A stretch of DNA of 64,000 nucleotides from Acholoe squamosa (Eukaryota > Annelida > Polychaeta > Phyllodocida > Polynoidae): positions 18,898,324 through 18,962,323 of the forward strand of contig OX439037.1 in NCBI GenBank assembly GCA_949317995.1, read 5' to 3'. The notes beneath the pieces were generated by a model. The model saw nothing but the letters and a program-made list of their open reading frames with translations. It was not told the DNA's origin and searched no databases. Every line of letters begins with the position of its first letter. The first letter of the stretch is position 1. Below are positions 1 through 64,000 of the stretch, in pieces. The position numbers and the translations under genes are program-made.

Positions 1-202
1 ACTATAGAGCCTGTGCCAGTGGGTGCATGTTGAAGAAGACCCGGGGTTGTTTGAGTTTAAAGGTGCCACTGATGAGTATAAAAGCTGCATCTGTTACCAA
101 TTAGAGCAGACATTGGGCTGACGTCCTGCAAGATGGGTGAGTTCATGTGTGATATGGGCACAGATCAACCTGACTGATAAGGTGGGCACCTGGAGGAGTG
201 TT
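1..202. other. Unannotated flank
   Basis: No open frame, repeat end or regulatory motif that I can support in this stretch. Confidence 0.5.
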
Positions 203-463
203 TTAACCCTTTAGGGACAGCAGAGTGACTTAAGGTACCATGACAGCATGATGCATTCATGGAGAGCTAGTGAGTGGCTAACTGGTACTGCATTTATGCA
301 TCATGCCAATCCAAAAGGACTAATACACTCCCAATACTAGGTATCAGCCTGCGTGATACACCAATGTAATGCTAGCACGTTACTTGCCAGCGATGCATTG
401 GTCCTAAATGGCGTTAAATGAACATGGAAACTCTTCATGCATCCTGATATCTGAAAGGGTTAA
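203..463. mobile_element. TTAA-ended MITE, copy 1
   Basis: The 261-bp segment begins TTAACCCTTT and ends AAAGGGTTAA, so it has 10-bp perfect terminal inverted repeats that include a TTAA at each end. The interior holds the GATGCAT-type palindromic motifs that recur across the window (for example GCATGATGCATTCATGG and TATGCATCATGCC). TTAA at both ends is the hallmark of piggyBac-type insertion; no transposase is present, so it would be a non-autonomous (MITE) copy. Other copies lie at 3064-3267 and 47214-47432, with degenerate relatives elsewhere. Confidence 0.6.
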
Positions 464-1996
464 CACTGACTATTGAACGTAACGAGCATGAAAGAGTTCC
501 CCTACTTTTTGTAGCAGTGAAAACAAAGCTGTCTGAACATGGTGGTCTGGTGACACACAGCTCTGAAACTACACTTCCCATGCATTTAGTGTCAACTTCG
601 TGTATCTCTGCCACAACCTGCAAAGACATCTTTATTATACTTTTAATGATATGATAAATTTTACCTCAGTCGTACGGTAGGGCCTTGTAAGTGAGTGAAA
701 GACAGGGGCTTTGACAATTGCCCAGGAAGGTTAGTAAACACAAGGGGGAGGGGTCACATCATTGTGATCAAAACTATGGTTTACTACATGGATAAGAAAA
801 GCCGCTCAATTTGTGTTTATGGGGTACATGATTGGTTAAAGGAGAATACTACTAATGATTGTTTCTTACTCCATCTTTTCCTCTCTTCTCCAATTGAGGA
901 ATTTTAATCGACAACCATATGTGGTGAAAAACTAGGAGATGTAAAGAGAGTGAAGGCGAGGTATTGTTTGGGAGGAGAGAGAAAAAGAAGAAAAGAGCAG
1001 AGATGCATGAGAACCAGAGGTGAGACCGCCCACCTGTCCAGGCCCTGCTCCACCCACCCCCACCTACCTCCCACCCACCTCCCGCCCCCATACCTTTGAT
1101 GTTACCGCCCCCAGAATCAAGGTAACTACAAGGGGACACGCGGGATGAAAACTCAATTCAGAATTCCCAATTTTACACTGGAATTATTCTCAATGTGCCC
1201 TGCTTTTGAATGTATTTGTTTCACATTTTGTAAAGTTTTTGTTTTGTTTGATGCCTACATCTGGGGATCAACATCAATTAGAGCTCTTAGTACCTGTAGT
1301 TATGGAGGGTTATGTCATGGGTTGGCGCTGACATGTGGGGGAATCGAGTTTTGACTGGGTCTAGGGTATATATGCTTAGGTTACAAAACCTCATTTATAA
1401 AAGTTCACTTCTACCATAACTTTCCCCAAAGATATTCAGGTAGTTTCCATGCATGATTTTATGTACGTATTCACATGTCAAGATGCCACTTTCCTACCTT
1501 TATAATAAATGCTACTTTATCCATGCAATTTAGGATATTATACATTAATTTGCTATAGGAAATGGTCTCTACATTTCGTTGGGGGGGGGGGGGTTGCATT
1601 TCTATAGGTTAAAAAACAGAATGACTTCCCAATCCATTGTAGTACATGTGCAATTCAATCGTGGTCGGATGACGTTGTCCATGAACTTGTGTAACGCCAT
1701 GCATCGATGTATATTGAAAAAAATGATAAATAAAATGAATAAGAAGGCAAAAAGGTACATAAAACAGGAAAGCTCAATTAAAAGAAATTCAGCTTACCTG
1801 AGTTCCCTGAGCGTGTCACAGTAAACACAGTTGATTAGTGACAGAGGTGAGTTGTACAGAGAGCAGTATGTATACACAGGGGACAGATGGTTTTATGGAT
1901 GATTATTACACGATTTCTGTGACTCACAGTGCTTTTCCTGGATATCCCAGTTCTGATATTCCTGCATATTGTGCGACCCCTTATGAGCAGATCCCA
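464..1996. other. Intergenic, no supported gene
   Basis: A/T-rich sequence with a poly-G run near 1580-1593 and a C-rich tract at about 1020-1090. Open frames here are below 100 codons, lack splice or composition support and are not called. Confidence 0.5.
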
Positions 1997-2090
1997 GGTG
2001 GATATCAGCACTCTCTGAGGTGGATATCAGCACTCTCTGAGTTGGATATCAGCACTCCTTGTCCATGTCACATGTCACATGTCACATGTT
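1997..2090 (+). repeat. Short tandem repeats (22-bp x3, then 8-bp)
   Basis: Three consecutive 22-bp units containing GGATATCAGCACTCTCTGA occupy 1997-2060, the third slightly diverged. They are followed by an 8-bp repeat, TGTCACA(T), at 2065-2089. Confidence 0.85.
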
Positions 2091-2105
2091 AAAACCCACG
2101 AAATT

Positions 2106-2184
2106 TCCATGGTCAGGGTAGGGCTCGAACCTGCAGTCTCAGATCCCTAATCCAACTCCCTATGCATTGCGCCACAGGGACTGA
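2106..2184 (-). repeat. tRNA-derived pseudogene or SINE head
   Basis: The minus strand reads as a tRNA-like sequence: an A-box-like TGGCGCAATGCATAGGG, an anticodon-arm-like stem TTGGA/TCTGA around a 7-nt loop, and a B box GGTTCGAGCCC. The start resembles arginine tRNAs, which share GTGGCGCAATG-type D-arm sequence. The acceptor strands do not pair, so I read it as a tRNA pseudogene or SINE head, not a working tRNA. Confidence 0.55.
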
Positions 2185-2303
2185 CGAGATACGCTCGCTT
2201 CGAACCACGTCTGGATATATACAAAGCCCTGGAAGGAGACGACTGCGGGCTGACCGCTACCATAACCAAACATAGCCAAGCCAAAAACGGCTGCTGAAGG
2301 AGG

Positions 2304-2375
2304 AGACGCGGTGGTCTAGCGGTTAGCACGTCGCGCTCAGCCGTCAGAGGTACATGGATCGCGTCCCGGTCTGGG
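2304..2375 (+). repeat. tRNA-derived SINE head
   Basis: An A-box-like TGGTCTAGCGG at 2312-2322 and a B-box-like GGATCGCGTCC at 2356-2366 are spaced as in an RNA polymerase III internal promoter. The GCGGTGGTCTAGCGGTTAG opening is typical of tRNA-derived SINEs in animal genomes. It leads straight into the 82-bp tandem repeat at 2380, so the tail of this SINE may have been amplified. Confidence 0.5.
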
Positions 2376-2379
2376 TGCA

Positions 2380-2690
2380 TCTTTTTTCGCCGTGTGCGCT
2401 GCCGCTGTCCGCTGCTGGGCGAGGAGGTGTATTTTATACACAAACATAACAGCGAGACGAGTCTTTTTTCGCCGTGTGCCCTGCCGCTGTCTGCTGCCGG
2501 GCTAGGAGGTGTATTTTATACACAAACATAACAGCGAGAGGCATCTTTTTTCGCCGTGTGCGCTGTCGCTGTCCGCTGCCGGGCGAGGAGGTGTATGTAC
2601 ACTATTTTTCGCCTTGTGCCGCTGCCAACCCTAGCCGAGACGGGGGCTGCCGCTGTCCGCTGCCGGGCAAGGAGGTGTATGTACCTATGG
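2380..2690 (+). repeat. 82-bp tandem repeat
   Basis: The string CTTTTTTCGC starts at 2381, 2463 and 2545, an exact 82-bp period. Each unit carries GCTGCCGGGCGAGGAGGTGT-like sequence and ATACACAAACATAACAGCGAG. A fourth, rearranged unit continues to about 2690. Open frames across it are repeat artefacts. Confidence 0.85.
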
Positions 2691-2782
2691 CAGGCTTCGC
2701 GTCCCGGGGAAGGATTTTTGTTTTCAACTTGTTTTTATTGATATTTTATTGATTATTTATTGATTTTTTATTGATTAATCGT
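2691..2782. other. A/T-rich spacer
   Basis: T-rich spacer with repeated TTTATTGATT; nothing else supported. Confidence 0.5.
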
Positions 2783-2929
2783 GTAATAAACTTAGTAAGG
2801 TATGGGCTAACAGGCACCTCATGGCATGTATCGTAGGATATCAAACTCGTGGCCTGTGGCCACTCGTTCGATATCCTACGATACATGCCATTCGGTGCCT
2901 GTTAGCCCATACATTACTTAGTTATTAAC
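2783..2929. mobile_element. Foldback (hairpin) element
   Basis: A near-perfect inverted repeat: TATGGGCTAACAGGCACC at 2801-2818 is answered by its reverse complement ending at about 2911. The arms run about 42 bp each with a few mismatches around a roughly 28-bp centre, and they extend outward imperfectly through TTAGTAA/TTACTTAG to about 2783-2929. It has no coding capacity. It fits a foldback MITE or a cruciform-forming palindrome. Confidence 0.75.
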
Positions 2930-3063
2930 TAGACTAAGGAGGACAGGGGTGTGTGTGGCCCTCATACAGTCTGATCCCATCTCCTCACCCTTCCCACTTT
3001 GGCATCAGATAATTACTACTTTTTATACCACACTTTGTTACAGTAAAGCACGTAACCTATCTC

Positions 3064-3267
3064 TTAACCATCTAAGGGCCGTGTAGTTTTTTGATGCTGC
3101 TCACCATGGTTGCATTTATGCATCATGCTGACTCTATGAGGCTGATACACTCCTGAAAGGTCGGCATGATACTCTAATGCAGCATTGGCTAGAGAAAGTG
3201 CCAGTCCTACATATTTCTGTATATCAAGAGTACGCCTGGAGACATCATGGGGTCCTGAAAGGCTTAA
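3064..3267. mobile_element. TTAA-ended MITE, copy 2 (diverged)
   Basis: It starts TTAACCATCTAAGGGCC and ends GAAAGGCTTAA, with the same TTAA ends and interior GATGC...GCATCATGC motifs as copy 1. It is about 204 bp and more decayed than the copies at 203 and 47214. Confidence 0.45.
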
Positions 3268-4289
3268 TGTCCATGTACAGCCACTCAGGAGCTCACCTCA
3301 TGATTAAAGAAAATAATCAATATCAGAGATGTATATCTCAGACACTTAACGCTTCATTAATCCCATTTTATCAGGAGTCCACAATTAGTTTCGTTCAGGA
3401 TTCTATATCGTCACAGTTCCTGCCTTCCATGCAGTCGTTGGTTCTAAGACTAAATGACCAAAATTAAGCATAGTGATGGCTGCGTCAATTGTTAGCCACA
3501 TTGTATGTGTGCACATGTTTTAGATAACTTCTTTCAAATGAGACCATCTTTTATGGAAGGCGTCTATATTTCAAATTGTGAATGTTTGTAAAATAGAATA
3601 CAACAAAATAACATTCAATTGATATCAGCTGCGTAGGGATTCATATGATCCCAAGTTGTGCCTCATAGCTTATTATGTACGTCTTTGCTTTTACAGTGCA
3701 AGTATATATGTTTCCTTCAATTTAGCAAATAAAGCATGGTTAAATAATAGATATTCTTTGTCTAGAGAACAGTTTACAGAGGACATTGTACAAGAGTGTA
3801 ACATGAGTGATCAGAAAAATTTCCCCTTTCTTATCTCTGTGGTGTGACGTTTCATATTGCGAGCTGATAATACAGAGGACTGACTAAACCCCACCTGCGT
3901 TGTTACAAACCTGCCTCCCTCGGGTTCAAGTTTTATTATTATCATGATGCATCACTCCAGAACTGACTGCTTTTGCGTATCATGGAGCGGCATGTGTTTG
4001 ATACGTTAGTGCTGATCCTTAAATTGATCCTTAAAACGCTGAAAGAACGTATGGCCGCTAAGATCATCTAAGTGACCAGCATAAGATATGCAAGAAATGC
4101 TTTGCAAACTGACTGGTTTCTACAGTATTTGTGCCAAATTATTCAAAAATAAACTAATTACAATTTTTCTTTCTGTTCCAGGTGAGTTTGTACCATGTAA
4201 AAATAAAATAGGGGTGCCACGTCAAGCGATCTGTGAGTATTGAACAATTGATGAATCAGTCTGTCTCTTCATCACATTGACTCTCCCTT
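3268..4289. other. Intergenic, nothing supported
   Basis: A/T-rich sequence with short frames only. No terminal repeats, splice-bounded frames or promoter clusters were seen. Confidence 0.45.
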
Positions 4290-4705
4290 AGTCTCTACTC
4301 CTCCCACTCTATCCCTCCAACTGTCCATCCCTCCTTTCTCTCTCCTCCTCTCCATATGCTTCCACTCACTCCATTTGTCCCTGCCTTTCTTTAACCCCTT
4401 CCCCTCTTCCCATCTCCACCCCCTCTGCCTCAGTCTGTTCTTACTTTCTGCCCTTCTCTCTCCTCTTCTGCTTCTCTGTCCCCATCTCTCTGTCTTTCTT
4501 TGTCTCTCTCCCCCTCGCTCTCTGTCTGTCTGTCTGTCTGTCTGTCTGCCCCCCCCTCTCTTTTTGACTCTTCATCTATCCATCTCACCCTTCATCTGGT
4601 CACCTGCTCTTCCTCCTTTTATCCATGTACCTATCCCTCTCTTCCTGTACCATCCAGTCCCTCTCCCCTTTTGTATCTCCTCCTCCCACCGCCCCTCCCT
4701 TGTGA
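4290..4705 (+). repeat. Polypyrimidine tract with (TCTG)n
   Basis: About 415 bp are almost entirely C and T on the plus strand, including (TCTG)n at 4521-4549. Such strand-asymmetric tracts remove stop codons and create long spurious frames on both strands. The tract can in principle form triplex DNA. Confidence 0.85.
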
Positions 4706-7700
4706 AGGTAGCGGGTGCAGCTTGCCATGCTGTGACCGAAAGTACGATTACATTTACAGTTTGGGGGTTTGGAGATTGTTGTTGTCACAGGGGTATCACA
4801 GGGGTACAACTATGGTAGAGGCACCCATTTCGGACGCTCCTGACCACACAAGAGGTGACCATATTTGATGCTCTAATGCTATGACTTCAAATGTGATAAA
4901 TTCCATTTTCCATTGCCCCAGTTGATGCATGATACTTAGCCATCTATATCCATGAAAATGTTTTGATATATATCTTTCCAATACATATAAATAAATGAGC
5001 TGTACATATTTTGTCTTCAGAACATCAAATTGCTCCTTCAGCCAGACAGCTCATGCCTGAGATGACCCTAGAGTCAGACACTATGTTATCTACATGATAC
5101 AGACATAATGGGTCACTATATGTGAGGAATTCTATGAAGGCATGTAGCATGTAACACTAAGGAATCCAATCTAATATAATAACTCCCCTCAGCATACTCT
5201 CAGATATTTAATTTTGCATACCTGTAAGAGGTCAGTCACTGGGTTCAGATAAGCATGACTTACATGGGCAGATGGAGTATTAATTAGATTTAGCTGTTAG
5301 AGAGTAGGTTACCAAAACACAGATTAGATATCCTTATCTGGGAGGTATATTATGAGGGAATATCCATTCTAAAAGTACTTAAATTATGATATAATTGTGT
5401 CCAGGGTGGGGTGTAATTGGCATCTGACTGTAGGTATAATATGAAGGTCCTATAAAGATAACTCCCACAATGTAATATTAGTGATGCATTCGGGTTTGCT
5501 AAGTAAAGTTAATAGCAAAAATGTATATGTTGCCATCAACATATATATGTAGAAATTCTGTAAATATGAAGGTTACGACACCACAGATTGTCTAATCGAA
5601 CCAGGAGCTCCATTCACTCGTGCACCATTCCTTTTCCTCAAAATATAACAAAAAAAAACTGGGTTTGCACAGCTGTAAAACCATGCATGATGTGAGTTAT
5701 GTATCTCATTCCTCATTTGTTAGACAGTATAATAGCTTAGTTTTCATGTCTAGTTCAAATGATAGCTAAATTCTTCATATTGATTAAGTAATTTAACCCA
5801 AAAGGCGTCCGACTTAAGGTGTCTGTCCGACTCAATGTGCCTCTACCCTACACCCCCTTAGGCTTAGAGTTATGATTCCTTGGCAACGATATTGTCATCC
5901 CTTCTAAATAAACGATATTGAATAGGGAATTTGAGAACTTTAGTTGCCAGATATTCTGCCGATTATCTTTTACAACAGTTTTTGACATCTTAAGAAGCCA
6001 TGATTTGGAAGGTGCATGAGGTTGAGGCTGCCTTGCTTTGGTTAGAATGGCTGTTGAGAGCACTTTACACGAGAGGTAACTGTGTACATGAGGGGTTTTG
6101 TGAGAGGATGGGTGGGTTTGGGGGGTGCTGTGTGGCTGGTAGCTGATCCCAGACACACCATCAGACCCTGGAGGATCAACACTTTGATCATGTTTACACG
6201 TGTCTGTCTCTACCCAGCAGGGTGTGTGGGGCAGGGTTGGGGAGGGGCCAGGGTCAGTTAGTCAAATATTAATGCCTCAGCCATTGTCAATGGGAGGGGA
6301 TGATCATCTTTTGCCATTCAACTCCTCATTGGTCATTTATTTTGCCTCCAAGCGCTTCAAATTTTAGTCAGGTCACTTTTTGTGACTGTCACGGATTGGT
6401 TACGATAGGGTAGACTATTATGATATCCTGTTGGAATCCGCCCAAAAAAGGAAAGATGATCGACTGAAATGATCACACCCAAAGCACTTTGTGTACAAAA
6501 TGACCAGTCCCCCATTGCATGCCCACTCCCACCCCTCACCTCTGGAGGCCATGCAGTGTCCAGATCAGTAGGCTGACCCAGTGAGGGGGTACATAAGGTA
6601 TCAGGGGTGAGTGCCGTTATAATCGTTCCCCATTACCATCACTGACCCATCATCCTAATGGCCATGTCATTGTGTCCACGCTTTCTGATTAGATTAGGAA
6701 GAGTAATGTTTTAGTTGAAAAAAGGAGGAGGTGATGCATGTTGTGGAATATGGACTTGTAAAGCTGAAATACCTTTAGTTTTAACTGGACATATTACATT
6801 TGCTACATCCGGAAATTGTATTTTTACAAAATTGGATCCAAAGATCCTTTTTAGTCCCTTTTCCTTTTACCACAGTAATACATTGTTATCATTGAGGAGG
6901 TTAATATTACAATGAAAATAATGCAAGGACTGTGTGCATAGTATAATCGATGGCTTGGGAGACAACTGGCACGAACAAGATCAAATGAAATCAAATTTTA
7001 TTTTTGCTTGTCATATCATACTCTGAACTTCGACATGTATCAAACTTCAAAGGGAAGGTTCACAAAGAAAGATCTTTTAAAAAAAAGACGGAAAATAAAA
7101 ATAAAAATAGATAAAGTCCTATGATGTTGGACCGTGTCATGTTACAAAAACGGTTCTTTAGCCTGGGCTGGTCAGCTGTCAATTCAATGATGAGATGTCC
7201 CTTGTGAGACATGGAACACTCAGGATCCAATCTCTATGTTCAGCCAAAGTGGAGTGGGGGGGGGGGGTGTGTTAACCTGCTGGACAAAGGCTTGGTTCCT
7301 AATTAGCCACTAGCCATTGTCTGACATCTGGGCCTTGTCTGATCCCTGTCCGCTCTATGGCTGTGTTTTTTATGTCTCTGACACGAGACAAGGTCAAGAG
7401 GTCAGACACCGGGTCCTTGACCTTGGCCCCTGGGATATCCCAGCGTGCATCAGCGGGACTTCTCTCCAGATCTCGTCAGTTGTCGGGACGCAGTTGTTGC
7501 AAAGGCGGAAAGGTGTAAGGTAGTGAGTGTGTGTGTGTGTGGGGGGGGGGGTGTAGAGGGGAGTGAGATATGTGAGGAGTGGGAATCCCCGGATAGAGTC
7601 ACTCCAACCAGAGCTGGCAGTCTCCACCATACTAAGGGTATGTGTGAATTATGAGCATTATAAGATGGTGTACATGGAGGGTGGGGGCCTTCGGATTCCC

Positions 7701-8056
7701 TACGGGATTCCCAAAGGGATATTAGACAGTGGCGTCACTCTTCAACCCACCCACCCCAGCCTCGGCCAGCGGCTATTTAATACCAGTTTAATACTCTGTC
7801 GGGCTAGAGGGGGCGAGCCTGCCCAACCCCCCCCCCCGGCACCCAGACCCACTCCAAGTTCACTTCTTACCAGTACTTTGATATGCGTTTCAAAACTGTG
7901 TGTATCTGCCTTTTTGTTGAGTGCTTTTACATTGGTGAATTTAAATCATTCAACACCGGTGTGAAGTAAGGGCTTCCTTACACGTATATTGCTGAAAGAG
8001 TACCTTGTCAGCTGAAGTAGTCTGCATATATCAGCTAGGAATACCAGGAATCTCTG
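4706..8056. other. Intergenic, no supported gene
   Basis: Mostly A/T-rich sequence with poly-G runs near 7256 and 7540 and a poly-C run near 7830. A minus-strand frame at 5848-6156 has no homology I recognise. No repeat boundaries or promoter clusters were identified. Confidence 0.45.
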
Positions 8057-8688
8057 ATGCCAGACACAATTTGAGTATAATGAGTGCTGAACTGGATGGT
8101 AAGCGCCTTGAAGTGGTTGATGAATTCAATTACCTTGGTGTTATCATTGATCGTGGTCTTAATTTTCGGAGAAACAACGAAAAGATAATATCTAGTTTCC
8201 GCCACAAGATGTACCAATTAAGACAGTTAAGGAAATTTGTCGATAATAAGCTGTGTCTGACCTTATACAAACAAATGGTTCTACATGTGCTGGAACATGC
8301 AAGTTTTCTACATGAAAGTGGTCCTAAATCCAGTGTTGGCCGCTTACAACTTATGCAGAATCATTGCCTACGGTTATGTCTTCGAATCTTTAATACTCGA
8401 GATATATCTATATACGATCTCCATGTTAGAACCTACATGAAAATGCTAAAGGTTAGACGTGATAAGAACTTATTATCCATGATGTATGATGTTTCTTGTG
8501 ATCCAAACTGTGTCAAACTCCCTGCCAGGAACTTGCGCGGCAATGTTAAAAAACAGTTAAAGGTATCCAGATCCAGGTGTTTGACGTATGATAAGTCACC
8601 ACTGTACAGGGGGTGTGTCCTTTGGGACAAATTGGATGCAAATACTCAGCAGATAGGCAGTAAGAAAGAATTCATGAACAAAATCTGA
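8057..8688 (+). pseudogene. 3' end of CR1-like reverse transcriptase ORF
   Basis: The frame encodes the C-terminal end of a non-LTR ORF2 downstream of the catalytic palm: the NYLGVIIDRGLNF segment, then LYKQMVLHVLEHASF, CLRLCLRIFNTRDIS and the terminal CVLWDKLDANTQQIGSKKEF. The catalytic YADD motif and everything upstream are missing, so this is a dead-on-arrival fragment. It is almost identical in sequence to the minus-strand copy 4 kb away and both end at the same stop codon. The upstream part of the frame, before 8057, is unrelated flanking DNA. Confidence 0.85.
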
Positions 8689-8994
8689 ATGTATTTGGTG
8701 TATAACGGTCACTTGATAGACTACGCAATTATTTTTGAAAGATGTGATATACATGCTGCCTGCGGATAATCGACTTGTGCAAATCATGGTGATACATACA
8801 GCCCCTAAGAGGCTTTAGTTATGTCTTTAGTAATATCGTAATGATCTACACCCAAAATGATGCCTGCCTGATGTAACTTTGTACAACCTGATTGAGCGCT
8901 ACACTATTTCTTTCCTGTTGCCGTGTTTTGGCCGATCTGAAAAACGTACATGTATGATTTCTGCCAATAAACTTGTTAAAACTCTAACTCTAAA
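8057..8994 (+). mobile_element. CR1-like non-LTR retrotransposon, 5'-truncated copy
   Basis: The homology to the minus-strand copy at 12217-13575 begins at ATGCCAGACACAA (8057) and runs through the ORF end and 3' UTR to a tail of short repeats, AACTCTAACTCTAA, at about 8980-8994. A 5' truncation plus a microsatellite-like 3' tail is typical of CR1/L2-type elements. The 3' UTR has AATAAA close to the end (8966-8971). Confidence 0.85.
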
Positions 8995-9959
8995 TTTGAG
9001 CATTAGTAGCCTTTAATATCGTCAAGGCCGCACGATAGATCTAGGTTTATGTCTCCCACGAAGACTGTACATGCATTTACTATTAAGCCTGTATGATCTG
9101 CATCATGCACCACTGCAGTAAGGCAGACAATACAAAAATAATGGCCAGACTGCATCAATTCACTATGCCTTTATTAAAGGGCTAAATCCATATAGCTACT
9201 TAATATACCTCTTTCTGTGTATAAATTGGGCCCCAGAGACTGACAAGTCAGCAATACCACCTGAGCCGGGCACCTGAGCTTCCATCTCACCCTAGCCCAA
9301 TCATAACCCCATGACTATCCCCCACCTCCTCACCGCCTGCTATCGCCTCCCCATCACCTCCCAACGCAGCATCACAAGCACAACGTTCTCTGCATTTTTT
9401 TTTATCTCGCACTTTTTATTATGTCTTATTTCCCCCCGGCGGCTGTTGGGTTGTTTTCATTGCTCCATAATGGTCGTGATACCACGTGCTGTATGAGGAA
9501 CCACGGTCAGCCCAGCTGTACCAAAACATAGACTTGTCAGGTCTTTGTATTCTAAGATATTACTTGGAGTGTTCGCCAGTTTATATACAAAACAACCTAT
9601 TTTCTCCCCCCTTTACATGCCACTGTGGTTCAGCTTTATATTTTGCCATTGTCGATTGGGAAGGCGTTGTAAAGGGGATAGATACTGTTACGGGTACTGT
9701 TAACTCTTTTCTGTATAGAATTGTGTATATGAAACGTGTTGTGGGGAAATAGTTATACAAATGTATGTCTATCCATTTACCTGAGCCTTGATCAAGTCTC
9801 ATAGTTACTTGTACACATGTACTACTGAACTTAATTGATAAATGCTTTGGACATACATGTACATGTGATAATCCAGCATGTTATGATTTTATTGATTTTA
9901 TAATGCATTTATCCCTTTGAATAAGTAAACGCTTATTACATTAAAATCTTAAGACTTGA
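8995..9959. other. Intergenic, nothing supported
   Basis: Mixed-composition sequence without supported genes or repeat ends. Confidence 0.45.
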
Positions 9960-10287
9960 AACATCCTATTACATAGAAGTTGCATGTGTGTGCGATAGAG
10001 GACCCTGGAGATCATTAGGACAAAAAGTTGATTAATGATTAAAGTCTATACAAAAACATGAAGCAATTGGCCCGTAAACAAATACAGCTTTAGCTTACAT
10101 CCACACACATTACACACAACTCTGTTCACACAAGCTGCTCAGTACTATCATTTAACCCCTTCAAGTCCTAGGCCCCTGATGGTTGTAATGCATTTTATTA
10201 ATGCTCTCCTAGTGTTGATTTAAAAAAAAAGAGTAAATTCGGCACTGTATACAGCTGGTCAAGACACAGGGCAGTGCAATTGGTGTC

Positions 10288-10363
<76 letters not shown>

Positions 10364-10660
10364 TGATTCTTCAAAGGGACATTTATTGCTTGGCTTAGGG
10401 ACCAGACATTTCATTTAGTTATGTGATTTATAATTATTTCTAATTTGCTGTCATGATTCTAACAGATTCAAGTAAATATGTGGTCTGAGATACTTATACA
10501 GCATAGTGGTCAAATGATGGGGTCATAAGGTGCTGTACACTGCACTGTTTACTACTAGAAATCCAACAAGGAAGTCTTCACACTTTTGTACAATTGACAT
10601 TGTTTTTGTTCAATATTGCTGATCAGAGTGACAGGCATGGTGACACTTGAACTCGATGAC
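9960..10660 (+). repeat. Old tandem duplication, left copy
   Basis: Shares an ordered set of strings with 11035-11790: TTGCATGTGTG, GAGGACCCTGGAGATCATTA, CACACATTA, TCACACAAGC, GTACACTGCACTGTTT. The order and spacing are preserved at an offset of about 1.06-1.08 kb, which indicates an ancient tandem duplication. A (TTTC)n microsatellite at 10289-10364 exists only in this copy. Confidence 0.7.
10289..10364 (+). repeat. (TTTC)n microsatellite
   Basis: About 19 uninterrupted TTTC units. Confidence 0.95.
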
Positions 10661-11034
10661 CCCTGCTGATGTTTATAATGCAGTACACATGTATGCTATT
10701 GCATTCAGATGCATTCCTGTCTATATGGATTCTCTGTGCAACTGTGATCAATGAGGATGTAGAACTGATAAATATACTCTCATTTCACTTAATCTTTCTA
10801 TGTGAATTCCTCCTCGATATCATGAATCACCTTTTAAGGAAATATCTTAGAAATTAGAATGGCATGACTTTATTTGATGCACTAATGATAATAACATTCC
10901 TTTCTTAGATATTAATTGTGGAGGACGGTAGGCTCTAATTTGTTCGTAATTGGTCCTATAATATATGCATGTCCAGGCATATTAAAAACTAAACACTCTT
11001 AACATCAATGTTATAGCATTTTCCCCATAAAAAG
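10661..11034. other. Spacer between duplicated segments
   Basis: A/T-rich, nothing supported. Confidence 0.45.
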
Positions 11035-11790
11035 TCCCCAATTGTATTACATTGAGGTTGCATGTGTGCGACATCGAGGACCCTGGAGATCATTAAAAAG
11101 ATGAAAAAGTTGATAAATATTTGAAATCTCCAAAATTCATGAGGTAATAGGACTATAAACATGGACACACATTAACACACAAACTCTCTCTCTCTCTCTT
11201 CACACAAGCAATTCTTCACTTCTTATTAACCCATCATGGATTGCTGAGTGATGTTATAATAGGGTGGCTAAGGTATGGCACCAAATAAAATGTAAAATAA
11301 AGAAGGAACAAAAGTACAAAAATAATGATATAGATACATATATCTGATACACCTTTAGAATTATGCTGTTTGGATAATGATTGCATTTGATAACTCACTT
11401 GAAGTACAATAATTATGAAGGTAGTGCACACTTTTCAATCATATTGAACATGCCAGGCTAGTAAGTTAGGCTGAGCAAAGCGCAAATACCTCACAGATCA
11501 TTTTCAACAACATAGCATTTCTTATCTTGTGACCATGGTGACGTGCAAGTCCAAGTAAAATACACTTAGTCTATGATACAAATGCAGCATTGTGGTCAGG
11601 TAGAGGGGTCATGCAGTACACTGCACTGTTTGCTTCTACTGTACGTATAAAACCATGACGAGATAAGACAAATATAAGTTCAGTATGAAGAATGACTGAC
11701 ACGTTCAGAGCATTAACTTATTGGTGTTAAATGTAGCTGGTCAAAGTGAAAAATAGGTTTGCACTTGTGTCACTTTTATTGACTGTAGTT
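11035..11790 (+). repeat. Old tandem duplication, right copy
   Basis: Counterpart of 9960-10660 (see there). It carries a (CT)n run at about 11182-11200 where the left copy has none, and many substitutions and indels, so the duplication is old. Confidence 0.7.
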
Positions 11791-12216
11791 GTTCAGTACA
11801 TGCATGAACCCGTTAGATAAGGAACTTTACTTAATTTATTATCTTTGTGTGGTCTAATCTATATTTAGTATAGGGTCTGCGTATATTCCCTATGGATGAG
11901 TAGTACTATAAATTGGCTATCAGCAAAGCATCCAGTATCAATACATTGCAGGCATTCCTAGCTTTATTTATAGGGCTAGCCCACCAAAACAAAGTCATTC
12001 AGGTACATGTGTGTACACATAGGTGTTCCTGTACACTCACAGTTCCTGGTACATTTATTGTATACTGTCATCGATAGCATTTCTTCGGAAACTGTGCTAT
12101 CTGTTCAAGGGAGTCTAGATAATGATCTTATTGTATCTATTGGAAATATCCAATCATGTAGACGGGGACTAGTCCCATGTCCTATCATCTATTGGGGAAA
12201 TTCCTAAAGAGGCAAA
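11791..12216. other. Intergenic, nothing supported
   Basis: No gene or repeat boundary recognised. Confidence 0.45.
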
Positions 12217-13575
12217 GAGTTGAGTTTGAGTTTTAACAAGTTTATTGGCAGAAATCATACATGTACGTTTTTCAGATCGGCCAAAACACGGCAACAGGAA
12301 AGAAATAGTGTAGCGCTCAATCAGGTTGTACAAAGTTACATCAGGCAGGCATCATTTTGGGTGTAGATCATTACGATATTACTAAAGACATAACTAAAGC
12401 CTCTTAGGGGCTGTATGTATCACCATGATTTGCACAAGTCGATTATCCGCAGGCAGCATGTATATTACATATTTCAAAAATAATTGCGTAGTCTATCAAG
12501 TGACGGTTATACACCAAATACATTCAGATTTTGTTCATGAATTCTTTCTTACTGCCTATCTGCTGAGTATTTGCATCCAATTTGTCCCAAAGGACACATC
12601 CCCTGTACAGTGGTGACTTATCATACGTCAAACACCTAGATCTGGATACCTTTAACTGTTTTTTAAAATTGCCACGCAAGTTCCTGGCAGGGAGTTTGAC
12701 ACAGTTTGGATCACAAGAAACATCAAACATCATAGATAATAAGTTCTTATCCCATCTAACCTTTAGCATTTTCATGTAAGTTCTAACATGGAGATCGTAT
12801 ACAGATATATCCCGAGTATTAAAGATTCGAAGACATAACCGTAGGCAATGATTCTGCATAAGTTGTAAGCGGCCAACACTGGATTTTGGACCACTTTCAT
12901 GTAGAAAACTTGCATGTTCCAGCACATGTAGAACCATTTGTTTGTATAAGGTCAGACACAGCTTATTATCGACAAATTTCCTTAACTGTCTTAATTGGTA
13001 CATCTTGTGGCGGAAACTAGATATTATTTTTTCGTTGTTTCTCCGAAAATTAAGACCACGATCAATGATAACACCAAGGTAATTGAATTCATCAACCACT
13101 TCAAGGCGCTTAGCATCCAGTTCAGCACTCATTATACTCAAATTGTGTCTGGCATTAAGTAAATCACTTGCACACCGTAACAACTTTGTTTTTTCATTAT
13201 TGATAGTAAGCTTGAACAATTTACACCATTTACTGATACTATCCAGATCAGACTGTAATTTCCTTAGTACATGATTGGGGTCGGTATCATTGACATAGAT
13301 AGCGAGATCATCGGCGTACAAACAGAATTTGCAGGATTTTATAACCGATACTATACTATCAATATATATTATAAATAATAACGGACCTAACACGGACCCT
13401 TGCGGGACGCCACACGTTACAGCCTCTTCAGCAGATACATGCCCATTGGCAGTAGCATATTGCTTTCTATCCTTAAGATAAGAATTAAACCAGGATACAC
13501 ACTGTACAGATAAATGCAAATTCCTAAGTCTTCCTAGGAGGAGGGAGCAAACCTGGTCCGGTATATAAGTACAAT
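12217..13575 (-). mobile_element. CR1-like non-LTR retrotransposon, 5'-truncated copy
   Basis: Minus-strand copy of the same family as 8057-8994. Read on the minus strand it ends with the same 3' UTR and a short-repeat tail (GTTAAAACTCAAACTCAA). It is longer than the plus-strand copy and retains the RT catalytic motifs. The 5' truncation lies near 13550-13575; sequence beyond it no longer reads as RT. Confidence 0.85.
12524..13560 (-). pseudogene. CR1-like reverse transcriptase, C-terminal half
   Basis: About 345 codons open to the family's normal stop. In order it shows the WFNSYLKDRKQ segment, the RT motif GVPQGSVLGPLLFIIYID, the catalytic CLYADDLAIY, a thumb region (KWCKLFKLTINNEKTKLL) and the same C-terminal tail as the plus-strand copy. 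The endonuclease domain and the N-terminal RT motifs are absent, so it is a 5'-truncated, immobile copy. The remaining frame is uninterrupted, which with the near identity to 8057-8688 suggests a fairly recent family. Confidence 0.88.
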
Positions 13576-14333
13576 TTATATTTATGAGCACTGGCCGTTC
13601 TACAATTGGCTTTTGAAATGGAAATGTCGGGTCTCAAGGATTTAAAACGTATGTGGATCAGTAGGCAGAAAGCTAAACACTGAGAGGTTAATCCAAACTC
13701 AGAGAGGTGGGATAAGATCTTGAAAGTCAATACTGAGAAGTGTAAGTGACCAGTCACAGGGACTTGGTGCTAGTCTAGTTGCTGATGTCATGATCCAGAG
13801 CGTGGTGGGGGCGTGGCCTGTGTAGCCTGTAGTACACACTGAAGCCGTGTGGTCTCCCCCCCCCCACACTAACCACCACCACCACAAACCCATACACCAC
13901 CACCAAGCCTCCACCACCACCCAGCACCACCAGGACTAGGTCTAACCTCCTCCTGTCAGTAGGACTCAGATAGCAGTGACTACCACCAGCTCCCACAGAA
14001 CACATATCTAGTGTACTGAGTGGGCGATATTAGATGTACTTGTACACGTGCTAGACAGTGTATACAAACAATACATAGGACCAGAGAGAAGAGGATCCAA
14101 CATTCACTATAATATCACCACGACAACCTGATCACTGGATACTCAACTGTGAGAGGAGAGAAACTATCTGTCCCGTGGACATCATCATATTACAATATTG
14201 ATTAATTGTTAGATCCAGGTACTGGAATATTGGATGCCCATTGCCTCAGTCAGGCAGACCAATATTTAGTAGGCAGTCTTCCTCCAGTAGGTTTCAGTAG
14301 CATCAACTATCACCAAACGACTATCAGTATCTA
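13576..14333. other. Intergenic, (ACC)n-rich
   Basis: Contains a CCACC/ACCACC-rich stretch at about 13850-13935 that produces spurious minus-strand frames. No other feature supported. Confidence 0.45.
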
Positions 14334-14903
14334 TGGACACACCAGCAGGTAAAGGAGAAACACATCTCTAGTCAACATTAACTTTCTTAACTGTCCCATC
14401 CACGAAAAATTAACATTGTTCAGTATTCTGACATTCAGTCAGAACTTACAGCAGGCCTCCTGGAAGTAGGCCCAGCTGAAGCATCACTGTGTTGGTGCCA
14501 AATATAGGTACTCCCATGGGTGCATATCCTCTACACTGGAGTACTTCACCTTCAGTCGCATTACTCCTTCTAGGACACACGATCTAATGTCTCTCTGGAG
14601 GAACTGTAGGTCTACTTAAGGAATGTATATCTGAATCATCCTTACTTTGGTTCAAGTTCGTCCAAACTAAGAGTAATTTGAGAGACTAACAACTCCTTGT
14701 GGGACGCCACTATCAAAGACTGTAACTCACTTCCACAATAGTCTCCAGTACCTGACACCACACACCTATCTCCTACACTACTACCAGTAATCACATACCA
14801 CCCCAGCAGTCAGCAGAGTGTGACGGTAGAAGAGTCCTTCCTGCCCTGGAGGAGTCATCGAGGCGTGACGAGCACCTAACACAGCAGTGCCAGCAGGAGG
14901 GGT
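14334..14903 (+). other. Possible 5' leader of a spliced gene
   Basis: An ATG at 14334 is followed 16 nt later by CAG|GTAAAG, a consensus donor, and CAGCAG|AGTGTGAC near 14818 could be an acceptor ahead of the exon candidate at 14904. This is only a hypothesis from splice-like strings; there is no TATA box. Confidence 0.2.
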
Positions 14904-14987
14904 ATGACAGTAGACGTGTGTCCGTCTGAGGCCGGGTCTCCGTGGGACCCTGGAGACTGCAGCGTGGAGGACCAGAGGCCTGAACAG
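14904..14987 (+). CDS. Candidate first coding exon, unknown protein
   Basis: ATG at 14904 opens 28 codons starting MTVDVCPSEAGSPWDP that run without a stop into CAG|GTGGGC, a plausible splice donor, in phase 0. There is an in-frame stop upstream (14877), so this ATG would be the start. The peptide is acidic and Cys/Pro-containing and resembles no family I know. Codons are G/C-richer than the flanks. Alternatively it is chance; no downstream exon was recognised before the repeats that follow. Confidence 0.28.
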
Positions 14988-17900
14988 GTGGGCATTTTAT
15001 ACCTGTGTCTTCTAGATAGGATGGTTGATAACCTTTGAAGGGCCGCATAGTACATTGATGCATCATACCAAACTTATTGGGTTGGTACATTCTGAACGTG
15101 TCGTTATGATGCACCAATGCAGTGCTGATAAATAGACCTACCAGCACTTCTTTGGTGCATCATGACGACAAAGATACATGGTACCTAGATGCAGCATCGA
15201 CCATAGAGTAATTGTCCATTGATGTGTTTGTGCATGTATCATGCAAACTCAGGGCTGATACACTACTGCCAGGTTGATATGATACACGTGGTTATCTAAG
15301 GTGTATCTATTGTTCTGATGTCACACACAGGTTGGTGTTGGTGTGAGTGAACGAGTCACTCAGGTATATATCACCATTATATGTGGTTCTATTTACAGGT
15401 ATGTTGTTTTTGTACTTAAACATGGCACATAGTCATAGCTTATTGACTACACTTTCAGCCCAGCGGACCATTTTTACAATGGATAAATCTTATTATTCGA
15501 GACTACAGGGGGAGTTGATATCAGTACTAATCCATTGACTAGTATATGTGCAAAGGCGGTATGTGGTGCCTATTTACAATTCGGGCTGAGAGTGTGGATA
15601 AATGAGTTCATACGTATAGGAGCCACGCTGTAATTTAATAAAAGTCAAAAATGTGCATATTCTGTGTGGTATCCTTTTCCACATAGGTATTTTGTGGGGA
15701 GGCAGTTATTATAAGTACAATTCAATAGGGGTCTTATGTCACACAATGCCGATGATATCTAATTCAGGATCCCATATCCTAGTGCCCCCTGCCCCACGGC
15801 TTAAACATAGAGATACTCAAAACCTCTCCATAAATTAGGCCTAACCCTTGTAAGGGTTGGGTTAATGATGTAGAAAGCAATGCTGGCATGCTGGTTCTCT
15901 CTATAATCATACATTCACCCTGACACCACATTACACTGGAACTATTGATACTTGAGCTTAGTCCCCCTCCCCCATGTAGCATTATGGTGCAGTGTTACTT
16001 ATGTAGAGACCATTTCCAGGTATTACATTTTACTATCACCCCACTGCTCCCCGTCTCTAGTCTATCCTGACAGAAATGGAATGTTCTATCTCCTCGTCTT
16101 GGTTACCCATGGTATCGAGACTTGGCAGAGTCTCTCACTGTCAGTCTCCTCGCCCACTATAAACTTGTATTTCAGAGGTATCCCTGACAGAATGATAAAA
16201 GTACCACATCAAGTGCAGTTTGTTAACCCCTACTGACTGTATATATACATGATGATGCCTCCAGGCTTATTAACATGAGGATCTTAAAGGGTTAGATGTG
16301 AACAAAAAGGGTGTATAAATGCCCATTTTGAGACAGTGTTGTGAGCAGGTGAGTGTAGAGCTCAGAGCAGCTCCACCCATGTCATGGTCTGTGCACCCGT
16401 ATAGTCCTACTCTGTTAGAACAGATGTTCACATTGACAGTTTTAATAGGTAGTGGACGGCGGGAGATTGATGTTCAGGCGCCCATCAATTAGCCTTAGTT
16501 CTGTATGATGCTTTACGGCTATGTTACATGTACTTTGATACAACATGTTCCATGATGCACCAATGCAGTGCTGGTGAGTTTAATCACTATATAGCAGTGA
16601 TCTAGTGCATCTTGTTAAACCGTCAGGAGTATATCAATCCATAAGGTTTAGATGCATGAAGGAGAAGTATTCATCAAGGCTGCAGGGATGCATCAAGATG
16701 ACCAATCACACAGAGTTTGTGTGAACTATGCCGACCTTACAGGGTTAAACAATGGCCTATGTGATGCCAAAGATGTGGGAGGTAGTTGTGTCATTGTGGT
16801 CGCTGTGGTTAAAAATCAGGTGTATTCTATGGTGAATAATACTCGTGTTGACATGATAATGCCCATTAAACATGTGTACACGTGTCGTCATGATGCATTA
16901 ATGCAGCCGCGGCAAGTAACTCATCACTGCAGCGTATCTGCATCATGCCACCCCCCCACGAGAGAATCCATGCTGTCGGTCGGTACGATGCATGGTTGGA
17001 TTTAGACATTATTATCCTTACTGTTAAATGAGTTATCAACTAACTAGATAAAATAACCCATAAGGAAAGACCCAATAAGAAAATAAACACTGCTCGTTTA
17101 GAATCGACTAGAAAGTTAATAATCTTTTTATTATGAAATCCTGATGAATCCAAAATAGTTTCTACGATTGACCCTCCCTCCTCTAGAGGCAAGGCTGCTT
17201 CCCCTGAGGCCTTTCTAGGAAAATCCCCACTAGTCCTTTAACTGCAGCACAGTGCCCTTATACACTACTATGGTAATGGTGAATAAACGCCCCTCAATCC
17301 AATATGTCTAATTCAGGAGCATCATTTTGTGCTTTATTGGAGATGCCCTTAGCATCTCCATTGTATTCACATGGGAGGTCGATTGCACACCAAATCGGAC
17401 AGTCCAATAACCCTTGAGTCGACCTGTGCAATAGTAAATTACCTTATTTGATAATTTCTGTATAGAAATTTAGCCAAATTACAACTGTTTTATATTGCTT
17501 ATATGGACACATTATTCTTCTTAATTTGGAAAGTGTATACAAAGATTCGTTTTACTATTTTGTCATATTTTGTTGGTTCATTTTGTTCTTATAAGACTAG
17601 TCGTAACAGGGTGATACTACCCTCATTGCTAAGGTCATTTCAGTTAGCTGAGAAAGCTACCCACTCAGATCTCGCCTACAGAGAGGCTACAGCTTGCTCT
17701 CCCTGCCTACAGTTCCCACCCTCCTCCTAATCACCTCGTAATAGTATACTGTCAGACCCCCCCCCCCTGCACCACCCAGCACCCAATCACCTCATAATAG
17801 GGGTGGGTATTGGTGGGACACATAAACTTATGCCTGATACATGGTCACTTTAACCATTTAGAAGGATCGCTACATGCAAGCCACCCACATACGTGCATCC

Positions 17901-18364
17901 ATTAACCCACTAAAGGCCACCTACATATATATATATATATACATGTACACATAAGTATGATGCACCTTATTATATTAGGAGTAGGCGTCCACACACGTGC
18001 CTGGGGAGTGTCCGGTCGTCTGCCTGACTGTAATTAACCCACTAAAGGCCACCTACATATATAATGTATATACCTTCACACAGTGTCCAGCCGGTCTCTG
18101 TGTGTGTGAGGGGGAGGGGGTACATATAGGTCCTCTATATACCGATATTGCAGGATGTAGAATGTGTGCAGCCCTTTCTTGAGCTGATTTCCAGCATGCT
18201 ACACTGATAGCTATCAGAGAGCACTTGTACCCAAATAACTCAGGACTGAATATATCAAGGCCTTTTCACCTCTCCGTTCTATGGTGTTTAATTGAAAATG
18301 TTGACGTCATTCTGTGTTTTAAATTGTGTTTTAATGTGTGTTTTTATTATTCTATGGTCTTAGA
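14988..18364. other. Intergenic with decayed GATGCA-motif repeats
   Basis: Several degenerate relatives of the TTAA MITE family are scattered here: about 15025-15310 (CATACCAAACT...GATGCACCAATGCAGTGCTG), 16500-16640 (CATGATGCACCAATGCAGTG) and 16660-17000. The phrase CCACTAAAGGCCACCTACATATAT is duplicated at about 17908 and 18037, with a (TA)n run. No gene is supported; the 117-codon frame at 16652-17005 overlaps these repeats. Confidence 0.5.
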
Positions 18365-19917
18365 CATGCATGTAGCATTGATGCACAGTTAACCCTGTAT
18401 GGATAGCATGATGCATTGATGCACAGTTAACCCTTTATGGATAACATGATGCATTGATGCACAGTTAACCCTTTATGGAAAGCATGATGCATTGATGCAC
18501 AGTTAACCCTTTATGGATAGCATGATGCATTGATGCACAGTTAACCCTTTATGGATAGCATAATGCACATTTAACCCTTTATGAATGGCATGATGCATTG
18601 ATGCACATTTAACCCTTTATGAATGGCATGATACATTGATACACAGTTAACCCTTTATGAATGGCATGATGCATTGTTGCACATTTAACCCTTTATGAAT
18701 GGCATGATGCATTGATGCACATTTAACCCTTTATGAATGGCATGATGCATTGATACACAGTTAACCCTTTATGAATGGCATGATGCATTGATGCACATTT
18801 AACCCTTTATGAATGGCATGATGCATTGATTCATTTTAACCCTTTATGAATGGCATGTAGCATTGATGCATAGTTAACCCTTTATGGATAGCATGATGCA
18901 TTGATGCACAATTAACCCCTTATGGATAGCATGATGCATTGATGCACATTTAACCCTTTATGAATGGCATGATGCATTGATTCACTTTAACCCTTTATGA
19001 ATGGCATGATGCATTGATTCACTTTAAGCCTTTATGAATGGCATGTAGCATTGATGCACAGTTAAACCTTTATGGATAGCATGATGCATTGATGCACAGT
19101 TAACCCTTTATGAATGGCATAATGCATTGATTCACTTTAAGCCTTTATGAATGGCATGTAGCATTGATGCACAGTTTACCCTTTATGAATGGCATGATGC
19201 ATTGATGTACTTTAACCCTTCTTGGATAGCATGATGCATTGATGCCCAGTTAACCCTTTATGAATGGCATGATGCATTAATACACAGTTAACCCTTTATG
19301 AATGGCATGATGCATTGATGCACAGTTAACCCTTTATGAATGGCATGATGCATTGATTCCTTTTAAGCCTTTATGAATGGCATGTAGCATTGATGCACAG
19401 TTAACCCTTTATGGATAGCATGATGCATTGATGCACAATTAACCCTTTATGGATAGCATGATGCATTCATGCACATTAACCCTTTATGGATAGCATGATG
19501 CATTGATGCACATTTAACCCTTTATGAATGGCATGATGCATTGATTCACTTTAACCCTTTATGAATGGCATGATGCATTGATTCACTTTAAGCCTTATGA
19601 ATGGCATGTAGCATTGATGCACAGTTAACCCTTTATGGATAGCATGATGCATTGATGCACAGTTAACCCTTTATGGATGTTACAAAGCATTGATGCACAT
19701 TTAACCCTTCATGGATAACATGATGCATTGATGCACTTTAACCCTTCATGGATAACCTGATGCATTGATGCACTTAACCCTTTATGGATGGCATGATGCA
19801 TTGATACACAGTTAACCCCTTAGGGATAGCATGATGCATTGATGCACAGTCAACCCTTTATTGATAGACAAGGCATTGATGTGCAGTTAACCCTTTTATG
19901 GATGCCATGATGCATTG
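18365..19917 (+). repeat. 38-bp minisatellite, about 40 units
   Basis: The unit begins TTAACCCTTTATGGATAG and continues CATGATGCATTGATGCACAG. Units vary between about 36 and 38 bp, with two main variants (GGATAGCATG and GAATGGCATG) interspersed. The monomer has the same TTAACCCTTT end and GATGCAT core as the TTAA-ended MITEs at 203, 3064 and 47214, so the array is plausibly an amplified MITE end. Frames across it are artefacts. Confidence 0.92.
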
Positions 19918-20330
19918 TCAACAAATATGTCAGTAATAATGCACTATTTGTCAGCAATTATTCAATTTATGTTAGTATTTACTTACTTTTTGTCAGTAAT
20001 TACTCACTTTTTGTCAGTAATTAGTCCAAATATGTCAGTAATAATGCACTATTCGTCAGCAATTAGTCAATTTATGTTAGTAATTACTTACTTTTTGTCA
20101 GTAATTACTCACTTTTTGTCAGTAATTAGTCCAAATATGTCAGTAATAATGCACTATTTGTCAGCAATTAGTCAATATAATTGTTAGTTATTACTCACTA
20201 TTTGTTAAAATATATCAGTAATAATGCACTATTTGTCAGCAATTAGTCAATACATGTTAGTAATTGCTCATTATTGGTCAGCAGTTCATCAACATATGTC
20301 AGTAATCACTCACTATTTGTCAATATCTGA
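19918..20330 (+). repeat. Higher-order A/T-rich minisatellite
   Basis: Roughly 22-25-bp subunits built on TTTGTCAGTAATTA are arranged in a higher-order unit of about 107 bp that includes AATATGTCAGTAATAATGCA, repeated about three times before decaying. It abuts the 38-bp array directly. The long hydrophobic frame across it reflects the repeat period. Confidence 0.88.
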
Positions 20331-20417
20331 TTGAATATTGAAAATTGAATTGAAAATAGCATTGAAAATTGCATTAAAAACTCGGGTCTTTTAGGTCTTA
20401 GACCTAACCTGCTCCAT

Positions 20418-20419
<2 letters not shown>
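20331..20419. other. Short spacer
   Basis: GAAAATTG-type short direct repeats only. Confidence 0.4.

Positions 20420-20473
<54 letters not shown>
20420..20473. repeat. (TA)n microsatellite
   Basis: About 26 uninterrupted TA units. Confidence 0.95.
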
Positions 20474-20477
<4 letters not shown>

Positions 20478-21169
20478 ATAACCTGCACCTGACACAGTTA
20501 TATATTGAACTTACATTGTCAATTGACATTTGATATTTGACATTGAGGCATCTCCTTAGGACTGAGTCCTTCACCTGTGACATTTTATCAATGCTTGCCT
20601 TCACAGTACACCAAAATATAGACTGACGCCGTGCTGGTGCTGCATAATGATGAAAAAAAGACAGATGCAGTGATATCATCCTTTTAGGGTTAATTAATCA
20701 ATTATGGGATCATCAAGTATTAACTAGTACACCCGTGGCCGCGCCCTTCTGTCTGAGATCCACGGCACTGAGCAGAGGCAGACGACATTTTTACCCTCTG
20801 TTTGTATCGATCCTCGCCAGGTGGCACCACCAACCCACACGTCCAAAGCTTGGCCTTCTTCCACAATGAGGCAAATGTCTCAGAATCTGAAAGGGTATTT
20901 ATTGTTCTTTTGTAGATTAGCTCGATGCATGAATGCATTCTGTTAGAGATAATATTATGGGCTGCATTGGTGCAACGTACCCACCCTTCGGGGTGCACCA
21001 ATCCCATAGGTACAGCCCTGGTGAGTAACTCACCAAGGCTACATTGTTGCGTTCATTCATATATCATGTCGACCCCCGACCAAATTGCATGGTGCATCAA
21101 ATCACTTTCATGGATTTAAACAGGTTTACTTAAAATGGCGCTGGTACTGTCTATTCCCCTTACCTTATG
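20474..21169. other. Intergenic with decayed MITE relative
   Basis: GGGCTGCATTGGTGCAACG and GGTGCACCAATCCCATAGG near 20958-21015 resemble the GATGCACCAATGCAG family. No gene supported. Confidence 0.45.
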
Positions 21170-21440
21170 AACAGGGTCCTTACATGATTGGAATCAGACT
21201 CTGGGACCAACTGGACTATTCACAGCAACATGTGCAAAGTAAGACCGTGTTTAAGGGGATAGTTAAAAGTTTCGCTTTCCAGTAGGAGTTCATATTTACA
21301 CTTATAACATTTACATGGGTTTATGACATAGGTGTATTTCATGCGCCATATATGATGTTTTCAAGAGCCGTAAGTGAACAAGGAATAATACCACTGCGGC
21401 GCGCAAAAAATCGACCCAGTAATGGGACGAAAGCGCTTCA

Positions 21441-21481
<41 letters not shown>

Positions 21482-21482
21482 C
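21170..21482 (+). mobile_element. 3' fragment of a second non-LTR retrotransposon
   Basis: The last ~35 codons (GIRLWDQLDYSQQHVQSKTV, stop near 21285) match in pattern the terminal CVLWDKLDANTQQIGSKKEF of the CR1-like elements. They are followed by a short 3' UTR and a (CAA)n tail at 21444-21482 right after AATAAA. This is the expected 3' end of a severely 5'-truncated non-LTR element from a different family. The 5' border is uncertain. Confidence 0.55.
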
Positions 21483-22100
21483 TCTCAGCATCATGACCTG
21501 ATATGCGAATCATCAATGGATCCGTCTCCAGCAATAAAACAGCCACATAGACACGGACGGTGTGAGTTTACCCGCATATCCCACTGCCCCAGTCAGGAAT
21601 AGTTTAATCGGACCTCCTCCATTTTTACGATTGAATCTGGGGATAAAATTACTGTTGTAAAAAAAGTCAATAATGTGCCTGTGTCAGATAGTTCCAGGGA
21701 TCACAAATTATTTTATGGCGATCGAGTTCTGTGCCCACATACACAATTTAGTTTTGTCTGAAAAGGAGACATTACAAACCTTGATTACCATTTTAAGAGT
21801 GAATCCCATAATTTAAGTATGCTCTCAGTTTGGACTTTTTCCCAGTAACTCCAGTAGATATTTTCTCCAATGGCTAATACCCATATATTCTAAGAAACTT
21901 GATCTATCATAATGATCATGAGAAATTGTGAAAGAGGTTACCTGAAAATAAACATTTTCTTTTGCGGGGGCCTCCCTTCTCAATGTTTGCAGATATGGTC
22001 ACGTGTCATAGGAAAGTGCGCCTTGTGTTTGTGTTATGGTCAGTTGTGACGTCTAGTTCCTTCTTCTCCTGATCGATGGCAGCTTATCTGGGGGCTGCGC
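21483..22100. other. Intergenic, nothing supported
   Basis: No open frame or repeat end supported. Confidence 0.4.
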
Positions 22101-22140
22101 GCGCATTTCGGGCGGAAGTAAACACACCCACGTGATCATG
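22101..22140. promoter_or_regulatory. CpG-rich ETS / E-box motif cluster
   Basis: GCGCGCGCATTTC is followed by GGCGGAAGT (ETS-type core) at 22111-22119, overlapping GTAAACA, then CCACGTGA (E-box) at 22128-22135. The local CpG density is well above the flanks. This pattern is common in animal core promoters. No transcript start or exon is identified, so the role is inferred only. Confidence 0.35.
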
Positions 22141-22656
22141 ATCATTGGTGTTAGGTTTTAACTCCTTAGTGGTGAAATAGGCTAGATCTTACTGTTTTTT
22201 TTGTGTTTTTTTTTTCAGAAAATATGAAGATCTTTTTTTTTTCTTTCTTTCTTAGACTTTCTTTCTTAGACTTCCATTCTTTCTTAGACTTTCTTCTTTG
22301 CTTTATTCATTTATTCTAATCGCTACAGTGCTTCACTGCTTAATATATAGGCCCTACATGCATTAAATTTCCAACAGTTCCCTCTAACTGGCGTAACTGT
22401 TGCTTCTGGGCAGTAACGACTAGAAAAAAAAGAGAGAAAGGTCTATTATTGACATTTCAATAATTTGCCAAAGAGAGTTGTTTCCCCGCTATTTTGATCT
22501 TTTTAAGGGGAATGGCATTTCATTTCAAACATGTCACCGCCCCTTCTCCCATCCACTACAGTATGGACGTCTCTGGGTGCCTGACGATTTATGGATGGTA
22601 GAAGGAGACGCGGCTAGAATGGGTTTGTTCAGCTGGCCTGGCCATCACTGACTCAT
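22141..22656. other. Intergenic, T-rich
   Basis: T-rich runs with TTTCTTTCTTAGACT repeated three times around 22240-22300. Nothing else supported. Confidence 0.45.
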
Positions 22657-22681
22657 GTTGCTAGGCAACCCGATGTAAACA
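22657..22681. promoter_or_regulatory. RFX X-box plus Fox motif
   Basis: GTTGCTAGGCAAC at 22657-22669 is an almost symmetric X-box of the RFX type. TGTAAACA, a forkhead consensus, follows at 22674-22681. RFX and FoxJ1-type sites side by side are a known signature of ciliary gene promoters in animals. No ciliary coding exon could be recognised within the window. Confidence 0.5.
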
Positions 22682-25600
22682 CCAAGGCACTCCTTTAGGC
22701 TTCCCCAAACCACGACACAGATATCTATACATTTTATGGGTATGGATGTCTTTGCTTCTTATAGTTATGATACATTTTCAGATCATCTCCAAATTTGATA
22801 TTCCTGCTGCTAGTATCGTTACATTAATCATTAGACCAGAGTTGTATTTCTTTTCTTGCTCATTTCTCTTATCTTAGATCTGGATTGACACACTAGCATG
22901 TTGAAATGCATCTTTGGATTGATATCGGTTTTGATAGGTATGGATTTTTTTTCTAACATGTTATTTCAATTGATTGTCTATATATCCATTTATGGCAATT
23001 TGAATGACTCTATAGAACTGCTGGTTTCTTCATTGAAGTTGACATCTCTAGTTGTTGTTATTGTCTAAATGATGTCAGTTGTCTGAATCACATCATCCCT
23101 CATGCTTCTAGACAATACCCAAAGTCTGGCCAGGCCCACCTTAGGCCTGTATTTAGGCGCTGGAGATTATCACGCAGTTACTCATCCTCCTCCCACCAGG
23201 GGCCTGGATATCGCCAAGTGACATGTCTCTATTTTTGGATCTTACATGTGCCGAGTTTGACACTTGACCTTTGTTTCTGGCCACAAGGCTCCCATATCCG
23301 TCCTCAGTGTGGGTAACCACAGTCAGGTTCCGGGTGCTGAAATCCCAGCCCCTTATTCTGCATTATTATAACCCCCTAAAGGTGGCATACTACTTTATGG
23401 GTTTAAGACACTGTTCCATTTTGTCACTTTGATGCTTGGATACAGCGCTTGTGAGTAACTCGGCGGTTTTGTATTCATGTATCAATCTAATCCCTTGGGT
23501 ATCTACATGCCCTATATGGGTTGTCATGATGCACCAATGCACCACTGATGAGTTACTAGCTGCCGCTGCATTGGTGCATCATGGAGAAACATGATGGGGT
23601 ATCATGGCATGCTTCAAGTGTTATTATGCTTACTCACGGTTAACACAATGTTTTTTTTTCTTCTTTCCTGTGACAATGTTTATGCCTAGAAATTAGTAGA
23701 ATTGAGCAGGGATATTGCTTTGGGTTGTTTCGATGCGCAGTTTACACAATAATTCCTTTGTCTTGTAGGTCTATAGAAAGTTATTTAAAGACATTTAGGG
23801 TAATTAATTAGGCCAAAGGAGTAGCCCCTAGATAAATACTTTTTTTCACGTTTTTTTTATGTCTGCGGAATGACAAACGTTTCTGTCTTTGAAAGCTAGA
23901 CCCCCTCCACCCACCACCACTATTTGCACGTCTTCTTTTACACACATATTCCTGCGTAGTTTATAAACTGGCTGGGAAGTTAAGTTGGGAGAAGTAAAAG
24001 TGCGTTTTAGATATTGTAATTCAGGACAATATCACTCTGCCGTTGTTATGTACCAATGTGGCACTGTCGACTTACTCTCTGTTGTTGAATTTATGTACAA
24101 TGCCTTAATAATGGATTTGATATCAGGAAATTTTCATGTACCTATATCTGAAGACAGAATTTACCAAAACACCTATAGTTTCTGGCCCCGAAATCTATAG
24201 CACAAATATACAAACTGTTTCAATATTGATACAACACTGAAATCATGTCACATGGTGTTTGAAGGATGCACTGTAAAAGGTAACTGTTGAATCTACCAGG
24301 GATCCTCATAAAACTGAACAGTGGACCACCGTCATTGAAAAACATTGCACGGATATAGTATTTACAAGAAGCCCCAGGTGGCAGTACAGTAGTACACAAA
24401 TGTACAAGGAATCTTTATGAAAATAATGACGGATCTCTGGCAACTTTGGGACGAGGAATGCGCCGTTATTTCAATGACATTTTTTTTACACCGTAGGCTG
24501 AGTCGAGTGTTCATACATCGATACAAGGAGGGTCTTGTGCTTTTATAGGCCAACCACTATTAATAAACCCTTCTCACTTTGTTTGAAATTTAATTTACAA
24601 TAAAGGAGCAGACCCTATGAGTTGGTTGATAAGATGAACAATTTAATCAAATTGGATCTATTTAAATATTAAAAACATAACAAAACAACTCCACTATGTA
24701 ATAGGCCTATGCAGCTATGACATGCCATGTGGGGTAGGCGGGGTATAAGGGTTTGGGTTGGGAGCGTGCCGTCCTATCACCCCGGGCTAAAACCTTAATA
24801 GCTCCCTAATTTGATTATCTTTGAAAAAAGATGTGGGTGATATCAAGGGCGAGTGTATTGTATAGTTACCCAGGGGCGTGGTAATGGGTCATTGTAAACG
24901 AGGCACTTTGTTTGAAACTCAATTTGTTTTAAGTGTATAGGCTTTGTAGGTAGATAGGAGACATGTTGGATCTAATCATGTTAAACTACTTAAATATTAA
25001 TATGCATCAATATTCATATCACTAACAGTCATGTCAGCTCGTATAAAAAGGAGAAGGCATGTTGATATTCAAGGGCATACACCCTTATATTAATGTTCAT
25101 ATGTTCTAATGAGATACACCAAAATAGTATAATAAATTGAATTGAATAGTTCAACAGCACAATAATCATTCATGAAGAGTTTCAGGTCAGAGAAAGAAAC
25201 TGGGAGGTCCTGATTTACTGATATGGTCATAGTATACTCTATATTAGAGGGTGATGTCTAACTATGAAATTGTTGATTTAACTAAAGTTTTGGCTGTATT
25301 AGGTCGGTAAGACCTGCCGTATTTGAACAGTCCAGTCTAATAAATAGAGTATTGAACTGCCTGTTTATATTGGCGCTATTTCTGTTAGTCTATAGGTGCT
25401 GATTTGGAAGGATAGTTTCAGTAGGGAGATCCTAATTCTAAACATTTAGGTTTAGGATATGGATTTGTTAGTTTGGTTAGCCCTTTTAAAGCAAAGATAT
25501 AGACTTTGATACCTGAGTATCGTTACCTTTTACCTAAGAAAGTGAGAATGCAAGTTACATATTGCGGGTCGATATAATTTATTAAACCGAGCGTGTAATG

Positions 25601-27235
25601 CAGAACGTTCATTTCTAATGACAATGATTCTAATCTCGAATTCCCTTGAAAGATGAAATAGGCCTAGGTGAAGGTCCGCCAGGATAAATATGAACCAACT
25701 GCTTCCGGCTAATGGCGCTGTTAGATTTTAGACCTTACAGGTTAGCAGCATATATACCTGGTGCTATCCTATAACACCAGACCGTATGTACCTCTAGTCT
25801 GTATACATACAGGGATCAGCTATGACGTAATGTCACGTCATGCTGACCTGACGTGACCGATGACCGCCAGCCAATGGGGGCACTGAATAGACTGTAACTT
25901 GTAAGCTATATGTATACCATGACACTGGGTAATGTAGATAGATATGCCAGCAAGATGGCTCGGCCTCCACAGGTGTTCTCATAGGTGTGGATGCATTTGA
26001 GGAAGGCCCTAAGGGGGACAAAAATCGACGGTTATAAGATAAGGAACAAGAGGCTCACGAGGTTATTTGATTTAAAGGAGGTCAATGGATTTAAGGTCCA
26101 GTGACATTGGACTTTACTGTGAGATACGATTCTTTATTCTATCTGGAAGAGCTTATGGACTAGGATAGACTTTGCTGCCCTCGGTCGATGTAATAAGGAT
26201 CGCTAGGATATAACTTTCTCTCTACCTGAGCCACAGGCTGTTGAGGTATGTTTAGAAAAGCTTACTTTTAATACTCATAGAAACTGATTTATCGCAGGTT
26301 TTCTTAAAGGATTACATGTCTTATGTTAGCAAAAGGTAAACTGTAGGGTACAATATACAAGTGTTAAAACCTGTATATTTTCCCACCGTTTAACTGTTTG
26401 GGATGGTGCACTTTGCAGAAAAACATGGACATACTAAACAATTGCTGTTAGCACCTTTCATAATGTAAATTTGTAAAACAAGCACAGATCACACTCTAAG
26501 GAATACAAAACCGGTACATCAATTCTAGGGGGATTAGCCAGCCATATGTATGTCTATGATGCAGTAGTTGGGGAGACAGAGCTTATCTGCCAGCTGATCG
26601 CTTTACTGGTAGTTGGCTCAGGGTCTCCCTGAGTCAAGGCTGCCGGGTAAGCAGCGTCAATTTCAAATCAAACGATGTCAAATTTTAAATCGCATATTTC
26701 GATTAGAAGACTCATATTGTTGCTGTGACTGACGTTGAAATAAAACTGATCTATATTTCTCTGTGAAAATAAAGTTGAAAATGTCACTGTGTCAAAGAGC
26801 TAAAATCCAAACATTTCCATTTCCCATTGCAACCTATATTTAAGGCAATTCCTTCCCAAGTCAATTCCCCATAGAATCCAATAGTGAAGGTTTCAAACTA
26901 AACCACAGATGGTCGGAAATTAAGACGCTTATGGTTGACAACTCAATCCCCTGTTTAATTCCTATATGAAGGGCAAGGTATAGCAGATAGTTGCTCACAC
27001 ACACTTGATGGAACATAGGGTATCATGGGGCATGGGCATCATGGGGCATGGGCATCATGGTACATGGGAACCCTGAGCCATCTGTGCTAAATAGCCCAAT
27101 GTCCATTCATTTATCAATGGCTGACCTGTAAGTATGGTCATACCTGCAGATCATATATGCAATTCAGGAACCATTTTCTCTGTCAGCCTCAATAATAACA
27201 GCTCAGTGAGGTAAATTATGTTTAGGTAGACATTT
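22682..27235. other. Intergenic, no supported gene
   Basis: A decayed relative of the MITE family lies at about 23395-23600 (CATGATGCACCAATGCACCA...GCTGCATTGGTGCATCATG). CRE half-sites and a CCAAT box cluster at 25826-25880, 40 bp upstream of ATGACACTGGGTAATG (25918), whose 18-codon frame runs to CAG|GTGTTC; this is too weak to call. A tandem CATGGGGCATGGGCAT motif lies at about 27018-27060. The rest is plain A/T-rich DNA. Confidence 0.4.
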
Positions 27236-27269
27236 TTAGCCTCATAACCAATTCAGGTTATGAGGCTAA
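27236..27269. repeat. Perfect 14-bp hairpin beside the insertion site
   Basis: TTAGCCTCATAACC (27236-27249), a 6-nt loop AATTCA, then the exact reverse complement (27256-27269). It ends 31 bp before the target-site duplication of the LTR element. Confidence 0.85.
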
Positions 27270-27300
27270 CAAGCAACAGCTCAGTGCAGCTCAGAGGTGT

Positions 27301-27304
27301 GCAG
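27301..27304 (+). repeat. Target-site duplication, left (GCAG)
   Basis: GCAG immediately precedes the left LTR and recurs directly after the right LTR. Four bp is usual for Ty3/gypsy integrases. Confidence 0.85.
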
Positions 27305-28027
27305 TGTTTTGTCATCAATAGCCAATAATTATAATGAACGGGTATAACAGGGTACACTTGTGTGGGTATTTATTGTAGGCTGTATTATGTGTGTATTTAT
27401 TGTATGCTATATGAGAGAGTGCTATGGGAGTCCTGTATAGGGTTTATGGTAGCTAGAGTTTATGGTAGACTGTGGAATGTGCAGACGGAGGGGAGTCGAC
27501 GAGATCTGGTCAGGTAGATTCTGTAGAGGGGGAGGGGGGAACACGTGTGAGCCAAACATCGGCGTCTGAAAGGTGTGAGGGGTTAGCAAGAGATAGGGAG
27601 GAGTTAGTATTGTGTGAGCAGCCGAGGAGGCAACACATACTCCTGGAGTAGACGAGGATGAAGCTGTTTAGTATTTAGTATTACACTTAGCCAATGTAAG
27701 AACGGATTGAACAGGATCTCTATGGCACTTATACCTCTCCAGTAGCATCCGATTGTTAAAACATAATCTGCTTGTATGAATAGACTGATGTCGTTGAAGC
27801 TGTACAACCTGAGTGGACTCACCAAACAACTGTAACTGTGAATAATCAATGAACAATAAATGGTGACTTGTATCGGCGTCTTGGTGTTGGTTAAAAGAAT
27901 GGGCTAGGCCAACATCATACCACTAGAGTTAGTCTTCCCAAATACGTGAGAACAGCGGAGCGAGCTGATAATAACTACACAACTTATACCACATTAATAT
28001 ACATATAAACACAACCCACACAGCCCA
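27305..28027 (+). repeat. Left LTR (723 bp)
   Basis: Starts TGTTTTGTC and ends CAGCCCA, aligning at a constant offset of 16,040 bp with the right LTR. The only differences are at 27703 (C versus T) and 27750 (C versus G). A polyadenylation signal AATAAA is at 27855-27860. No clear TATA box was identified. Confidence 0.97.
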
Positions 28028-28029
28028 GA

Positions 28030-28046
28030 TGGTGGAGAATTAGTGG
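28030..28046 (+). promoter_or_regulatory. Primer binding site (putative)
   Basis: Two bases after the LTR comes TGGTGGAGAATTAGTGG. The TGG start fits pairing with the CCA end of a tRNA. I could not match it confidently to a particular tRNA, and pairing to an internal tRNA region is also possible. Confidence 0.6.
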
Positions 28047-28066
28047 TTGGGCTTATCATTGTACTG

Positions 28067-30673
28067 ATGAGCGGCTCGCCGTACCCGATACCTAACAGCT
28101 CAGACGCTGGATGTGACTCAGCGGCATCGCCACACACTGACAGTAGTGACGGTGTGGAAGTCTATACTATCATACCTGCAGCGCGCACATTGCCTGGGGA
28201 TGCAGCAGTAGCACATAGTGGTGTAGCAGAGGGACAGGGTGGAAGATCCGGAGTGAGTGAAGCGGGACCTGATCAATCACGTGTCACTCTTAGATCGGAT
28301 CACACACATGTGCATGTGCAATTAGGACCCAGGTCGCAAGTGGTGCTTTTGCCTGGAGAGGAGGTGTCTAGAGAGATTGGATTCCCCGTGGCTCGGTCAG
28401 AGGAGGAGCGGGCGTCGTCTCAAAGGGATCCCAAATCTGGGGGGACGTCTGGCCTACAATTGTCTACGACGGCTGATTCTGAACCAGCAGGGTCGGTGGT
28501 AGTGGACGATACCTCTGGACCATTCTCAGCATTGGGAGTGGAGAACGAGCATCAGTCATCTGCGGCAGAGTCGGAGACCAGGGCTGATATTTCTAGTGAT
28601 GGGCAACAGGCGACGGTTCAGGAGCACACAGTAAGTGCCGATGCAGGGGAACGGCCTGATAATCTCTGCAAGGGATGGACGACAGGAGACAGATTAGTGA
28701 ATTATAAGTATTTTTCGACGCCCATTGCTAGGAGCTCCAGTATTAATTTCTGTAAGGCTACTCCTAGGTGCCTTGAGTTTGAGGGTACAGCGGACCAGGG
28801 ACGGGTCAGACGCGCATCTGAAGGGGATGTGGTGGATATTGGTGATGAGGATTTGAATTTTGAAGCAATAGCAACGTCATTGGGGTTAATTGAGCCAGTA
28901 AATGAGGACGGACAGGTGGATGAGAGTGGAACAAAGGATAGTCATGAGAATGAGGGGGACGCCCATGGGGGGAGTAATCCAATAGACGGGACATCTACGG
29001 TGGTGGCAGCGTCAGGACAGGAAGAGGACGTCGGTGAGGAGATACAGGAACAGGGGTCGGAGGCCTGTGGTGATTTACAAGGGGAAGACGCAAGACTGCT
29101 GCCCTCGGGTTTCTTGGTAGTTGTTGAGAATGGGAGAGAGTTAAGTGATAAGGACTTGGTGGGCCAGGATGAGGATGGTGGAGTTGGACAGGATCGGACA
29201 GTCTGTACTACACCGGTCATTATAGGTGATCCAAGTGGCAGTTGTCTGGGAGAGTCTGTGAGTAGAGCACGGGTGGATGAGATTATTGCAGGTCTGCAGA
29301 ACACTAATATTAGGGTGCGACACAGTATAGAGAGGGGGAGGGCCATATTGGAACAGGAGCTGAGATATCGGCAGGCCATTGATGGGGAGGAGCTGCTCAC
29401 GGGGCCGGAGACAGAACGGGAGCGCGTAGCACGAAGGGAGAGGTTTTTGAGCGACACAGTAAATTGGAGAAAGGTATCTGCGAATATCCGCTCAGGCAAT
29501 AGTACAGGTCGTACTACAGGTGAGGGGCATTTAGATGATGTTCTAAATAGCCATCTTCAGGCTGATGTTTCGGGTGACTGGGAGGATTGGTGGGTTCGGA
29601 GAGCGGATGACGAGAGAAAACGACAGATAGAAAGGGAGGCCCGGGAGGAAGCCGCCGAGGGCTCCGTAGCTGGAGGTGTTAAAACTAGTGTACAGGGGAA
29701 CGAGGGTGAAGAGAGCTCAGTGGGTGATTTGGATGCGGAGAGACAGGTAGAAGAGGATATTGCACCTATTATTGGTTTTGAAGACGACGACATGGCGCCT
29801 AGTCCGAATGTTAAATTACCATCCTTCAATGGGGAGCCTGGGGAGGGTTATCGGAGATATTTCAAGGAATTGAATGGAATGCAAAAGCTATTTGGATGGT
29901 CTCCGGATCAACATCTTGAATATGCAAAATTGGGCTTGAAGAAAGGGGCATCGAAATGGATGGATGGTATTCCAGAAGGGGAAAAGGATACTTTGGACAA
30001 AGTAGTGGCTATAGTGAAGAGGGTTTTTGAAGACAAAAGGCCACTGTGGCAGAAACATAGGGATTTGCACTGTCTGAAGCAGGAAAAGGGACAGTCGGTT
30101 TGGGACTTCGCATTGAAAATAAAGGAATATGACGAGTTGGACGTTCCTGATGTCATCAAGCTGTCAGTCTTTGTGGGGGGTTTGCTTCCGCCCATTGATA
30201 AGGACCTGATGAAACACAATGCTGATTCTTTTGAAGAGGCTCTCAGGCTGGCGTCTTATTGGGAAAATGTGGAGAAAGGAAGGAACTCCAAAGGTGTGGC
30301 GCAGTTACATATGCAAGAGTCTGAGGGGACTCGGGATGGAGCATGTGGGGATGATCAGTTTGATCCTAAAGAGTATGCTAGGGAACAGACTAAAGCAGTG
30401 GTGGAGATGTGCACTATGGAATATAGAAGGGGGCTCAGAGAGATGGAACATGGACGGGAGAATCAGCAGGGACAGTATGCTGGAAGGGGTGGCACTTCAC
30501 AAGGGCAGTATCAGGCACAGACGGGCAGAGGGACTGGCGCGGGAACATATGGTCAGAATAGACAGTTCGGTGCAGGCGGTGGAGGTCGAGGATGGAATTA
30601 TCAAGGGGGACGCGGTGGAAATCAATATAACGCGTCTCAGTATTTCAATAACAGATTTCAAGGACATAGGTAA
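28067..30673 (+). CDS. gag: Gag polyprotein (868 aa to an in-frame TAA)
   Basis: The first ATG of the open frame is at 28067; the frame itself is open from the leader. Residues 1 to about 580 are long, acidic and low in complexity, rich in Glu, Asp, Gly and Ser, with an RRASEGDVVDIGDEDLNF stretch. A retrotransposon-type capsid domain lies at about residues 582-745 (LPSFNGEPGE, then GLKKGASKWMDGIPEGEKDT, then VWDFALKIKEYDEL). The C terminus is RGG/Gln-rich (GRGGTSQGQ, GGGGRGWNYQGGRGG), an RNA-binding type of sequence. The frame stops at TAA 30671-30673, but the same frame stays open afterwards and contains the zinc knuckle. Gag is nearly twice the usual gypsy length. It would form the particle shell and package RNA. 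A second copy of its capsid N-terminal motif is at 36508. Confidence 0.93.
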   Translation: MSGSPYPIPNSSDAGCDSAASPHTDSSDGVEVYTIIPAARTLPGDAAVAHSGVAEGQGGRSGVSEAGPDQSRVTLRSDHTHVHVQLGPRSQVVLLPGEEVSREIGFPVARSEEERASSQRDPKSGGTSGLQLSTTADSEPAGSVVVDDTSGPFSALGVENEHQSSAAESETRADISSDGQQATVQEHTVSADAGERPDNLCKGWTTGDRLVNYKYFSTPIARSSSINFCKATPRCLEFEGTADQGRVRRASEGDVVDIGDEDLNFEAIATSLGLIEPVNEDGQVDESGTKDSHENEGDAHGGSNPIDGTSTVVAASGQEEDVGEEIQEQGSEACGDLQGEDARLLPSGFLVVVENGRELSDKDLVGQDEDGGVGQDRTVCTTPVIIGDPSGSCLGESVSRARVDEIIAGLQNTNIRVRHSIERGRAILEQELRYRQAIDGEELLTGPETERERVARRERFLSDTVNWRKVSANIRSGNSTGRTTGEGHLDDVLNSHLQADVSGDWEDWWVRRADDERKRQIEREAREEAAEGSVAGGVKTSVQGNEGEESSVGDLDAERQVEEDIAPIIGFEDDDMAPSPNVKLPSFNGEPGEGYRRYFKELNGMQKLFGWSPDQHLEYAKLGLKKGASKWMDGIPEGEKDTLDKVVAIVKRVFEDKRPLWQKHRDLHCLKQEKGQSVWDFALKIKEYDELDVPDVIKLSVFVGGLLPPIDKDLMKHNADSFEEALRLASYWENVEKGRNSKGVAQLHMQESEGTRDGACGDDQFDPKEYAREQTKAVVEMCTMEYRRGLREMEHGRENQQGQYAGRGGTSQGQYQAQTGRGTGAGTYGQNRQFGAGGGGRGWNYQGGRGGNQYNASQYFNNRFQGHR

Positions 30674-30958
30674 ACAGGAGGAAGCAGGCAGGGTCAACAG
30701 GGGGATGATAAAGGTCAGAGAAGAGCACAGGAATATGCTAGGATGATGGGTGATGCAGGAGAGAGTCAGAAAGGAGGAGGAGCGATCTATTGCTTGATTC
30801 ATGACTCTACTACACATTCTACAGAGGAGTGCACGTTTTTGAAGAAATACAGGGATCAGTTGTCATCCTCTCAGCAGAACAGAGACCAACGAGATCAGGG
30901 AAATGATGTTCGCAGGCCGGGAAACGGGCACAACGGCTCATTCCTACCCCAGAATTAA
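30674..30958 (+). CDS. Gag nucleocapsid segment with zinc knuckle, after an in-frame TAA
   Basis: This is the direct in-frame continuation of gag past the TAA at 30671-30673, open for 94 codons to a TAA at 30956-30958. It contains a zinc-knuckle variant, CLIHDSTTHSTEEC, spaced C-X2-H-X4-H-X4-C, as in many gypsy Gag proteins, followed by a basic/Gln-rich tail. It would be made if the TAA is read through, or from family members lacking the stop; alternatively the ATG at 30743 starts a small protein. A -1 slippery heptamer (30919-30925) lies near its end. Confidence 0.75.
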   Translation, partial: TGGSRQGQQGDDKGQRRAQEYARMMGDAGESQKGGGAIYCLIHDSTTHSTEECTFLKKYRDQLSSSQQNRDQRDQGNDVRRPGNGHNGSFLPQN

Positions 30959-33069
30959 ATTTGATATCAGGGGATGGGTCGGAGAATAGGGGATCAAAAG
31001 ACAAAGCGCCATGGTTGGTTCAGTGTACTATTGACGAGAATACATACAGATGTTTAGTGGACACGGGCGCGTCTGATTGTTTTATAGCACGGACAGTTGT
31101 GAGTAGTATAAGTGAGAGAGCAATTTGGGACAGGCAGCCATCTCAATTGGGGAAGGTGCGTCTGGGGGACAAAACATCATTACAAGTTTATGAGACGGTG
31201 CGACTGCAGTGTTTTATGGATGGTGCTTGCATATGCTATGATTTTAATGTGGTGGATTCACTAGCTTATGATATTGTGCTGGGGCGTAATTTTCTGATCG
31301 ACGCAAGGGCACAGATTATAGCTATAGATGGAAAGGTACGTCTCTTTACTGAGGATCCGGTCTCAATTGAAGTAGCGGCGATTTTGGACCCATGGGAAGA
31401 AAGATTGGTGACGGTGAAGGGATGGGATGTTGCGACTGACAGGGTTGGAACAACGGTTTTGCTGAGACCATCTAATTTGGCGGTGGTAGCTGCGGATGGT
31501 GCGGTGAACTATGTGGGGAAGAAATGGTATATGAGAATTGCTAATCTCTCTGACAGGCAAGTGTACGTGGATACAACTGAGGTTATAGCATATGCAGAAG
31601 ACATAGATGAACCAGAACTTAATTTGCTGGAGGTAATTGATACAGCTAATGTTGACAGGGATAGAAAGGATGAGGCTCGTGAGATTTTGGCACGATGTAA
31701 TGAAGAACGGCAGGGGAATGGTCAAGATGTTAGGGGAGGATCAATGCACCGGCAGGATCATCAGAACAGTGGTGGTGGAAGCGGTGTTTCTACCTTAAGT
31801 GAGCAGGAGAGGCTGGATAAAATTGAGAAGATCAGGGGCCTTGATTTGGGTGACACTATGATGACGCTGGAGGAGCAGAGGGTATTCAGAGAGATGCTGG
31901 TGGTCAACATGGACACTATAGCATTTTCTATGAAGGAGTTGGGTCATTGTTCATTGGCTCCAATGAAAATAAGGGTCGATGAGTCCAAGGGTCCGTGTAT
32001 GGCGCGACCATACAGGTATTCTCCTCAGAAAATGGATATTATTGATGAACAGGTGAGGGAATTATTGAGGTTGGGAATTATTGAGCCCAGTGACAGCGTA
32101 TGGAGAAGTCCGTTGGTGGTAGTGCAGAAGAAGGATGGAAAGGCTAGATTATGTACAGACTATCGCATGTTGAATCTTATTACGGCGGATGATACATACC
32201 CTATGCCCACAGCCAGGAGCATGTTTTTGTATATGGCATACAGAAAACCTATAATCTTTACAGCCATGGATTTGCTCAGTGGGTATCATCAGTGCGATTT
32301 ACATCATGACAGCAGGCAATACTCAGCATTTGAATCACCCTCGGGGGTTTGGCAATGGACGAGGATGCCGTTTGGTATGAAGCAGAGCCCATGGCAATTT
32401 ACTAAGATTATGTCATTAGCACTAGGAGGCTTAATACCACGTACTTGTCTAGCCTACCTAGACGATATCATTATCTTTGATCAGGATGTGGACAGCCATA
32501 TTACTAATGTTGGCAGAGTATTGGCAGCTTTAGGTAAAGCAGGTTTAACAGTGAAGCCGGAAAAGTGTGAGTGGGGCAAAGCGGAAATCAAGTTTTTGGG
32601 GCACATTATTAATGCTGAAGGAGTGCAGACACAGTCTAAGGTGATCAGAAAGGTGCAGGAATTTGGCAGACCGTATAATGAACATACAACTAGATCCTTT
32701 CTGGGGCTTTGTAATTATTACAGGAGTTTTATTCCTAACTATGCTGTTTTGTCGATGCCTCTGAATAATTTGTTGAAAATCAAGGTGCCATTTAAGTGGA
32801 CGGATGAGTGTGAGGTGTCATTCAAGAAAATACAAGCAGCATTAGCAAGCACACCGTTATTGGTACATCCAGAGATCGGGGGTCACTTTTATGTTTTAAC
32901 GGATGCTTCGGATGGCGCGTGTGGAGCGGCCATCTGTGTAAAGAGGGACGGATTGCTGAGACCGGTAACATATTATGGGTATACATTTACAAAAGCTGAG
33001 AGAAATTACACTATAACAGAGAAAGAAGGCCTAGCTGTTATTAATACCTTTGCTTCAGCAAGCCAGTAA
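30907..33069 (+). CDS. pol: Pol: protease, reverse transcriptase, start of RNase H
   Basis: The frame is open from 30907 and would be entered by the -1 shift at 30919; there is no good ATG. Aspartic protease: LVDTGASDCF (catalytic DTG at 31060-31068). RT: WRSPLVVVQKKDGKARLCTD, AMDLLSGYHQ, FGMKQSPWQFTKIM and the catalytic YLDD at 32455-32466, then FLGHIINAEG and the FLGLCNYYRSFIPNY connection. RNase H: LTDASDGACGAA supplies the first acidic residue and EKEGLAVI the second. The frame stops at 33067-33069 just after. Roughly 25-30 residues expected around the third catalytic Asp (the TDH region) are not found in either frame, so RNase H is internally deleted and frameshifted in this copy. Confidence 0.95.
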   Translation, partial: CSQAGKRAQRLIPTPELNLISGDGSENRGSKDKAPWLVQCTIDENTYRCLVDTGASDCFIARTVVSSISERAIWDRQPSQLGKVRLGDKTSLQVYETVRLQCFMDGACICYDFNVVDSLAYDIVLGRNFLIDARAQIIAIDGKVRLFTEDPVSIEVAAILDPWEERLVTVKGWDVATDRVGTTVLLRPSNLAVVAADGAVNYVGKKWYMRIANLSDRQVYVDTTEVIAYAEDIDEPELNLLEVIDTANVDRDRKDEAREILARCNEERQGNGQDVRGGSMHRQDHQNSGGGSGVSTLSEQERLDKIEKIRGLDLGDTMMTLEEQRVFREMLVVNMDTIAFSMKELGHCSLAPMKIRVDESKGPCMARPYRYSPQKMDIIDEQVRELLRLGIIEPSDSVWRSPLVVVQKKDGKARLCTDYRMLNLITADDTYPMPTARSMFLYMAYRKPIIFTAMDLLSGYHQCDLHHDSRQYSAFESPSGVWQWTRMPFGMKQSPWQFTKIMSLALGGLIPRTCLAYLDDIIIFDQDVDSHITNVGRVLAALGKAGLTVKPEKCEWGKAEIKFLGHIINAEGVQTQSKVIRKVQEFGRPYNEHTTRSFLGLCNYYRSFIPNYAVLSMPLNNLLKIKVPFKWTDECEVSFKKIQAALASTPLLVHPEIGGHFYVLTDASDGACGAAICVKRDGLLRPVTYYGYTFTKAERNYTITEKEGLAVINTFASASQ
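30919..30925 (+). promoter_or_regulatory. -1 ribosomal frameshift site G_GGA_AAC
   Basis: GGGAAAC sits in the exact X_XXY_YYZ register of the gag frame. A -1 shift moves ribosomes into the protease/RT frame, which is open from 30907. The same heptamer is used at frameshift sites of several retroviruses. The overlap of the two frames is 30907-30955. G-rich sequence 45-75 nt downstream could take part in a stimulatory structure, but no clear pseudoknot was drawn. Confidence 0.8.
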
Positions 33070-33607
33070 GGCTCCGTCCAAAAGGTTGACTAGATGGGGT
33101 TTGGCAATGACTGACTTTGACTATGAGATCAGGTATGAGCCGGGAGCCACTCATTACCTGCCGGATTTTATATCCAGAGTGCCGTTGGCAGTGGGACAGG
33201 ATACACCTGGCAAGGAGTCGGGGGAGTTTGAGCCTGAGGTGGGATGTGAGTTACTCGTGATGGAACTGGTAGGGGAGGAATTGGATAGGGAAACCTTCAT
33301 TCAGGAACAGTGGAAGGATGGATTCTGCAGGGGGATGATGAGATATTTGGCGGGAGATGAATTGCCTGTGGATGAGGAAAAGGCGCGAGGAATTTTACAT
33401 AATGCTGATTTCATGGGTATGAAGGATGGATTGTTATGCAAGTATATAAAACCAGCTAGAAAGAGGGGTGGGCCTATAGCTGACCTAAACCCAAGGATAG
33501 TGGTGCCTAAGGCTATGGTGAATAGAGTGCTCTATCTCATGCATGATGATATCATGTGCGGAGGACATGTGGGAACAGTGGCGCTGAATACGAAAGTACA
33601 GGCTTGA
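33050..33607 (+). CDS. Pol continuation: RNase H end and integrase zinc-binding start
   Basis: This is a different frame from the RT segment, overlapping it by 20 nt at the deletion point. It opens with the end of RNase H (KRLTRWGLAM, then FDYEIRYEPGATHYLPD), passes through a linker, and reaches the first half of the integrase HHCC zinc domain (LMHDDIMCGGHVG supplies the histidines). It stops at TGA 33605-33607, in the middle of the zinc domain; the same frame continues beyond with FYWKNMM and the CERC cysteines. The gene is therefore broken at both ends of this piece. It is part of pol, not a separate gene. Confidence 0.92.
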   Translation: MLQQASKAPSKRLTRWGLAMTDFDYEIRYEPGATHYLPDFISRVPLAVGQDTPGKESGEFEPEVGCELLVMELVGEELDRETFIQEQWKDGFCRGMMRYLAGDELPVDEEKARGILHNADFMGMKDGLLCKYIKPARKRGGPIADLNPRIVVPKAMVNRVLYLMHDDIMCGGHVGTVALNTKVQA

Positions 33608-35323
33608 TTTTATTGGAAGAATATGATGGTGGACATAGCTAGGTACGTGCGGCTATGTGAAAGGTGCGCGTTGAGGAAAAGAGCACCTCACTTTAGAGCC
33701 AAGGCAAGATCATGGGATACACCGGATTATCCATGGCAGGTGATACAGACAGATTTTGTTGGGCCACTGCGTAGGTCCAAAGAAGGTTATAAATATATCA
33801 TGACCTTCATAGACCTTCTGACGGGATGGCCAGAGGCATTCTGTACTAAAGACACAACTGCGCACACGGCAGCTGGGGTGTTTCTACGGGAGATCGTGTG
33901 TAGGTACGGCAAGGTGGAAGTGCTGTGCAGCGACAGAGGGTCTACATATATGGGTCAGGTTTTTCGTGAGGTTACAGCTAGACTATCAACCAAACAGAGG
34001 TTTACGTCTTCTAGGAATCCGACCGGAAATGCCAGGGTTGAAAGATTGCATAAATCATTAGAGGATACGATAGGATGCTATGTGACTGAGGACCATGAAC
34101 ACTGGCCAGAGCTGTTACCCATTGCATTATGGACGGTGCGCTCCAACATTAGTATGAGGACGGGGTTTTCACCATACACACTACAATTTGGGAGGGATCC
34201 GGTGGCTATGTCCTTTGCTGAAGAAAGGCCACTGCCTAAAGTGCCATCTGAAAGGGATTGGTTTATAAGGACAAATCATAGCATACAATTATTACAGGAG
34301 GCGGCCAACGCTCATACTGCTAGGTATGAGGAGCAGCTCAGACGTAGACTGGATGGACGGGCGCGACCTGTATCTTTTATAGAGGGGGAGTGGGTATATT
34401 ACTATGATCCAAAATGCGCGGTGAATAATACATCAAAGTTTGCTGGTAGATACACGGGGCCACATAGGATTATAGAGGTGGTGGGGGATAACAGGGTGAG
34501 GTTGAGAGCAGTGAAGACGGGCAAAGAGATACCTCACTTAGTAAATGTGAATAAGCTGAAGAGAGCATACAAAGGGGAGGGTGAAAATGACGAAGGAGTA
34601 GCCAAAGATGAGGGGACTGTGGAAGTGGATAGGACAGAAGTGGAATCAGAAGTGGAAATACAGGATATAAGACGTGAGGACCCTCAAGGGGTGACTGAGG
34701 TAGAACATCCTTCATCTGGTCTGGAGGATACAGCGCTAGCGGGCGCTGATAAGGAGGACAAATTGAAAACGTCAGACGACGATAGAAGTGCACATGAGAA
34801 AAAGAGAGAGGTGGCCGGAGCTGGACCGCGCGCACCTATACAGGAATCTGATAATGAGAAAGATGGAGTTGTACGGCGAGATAGCCGGGAGAAGCACAGA
34901 CAGGAAGCTGTGGTCGATAATTGGTGTAAAAAGAAAGGGTTACAGGATAGTGATATTGATAAGGTCGAGGGTGGCCGAAGACAGGATAATGAAGAGAAAA
35001 GGAAGGGTGGAGTGAGAAATGTCGAGGTGAAGAGACAGATGGACGAGGAAAGAGAGAGAGAAGAAATGGAGAGAAGGCAGAAAAGAAAAGAGAGAGAGGA
35101 TAGGGCTGAGAGAAGACGGAGGCAAAGAGATAGGAGGGCGCAATTGGCTGCAGGGGCTATTATGAGTAAGGAATCTAGCAGTGAACATATCATTCCAAAG
35201 GGACCGATTTGTAAGCAAAGAGGGGAGGGGGGGGAGGCCAGCGCAACAGGTATATGCAGGAGGAGATGCATCAGGAGGTGGCAGTGCGCGCACAACGAGG
35301 GACGAGATAAGACCTCACAGTAA
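33608..35323 (+). CDS. Pol: integrase with long charged C-terminal tail
   Basis: In frame with the preceding piece past its TGA; the first ATG is at 33623. CERC completes the zinc domain. The catalytic triad is visible: Asp in QTDFVGPL (33752), Asp in CSDRGSTYMG (33932) and Glu in ARVERLHKS (34040), giving the D,D(35)E spacing. A GPY/F module follows (KFAGRYTGPHRII). After about residue 320 comes a tail of about 240 residues extremely rich in Glu, Arg and Lys (for example EREEMERRQKRKEREDRAE), probably coiled coil or disordered. No chromodomain was seen. Most gypsy integrases end soon after GPY/F, so the tail is unusual. It would insert the cDNA and fits the 4-bp target duplication. Confidence 0.94.
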   Translation, partial: FYWKNMMVDIARYVRLCERCALRKRAPHFRAKARSWDTPDYPWQVIQTDFVGPLRRSKEGYKYIMTFIDLLTGWPEAFCTKDTTAHTAAGVFLREIVCRYGKVEVLCSDRGSTYMGQVFREVTARLSTKQRFTSSRNPTGNARVERLHKSLEDTIGCYVTEDHEHWPELLPIALWTVRSNISMRTGFSPYTLQFGRDPVAMSFAEERPLPKVPSERDWFIRTNHSIQLLQEAANAHTARYEEQLRRRLDGRARPVSFIEGEWVYYYDPKCAVNNTSKFAGRYTGPHRIIEVVGDNRVRLRAVKTGKEIPHLVNVNKLKRAYKGEGENDEGVAKDEGTVEVDRTEVESEVEIQDIRREDPQGVTEVEHPSSGLEDTALAGADKEDKLKTSDDDRSAHEKKREVAGAGPRAPIQESDNEKDGVVRRDSREKHRQEAVVDNWCKKKGLQDSDIDKVEGGRRQDNEEKRKGGVRNVEVKRQMDEEREREEMERRQKRKEREDRAERRRRQRDRRAQLAAGAIMSKESSSEHIIPKGPICKQRGEGGEASATGICRRRCIRRWQCAHNEGRDKTSQ

Positions 35324-35344
35324 ATAGCAGGTGCTGATGGACGA

Positions 35345-35932
35345 ATGGCAGATAGCTGGTACGATAGTGTTGGAGAACAGCAATACCAACAATACTATAA
35401 TACGTGGATGATTCAAGACAACTATTGCAATAGCACTTACAATGAAAGGAGCACAGTGTCTGCAGCAAGTTCAACAACAACAGAAACAAATGAAAAAGGA
35501 TTTGGTGCGACTTCAACGTCAGGCCAACCAAGCTCAGCGCAAGAGCCAATACAGGTGGTGGAAGCAGCTCAAGCCGAGGTCCTGGTAAATCATCAGGGAA
35601 ACATATGGGATAGCATACGTGACATCACTGTGGGACAGACAGAATGGGAGTGGTTGTTGGATGCCACTCTACAAGGCACCGGTGGTATAATTAAGAGAGA
35701 GACTCAGACCACAGAAACAGCGACACAGACAGAACCATCAATATTTTATAGTAAAGACGATGAATTTGTGCTGGATACATCAATCAGATTGGATGACATA
35801 TTGATAGAAGAGTATTATAGCAGAAGACAAGTGACATCAAGGCTCTGTCACATTTGTGGCAGAACAACAGCAACAGCGGCAGGAGCGGCCAAACACCTGG
35901 AACAGGTACATGGGATAAAACATCTCATATAA
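35345..35932 (+). CDS. Accessory ORF A: acidic protein with a C2H2 zinc finger
   Basis: 195 residues from ATG 35345, 21 nt after the integrase stop. The first 60 residues are Gln/Ser/Thr-rich. Acidic stretches sit at 134-155, and QTTETATQTE is a short repeat. The C terminus has CHIC...HLEQVH, Cys168, Cys171, His184 and His189, a C-X2-C-X12-H-X4-H finger. No homologue is recognised. A single finger plus an acidic region suggests nucleic-acid or protein binding, for example a transcription or RNA-handling factor, but this is inference. The stop codon overlaps the start of ORF B (TAATG), so translation may be coupled. Confidence 0.75.
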   Translation: MADSWYDSVGEQQYQQYYNTWMIQDNYCNSTYNERSTVSAASSTTTETNEKGFGATSTSGQPSSAQEPIQVVEAAQAEVLVNHQGNIWDSIRDITVGQTEWEWLLDATLQGTGGIIKRETQTTETATQTEPSIFYSKDDEFVLDTSIRLDDILIEEYYSRRQVTSRLCHICGRTTATAAGAAKHLEQVHGIKHLI

Positions 35933-36417
35933 TGTCCACTAGTGAGGATGCGGGAAAGAGAGCACCATCTATAGTAAAGGCAGGGAGATATAGGGGACAA
36001 CAGGTAGAAGATGCGCTGGATGCTATATATGGATTTGGATATTCATTGCCGAAGGTATTCAGATACAATGGGGCGACGTTACAGGATATAGTAATGCAGA
36101 AAATATCAAAACTGAAATTGGACATCGCGAGATTGCCAAGATATTTGAGGGAACAAGTAAACAGACATCACTTTAAATATGGAGTAGGGAGTGTGACTAA
36201 TGCATTCTTTTTCTCAAGAAAGTGTAGGAGGCATCGCAAGACTAGTAGAGGGAAACGATGCAGGCAGTGTAGACAAAGAGATGAAACTTGGGAAATGTTT
36301 AAACTAAAGCAAAAGGGAAAGCATATCACCCAAGGAGTATTAACATCCGGGGTTAAAGACAATGAGACGACCCTGGAGGAGGAGGATGTAATTGAAAACT
36401 TTGATAAATATAACTAG
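35932..36417 (+). CDS. Accessory ORF B: arginine-rich Cys/His protein
   Basis: 161 residues. I chose the ATG at 35932 because it overlaps the stop of ORF A by one base (TAATG), a classic reinitiation arrangement; the frame is also open upstream. The first 95 residues look globular. Then comes a strongly basic segment, KCRRHRKTSRGKRCRQCRQR, with Cys98, His101, Cys110 and Cys113 (C-X2-H-X8-C-X2-C). It could bind zinc, RNA or act as a nuclear localisation signal. An acidic C terminus follows. The combination recalls small arginine-rich regulators of complex retroviruses, but there is no sequence match and the analogy is inference. Confidence 0.72.
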   Translation: MSTSEDAGKRAPSIVKAGRYRGQQVEDALDAIYGFGYSLPKVFRYNGATLQDIVMQKISKLKLDIARLPRYLREQVNRHHFKYGVGSVTNAFFFSRKCRRHRKTSRGKRCRQCRQRDETWEMFKLKQKGKHITQGVLTSGVKDNETTLEEEDVIENFDKYN

Positions 36418-36507
36418 TAAGGCTATGAGTTGATAGGAAAGAACAGAGGGACTGTACGGATAAAAAATACAATACCTGTTAGGGGAACGTTGTGAGAGGT
36501 CGAAGAA

Positions 36508-36849
36508 ATGTACAAAATGGCAGGTATCAGTATAACGCCACCTACATTTAGAGGAGCACCAGGAGAAAAGATAGAAGAATATTTCTACGACATGGATCTG
36601 ATTAAGAGAATATATGATCTAGGGGAAATGGAATATGTGGCATTATTATTGTGGGGAATGAAAGGTGAAGTGAAAACTTGGGTTAGGAAATTACCTGAGG
36701 AAAGTAAGAATACTGCATGGAAGATACAGCAAATAACCATGGCAGTATTTGCAGCTCCAGATGCATGGAAAGAATGGGGTACAGGAGGAAAGAGACAGAA
36801 AAGACAGCGCGAGAATGACGGCGCGGAAACAGAGCCAGCGGGGGAATGA
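36508..36849 (+). CDS. Accessory ORF C: miniature Gag capsid-like protein
   Basis: 113 residues from ATG 36508 (a second ATG three codons on has the better context). It matches the N-terminal half of this element's own capsid domain in pattern: PPTFRGAPGE against LPSFNGEPGE, then a conserved YF, LLLWGMKGEVKTWVRKLPEE against LGLKKGASKWMDGIPEGE, and a closing I...VF...W. Only about 80 residues of capsid are present, followed by a basic tail (GKRQKRQRE); it lacks the second capsid half, the zinc knuckle and the RGG region. It is a diverged paralogue, not a recent copy. A truncated Gag could interfere with particle assembly, as the Ty1 p22 Gag fragment does in yeast, or help it. Function is inferred. 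Confidence 0.7.
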   Translation: MYKMAGISITPPTFRGAPGEKIEEYFYDMDLIKRIYDLGEMEYVALLLWGMKGEVKTWVRKLPEESKNTAWKIQQITMAVFAAPDAWKEWGTGGKRQKRQRENDGAETEPAGE

Positions 36850-37503
36850 ACACGTGCGTGAGAAAAGGGGGGGGGGGAAGCGTTGGACACTGAGACAGGC
36901 ATATGTATATTAATAGCCTAGTAACAAGAAAAAGGGGGGAAGAGAGCAGACATGCGCAGGTAAAGAAAGAGATAAGATGCAATGACAAGCAAGACAGTTG
37001 GCAGTGCAGGAGTGGAACTCCAGCTGTGCAGACATCGGCAAGCAACAGATACAGACTGCACTCAAAAGTTTAACAAGATAGAACAACTAGCATGCTACGC
37101 GGACATAACCACAACAAGACAACATAATCAGCAGTTTAGATAAGCTATAAACATGAGTTCTAGTGGAAAAGCCTGGATCATAGACAACGGAAGGTTCATA
37201 GCGGTTGAGATGAATTAATGGAGATCAGTAATAATTTACTGAAGGAAAGGAATCATCGCCCACTGTAGAGAGGGTGGAGATATTAAGGCTCAGATACACC
37301 CTACTCTATGGATAAGACTTAACTACTTAATACAGTTTGTGGAAAATTGTAAAAGGTCGGATCCATTTAGGATGCATTTAATATAAAACATATTAGAAAT
37401 ACATACCTGAAGTGAAGATTTAAGGACTAGTAGGAGTAGAGGCATCATCATCATTAGCAGATGAAGCGGGAGAAGAACTGAAGATAGTAAATAAAGCAGG
37501 TAT
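36850..37503 (+). other. Element interior, no long ORF
   Basis: Purine-rich on the sense strand (including a G run near 36868). The purine bias leaves spurious frames open on the minus strand (36585-37045), which I do not call. Confidence 0.5.
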
Positions 37504-37734
37504 ATGAGACAAGAGAAAGAAGTGCATCACATACAGGAGGCAACCACTATGGGGCACCTTATAAGTTGTCTAAGGGTGAATGGAAACACTAGTCGGAATC
37601 AGCAGGACCACAGTCGCGATACACATAGAATGACTCCAGTAACAAGGTCCATAATTAAGAGGCCTAAATTTAAAGGATATATCTGTCCAGAAGTAAGGCA
37701 TTCTGTTAAAGAACCAGAGCCTATAATGGTTTAA
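37504..37734 (+). CDS. Possible accessory ORF D (76 aa)
   Basis: ATG at 37504 opens a basic, soluble-looking frame (for example RSIIKRPKFKGYICPEVRHS) between the mini-Gag ORF and the antisense ORF. Short length and lack of any recognisable domain make it uncertain; conservation in sister copies would be needed. Confidence 0.22.
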   Translation: MRQEKEVHHIQEATTMGHLISCLRVNGNTSRNQQDHSRDTHRMTPVTRSIIKRPKFKGYICPEVRHSVKEPEPIMV

Positions 37735-38057
37735 TTATTTAAGAAGCCCAGACTCTGAGAAATGAAGTACGATGTCTATAGCTGTAGATATATATTCAAA
37801 AATAAGTGTGAGTGAAATTCTTTTCTAAGAAGGTATTAGGACACATAAAATTCAGCCATATGGGTGTATTAATGAGATCAGTTATACACCTGAGACTGTG
37901 AATGTGATCGCCGCTACTCACAAATCAGAGGAGCTCAGCGACTTTATAGAGTTAGCTTATGCATATATTTTAAAAGAAAATATGTGTATAGTATCTTATT
38001 ACAAGAACGAAGTGAGCGTCTCTAGGAATCAAAGTATGAATCACTAGGGAAATATAC
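37735..38057 (+). other. Element interior, noncoding
   Basis: A/T-rich, no ORF supported. It lies downstream of the antisense ORF's stop, so would hold that gene's 3' end if expressed. Confidence 0.45.
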
Positions 38058-39314
38058 TTACTTCTGCGAGAGGGTAGAAGCTGGGGAAGCCAATGTTGGA
38101 AGGATAGGACCTCCAAGATTAGAAGAACGGGAGGCTTGTGGTCTGGCAGAAAGCTGATAGGGATGATGTCGCGTAGTGGTAGCAGATGAAGATGTCAAGA
38201 GAGATATGATGGTAGAAGAACTGTGAGTCAGTCGTGAGGAAGAGGCCATGGTGCTGGACTGACAGGTCAATGGTGAGAAGGGTGGATGTCCAGGTGAGAT
38301 AGCCAGAGTACTCCAGAACGAGGACGACATTACTGGAAGGTGTGGAAGTGAAGCTGCAGTGGATGAAGATGAAGTAAACTGACCGGAAGTAGAAGAGGTC
38401 AGGGCCAGAGCGGGCGTATGTAGGCAGGAAGGCGGAGACCTAGGAGCCGAGGTGGCGCGAGCCTCTGCAGATGGAGCAGCTCGGATGGGGATGTGAGGCA
38501 TCCTTAATGAAGATACAGCAGGAAACTGACCGGAAGTAGTGGTGCTGGTAGTAGAAAAGGGACGAGAAGCAGCGGCGGAATAGGTAAATGTGGATGTTAG
38601 GGTTGTTCTGGACGTCAGAGGTGCAGTGGTGGCTAGCAAAGGTGTGTATGGTAAAGGCGAAACACCAGAAACAGCCGGAATGTGAGAAAGCACATTGTAG
38701 TCTACATATGAAGAGTGATGCTGAGGTGGCAATGGACGAGAAGTTGTTGAAACAGCGAAGTTGGCAGGCAGAGAATATTGGTGGGAGGTGTCCACTCGTA
38801 AAGGAAGAGTCGCTGTGCAAGTTGGTAGCGCATTAGAGGTGAAGGTGGATGCTGAGCTTGGAGCAGAGGTAGCAGGTACAACGGCGCTGTAGACAGGACG
38901 CGCACCTATGGGCGACATCAGAGTGGGATTCCAAGGTGGCACGAAAGGAGTGGTAAAGTTGACTGGAGGCGGAGTGATGTCGACATAAGCTGGCTGATAA
39001 GCAGGAGTAGGAATAGGTGGAACAGCGACAGCCGACTGCAGACGATAGTTGGGATCAGGACGCCCATCCAAATGAATGATACGTAAGGTCATATCAGTCA
39101 TATTACAGGCCAGGCGGAGATGATCCCGAATGGTAGTGTGTGAAGGCATAGTCGCGCCTTGCGGTCCGGTGCATACTAACATGCACGGAGTGACGTTAGC
39201 GTCTGTGGAGGACAGGTCTCTGCAGCCGACGATGTAGGTAAAGCCGGGCTGGAGACGATCTATCGGGAGATAGACGAGGGCGCCATTGACAGAAACGCTG
39301 GAATAGCTAGCCAT
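38058..39314 (-). CDS. Antisense ORF (418 aa), Ser/Thr/Pro-rich, unknown
   Basis: Runs opposite to all other element genes. The first ATG is at 39314 (minus), giving MASYSSVSVNGALVYLPI. Residues 1 to about 120 have mixed, globular composition (GFTYIVGCRDLSS, CMLVCTGPQG, LRIIHLDGRPD); the remaining ~300 are Ser/Thr/Pro/Ala-rich with no domain. No sense-strand ORF of any size overlaps it, so it is not a shadow of a sense gene. The sense strand here is purine-rich, which lowers the stop rate on the minus strand and could open the tail by chance, but not the ordinary N-terminal part. Env starts 408 bp away in the opposite direction, so the two are head to head. Antisense ORFs occur in some plant gypsy elements and in HTLV-type retroviruses; I know no homologue of this one. 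Confidence 0.6.
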   Translation of the reverse strand: MASYSSVSVNGALVYLPIDRLQPGFTYIVGCRDLSSTDANVTPCMLVCTGPQGATMPSHTTIRDHLRLACNMTDMTLRIIHLDGRPDPNYRLQSAVAVPPIPTPAYQPAYVDITPPPVNFTTPFVPPWNPTLMSPIGARPVYSAVVPATSAPSSASTFTSNALPTCTATLPLRVDTSHQYSLPANFAVSTTSRPLPPQHHSSYVDYNVLSHIPAVSGVSPLPYTPLLATTAPLTSRTTLTSTFTYSAAASRPFSTTSTTTSGQFPAVSSLRMPHIPIRAAPSAEARATSAPRSPPSCLHTPALALTSSTSGQFTSSSSTAASLPHLPVMSSSFWSTLAISPGHPPFSPLTCQSSTMASSSRLTHSSSTIISLLTSSSATTTRHHPYQLSARPQASRSSNLGGPILPTLASPASTLSQK

Positions 39315-39722
39315 CTTCAGTGCGAACAAGGTGGAAGTCAAGCATCGACTGAGAATTTAATTCTAGGTATCTAACCAAGGGGATGGGAAGTTGAAATAAG
39401 AAAACAAAAATATAGTGAAAACTATAGTAAAAAAAAATTGAGGGCACATTAGGAGGAGTCGCTGAGACAAAGACTCCAATCCAATAAATTGGTGTTATCA
39501 GATGGAAGAGACGTACAGCTAGATAGGAAAGGAAGGCACACGTGTTCAGATTGACGGGAAAATATATACAAGAAGGGGTAAAAGGGTCATGAACTGGTGA
39601 ACTATCTGACACGATAGGGCTTATTAAGTGTTCAAGATCCATAAAAAAACTTCCAGGAGCGATCAGTTAGGAGTCGTAGTAACCCAACTCGAACTGTAAC
39701 CGGAAGCCATAATAAGAAGAAA
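39315..39722. promoter_or_regulatory. Divergent intergenic region between antisense ORF and env
   Basis: 408 bp separate the two divergent start codons. It is A/T-rich with AAAAATATAGTG and GAAAATATATAC (TATA-like, 39558-39569), so it could hold internal promoter activity for the antisense gene or env. A splice acceptor for a subgenomic env RNA might also lie here; none is obvious. Purely inferred role. Confidence 0.3.
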
Positions 39723-41147
39723 ATGGCGTGGCTAACTATACTATGTGTCTTATGTTCCTTGTGGGGTGTGGTAGATGCTGGAAGGCACACTTTCGAGACT
39801 TTAGAGAGAGCCGAATTAGGTGTCATTTTGCAACCTGGTAGACGTATTTCTACGGCTGAGCACAATCATGTGTCACAAGTGTTTGTATTAGGGATACCAG
39901 ATAGATTACCAGAGCCGGAAATGGAAAGTATTTATGAACAATGTGTGAAGAATATGCAGGTTATGTGTGATATTCAACATCACAACAGAACTTTATTATT
40001 TGAAGATACCTGTGACAACATCAAACAGAAAGAAGAATGGTTGAATCAAATTATTAGAAAATTAATACAGGCCAGAGAGGAGGAAGTGGAAAAGCTGATG
40101 GAAAACATACCTGAACAACAACAAGTCAAAAGATCTAAGAGAGCAGGTATACCAGGTCTAAATATTATAGGAGAGTTGTCGTACTATATTTTTGGCACTG
40201 GGAGAGCTGATGATGTAGCCAGAAATGAAAAAGATATTCAATTACTGAAGACATCATATTATAAGATGCGTGATGTTATTAAAACATTGGCCACAAGTAC
40301 TAGCAATGGCTTGGAGGACGTCATGGCGGAAGTGGGAGAGTTGGCTGATAGACAGTTACAATTGTATGAAATGGCTAAGATATCATTGAAGAGACGGAAG
40401 TTGCTGGAAAGAACTCAAACTATGCACAGTGTGGCATTATATGAACTATCCATTGTATACAACCATGAAAGCCTGCTGACAAGGGTCAAATGGGGGTATA
40501 TTATACATTTATTAAATGAACTCATTGAGATAAAGGATATGGCAGCTGAGGTAAGATTGGCATCACGAAGAAAACTATCATCAAAATTGGTCACTAGAGA
40601 AGATTTGAAGGAAGCTATAGTCAACACTGAAGTATATTTAAAGGCTACGTACCCAAGATTTAGGGTCGCTTTTACTGATCCTGAATATTACTATGACAAT
40701 AGTGTGGTACGAGTATATCAACACCAAGGTCGTGTGAAGATGCAGATAAGGATCCCTGTGGTGTCAGAGGAACACATATTCTGTGTATACTCTGTAAAGG
40801 TGTTTCCGGTGCCAGTGCGGCTGGCCAATAAAGAAGCTGACGGGACGAGAATAGAGGGATTGCCATCAGAAGTAGCCATATCAAAGAATGGGCGGTATTA
40901 TATATCAGAGCCAGTGGTGAATTGGGCGCGTTGCCATGGCAACTCAATAGCAGTATGCCCAGATATTCCACACATGAGAAAAATAGCCGAACGAGGGTGC
41001 ATGGCGGCACTAATAAGAAATGACAAGGTGGCCATAGCAGAAACATGTGAGATCAACTATATAGTGCAACCAAATTTTCCTTCATTTGCGATAGCACTGG
41101 GAAAGGTCGTACTTTGGTATCGGGACCCGATATACAAGGCCAATTGA
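39723..41147 (+). CDS. env: Envelope, N-terminal part (F/errantivirus-like)
   Basis: ATG 39723 opens 474 codons. Residues 1-19 form a signal peptide (AWLTILCVLCSLWGVVDA). A furin-type site KRSKR ends at residue 140 and is followed by a hydrophobic, Gly-containing fusion-peptide-like segment (AGIPGLNIIGELSYYIFGTG, 141-160) and then heptad-rich helices. This resembles baculovirus F protein and gypsy/errantivirus Env, where RxKR precedes a GL..IG.....FG motif. The receptor-facing subunit is residues 20-140, short for this family. The frame stops at 41145-41147 before any membrane anchor; the remaining ectodomain and anchor are in the -1 frame. It would act as a class I-like membrane fusion glycoprotein on the particle surface. 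Confidence 0.88.
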   Translation: MAWLTILCVLCSLWGVVDAGRHTFETLERAELGVILQPGRRISTAEHNHVSQVFVLGIPDRLPEPEMESIYEQCVKNMQVMCDIQHHNRTLLFEDTCDNIKQKEEWLNQIIRKLIQAREEEVEKLMENIPEQQQVKRSKRAGIPGLNIIGELSYYIFGTGRADDVARNEKDIQLLKTSYYKMRDVIKTLATSTSNGLEDVMAEVGELADRQLQLYEMAKISLKRRKLLERTQTMHSVALYELSIVYNHESLLTRVKWGYIIHLLNELIEIKDMAAEVRLASRRKLSSKLVTREDLKEAIVNTEVYLKATYPRFRVAFTDPEYYYDNSVVRVYQHQGRVKMQIRIPVVSEEHIFCVYSVKVFPVPVRLANKEADGTRIEGLPSEVAISKNGRYYISEPVVNWARCHGNSIAVCPDIPHMRKIAERGCMAALIRNDKVAIAETCEINYIVQPNFPSFAIALGKVVLWYRDPIYKAN

Positions 41148-42472
41148 TGTGTCAATCAAGTCCACCTGTTAAGGTGAACATGCATCATTACGCCATATTG
41201 AACATTGGGTGTGATTGCGCATTCATGACTGCTGGGGCGTGGATGCCTTACAGCTTGGCAGGATGTGGTCATGTGAACATGGAAACTAATGTGACTTTTG
41301 TAAATAACGATTTGCTACAAATGAACAGTGTTAAGAAATTGACATGGATAAAGGCCGTATTAAATGGTGAAACTGTGGAGGTATTGCAAGATGAAGTGTT
41401 GCCAAAATTAGTAAAGACCAAAATGAAACACAAGGCTAGGATACAACAGTCGCCAGCAGCTGTCAATCTTAAGAATTCGGTGAGTGCAATGGAAGACGGA
41501 TCAGCATTACCCGATTTGGATGGCATGAGTTGTGGAGGCCATTTTCCCACTGAATTACTATGCGATTATTCACCAATAATGATTGCAGGGGTGATTGTTA
41601 TGACTCTGATGGTTGTGCAATATTTTTGTTTAAAAAGACTATTAATGGCATACATATTAGCAAGAATGCCTATGAGAATAAGGAGTCTAGAAACCTGGGA
41701 CTATGAAAAATACGGTGAAGATGTCGGAGGTAATTATGAGGAAGAAGATCAGCAACACAAAACGACGATAGCTATGTTATCATTGATATTGATAGTATTG
41801 ATAATAATAATAGCGTTATTGGTGAGGAAGGTGCGACAACTAAAGAGGCTTCAACCAGTGGATGGATTGTATCTACAGGTAGCAACTAAAGAGATTACAG
41901 AGATAATACCATTGGGGGAGAGTCTAATGCCTTTGGACCAGGTATTTCAAAGACCAGCAGAACAGGCTCTTATTAGAGACGTAGCAATAAGCTACTCGTG
42001 CCCGAAGTACATAGCTACAGTGCAGTGGGGTCGAGTGTTATATTCCACTGAGATGGCAACGGCGGAAAACGCAGTGCCATTGCCATTACCAGCCACTGTG
42101 AAGGTGTCAAAGAAATTAGCAGGGATACTGAACGGTGACTATGGATTTACGGTGATGACAAGATCGATTAGGTATAGTGGGGGTCTGGCGACAGGTGTAC
42201 CACTAGAGATACCTATGATATCAGCGGCGGGCTGGACACCAATAAGGAACAGAGAGATAAATACACACCAGTTATCTGACACGGGACATGCCAGAGCCAT
42301 GGCTCAGTTAAGAAGATCAAGACAGTTACCAGAAGTACCTGGAGAATCATATGGGGCTACGGCTGTCTCATATTCAGTAAGCAAAGGTCATAAAGAGTCG
42401 GTGAACGTGGCTCTGCGAGGTCAAGAGCCCAGGACAGGATCGTCATCGGTGTACGTGGACCTGAATGAATGA
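41105..42472 (+). CDS. Envelope, C-terminal part with two membrane segments
   Basis: Continues env in the -1 frame, overlapping the first part by about 40 nt, with no convincing ATG of its own at the overlap. It starts with a Cys-rich ectodomain (ILNIGCDCAFMTAGAW, SLAGCG), a membrane segment IMIAGVIVMTLMVVQYF (about residues 154-172 counting from 41114), an acidic loop, a second hydrophobic segment IAMLSLILIVLIIIIALLV (219-237), then a cytoplasmic-side domain of about 210 residues ending in YVDLNE. That tail is far longer than in errantivirus Env and has no match I know; YVDL fits a YxxPhi sorting motif. The frame change may be a disabling indel or recoding. Confidence 0.82.
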   Translation, partial: GRTLVSGPDIQGQLMCQSSPPVKVNMHHYAILNIGCDCAFMTAGAWMPYSLAGCGHVNMETNVTFVNNDLLQMNSVKKLTWIKAVLNGETVEVLQDEVLPKLVKTKMKHKARIQQSPAAVNLKNSVSAMEDGSALPDLDGMSCGGHFPTELLCDYSPIMIAGVIVMTLMVVQYFCLKRLLMAYILARMPMRIRSLETWDYEKYGEDVGGNYEEEDQQHKTTIAMLSLILIVLIIIIALLVRKVRQLKRLQPVDGLYLQVATKEITEIIPLGESLMPLDQVFQRPAEQALIRDVAISYSCPKYIATVQWGRVLYSTEMATAENAVPLPLPATVKVSKKLAGILNGDYGFTVMTRSIRYSGGLATGVPLEIPMISAAGWTPIRNREINTHQLSDTGHARAMAQLRRSRQLPEVPGESYGATAVSYSVSKGHKESVNVALRGQEPRTGSSSVYVDLNE

Positions 42473-43324
42473 GACTGAAGGTGATGAATGAAACGCCATC
42501 ATGATAGAGACTTGGCATAGACGGTGTCAGGACATGAGAAGGAGGGGGGGGAGAAAGATATCGTGCAGCTGGCGTGAGACGAAAGGATGGAATAGACAAT
42601 ACAAAGACGATCTACAGATGATTTGATATAATGTCTGGGAATGGTGCCAGTGTATATTATTGAGTAAGATAATATAGCTAAAAGAAACTGTAATTTAAAT
42701 GTACGACCAACGAATGAGACACTAACTACGACGTAATGTGGCAAGTGGAAAGATTTCTGATGTATATACTCGCTGACAAGCTGTGCACGAGTGAGTTAAG
42801 TAAGAGGTTGCCAGGTGTAACCCAAGACGCGTTAGAGTGTGTTTTAGAGTGATGCTTGGGGCAAAGGGTAGATAGAGGGGAACGTTTCGGAACAAGAAGT
42901 TGACAGATGTAAGGAGATTTATTGGCCGATTGGGTGTAACTGGTGTCGACTCCCGGGTAAGGATAGTAAAAAGAATATATAAACATAGAATGGGACAAAG
43001 TGCTTAGTAAAGGCGAGTGAATGAGTAAAATAAATAACAAAGGAAAGAAAAACAAATTGAGAATCAAGGAATGAGAGAATTGTAATAATAAAGTATATGT
43101 TAGAGGACAAGTTTGCGCTAAGAATAAGTCACCAATGCAGTGTGGAAAATATATATAGTAATAATGCATGGTATTATATAAGTGTGGTGTATATGTATGT
43201 ACATAAATAACTATTGAAATGTATAATATGATAACGATAATTACCTCAGGTATTAGTGACAAAACAATACATAAGATGTATTCAGGCATAATTTATGCTT
43301 GACAATTGGTGTGACTCGCGTCAC
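42473..43324 (+). other. 3' noncoding region of the element
   Basis: Purine- and A-rich sense strand between env and the right LTR. An ATG-started 187-codon frame on the minus strand (42726-43289) is very hydrophobic, as expected from reading purine-rich DNA backwards, and is not called as a gene. TATATAAA-like strings occur near 42975-42985. Confidence 0.45.
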
Positions 43325-43334
43325 AAGAGGGGAG
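43325..43334 (+). promoter_or_regulatory. Polypurine tract (putative)
   Basis: AAGAGGGGAG lies 10 bp before the right LTR. A purine tract primes plus-strand DNA synthesis in LTR elements; the 10-bp gap to the LTR is larger than usual, so the assignment is moderate. Confidence 0.4.
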
Positions 43335-43344
43335 CGCCCGCACC

Positions 43345-44067
43345 TGTTTTGTCATCAATAGCCAATAATTATAATGAACGGGTATAACAGGGTACACTTG
43401 TGTGGGTATTTATTGTAGGCTGTATTATGTGTGTATTTATTGTATGCTATATGAGAGAGTGCTATGGGAGTCCTGTATAGGGTTTATGGTAGCTAGAGTT
43501 TATGGTAGACTGTGGAATGTGCAGACGGAGGGGAGTCGACGAGATCTGGTCAGGTAGATTCTGTAGAGGGGGAGGGGGGAACACGTGTGAGCCAAACATC
43601 GGCGTCTGAAAGGTGTGAGGGGTTAGCAAGAGATAGGGAGGAGTTAGTATTGTGTGAGCAGCCGAGGAGGCAACACATACTCCTGGAGTAGACGAGGATG
43701 AAGCTGTTTAGTATTTAGTATTACACTTAGCCAATGTAAGAATGGATTGAACAGGATCTCTATGGCACTTATACCTCTCCAGTAGCATCGGATTGTTAAA
43801 ACATAATCTGCTTGTATGAATAGACTGATGTCGTTGAAGCTGTACAACCTGAGTGGACTCACCAAACAACTGTAACTGTGAATAATCAATGAACAATAAA
43901 TGGTGACTTGTATCGGCGTCTTGGTGTTGGTTAAAAGAATGGGCTAGGCCAACATCATACCACTAGAGTTAGTCTTCCCAAATACGTGAGAACAGCGGAG
44001 CGAGCTGATAATAACTACACAACTTATACCACATTAATATACATATAAACACAACCCACACAGCCCA
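43345..44067 (+). repeat. Right LTR (723 bp)
   Basis: 99.7% identical to the left LTR (differences at 43743 and 43790), same TG...CA ends. Polyadenylation signal AATAAA at 43895-43900. Confidence 0.97.
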
Positions 44068-44071
44068 GCAG
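44068..44071 (+). repeat. Target-site duplication, right (GCAG)
   Basis: Matches the left copy at 27301-27304. Confidence 0.85.
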
Positions 44072-45870
44072 GTAGCCATTAACAGCCTCAGCAACAGTTC
44101 ATAGATGTTCCTGTACTTTAGGCAGCCATTGACAGCCTCAGCAACAGTTCATAGATGTATCTGTACTTTAGGCAGCCATTGACAGCCTCAGCAACAGTTC
44201 ATAGATGTACCTGTACTTTAGGCCGCCATTAACAGCCACAGCAACAGTTCATAGATGTACCTATACTTTAGGCAGCCATTAACAGCCTCAGCAACAGTTC
44301 ATAGATGTACCTGTACTTTAGGCAGCCATTAACAGCCACAGCAGCAGTTCATAGATGTACATGTACTTTAGGCAGCCATTAACAGCCTCAGCAACAGTTC
44401 ATAGATGTACCTGTATTTTAGGCAGCCATTAACAGCCACAGCAACAGTTCATAGATGTACCTGTACTTTAGGCAGCCATTAACAGCCTCTGCAACAGTTC
44501 ATAGATGTACCTGTACTTTAGGCAGCCATTTACAGCCACAGCAGCAGTTCATAGATGTACCTGTACTTTAGGCAGCCATTGACAGCCTCAGCAACAGTTC
44601 ATAGATGTACCTGTACTTTAGGCAGCCATTAACAGCCTCAGCTACAGTTCATAGATGTACCTGTACTTTAGGCAGCCATTAACAGCCTCAGCAACAGTTC
44701 ATAGATGTACCTGTACTTTAGGCAGCCATTAACAGCCTCAGCAACAGTTCATAGATGTACATGTACTTTAGGCAGCCATTAACAGCCTCAGCAACAGTTC
44801 ATAGATGTACCTGTATTTTAGGCAGCCATTAACAGCCTCAGCTACAGTTCATAGATGTACCTGTACTTTAGGCAGCCATTAACAGCCACAGCAGCAGTTC
44901 ATAGATGTACCTGTACTTTAGGCAGCCATTAACAGCCACAGCAGCATTTCATAGATGTACCTGTATTTTAGGCAGCTGTTGACAGTCTCAGCAGCAGTTC
45001 ATAGATGTACCTGTACTTTAGGCAGCCATTAACAGCCTCAGCAACAGTTCATAGATGTACCTGTACTTTAGGCAGCCATTAACAGCCACAGCAGCAGTTC
45101 ATAGATGTACCTGTACTTTAGGCATCCATTAACAGCCTCAGAAACAGTTCAGAGATGTGCCTGTACTTTAGGCAGCCATTAACAGCCACCGCAGCAGTTC
45201 AGAGATGTACCTGTACTTTAGGCAGCCATTAACAGCCTCAGAAACAGTTCAGAGATGTGCCTGTACTTTAGGCAGCCATTAACAGCCTCAGCTACAGTTC
45301 ATAGATGTACCTGTACTTTAGGCAGCCATTAACGGCCACAGCAGCAGTTCAGAGATGTGCCTGTACTTTAGGCAGCCATTAACAGCCTCAGAAACAGTTC
45401 ATAGATGTACCTGTACTTTAGGCAGCCATTAACAGCCTCAGCAGCAGTTCATAGATGTACCTGTACTTTAGGCAGCCATTAATAGCCTCAGCAACAGTTC
45501 ATAGATGTGCCTGTACTTTAGGCAGCCATTAACAGCCACAGCAGCAGTTCATAGATGTACCTGTACTTTAGGCAGCCATTAACAGCCACAGCAACAGTTC
45601 ATAGATGGACCTGTACTTTAGGCAGCCATTAACAGCCACAGCAACAGTTCATAGATGTACCTGTACTTTAGGCAGCCATTAACAGCCTCAGCAACAGTTC
45701 ATAGATGTACCTGTACTTTAGGCAGCCATTAACAGCCTCAGCAACAGTTCATAGATGTACCTGTACTACAGGTAGCTCTTATCAGCCTCAGAAACAGTTC
45801 AGAGATATTCTTGTACTACAGGCAACCATTGTCAGCATCAGCAACAGTTCAGAGATGTACCTGTAATTTT
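44072..45870 (+). repeat. 50-bp minisatellite, about 36 units
   Basis: The unit contains GGCAGCCATTAACAGCC, then TCAGCAACAGTTCATAGATG, then TACCTGTACTTTA; the period is exactly 50 bp for most of the array. Two alternating forms (CCTCAGCAACAG and CCACAGCAGCAG) suggest dimeric evolution in places. The last three units are decayed. Sequence left of the LTR element (27271-27304: AGCAACAGCTCAG...CAGAGGTGTGCAG) resembles a diverged unit, so the element probably inserted inside the array's left edge. Confidence 0.95.
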
Positions 45871-47213
45871 GTCAGCAAAAGCTCTAAGATGAATGTGTAG
45901 TTAATCAGCCTTTTTCAGCCATGGCAACAACTCAGGAATGTATCATACAATCCTGTTAGTTCAGCTCAGAGCAACCTGCAATGACATAAAGATGAAGTTA
46001 AGCAGAGTGGGTTGTGCCATGTGTCTGGTGACTGGCTTTGTTTACAGTGGGTAAGTAGTCTAGACATGTCCATTTTAACAACAGGGCACTGCCACTTACT
46101 GAGGCACTAAGGAGTACTAGGGTTATTTCTCTTGCAATATTGTGTATAATATTTCAATCATTTATGAGACAGGGACGACACTTTTACGATAAATGCCACT
46201 GATAGCAACATAAAATTGGCAGTATCAGCGATCACGATCCCAGTCCAGGTTGACACCATATTTACATTGTAGTACCCTATGGACCCTTCCCTAATAGTAA
46301 GTGTCCAGTCACTGGACTATACCCTGAGAGGCAGTGTTGGTATGGTTAGTCGGTGTGTATGTATACGTGTCTGTGTAAATGTGTGTGTGTACTGGAGGAG
46401 GTGCTAGGGGTGATCCTAGGGTCAGACTGACCACTGTTACAGCATCCTTCATATACCACCAGGGGTCACCACAGGTCACTGCTCCATGGTGGGGCCTCCT
46501 ACTGGGCATGAACATCATGAGAATAGGCAGAAATTATGGTAATTTGTACGGTGTAAGTAATTGTTATTTCAAAATTTCACTTTTGTAATTGTTGATACCA
46601 CAAGAGTTGACCTCAGGAACGTGTGGTCCGTGGTTGAGCTAAATGATGAACATTTTGAAACAGGGTACTGTTACAGTATGTCATATATCTGTATGCCATA
46701 TATCTATAAATCACTACTTTATCTTAGTATGTATATCAGTAAATTAGACAAGTCAAAAGGCGGACTTATTTTTATCAGTTGTGGATCTAGACAATTGAAG
46801 GGACACTTGAGTCAACTAAAACCAGAGAACCATTCTAACCTTCAAACTTATATGCATGGAATGAAATAAGAGGTTCAGAGGCAGACTACATAGCAGAGAG
46901 CCCAGTCCTTGGAGTAGCTCCAGTGAGCATCAAACACAGGGCTCTGTGAGCAGTACGTAAGGGTGTGTGTGGTGGTAGTGGTTGGGGGGGGGGGGGGGGG
47001 TCAGTCCAGGCCACTCAGTGTGCTAATGAGGGATCCAAGTAGCACTTCCAACTCAGGTGGTGCTTGGTTGTGTTTGGGACTGGGGAAGACCAGCACCATT
47101 GCAAAGAGAATAACATAAACAAATGACATTATTCCATTGACATTGTGTCCCATTCTACTTCACTATATCATAGATGGCTCCCCAGGTCTCACTAATGGAT
47201 TGGTGCCAGAATG
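45871..47213. other. Intergenic with a poly-G run
   Basis: Poly-G of 17 at 46984-47000. ATGGACCCTTCCCTA at about 46277 recurs at about 47446. No gene supported. Confidence 0.45.
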
Positions 47214-47432
47214 TTAACCCTTTAAGGGCTCAAGATAGCTCCTTGTCTTACCAGTTTCTTGTCATGATGCACCAACAAAGGACTTCCTGGCACTCTCTCT
47301 GTCAGCTGGTGCATCATGCTGAGGAGTGTGGGGAGTGTATCATGGTCGACATGATGCAGTTACTCACTGAAACTGAATCCATTCACTTTGACCACAAAAT
47401 GATATACATACGTAGTGCCCTTAAAATGTTAA
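47214..47432. mobile_element. TTAA-ended MITE, copy 3
   Basis: 219 bp with ends TTAACCCTTTAAGGGC and GCCCTTAAAATGTTAA, good terminal inverted repeats including TTAA. The interior has CATGATGCACCAACAAAGG and CTGGTGCATCATGC. Same family as 203-463. The frame across it (47174-47473) is a repeat artefact. Confidence 0.6.
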
Positions 47433-50400
47433 CATTACTGACACCCCATGGACCCTTCCCTATTTCATCTTGATGAGTCCAGGATGACCAGGAACTGGAC
47501 TAGTGTCCAAGCAGAGATTCAGGCTATAATACCCAACTTATACCATCAGACCTCTAGTAACCTCCAGTCTCACCAGACAGACACAGGAGGAACCTTAACA
47601 CACTGGAGGATGTTAACCCGTGTCACAGTCAGCATCACCTCATCACCACAGGAGGAGGTCTATCGATGGACATCCTCAGGATACAATACATAACTCATGA
47701 ACTGGATATTTACAACCATCTCCAACTGACACCAATACTGATGTACAGAGATGGGGTGAAGACAATCTCCGTGTGAGACCTAGCATTAGGATGGCCCAGA
47801 ATAGGAGTCAGTTTGGGGTCCAGGGGGCAGACCCCCCATTCACTGCAACATATTGTCACAAGGTTTTAAAACAATATACATGTAATAAGGCCCTATAGTA
47901 ACACATTTTGTTGCATTCCGATCGTGGACTATTGTATACCTACAATCAGCGTCAAATGTGCAATAGAACCTAGGTAATTCTGTGAATTTACCTCCTCACG
48001 CCTTTCGAGCCCCTTTTAATGGAGCAAGTATATTATTACTCCAGTGATGAGTATGGTTGGGAATGAGGGGGGGGGGGTGTACAGAGCACAAGGTACATGA
48101 AGCCTATAAGAATCTAGGATATGCTGGAAGATGGAAACATACGGAACAATATATCATAGAGAGAAGGAAGACAGGCAGGTGTCTGTGTAGCATCCAGGAA
48201 TTGCGGATTTCACATGGTGATTTAGGAAGACCTATGGGTTAAAATATGTGTACGGTGATTAGATAAACATCGTCAGAAGAGGAATATTTCTATTAAAGAT
48301 CCTGAAGAAGGCTCACCACGGCCGAAACGGTTGATCACTCTACATTCATCTACCTCATTAACTCAACATTAAATCATTGCCTGTACAATTTATTCTCGTA
48401 ATAAAATTTACAGAAACCGAATTTGGACAGCAGTTGGGTTTTGTGTGACATTCCATTCTTAGTACTATTTCTATTAAAGGAAATAAGTTTATTCGGGAAA
48501 TTGAAGAAAAGAATGGACAGAATCACCAGTTCACAACTTCAAATAGTTGATAACAGTGACGATCCTTAACCCTGAAACCAACACAAGCTAACAACTCTGG
48601 TTTTAAGTTCAGCCATTTATACTGGCTTATACAAGGAGGAAAACATGGAAGGATAAGAGGCATATCAAGATGGCAGACCACCTAGACCCTGAACATACCC
48701 CAGCCTTTTAGACTGAAGGCTAACTGTACAACCCCACCTCCACACACACACACACCATATACCACCCACCAGGATGCTGACTGTGACACGGCTACTGTAT
48801 GACTGGTACTCACTCTGTGAGGTAGGTCTTCATGTCTAGGACGCCTTTTATTTTTGAAAAAAAAATATTAATCATTAATTTAAAATATTAGAATACGCTT
48901 TGTTATCGTTTTTATTATTTATTACATAAACATACAAAATGTAGGGATCCAACTATGATATAGTGGCAGTTGCATAACATAATCATAGATGACGAAACCT
49001 TTCTATAAGTTGACATGTTGACCTGTGATGATCTAATTGAATTGCCGGCATATAGGTATGAAAACAACCCAAGGTGTGTTACTTCCTCTATGTATAACTA
49101 GGAGGTTACTCTCACAGGGTCGGTGAAAAGCTTTAGTTGACACACTTACATCACTGTACCTACCTATTGGGGAGTATTTTCCCAGGTAAAGTCATCGTGA
49201 TATCTATCATTGATTCACATGACGATTAGCTTATCTTTGTTAGTGATAACAACATGTAGTTCACACCCAATCTATCCATAGATAATGACTCTTTTAACAA
49301 TACAGGCAATCTGGTAGTAATCTCAAGAACCAACGGCCTATTCCGAGTTAGCAGGTCGCCCCATGGGCGCCGCCATTACTGGAGCTTGTTACCAGCGAGT
49401 TCTATTGATAAGACCTATCAGATGGGTACCAGTCGGCCCCCGAGAGGACCACAGTGAATCGTTGGGCTTATCTCATTGGCTAATAAATAATCCTGCTAAG
49501 TCCGTATATTCCATGACCTACATCTTCAAAAAGGAAGAAAGAGGGCGTGGGGTAGACTAAAAAAGGATAACCCGACCATAGTCAGCAAAATAGGGCAAAC
49601 TTTGATTCTTCATTCTTTAGTTTTGAAGAAATAACATTTTTAGGGTGTCATGTCTTTTGAAAATAAATATCCACCCATATGTCGGGACTTAGAGTGCAGC
49701 CTCATTGTAGCAATGGGTTCTAAAAAATCCGACCTAACCTACAAAATGTGCTACCTGTTACCTGAAACAAAAGGCTTTTTAGGCATTAATCGTCCCATGA
49801 TAAGGTAACCATACGGGGATCACAGAAGACAGAAGAATAACTATGGTATGACGTACTAAGGGCTTGGGGTTCCTCTCTTGCCAAGGCTACCTTGTTTTCA
49901 ATCCGTTTTTTTTTCTTTCCTAGAGTAGCCCTAAAAGGGCCACTTCCTCGTGTTAATTCTCCTATTCACAGGTTTGAGATAATTTGAAGTGTTGTTAATT
50001 GATAAACCCATGTGTGTTCTCATCCATCATGTGGCATTTTGAACATGTCACCAGCGCCTGCGGCGCTGCTCGCACACAAAGAAGTGGCGCCACCACGTGC
50101 CAAAAGCATTGCAACTTCTACTGTTGCAACTCTGTACTTGACACACAACTTCTACTGTTTTCTTATTCACTGGGTCAGTTTCGCTGGTTGCTATCAGATA
50201 GAGTGTGAGTGGCAAACTACAGGAACATCCCACGTGAAAGTGGACAACTTCCGGGGTAGCCGTTTTGGATAAGTAGTGCAACCATCTGTTATGTAATCCT
50301 TTTTGTACAGAACCAAACCCCCACCCCTCCACCCTGAATCTCTTAAACCTTTAAGTGTCAACCAATTTTTTTTTAATTACATTAGACTGATGCCCACATG

Positions 50401-50591
50401 TATGAGATCCATGAATGCACCTCTGCTGAGTCTAATTGACTGGACATACGTGCATTACCGGTATGCCGACCCTTTTGAGAGGGTGTCAGCTTTGTTAGTT
50501 ATGTCAAGGTGAATATCGATGCTCCATTGACAATGCACTAAACCCCCGTATTGCACCCCTGCATTAAATAACCAGCGCCAAATCCACACGA
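47433..50591. other. Intergenic, no supported gene
   Basis: Mostly unremarkable sequence. It contains a hammerhead-like motif at 48302-48327 (separate entry) and a G run near 48068. Frames such as 49363-49560 have no support. Confidence 0.4.
48302..48327 (+). ncRNA. Hammerhead-like core motif (possible retroelement remnant)
   Basis: CTGAAGA, a short GGC/GCC stem with an 8-nt loop, then GAAA resembles the conserved hammerhead core (CUGANGA...GAAA) found in Penelope-like retroelement ends. GATC occurs just outside on both sides and AATAAAATTT follows 75 nt downstream. No flanking GIY-YIG/RT coding remains, and the stem is only 3 bp, so activity is doubtful. Confidence 0.3.
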
Positions 50592-50654
50592 TGACGTCAT
50601 AGGTCTATTGCGCATGCGCAGCATTTTTGAAACGTAAACATCCAAAATGGCGGC
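50592..50654 (+). promoter_or_regulatory. CRE-NRF1-YY1 promoter cluster
   Basis: TGACGTCA (CRE) at 50592-50599, TGCGCATGCGCA (perfect NRF1 palindrome) at 50609-50620 and CAAAATGGCGGC (YY1 core) at 50643-50654. All three are full consensus sites within 63 bp in the order typical of TATA-less housekeeping promoters, and YY1 sites of this form usually sit just downstream of the start site in the sense direction. This points to a plus-strand transcript starting near 50620-50650. Confidence 0.65.
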
Positions 50655-50696
50655 GGTCAGCATTTCGTGATGAAGATGGATAAATAGGAGTTAATT

Positions 50697-50924
50697 ATGG
50701 ATTATATTGATGAAATATCGATTAATTATCAACCCAGACACCTTGACATAAATGTAAAGATGAACTCTGATCAGTTTGAGCTTCCTGTTTCTTCACTCGC
50801 GTGTCCTGCCCGCTACCGGCCTCGTGCGGAATGGGCAGGACACGCTCATGAAGAATCGGTCAGCTCAAACTTCTCATCGTTCACCTTTACCATTGTACTT
50901 ACCCTGTTTTGTACGAATTCCTGA
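50697..50924 (+). CDS. Candidate first coding exon after the promoter cluster
   Basis: ATG 50697 (MDYIDEISINYQPRHLDINV) lies 43 bp after the YY1 site; a second ATG is at 50760. An upstream 7-codon frame (50647-50670) begins inside the YY1 motif. The frame is open to 50924, but a real exon would end at a donor that I cannot place; GGTCAGC at 50857 is a weak option. The protein is not recognised. The case rests on the promoter, so the coding assignment is tentative. Confidence 0.33.
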   Translation: MDYIDEISINYQPRHLDINVKMNSDQFELPVSSLACPARYRPRAEWAGHAHEESVSSNFSSFTFTIVLTLFCTNS

Positions 50925-51252
50925 CCCCCCCCCCCCCCACCTCCTTATTTTCAGATGTTTGAATTCAGTCAATTTCATGTCAAACGTGCAAAGTTTTTTT
51001 CTGTTTTGTAACAACCAGATACTGGGTCGGATCAATGTATTTATGGAGCATTAATGGGCATGATGCTTCAGATTATGTGGCACTGACAGTGCTAAGGCTC
51101 AGACTTCTCGTGCACGGCAAAATCCACTTCTCTCCAATAAACATTTTACCCGTCATGAGAATACACAAAACGACCAGTTGGGTGCGCCCCAGCCCACGAT
51201 TGGAATTTAATTGCGTGAAAAACAGACGTCATTAGAAGTCGTTGATTAAGTT
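50925..51252. other. Spacer between promoter-like clusters
   Basis: Poly-C run at 50926-50938, otherwise nothing supported. Confidence 0.4.
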
Positions 51253-51345
51253 CCGCTGATTGGTTGCTAAGGGTTTCCACGGCTTACGTCCTAAACGACA
51301 CCAGCAGACGACAACCGGCTGTCATGACGTCACAGCACGCCCCCT
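51253..51345. promoter_or_regulatory. NF-Y / RFX-half / CRE / GC-box cluster
   Basis: GCTGATTGG (inverted CCAAT) runs directly into GTTGCTAAGG (RFX half site) at 51256-51272. TGACGTCA follows at 51325-51332 and ACGCCCCCTCCC just after. The order CCAAT, X-box half, CRE, GC-rich box is promoter-like. No exon is attached with confidence. Confidence 0.4.
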
Positions 51346-51478
51346 CCCTCACATGGCGTCTGCACACTGCGTACAGATTCCACTAACTGCAATCTCTGTC
51401 TCTGTCCAAATCCAAATCCAAGATGCTGCATAGATTTCCACAGATCGCTATATTCTAGAATATTTTGAGTGAGTTATA

Positions 51479-51652
51479 GTGAGTAATAGATGTTTAACGC
51501 AATTTCGACAGCTAAGGTCATATTCATGGCGAGAACGACATTACACAATTTCACAGAGGAATGTGTTGGTGCCCGCACATATGTGCACCACACACATCCG
51601 AAGGGATAGGAAAGAGGAGATATAGACCCTTTTAAGTGGGCTAGGGAAGCCC
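51479..51652 (+). repeat. SINE-like interspersed repeat, copy 1
   Basis: About 175 bp aligned end to end with 62753-62927 at roughly 90% identity, both on the plus strand. The core GTTTAACGC-ATTTCGACAG and TCATATTCATGGCGAGAAC is followed by GTGCCCGCRCATATGTGCAC and ATAGACCCTTTTAAGTGGGC. The GTTTAACGCC...ATGGCG layout recalls the conserved central domain of Meta-type SINEs of marine invertebrates, from memory and untested. Confidence 0.7.
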
Positions 51653-51935
51653 AGAATATTTTGTTTCTCTCTATCTCATAATAGCTCCTCAAGAACAACA
51701 GTAGTGCTTAGCAATATTGATGTTGCTCTCATGATGCAAAAATACATGTGTACAGTTCTGACGTGTACTACATTCATGAATGCATCAGGCACACCCCTCC
51801 ATGGCTGATACAGTCATGCTACACCAGTGCATACCTACGTGGACAGTTCATTTGGAGTTGCAAGCCGCGTCAGCGGCCGGGAGAGTAACGACCGTAGCAA
51901 CTCCATAATGTTTTAGGTTTTCTCCCTGTCACCTA

Positions 51936-51974
51936 TGACGTCATTGGTGACGTCATGCTGCCTCAGTGACGTCA
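51936..51974. promoter_or_regulatory. Triple CRE cluster
   Basis: Three perfect TGACGTCA palindromes at 51936-51943, 51948-51955 and 51967-51974. A chance triple within 39 bp is very unlikely, so it is either a CREB/ATF enhancer or a local duplication of one site. Confidence 0.6.
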
Positions 51975-54739
51975 CCCGCAGTGGCTAGTGATGTTGCCAT
52001 GATCTATGAGCGCAACTCCTATCCGTGGTCCTTGCCACATTTTTCTTGTTTAGATCTGTTCCTGAGTTTTGGTCTGAATCCGAGTAGGCCTACATGTGCA
52101 TGGCAATTTCATGTTAGAGTAGAGTGAGACTGAATAACAGATTTTTCTGGAAAGTGCTCATGTCTCATGTCAGCCATTGTTTGGTTGTCGATGCAGATTA
52201 CGCAGCAATGTCGGATTTTAATTAGTCTATCCATAGGGGGGGGGGCGGGGGGGGGGGTGAAGAACATAGAAGGGGGGGGGGGGTAGCGGGAAGAGAGAGA
52301 GGGATTACTCCGTATGAGCGGATCTCAAGGGAATCTGCCTAGCCTCAGGAACTTAATGACGCTAAGGCCTTGGGCGTTAGGTTTTACAAAGACTTAAGTA
52401 TTTCAGGCTGATCTCTCAGCCGCGTGTAATTTCCATATTTTGTTCCTTGTGTGTTTTTGTCACGCCCCTTTCCCATTTCTGTTAGGTCTTGGAAGACAAT
52501 TCAAACGTGGTTTAACTCGTCGTAAATGGCTACATGTACTTGAATTCTGACCACGGAAAGTATTTAATTAAATTCAAATTATGGAGGCGATTTGTGTCAT
52601 GAGCCCCCCCCCCCCCATTACTGTTTTAGACCTATTTTATAATCATCATACATGTTTTCTATTCCCACAGACTTTTGATTATTCACCGTTTTGATTAATA
52701 CTTCAACGTAATTCCATAGAAGTTTAAAATTCCCGTTGGTGTAAGGGAACTGGTTTTTATCTTCAATTAACGTAGGCCTAATTTTTGATCGCCTCTCCAA
52801 GTTTGGCAGGTCCTGTCCTCTCACAATTTCTAGTTTGATAAACAAACGCTGATCATTATTTTCACCTGCTTATTATCCAATATACTTTTTTACTATGTGG
52901 CCCATAGTGATTATTATATTTTGCTGACGTTTCCCAGTTCAAATTGTGTCGATTACGTATTTAAATAGATTTAATTACTCAATTACTTATTTTGATAAAG
53001 GTTCTTGTCCAAGAGGATTACATCACTGGTTTGCAATGATATTCCTACAATGGGCATAAAGCTTTAAGCTAAATGTTGCAGAATTGCATGTTGTATAACT
53101 CCCCATGCAGACCCATGGATGGGATAATACCTGGACAATGTTCAGATTGTATATGTATAACCACAGATATGATTATGTAGATAACTTTCTGATCACCTGC
53201 CTATGCGTTGGAAGTACTGCCGGGGGTATTTCACAAGAGGGTGTTTCAAAATAAAGTAGTGTGATCTTTGTTTAGTGACGCAAGTACGACTTTTTATCTA
53301 GCACAAAAAAATCATTCTATACCTATACATACCCACTGAGGTATACATTGTGTACCTAACGACACACGACTGACGTGTTGATAATTCACGTTCGTGTTTT
53401 GGCGATCTATGTAGTAGAGAGGTTAAGATTCGGGGGCTTCTACCTGTATGGGGCTACAAGTACAGGCTCCAGTACAGGTACAGGTAATGTGGTTAAGATA
53501 CATAGTCCTGTACATAGCAATCAACACCTGAGGTGTATGGTTCTAGCTGAGTAAAGTTTAGGGTATAAACAACAGGCAATTACACAGCTATATAGCTATT
53601 ATAATTGCAATCTACTGTCGCTGTGGGTACTCACTGAACCAGCCATCATTTGGGCTGACTTATCACAATACTTCATCTATTTATTTCTATTTATATCTTT
53701 CTTATCTCCCTACACATAGTGTAGAGTGGCCCCTACACGTCCAAAACGTCAAACCCACAGGTTGTATACTGCTAGCTTGGAATTCCCCCCACGTGACCTA
53801 TGACGTTGCACGTACCGGTTGCCGTACACTTTCATATCTTAACCTCTCTATTATTACTCAACTAGGGGAATATAGCCATTCTCATTCCCCAAGGTCTTAT
53901 TCCTAATTTACAAATGATCACCATTTCCCTAGACATCGTATATGTTAGACGGCAGCTGTAGTGAAGGTTGTCAAGAATAAGGAATCTGCGTAGTAAACAG
54001 TAAATTGTCTCAGCCAAGGGGGGGGGGGGGCACTTACATATGTGTGAACAATAAACCAGCTAGCCAGAACCCCATCTAACATACATGATCCCTGGGAGCA
54101 GTTGAGATATAAGTGACAGGTCTATTGTATTGAAGTGCTACCCAGTCAGTCAATCAATCACCTGTAGATAGAAATATTAATACCCTCTACATTAACCCGA
54201 ATTATAAAGGGCCTAGGTGGTCTATATTTGTTATATCTCATTGAGTATTATCGATTAGGAGTACAATGGTTGGGTCCAAACAATGAAGTAAAATAGCATT
54301 CTAAGAACAGTAATTGTATACATGTAGTTGCTGCTGAAATATTTATAGCTACTGGGTATTATAAAGGGCTCCCTAAATAATACAAACAGACACATTAATA
54401 ACGTGTTTAGTGTTTGTATACAATATATCATGAATAGTTGCCAGGGACCATGTCACATCAATCCATATTTGATTGTCTATTTCAATAAAACTACCGGGTA
54501 TTTCTGATAAGTGTCTGAAAATGAGTCACATTATGTTGATAAATTTATACCTATAAATCGGCGTATCATATAGGGTCTAAATTGCAATCTCGAACTTCCT
54601 GATATTGCGACATATTAGACCACCATTTAAAAAAAACAACAAAAACAACTCTTTCTATGGATCTGATTCAGTTAGATAAAAATTGGTAGAATTATATGTT
54701 CAATTAGTCCATCCGGGACCTGGTTATTAAAAAAAGAAA
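51975..54739. other. Intergenic, no supported gene
   Basis: Poly-G-rich tract at about 52236-52285, poly-C at about 52604-52616, poly-G at 54020-54031. No open frame or repeat border supported. Confidence 0.45.
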
Positions 54740-54793
54740 GTACTTTTGATATCCACCCCGCCCCTAGGGCAGGGCCCACGTTCTCAAAAGTAC
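54740..54793. repeat. Small inverted repeat with GC-rich loop
   Basis: GTACTTTTGA at 54740-54749 and its exact reverse complement at 54784-54793, around a GC-rich centre containing CCCCTAGGG. Confidence 0.7.
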
Positions 54794-54822
54794 CTCGGTT
54801 TCGTACGAAAATAACCATCCAG

Positions 54823-54825
<3 letters not shown>

Positions 54826-54910
<85 letters not shown>
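54826..54910. repeat. (TA)n microsatellite
   Basis: About 42 uninterrupted TA units; minus-strand Tyr/Ile frames across it are artefacts. Confidence 0.95.
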
Positions 54911-54911
<1 letters not shown>

Positions 54912-56568
54912 GACATTGAGATGTGGAGGTCACGGGTGGGTGAGCACACTGTGGGATTTCCCCAAGGTGTTCACCCTTTTCAAACACTTTGGTACTGATG
55001 TCCCTTTGAATTCAATCAGGTACTTTGCATTATATGCAATAAACGAAGGGACACTTAAGTGATCCAGGGTAGAGTAAAAAACCCAATAGGCGGACAGTTA
55101 ATGAGTTTGTCTTAATAGCTCTGTCTAGAATGGTGATCGGATCCATGCTTGTTTATAATGTGCTTATGATATTTATGTAACAGATAGTTAAGCCATCTTT
55201 TTTAACACATACATTTTGATATGTGTAATTAAAGCTTATAAATGGGTTGTTAAGGCCGCTAATAGTGGACACAGGGCCCTAATAACGGACAGTGGACTTG
55301 CTTAATGGATTATTTAATGCAAAATACATTAAACAATGAATCATACCATCAGGAACATCATTACCGATTGTCTCCTCAATACACATCAAGGAAGGGATGT
55401 GAACTGAAATGACTGATATTCTCCATGAGGATTATGAAATCCATGCACTTTCCTCCAATTGCCATTGAATTACATCTGATATTTATGTACAAATGGATTC
55501 ACATGATAGGTAAATGAGCTATGAGTACAACTTGAGGGTCATTTCTAAAGTTTATGAAAAGAATACATAGTACATGTAATTATGTATCTACAAGGTGTCC
55601 ACCATTAGGTGCTCCTCAATGAAATTACCTATACTCGTACACTGCATCTATAAGGGATTATAGGCATTTTGGATCCGTGGAAAACGTGTTCACCCATGTA
55701 GTATATTGTTCAGAGGAACAGATGACTGTAATTAAATTAACTGAGGTCAACTATTTGAAATGGAACAAATTATCAGCCAAACCTTGGTAAAAGGCTTAGC
55801 TATCCTGTTAACAGCCATGGTCTCAGACATTCTACAAATCCCCTCTCGTGATAATGGCTATTTTATATATATTCCTCATTTATATATTATGTTATTTCGG
55901 GTCAGAATCTTAGAAGATGTATGTATCCATTATCTTATGTCATCCATTACTCAATTCATCACATTTAATCAATATGGCCACTCCTTAACATCAGAGTATC
56001 CGCTATTAGGGCCTGTCCGCTAATAGGACCCGTTACTCTATATTTTTAGGTGATTTTAAACTTCCACTGGTTCCTGGAACTTGACTGCATATAGCACCAA
56101 TAGACTGGGCGGTCACGGCTGGGAGACCAGCTAGGAGTGCACTAAATGTGGGGTTTTCCCAGGTTATGCCTCAGTGCCCACACTACAACCACCACCACTA
56201 CTAGGGGTTACCCCCGGGGGTTACCCAATCACATGTTGTTTATCACTGGTATATCACGACTCGTGCCACCACGTGTTTCCATATAAGGTCAGCAACATAA
56301 CGCATAAATGTCGTCTGCGCACAGAGATTGAGATATGCCCACCTGGATACAGTGTAGAGATATAGGTGAGAGGGAGAGGCATACTCAGGTAGTCACTCAC
56401 TCAACGCCTATACTTGTTGCAGTCGGAACTTATACATACATATATTAAATCAGCTGACACAATCAGTTCCCTGTACCTGAAGTTAAGTTTACAGGAACAG
56501 GAGACGACTCTACAAGTCATTCAGTGAATAGTTACAAGAGGTAGCACACGGATTATACCTGCTAATCC
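54911..56568. other. Intergenic, no supported gene
   Basis: A/T-rich. The 87-codon frame at 55760-56023 has no support. Confidence 0.45.
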
Positions 56569-56597
56569 TATATAAGACAATACTGGCACATTCACAG
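56569..56597 (+). promoter_or_regulatory. TATA box with initiator
   Basis: TATATAAG at 56569-56576 and an initiator-like TTCACAG (A at 56594) about 25 nt downstream, the standard spacing. The exon candidate follows with its ATG at 56674. Confidence 0.5.
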
Positions 56598-56673
56598 GAC
56601 CAGACAGAGCACACATTGTTCAGGGATACTGTCAACATTTATGTTACATATAGAGAAGAGACATTCAGAGAGA

Positions 56674-56823
56674 ATGGGACAAAAAGGTGTTATTTCACCG
56701 TTAGATGGACTGAAGAAGAGAAAACCTGGTATGGGATGGTTAGATAAACCCAGTGGTAAACCTAAACCAGGACAAGGACAAGATAAAGTGGATAAGGTAG
56801 ATTCTACAAGTGTTATACCAGAG
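56674..56823 (+). CDS. Candidate first coding exon, Lys/Pro/Gly-rich protein
   Basis: ATG 56674 in a good context (AGAGAATGG) opens exactly 50 codons beginning MGQKGVISPLDGLKKRKPGM and ending at CCAGAG|GTAGGT, a good splice donor, in phase 0. The peptide is basic and low in hydrophobics (KPSGKPKPGQGQDKVDKVD). A TATA box and initiator sit 80-105 bp upstream. No protein family is recognised, and no second exon was found nearby. The joint presence of TATA, initiator, start context and donor makes it the best host-gene start in the window. Confidence 0.45.
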
Positions 56824-56829
56824 GTAGGT

Positions 56830-57656
56830 AGCTTCATGTATGTAGATACAGCCTGTTATCTATGGAGGTAGAGATTACATTCTGTTATATCGGTACAAGG
56901 TTCAGATACCTACCTGCTTTTTTAACACCTGTGTGTTATAACAAAAGTTTCGTTTACTCCCTTCACTACAACGTACCTTTATGTCTTTCTTTCTCTTTTA
57001 CTGATTTGGTTCATTATCTAGGCCTACTAGTATTTAAAGACGGAAATGTGAAATTGTTTCATTGTCATCTATCATTATAATTGCAATGCCATCACAAGTC
57101 TATGAAATATATTTGAGCATATATCCACTGACACCATTACATTGGAAATAATCAATTTACCCTTAAGATTAGAATCCAGGGTAGCTTTTTTTTGCATAGC
57201 TCATCATAATCCGACACTATCCGGTTTTATATGTATGAAGGGCTGCTGACAGCTAAGGGTCACAAGGTCAAACACGGGAGCTAATTGGTGTATTTATATT
57301 AATGACAGGATATCCCTCTCCCCTCGTCATGCCCATGCTGATATGAACGGATTAACATTTTACTTGCGAGGCAATTAATGAAAAAAAGAAATGAATGCGA
57401 TCACGTGACTAATCAAAGGAAAGGAAGATGTCAGAGTAGTGATCATCGAAAAGATGAGTCCCTTAAACAATTGTCGTCTGCTCTGTAACGCCGCAACTCA
57501 ATGTCGTCTGCTTTTGATAATTTTTCCAGAGTTACAATTTTCTCCATGAAGATCTCATGATATTTCGACGAAAAATGCACAGGATGCAGAAAAGCATACC
57601 CATAGCAGTTTGCAGTCTTGTGTGGAAGATATTTGCAAAGTTGTGAGCAAATTTGT
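56830..57656. other. Intergenic or intronic, nothing supported
   Basis: If the exon at 56674 is real, this would be its first intron. No further exon recognised. Confidence 0.35.
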
Positions 57657-57838
57657 TCAGCAGATCTGTTTCATGTTGAGTAGGTTGTGTGAGGGAGGAG
57701 TGGATAGACACTTGTCTGTCGGCTTGTACCGTGACCGCCTCATGACACCACTCGTCATACGCCGGACCACATCAGTATTCTGACCGTCCTTCCCTCGGAT
57801 AGCTCCTGCATGGTCACCAAACACCACGGGGGGTGGGT
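57657..57838 (-). CDS. Candidate terminal exon, unknown protein
   Basis: On the minus strand GTGTTTCTAG (acceptor) is followed by a frame reading PPPVVFGDHAGAIRGKDG and ending LLNMKQIC then TGA. The codons show a purine-first bias in this frame, as coding DNA does. It could be the last exon of the minus-strand segment set with 58190-58325 and 59129-59293, but the reading phases of the pieces could not be reconciled, so a single gene is not proven. Confidence 0.3.
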
Positions 57839-58189
57839 CTAGAAACACAAATTTAGTCTCGACAGCGTTAAGATTCACCATCAATCAAATAATGGGAAAC
57901 CTATTCAACCTTCCCCCTTTTCCGCGGAGCATGGTCCAGGCCCAGGGGGGCAGGACCTTTGGAGGGTCATCGGGGGCTGGGGTAGTGGACCCTAAGGCCG
58001 GTCAGAATTTATTTTTTATTTGGGAGGGGGTGCATTTGTGACGGGTTAGATTTCACTTTTCAGGAATTTGCCAAAAACATTATTATAGGGTGTTCGCTAT
58101 TCAAAGGATTCCTTGCAAAATGGCTCTGCAGCTGTCAGGACCTTACCCTTCATGACACAGGCAGCAGTGGAATGACTCCCTCAAGCTGG

Positions 58190-58325
58190 TCTGGCCGACC
58201 CTTGTCTTAGTTCTCGGATCGTCCACGAGGTGGCGCGCCTGTCTGCTGCTGGTACCTGGATGAACTCAGCATAAACCGCCTCCAACACGCCGGGATCAGC
58301 GGCTGTAACCTCCTCCATATCCGGT
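58190..58325 (-). CDS. Candidate minus-strand exon (MEEVTAADPG...)
   Basis: ATG near 58322 on the minus strand opens an acidic frame, MEEVTAADPGVLEAVYAEF, strongly biased to codons starting with G, that stops after about 45 codons; CAG|GTACCA inside it could be a donor. A GACGTCA half-CRE lies just upstream. Another minus frame (EDCLYVTQHVKTSHRIWRR) is also open here, so the choice is uncertain. Confidence 0.25.
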
Positions 58326-59128
58326 GTGACGTCTTCACGTGCTGTGTGACGTACAAACAGTCCTCAGAGAGACTGTATCAATGTAAACTCTTCTTAAAAC
58401 TGAAAAAGAAATCTCCAAAATAACATTGCACGAGCCAAGGAAACTTCAGCTGTTTTCAGGTGGTACATGGGCAAACACATTGACTTTAGAAAATTATGAT
58501 TGAAAAAAGAAATGACTTTCAGAGTCCGAAAAAGGGAAATGTATGGAAGATCCCACTAAGTCGTTTTAATGAAGCACCAAGGAGTCCTCTACCCATATAC
58601 CAATCGTTTGGTAAAGTGTCGTCATGAAACTCATCAACACAGGCACCGACAGCACCGAGGGAACTTGACACCTCCTACAGGAGAGAAAATATCAAGACGC
58701 GTACTCTTAATGAAAAAAAGAGCACAGTAGGTTATGTGTTAGGGATGTAGAGGTGATGCCCTGGTAAGTGGCCGTCTTCACCTTTAGTCAGGTGTCATCT
58801 CCCCACTACAGCTACCTGTAATCACAATGTGGTATGCTGACAGGTGTTCAGATGTACCACAACACTCACCTACCACCTCACCTGTAACCCCAACTCCCAT
58901 CTCACCCCTACCTGAAACCATCCACCTACACTTGGGTACTGTGAGTCCTCCCTGGTATGGTCATACTCATGGCTGTACAGTTCCTGGTCATACTCATGAC
59001 AGCCTTTTTGAATCTCAATGAAACAGCCATGGTGATGGAAACCGGCTAAGAATCTTTGGATAAAAAAAAGAGCAGCAAGAAAATGGTCAAAATGTGTTTG
59101 ATGCTTTAGTAACGAGGCAATTACTTAC

Positions 59129-59293
59129 AAAAATTCCCATCAACAGCATCACACCATCTCCAGTCTCAGCAGCCCATGGTATCGCTGGTGTCGTCCTTAC
59201 ACCACGCACGGCGGCAATCAGCGCCACCTGTCCGGGCGTCTCACCAGGTGGCGCTAGGAGCGTCTCAGTATCACAGTCACGTGACAGGTTCAT
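59129..59293 (-). CDS. Candidate exon with ankyrin-like sequence
   Basis: 55 codons on the minus strand from ATG 59293 to a GTAAGT donor (exon end 59129), phase 0. The text GETPGQVALIAAVRG and RTTPAIPWAAETGDGVMLLM follows the ankyrin pattern TP..x.AA..G...V.LL twice. An in-frame stop lies just upstream of the ATG, so it is a first exon or has an acceptor close by. No further repeats of the domain were found in the window. Confidence 0.38.
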
Positions 59294-61447
59294 GATGTAT
59301 CATGTCCGGATAGACAGGTCATATATAACTTTTCTAAGGCGGATGAAGTGTTAGGCCTGTCTGCTGTTTTCGTGTGTAGAACAATTAAGATCTCATTCAT
59401 GTGAAACTCATGATATCTGTCACAGAAATTACCCAATGTAGCCTGTCATTTGCAACAAAATAAAGGGATTCTGTTTAAATTAGGCCTGCTTCTATACCAT
59501 TCACTATGAAGCATTACTAATAGATCCATGATAGACTAATGATTAACCTAGAAGGAGCAATATTTGAAACCGTTTTCAATCACAGTCAGTGGGCGAACCT
59601 TTATTCAATAAGATTATATTATTCTACTATGTCAGGTTAAAAGTACCAGTAAGAGTAAATATCAGGCCTTATGTTAAACACCATGCAATGAGAACCAATA
59701 TTGACTTACTCTAGGCTTCACCACGCTGAATTCACGCCACGTAGGTTGGCAAAAGTTGACACAGTACTTATCTACCTGTGTTCTCTATAGAGCCAACATC
59801 GAAACTCAAAAAGTTTCGGTTTCAAACTTAGATCTGTCAGCTGAGATGGGGCATCCTGCTTTTAGTATAAACTGATATAGTACCTAGTGACATATATGTC
59901 TGGCCTTGTCTATGGAACCAGGCAAATAAAAGAGTAGGGGGTGGGGCATACCCAGATATTGGTTTTCTCCCTCATCCATTAATTTGGTCTTTCATCTCAC
60001 AGATCTGGTCACTCATAGATATGATCACTGCTGCCTGGGCAAGCAGCATTTAAAAACCTGTCTAGGACTGACTGTCTTAACAGACTCGTGGAAGTCTCGT
60101 AAGCAGCTACTTCATATGCGCTGAGACGTTTAACTAGTCAACCAATCAATCTTTACAAGGCTATGGCTCTTTTTGTACTGCCCTTAAACTAGTATAATGT
60201 ATTGAGAATATCAACAGGAGAGCATCGTTCAGTGGTGCTTCAATTGGATTCACATGTTTCTTATGGGAAATAATACCAGGGCAGAGGTTACCAGGATCTA
60301 TTTGGGACCGAGAAGTGATTTTGTGATAATCCAGTCAGTGGTTTTGTCATTAGCAGAATCGATTTTTCATAGACTCACACACACACACACCAAAGCTTAT
60401 TAGCTATTATAGTAATTGTTCTAGTCCCACATCACGAGGATCACTATGGGCTTAATGTCTTCATAATTAACCAATCTCAGAGAAATCTAAGTGACCTATC
60501 ACACTTATTGTCAACTCGTTTTTTTTGTGTTTTTTTTTTTGCTTTTATTTTGTGATATATTATTAGTATGACTTTGAATATCATTAAAGTTTTGCCTTTC
60601 AGTAAAACAGGCGTGACACTTAAAGCAATTTTCAAGTACATACTGCCAATTCCATTTCTCACCTCTCATGCAAACACATGATCTACGGCACAAATTGATA
60701 GAAAGAAAAAAAAACACCTCAAGGTCAGTAATGGTAGACGTGTGAAGTGATTTGAGATAATTGGATGTATAGACTTGGTATTTAGTGTAAACTTAACAGC
60801 ACTCTCTCAGAGCTGATCGGAGAAGAAAAACCACTAAATTTCTAAAAAAAAGATAAATAAAAGAAATCATTGATTGGGCATTGTAGCACTAGCATTACAT
60901 TGTTAGGTTAGGAGACATCTGAGCTGACCCCATTGAGGATAATTTGAGGCCTCAATGCTTCCATCCTACAGGGTTGGTACAAGAGGATTTGCTAGATACA
61001 CGAACGCAGTACTGATGAGTAAATTAGCCTTTTAATACATATTCGTGCATCATGATGACAAAGGAACATGGACCTGGGGGCATCATGTTGTCTTTATAGA
61101 GTTCAAGGATTAAGTTGGGCGAAATGATGGTTAATGGATGTGAGTTTGGTGTGATTGGGAGGTGGAGTGATGGACATGCACCAGGGGCTGACCAGAGGGC
61201 AAGGTCAATCTCATCACGCTGTGTGAGTAGTAAGGTGGTCATTATAGAATTGGTGCCCCATTAGGCCTCGTTATATTACTGGGGCTGGGGATGGGGATGT
61301 GGGGAGGGGTTCAGATTAGGTGTTGGTTTGTGGAAGGGACATGCAATCTTAGTCTGTTGTATTGGCTGCTCACTGGAGCGACCTTTCTGCTTATAATATT
61401 GAGTAATGCATTTTTGCTAGCGATTTAAAAAAAACAACTTTTGTAGT
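59294..61447. other. Intergenic, no supported gene
   Basis: A decayed relative of the GATGCAT family lies at about 60965-61080. T-rich and A-rich runs near 60520-60560. Nothing else supported. Confidence 0.45.
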
Positions 61448-61675
61448 CTACCGTAAATTCTCTCGTATAAGCCGCATCCTTATATAAGTCGCACCCTGAG
61501 TTAAGGAGAATGTTAGAAGCCGCACCTGGAGCCTGGAATTTGATAGTTTAGCACTGATCTGTAGTGTTAAATACACTCATATATGCCGCATCGTGAGTTT
61601 GGGGACCTCCTATGAGCCGCACTTTGGTCTGGGTTTTGGTATAAGCTGCGGCTTATACGAGAGAATTTACGGTAG
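61448..61675. mobile_element. 228-bp MITE with long terminal inverted repeats
   Basis: Begins CTACCGTAAATTCTCTCGTA and ends with the exact reverse complement; perfect inversion covers about 29 bp and extends imperfectly. Interior repeats of AAGCCGCA / TATGCCGCA keep the same motif in several places. It has no coding capacity. The TACCGTAAATT...TATAAGCCGC theme resembles a widespread animal MITE type. The target duplication could not be fixed. Confidence 0.8.
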
Positions 61676-62752
61676 TAAACATATGAACAAAAAACACCAA
61701 CAAAATAAAACAAGACAGGGTGAATGTATGTGTAAACAATAGCCCCTAGAACCTTTTGAATAATTCCCTCATAGCATACTCAATGTTAACATTGCTGCTA
61801 ATGGTTTTATTCAACCTTTTAGAGACAAATGGCTCTAAATTTTCCCTCATTCATAATTAAATTGATTGTAAACAATTGATATAATTATCTATTCTGTAAA
61901 GCAGACGATATTTTGTAGCGTCCCTGCTGGTACCTGGAAAGTCATCCATTATCCTATACAAATACACATGACATCAGCGACAGGCGTCAATGATAGTTAA
62001 ATGTTATCTACATGCACCATATTGCCATTCCCCTATAATACCACAAATATGATTATGGTTTGGCGTACAAATTAATTAACCTGAAGTTCACAAAGGTGAA
62101 GCAAGGGTCAGTGCAAATCATGTGGCAGGCCGATCCTACAGGATTCCCACATTACCCATGGGTGCTAGTGAGTTACTCACAATGCTGTATTGGTGTATCG
62201 TTGTGACAAGGAAGATGACCTGGATGTATCATGCCGCCCAAAGAGGTTAACCCAAACTTATACAAACATCTACCGACCACATAATAGACATGCATTTTAT
62301 TTTTCCATAACCACAGGTGATGTGTCCACGCATGGCTGCATTCTGAAGTGTCCACTGTACATGTATTTCCCAGACATCCATATGGAGCAAAAAGATGAAA
62401 ATGAGAGTGAACATTCCGCCTAACAATGGTGTGACAACAGGGGTCTGACCGCCCATACACCTCCTGTCACGGCGACAAATGGCGACTTTTGTACCTGCTC
62501 TGTTAGCTTTCCATTTGGTGCTCAACCTAAACATTACTCACTAATTAATCCCTACCCCCTACTTGCTACTAGCCCCCCCCCACACACACACACCTAGTAA
62601 CCCCAGGCACGTGGACTGACCTTAATACTATTGTATTTGGGTAGCCATGGTGACCGATCACGGCCTGTTGCTAAGGATGTGGCCATTGGTTATACCCCAC
62701 CCCCCTCCCAACCACAGCCACAGCCCTAGTATTGCTATCATGGAGTGAGTGT
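61676..62752. other. Intergenic with decayed MITE relative
   Basis: CTAGTGAGTTACTCACAATG...GTATTGGTGTATC at about 62165-62200 and GATGTATCATGCCGCCCAAAG belong to the GATGCAT family. CA/C-rich run at 62572-62592. No gene supported. Confidence 0.45.
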
Positions 62753-62927
62753 GTGAGTAATAGATGTTTAACGCCATTTCGACAGCCAAAGTCATATTCA
62801 TGGCGAGAACTTCATTACACAAATTCACAGAGGAATATGTCGGTGCCCGCGCATATGTGCACCACACACATCCTGAGGGGATAGGAAAGAGGAGAAATAG
62901 ACCCTTTTAAGTGGGCTAAGGAGGCCC
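62753..62927 (+). repeat. SINE-like interspersed repeat, copy 2
   Basis: Direct match to 51479-51652 (see there), about 11 kb away in the same orientation, with scattered substitutions and no large gaps. Confidence 0.7.
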
Positions 62928-64000
62928 GTGCTACCATGGCTAAGCAGGCATGACATTATGTGCTGCAAGTATGTAAGTGGCTTGGTCTAGTGGTTTGATC
63001 CTAGAATGTTTATGTAATCATAATGTTTAAAATAATTATCCATTTTCTAAAAGTGTATTTGTGAACAGTAAAATCGAAGTCAATCTATTGCATGAATAGG
63101 GAAATTGCATAATCAAGTGTAAAAATGCCAAGCTTCCCCCCTACTATAAACATATGTGCCTGATTTTGTCAGGGTGTGGATTTGAATTGATATGATGAAT
63201 AACTCTCCAGCGCTTTAATGCATCATACCAACCCTTTGGGTCAGCACAATGCTAGAGCTGCCACCTAAGCGTGATTCATACTGAATAAAGGTGATAACCC
63301 CAGGACTCATTCTACACCACTTATGCTACCCTGAGAGGGTTAAGGTATAAGTGGTGGGTGACAAACGCTATGTGGTAGCTGTGGTCACGGTGGCAGTTGG
63401 GTGAGTGTGTTCAGACCCTGGATGAGGTCATGTGGGGTCAGGGTCATACCATGGGTCCAGCACCATAGGCCATGGGTGGGCGAATGTCATTAGTTATTGA
63501 CGGCAGAACCCCTCTGTGTGTACACGTGGTTGGGGAGGGGTGTCAGGGGTACCGCTGCTGCCCCCTGGTTAACAAACAATACGTCACATGACGTGTGTTA
63601 ATGTGACCCAAGTTAATATGCGCCCAGGACGTAAAGCACATGGACAGGTGAAGTTCATGGTCTGTGTGACACTTGTCTCACCTTTCCACCCTAATGATTA
63701 CCTTTTGTCTCCTCATGCCCTCGCACTTCCTCTCTACTTGACCAATGACCTACTTCATTGTTTAGACTGACTGCGAGGGCAAAGAATCGTTCTTGTGTAT
63801 GCTTACTTGTTGGCGTGCTAACCAAGTTCAAAGTCCCTAGCCCACTTTGCCTGTAAACTCTCAGCCCCAATTGTAAATGGGCTATAAAGACCACTGTAGT
63901 GGGTACAGGGCAGCCCACTGCTGGGTCTTTGGATTCGTGTTGACAGCAACTATCGATGTTTTCCAAAACTAGAAGCAATCTTCTACCAAAAGCTTGCCCG
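62928..64000. other. Intergenic, no supported gene
   Basis: A decayed GATGCAT-family relative at about 63210-63345, ending AGAGGGTTAAGG. An E-box/CRE-like ACGTCACATGACGTG at about 63583. The 95-codon minus frame at 63691-63978 has no support. Confidence 0.45.

What the first reader, a model, noticed from the sequence alone, without database searches (positions are those of the whole stretch)
27305..44067. A 16.8-kb, recently inserted env-bearing gypsy-type element with a complex accessory region
Most gypsy/errantivirus elements have gag, pol and at most env. Here about 4.4 kb between integrase and env carry three to four small sense ORFs plus a long antisense ORF, a layout closer in style to complex retroviruses. 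Gag and integrase also have large extra domains. I know of no described family with this set of genes.
Basis: partly seen in the sequence, partly recalled or inferred. Interest (0 to 1): 0.88.

Follow-up and report, generated by a model that had tools for sequence, protein, structure and literature searches.

The report
Retrovirus-like element with antisense gene
A recently active, virus-like jumping element of an animal genome carries, between its integrase and envelope genes, three small extra genes and one gene on the opposite strand that selection appears to preserve; one of the extras is a free-standing piece of the element's own capsid, which may let the element limit its own spread.

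Summary
The element is real: 27305-44067, 723-bp LTRs with 2 mismatches, TSD GCAG. It is a Ty3/gypsy (Metaviridae) retroelement with a gene in the env position. The window copy is defective (RNase H deletion and frame break, integrase stop, about 247-bp deletion in the integrase tail, env frame break). The family is young: 12 LTR pairs about 16 kb apart were seen; in the 10 other pairs measured, LTRs differ by 0-1 base and TSDs match in 10 of 10.

The accessory region is genuine. Of 12 copies the antisense frame is open in 12, ORFb in 12, ORFa in 11, ORFc in 11; dN/dS is 0.06-0.13 for the sense ORFs, 0.27 for the antisense gene, 0.02 in its first 76 codons (two haplotypes compared, p = 4e-10). 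A protein search scored 98 of 1130 candidates, 96 without a stop.

And the middle of the antisense gene is a mosaic of two old haplotypes (up to 31% different per 100 bp) in a backbone about 2% diverged. Proposed functions (self-limiting decoy; regulator) are inferred.

The parts
27305..28027 (+). 5' LTR (723 bp, TG..CA)
   Evidence: 721 of 723 bases identical to the 3' LTR; in the genome 40 of 940 candidates were scored, all at 97-100%
27301..27304 (.). target-site duplication GCAG, left copy
   Evidence: 10 of 10 other copies examined have a perfect 4-bp TSD; 7 of 11 TSDs, this one included in the 11, are RYRY
28043..30673 (+). gag ORF: about 580-residue acidic N-terminal extension, capsid N-lobe at about residues 593-662, C-lobe, Gly-rich end
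   Evidence: in the N-terminal piece 28043-29398 no in-frame stop in 12 of 12 copies, one copy with a codon broken by a gap, dN/dS 0.37
28799..29398 (+). variable island in the gag extension
   Evidence: pS 0.12, dN/dS 0.39 between 12 copies, against pS 0.03 just upstream
30907..33069 (+). pol piece 1: aspartic protease, RT, start of RNase H; frame broken within RNase H
   Evidence: Pfam RVT_1 3.3e-27, RT_RNaseH_2 2.9e-22, protease hits below cut-off; break and missing residues seen against P0001-P0002
33035..33607 (+). pol piece 2: end of RNase H and integrase zinc-binding region, ends at an in-frame stop
   Evidence: Pfam Integrase_H2C2 only 0.16
33608..35323 (+). pol piece 3: integrase core, SH3-like module, long charged tail; 247 bp (251 in one copy) fewer at about 35211-35217 than in 11 of 11 other copies
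   Evidence: Pfam rve 1.9e-13, SH3_Tf2-1 0.0022 below cut-off; deletion from the hits
35345..35932 (+). ORFa, 195 aa, C2H2-type zinc-finger spacing at the C terminus
   Evidence: open in 11 of 12 copies; dN/dS 0.13 over the 11; Pfam zf-C2H2 only 0.31
35932..36417 (+). ORFb, 161 aa, Arg/Cys-rich; its ATG overlaps the ORFa stop (TAATG)
   Evidence: open in 12 of 12 copies; dN/dS 0.095; TAA and ATG kept in 12 of 12
36508..36849 (+). ORFc, 113 aa: free-standing capsid N-lobe
38058..39314 (-). antisense gene, 418 aa from the ATG at 39314: conserved N-terminal domain of about 95 aa, then a Ser/Thr/Pro/Ala-rich tail
   Evidence: open in 12 of 12 copies, 34 of 37, 96 of 98 scored (query from 39341); dN/dS 0.275 overall, 0.02 for codons 1-76 between window copy and L010
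38413..39212 (-). mosaic part of the antisense gene (haplotypes A and B)
   Evidence: mean pairwise difference 6-17% per 100 bp, up to 31%, against 0.2-4.7% in the rest of the accessory piece; crossover maps
39723..41147 (+). env piece 1: signal-peptide-like start, RSKR furin-type site followed by a hydrophobic stretch (read by eye)
   Evidence: in 39723-41060 no in-frame stop in 12 of 12 copies, two copies with a codon broken by a gap, dN/dS 0.05
41114..42472 (+). env piece 2 (after a frame break): two hydrophobic segments and a long tail (read by eye)
   Evidence: no match above a family cut-off
43345..44067 (+). 3' LTR
44068..44071 (.). target-site duplication GCAG, right copy

Best explanation
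This is one defective copy of a young family of env-carrying Ty3/gypsy (Metaviridae) elements with a complex, retrovirus-like gene set. Shown: four accessory genes lie between integrase and env, three sense and one antisense, and the copies examined keep them open and under purifying selection. Shown by sequence, supported by a predicted fold: ORFc is a free capsid N-lobe homologous to the element's own Gag. Inferred: ORFc binds the Gag N-lobe during assembly and acts as a dose-dependent decoy, as RTL8 does to PEG10 and, with the other half of Gag, p22 does to Ty1, limiting new copies or superinfection of a cell already carrying the element. Inferred: ORFa and ORFb come from one mRNA (stop-start overlap TAATG) and, being a zinc-finger-like and an Arg/Cys-rich protein, act on the element's RNA or transcription. 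Inferred: the antisense gene is transcribed from the 408-bp gap between its ATG and that of env and encodes a nuclear regulator (small conserved domain plus a Ser/Thr/Pro-rich, probably disordered tail). Shown: the middle of the antisense gene exists as two old haplotypes that have recombined within nearly identical elements; template switching during reverse transcription is the likely route (inferred).
For: LTRs, TSD. Domains. Copies. Open frames and dN/dS; Fisher p 4e-10 for antisense codons 1-76 and 4e-18 for the whole antisense frame, window copy against L010. ORFc. Mosaic. RTL8, a 113-aa truncated capsid protein with under 30% identity to PEG10 gag that binds the PEG10 N-lobe and lowers PEG10 particles (PMC11684626, abstract and passages); Ty1 p22 (PMC4599808, start of abstract in a listing); Cer1 CERV, an accessory protein of an LTR element needed for RNA export (PMC10309623, abstract).
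Confidence: 0.6

Rival explanations
1. The accessory ORFs are passenger sequence: open frames left by the strongly purine-rich plus strand, with no protein function.
For: Plus-strand G and A excess over the element makes antisense frames long by itself: the antisense frame at 34687-35394 is reached by 21 of 500 shuffles, yet also shows a period-3 signal that 0 of 500 simulations reach, because it mirrors the sense gene. ORFb fails the period-3 test.
Against: The main antisense frame is not reached in 500 shuffles, shows 53/26/97 differences by codon position between window copy and L010, with dN/dS 0.02, 0.15 and 0.35 in the three segments where these two differ most, and is open in 34 of 37 copies, while the other five frames carry 4-32 stops per copy in the 12 copies checked. 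Sense ORFs 0.06-0.13.
Confidence: 0.03
2. ORFc is not an inhibitor but a working particle part or a peptide-binding adaptor (Arc N-lobe style) that tunes capsid shape or recruits a host protein.
For: The fold match includes Arc N-lobe bound to peptides (6tno, 6tq0; also 4x3i); strong constraint fits a necessary role.
Against: It lacks the C-lobe and the nucleic-acid-binding end of Gag; the closest architecture with a tested function, RTL8, is an antagonist (PMC11684626).
Confidence: 0.35
3. The antisense haplotypes A and B reflect chance introgression from a divergent relative, with no selection for diversity.
For: Synonymous differences are raised more than nonsynonymous ones (pS 0.42-0.50, pN 0.11-0.19 in codons 77-290, window copy against L010), as expected for imported sequence under constraint; crossovers are ordinary for retroelements.
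Against: Several different crossovers lie within the same gene, and B-type middles sit in more than one backbone group; of the three pieces examined only a stretch of gag is also raised. Not decisive: recombination is visible only where haplotypes differ, and most of pol and the rest of gag and env were not examined.
Confidence: 0.55

Closest known systems
Errantiviruses and the wider env-carrying gypsy elements of Metazoa (gypsy, ZAM; Chary and Hayashi 2025)
   Same: Ty3/gypsy pol, env downstream of pol with a furin-type site, 4-bp TSD with alternating purine-pyrimidine preference (the last two recalled for errantiviruses)
   Different: 16.8 kb; four extra genes between integrase and env; antisense gene. 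The 2025 survey is known here only from citations in PMC13172572 (passages); its text was not held
Plant Retand/Grande-type elements with antisense ORFs
   Same: Long region between pol and 3' LTR with a conserved antisense ORF, suggested to bind DNA and regulate (PMC11963269 abstract and passages; PMC7264820 passages)
   Different: No env-like sense ORF found there; the antisense proteins carry TRP28 (PF04195), not matched here; plants
Cer1 of C. elegans with CERV
   Same: LTR element with an accessory protein beside gag-pol (PMC10309623 abstract)
   Different: CERV comes from a spliced Cer1 mRNA; homology to ORFa or ORFb was not tested
RTL8 (mammals) and Ty1 p22 / Drt2
   Same: Truncated capsid proteins; RTL8 is also 113 aa, resembles the N-lobe only and is under 30% identical to its target
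   Different: RTL8 and Drt2 are host genes (Drt2 from PDB titles, and the listing); [quoted passage not shown] ORFc is a separate, diverged gene carried by the element
Bdelloid rotifer elements with captured ORF3s
   Same: LTR elements with extra ORFs, some env-like (PMC5408684 passages)
   Different: Those are ORF3s of other kinds (lipase, exonuclease, TM); no antisense gene is mentioned in the passages seen

Membership tests
Metaviridae / Ty3-gypsy | pol order protease-RT-RNase H-integrase | tested here: met
   Pfam hits in that order along 30961-35320; the protease hits are below their cut-offs
Metaviridae / Ty3-gypsy | LTRs TG..CA and 4-6 bp TSD | tested here: met
   4-bp TSD in 11 of 11 copies examined, window included
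Errantivirus | env homologous to baculovirus F | tested here: inconclusive
   furin-type site and following hydrophobic stretch read by eye; no Pfam env or F family among the matches of either env piece at E up to 1; resemblance to F recalled
Errantivirus | RT/integrase within the errantivirus clade | not tested
   no labelled reference set; the nearest relatives P0001-P0015 (42-72% identity over 38-98% of the query) are unnamed
Errantivirus | integration at alternating purine-pyrimidine sites (recalled) | tested here: met
   7 of 11 TSDs RYRY, p 1e-6
Troyka | CG..CG termini and 3-bp TSD | tested here: not met
   TG..CA and 4-bp TSD; definition from PMC12440569, part 1 of 5 of the text
Retand-type antisense ORF elements | antisense ORF with TRP28 domain (PF04195) | tested here: not met
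   no Pfam match of the antisense protein at E up to 1
Capsid N-lobe proteins (RTL8-like architecture) | single CA N-lobe, no C-lobe, no zinc knuckle | tested here: met
   absence of C-lobe and knuckle from the length and sequence of ORFc
Capsid N-lobe proteins (RTL8-like architecture) | binds Gag N-lobe and lowers particle release | not testable with these tools
   needs an experiment

The most novel reading that the evidence does not exclude
A metavirus that encodes its own separate capsid-decoy gene and an antisense gene kept as exchangeable haplotypes: a self-recognition or superinfection-exclusion system carried by the element itself, in which copies of one type interfere with each other and new haplotypes escape.
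Probability: 0.2. Interest if true: 0.88.

Novelty: new variant of a known kind. Interest (0 to 1): 0.64.

Why it matters
Complex accessory gene sets are textbook marks of some vertebrate retroviruses; here a gypsy-type element of an animal has one, including an antisense gene whose substitution pattern shows selection on its protein. The stand-alone capsid N-lobe offers a natural case of a retroelement carrying the kind of gag-derived inhibitor that hosts are known to domesticate (RTL8; Drt2 and Fv1 in kind), which makes the question 'do elements limit themselves with their own capsid?' directly testable. The family has inserted recently in this genome, so expression and small-RNA data may be obtainable.

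Tried and rejected
Searches without result: viral contigs with env, pol, antisense protein and a pol alignment; genome contigs with the pol alignment; proteins for the antisense ORF (7993 candidates scored, likely crowded by low-complexity words) and ORFc (no candidate shared three words); PDB by sequence for env piece 1 and the antisense protein (none) and for ORFc and Gag (5 and 1 weak rows, none convincing); PHROGs for gag, pol and the sense accessory ORFs (only integrase hits) and NCBIfam for the accessory and env ORFs (all far below cut-off, such as env against D-amino-acid transaminase); Rfam and tRNA scans of the window (none); fold search of the antisense N-terminal model among viral proteins (nothing, model too poor).

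Rejected: Troyka (wrong termini and TSD size). A diversity-generating mechanism for the antisense middle: differences are mostly transitions (C/T 74 and A/G 38 of 176), not adenine-specific. A nested recent insertion carrying the antisense gene: its plus strand has the same G excess as the rest of the element and it sits at the same place in all 12 copies. Positive selection on the antisense gene: dN/dS is at or below 0.46 in the stretches where haplotypes differ; the single value above 1 (1.2) rests on 1 synonymous and 3 nonsynonymous changes. A first ORFa dN/dS of 0.65 was an alignment error caused by the stop in L016 and was replaced by the value without that row.

Full report
What is there. 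The window lies in an unnamed 1.48-Gb assembly of 63 contigs. An LTR element spans 27305-44067. Its LTRs are 723 bp with two mismatches, TG..CA ends and a GCAG duplication. Pfam places RT, RNase H and integrase core in gypsy order, with protease and SH3-like hits below their cut-offs at the expected ends. Gag (28043-30673) has a long acidic extension before a capsid-like core. Env starts at 39723; a furin-type RSKR site followed by a hydrophobic stretch is read by eye and resembles F-type fusion proteins (recalled); no family model confirms it.

State of this copy. It is broken: RNase H lacks a stretch that its relatives P0001 and P0002 have and changes frame, an in-frame stop lies in the integrase zinc region (33605-33607), about 247 bp of the integrase tail present in 11 of 11 other copies are missing (251 bp against one of them), and env changes frame near 41.1 kb. 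The other copies were not examined at the RNase H, integrase-stop or env-break sites.

The family. The LTR search scored 40 of 940 candidates, all 40 at 97% or more; 24 of the 40 rows form 12 pairs about 16 kb apart, the window's included. In 10 of the other 11 pairs, the ones measured, LTRs differ by 0 (8 pairs) or 1 base (2 pairs), with perfect 4-bp TSDs in 10 of 10, while LTRs of different copies (11 compared) differ by 0.7-2.9%. So several lineages inserted very recently. Seven of 11 TSDs are RYRY (p 1e-6). The nearest pol relatives elsewhere are unnamed proteins at 42-72% identity (P0001-P0015, over 38-98% of the query); P0001 and P0002 have a short tail after integrase, so the long charged tail is not general.

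Are the accessory ORFs genes? Frame length against shuffles: antisense 0 of 500, stretches of ORFa, b, c 0 of 500 each, ORFc narrowly. Period-3: antisense 0 of 500, ORFc 7 of 500, ORFa 13 of 500; ORFb fails with 364 of 500. In the window and 11 other copies the antisense frame is open in 12 of 12, ORFb in 12, ORFa in 11 (L016 has a stop), ORFc in 11 (L013 has a frame shift). dN/dS averaged over pairs: ORFa 0.13 (11 rows, L016 dropped), ORFb 0.095 (12 rows), ORFc 0.061 (11 rows, L013 dropped); antisense 0.275 (12 rows); env piece 0.05 and gag piece 0.37 (12 rows each; no in-frame stop in any, but two env rows and one gag row have a codon broken by a gap). Codons 1-76 of the antisense gene: 16 synonymous against 1 nonsynonymous difference between the window copy and L010 (p 4e-10). 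Ten further LTRs were followed by fetching two guessed places each: 5 of 20 places held the antisense gene; of the three recovered end to end, two are open and one is broken; L075 lacks 78 bases inside and L060 was cut at its first base. A protein search scored 98 of 1130 candidates, 96 without a stop (best matches only, so biased to intact ones of the A type). In all, 34 of 37 distinct full antisense sequences held are open; L075 and the copy of L060 are not in that count.

The antisense gene. Its first 95 residues are nearly invariant; residues 96-418 are about 60% Ser/Thr/Pro/Ala. Its ATG lies 408 bp from that of env, on the other strand. Its middle (38413-39212) differs by 6-17% on average per 100 bp and up to 31%, while the other bins of the accessory piece differ by 0.2-4.7%. 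Two haplotypes with clean crossovers explain it: in the first 12 copies 6 are A, 4 mainly B and 2 are B-then-A recombinants; further mosaics appear in L105, L106 and L108. Distances in this segment do not follow env or gag (Mantel r 0.07 to 0.13, p 0.11 to 0.22) but correlate weakly with the ORFa-c region (r 0.31, p 0.02), whereas the other regions agree with each other (r 0.52 to 0.67). pS of 0.42-0.50 in codons 77-290 between the window copy and L010, against 0.02-0.06 averaged over pairs in ORFa-c and the env piece, says the haplotypes are far older than the copies. A second, weaker variable island lies in the gag extension (pS 0.12).

How it probably works. Inferred: sense full-length RNA for gag-pol, shorter mRNAs for ORFa/ORFb (coupled by TAATG, kept in 12 of 12 copies), ORFc and env, and an antisense mRNA from the gap before env. 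ORFc as a decoy, ORFa/b on RNA or transcription (Cer1 CERV is a precedent for an accessory protein in an LTR element, PMC10309623 abstract), the antisense protein as a regulator (the suggestion made for plant antisense ORFs, PMC11963269 passages). None of these roles was tested.

Novelty. Seven searches of the open-access library, whose listings were capped at 12-15 papers, showed no animal gypsy element with an antisense gene or a separate capsid-lobe gene; I saw titles and starts of abstracts, and abstracts, passages or parts of seven papers. Repbase and Dfam were not available and the 2025 pan-metazoan survey was not held. I therefore call it a new variant of a known kind.

Noticed in passing
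44070-45876: A 50-bp tandem array of 36 copies (92% matches) starts right at the 3' LTR / TSD boundary; no such array was found on the left flank, only a weak 35-36-base match, so the element inserted at or near the array's edge.
   Followed up: partly
12527-13633 (-) and 7996-8685 (+): Two fragments of one non-LTR retrotransposon (RVT_1 4.5e-21 in the first and no Pfam match in the second; nearly the same C-terminal protein in both by reading).
   Followed up: partly
36850-38057: This stretch without a supported ORF differs by only 2.1% between copies, less than synonymous sites of the env piece (6.3%); it may hold constrained RNA or regulatory signals.
   Followed up: no
G000:C6:69406118-69407970: Two family LTRs only 1.1 kb apart on the same strand, perhaps a deleted element or an LTR-LTR product.
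   Followed up: no
whole element 27305-44067: Strong plus-strand G excess (GC skew 0.23 to 0.36 per 2 kb) and A excess over the element, weaker or of other sign in the flanks.
   Followed up: no
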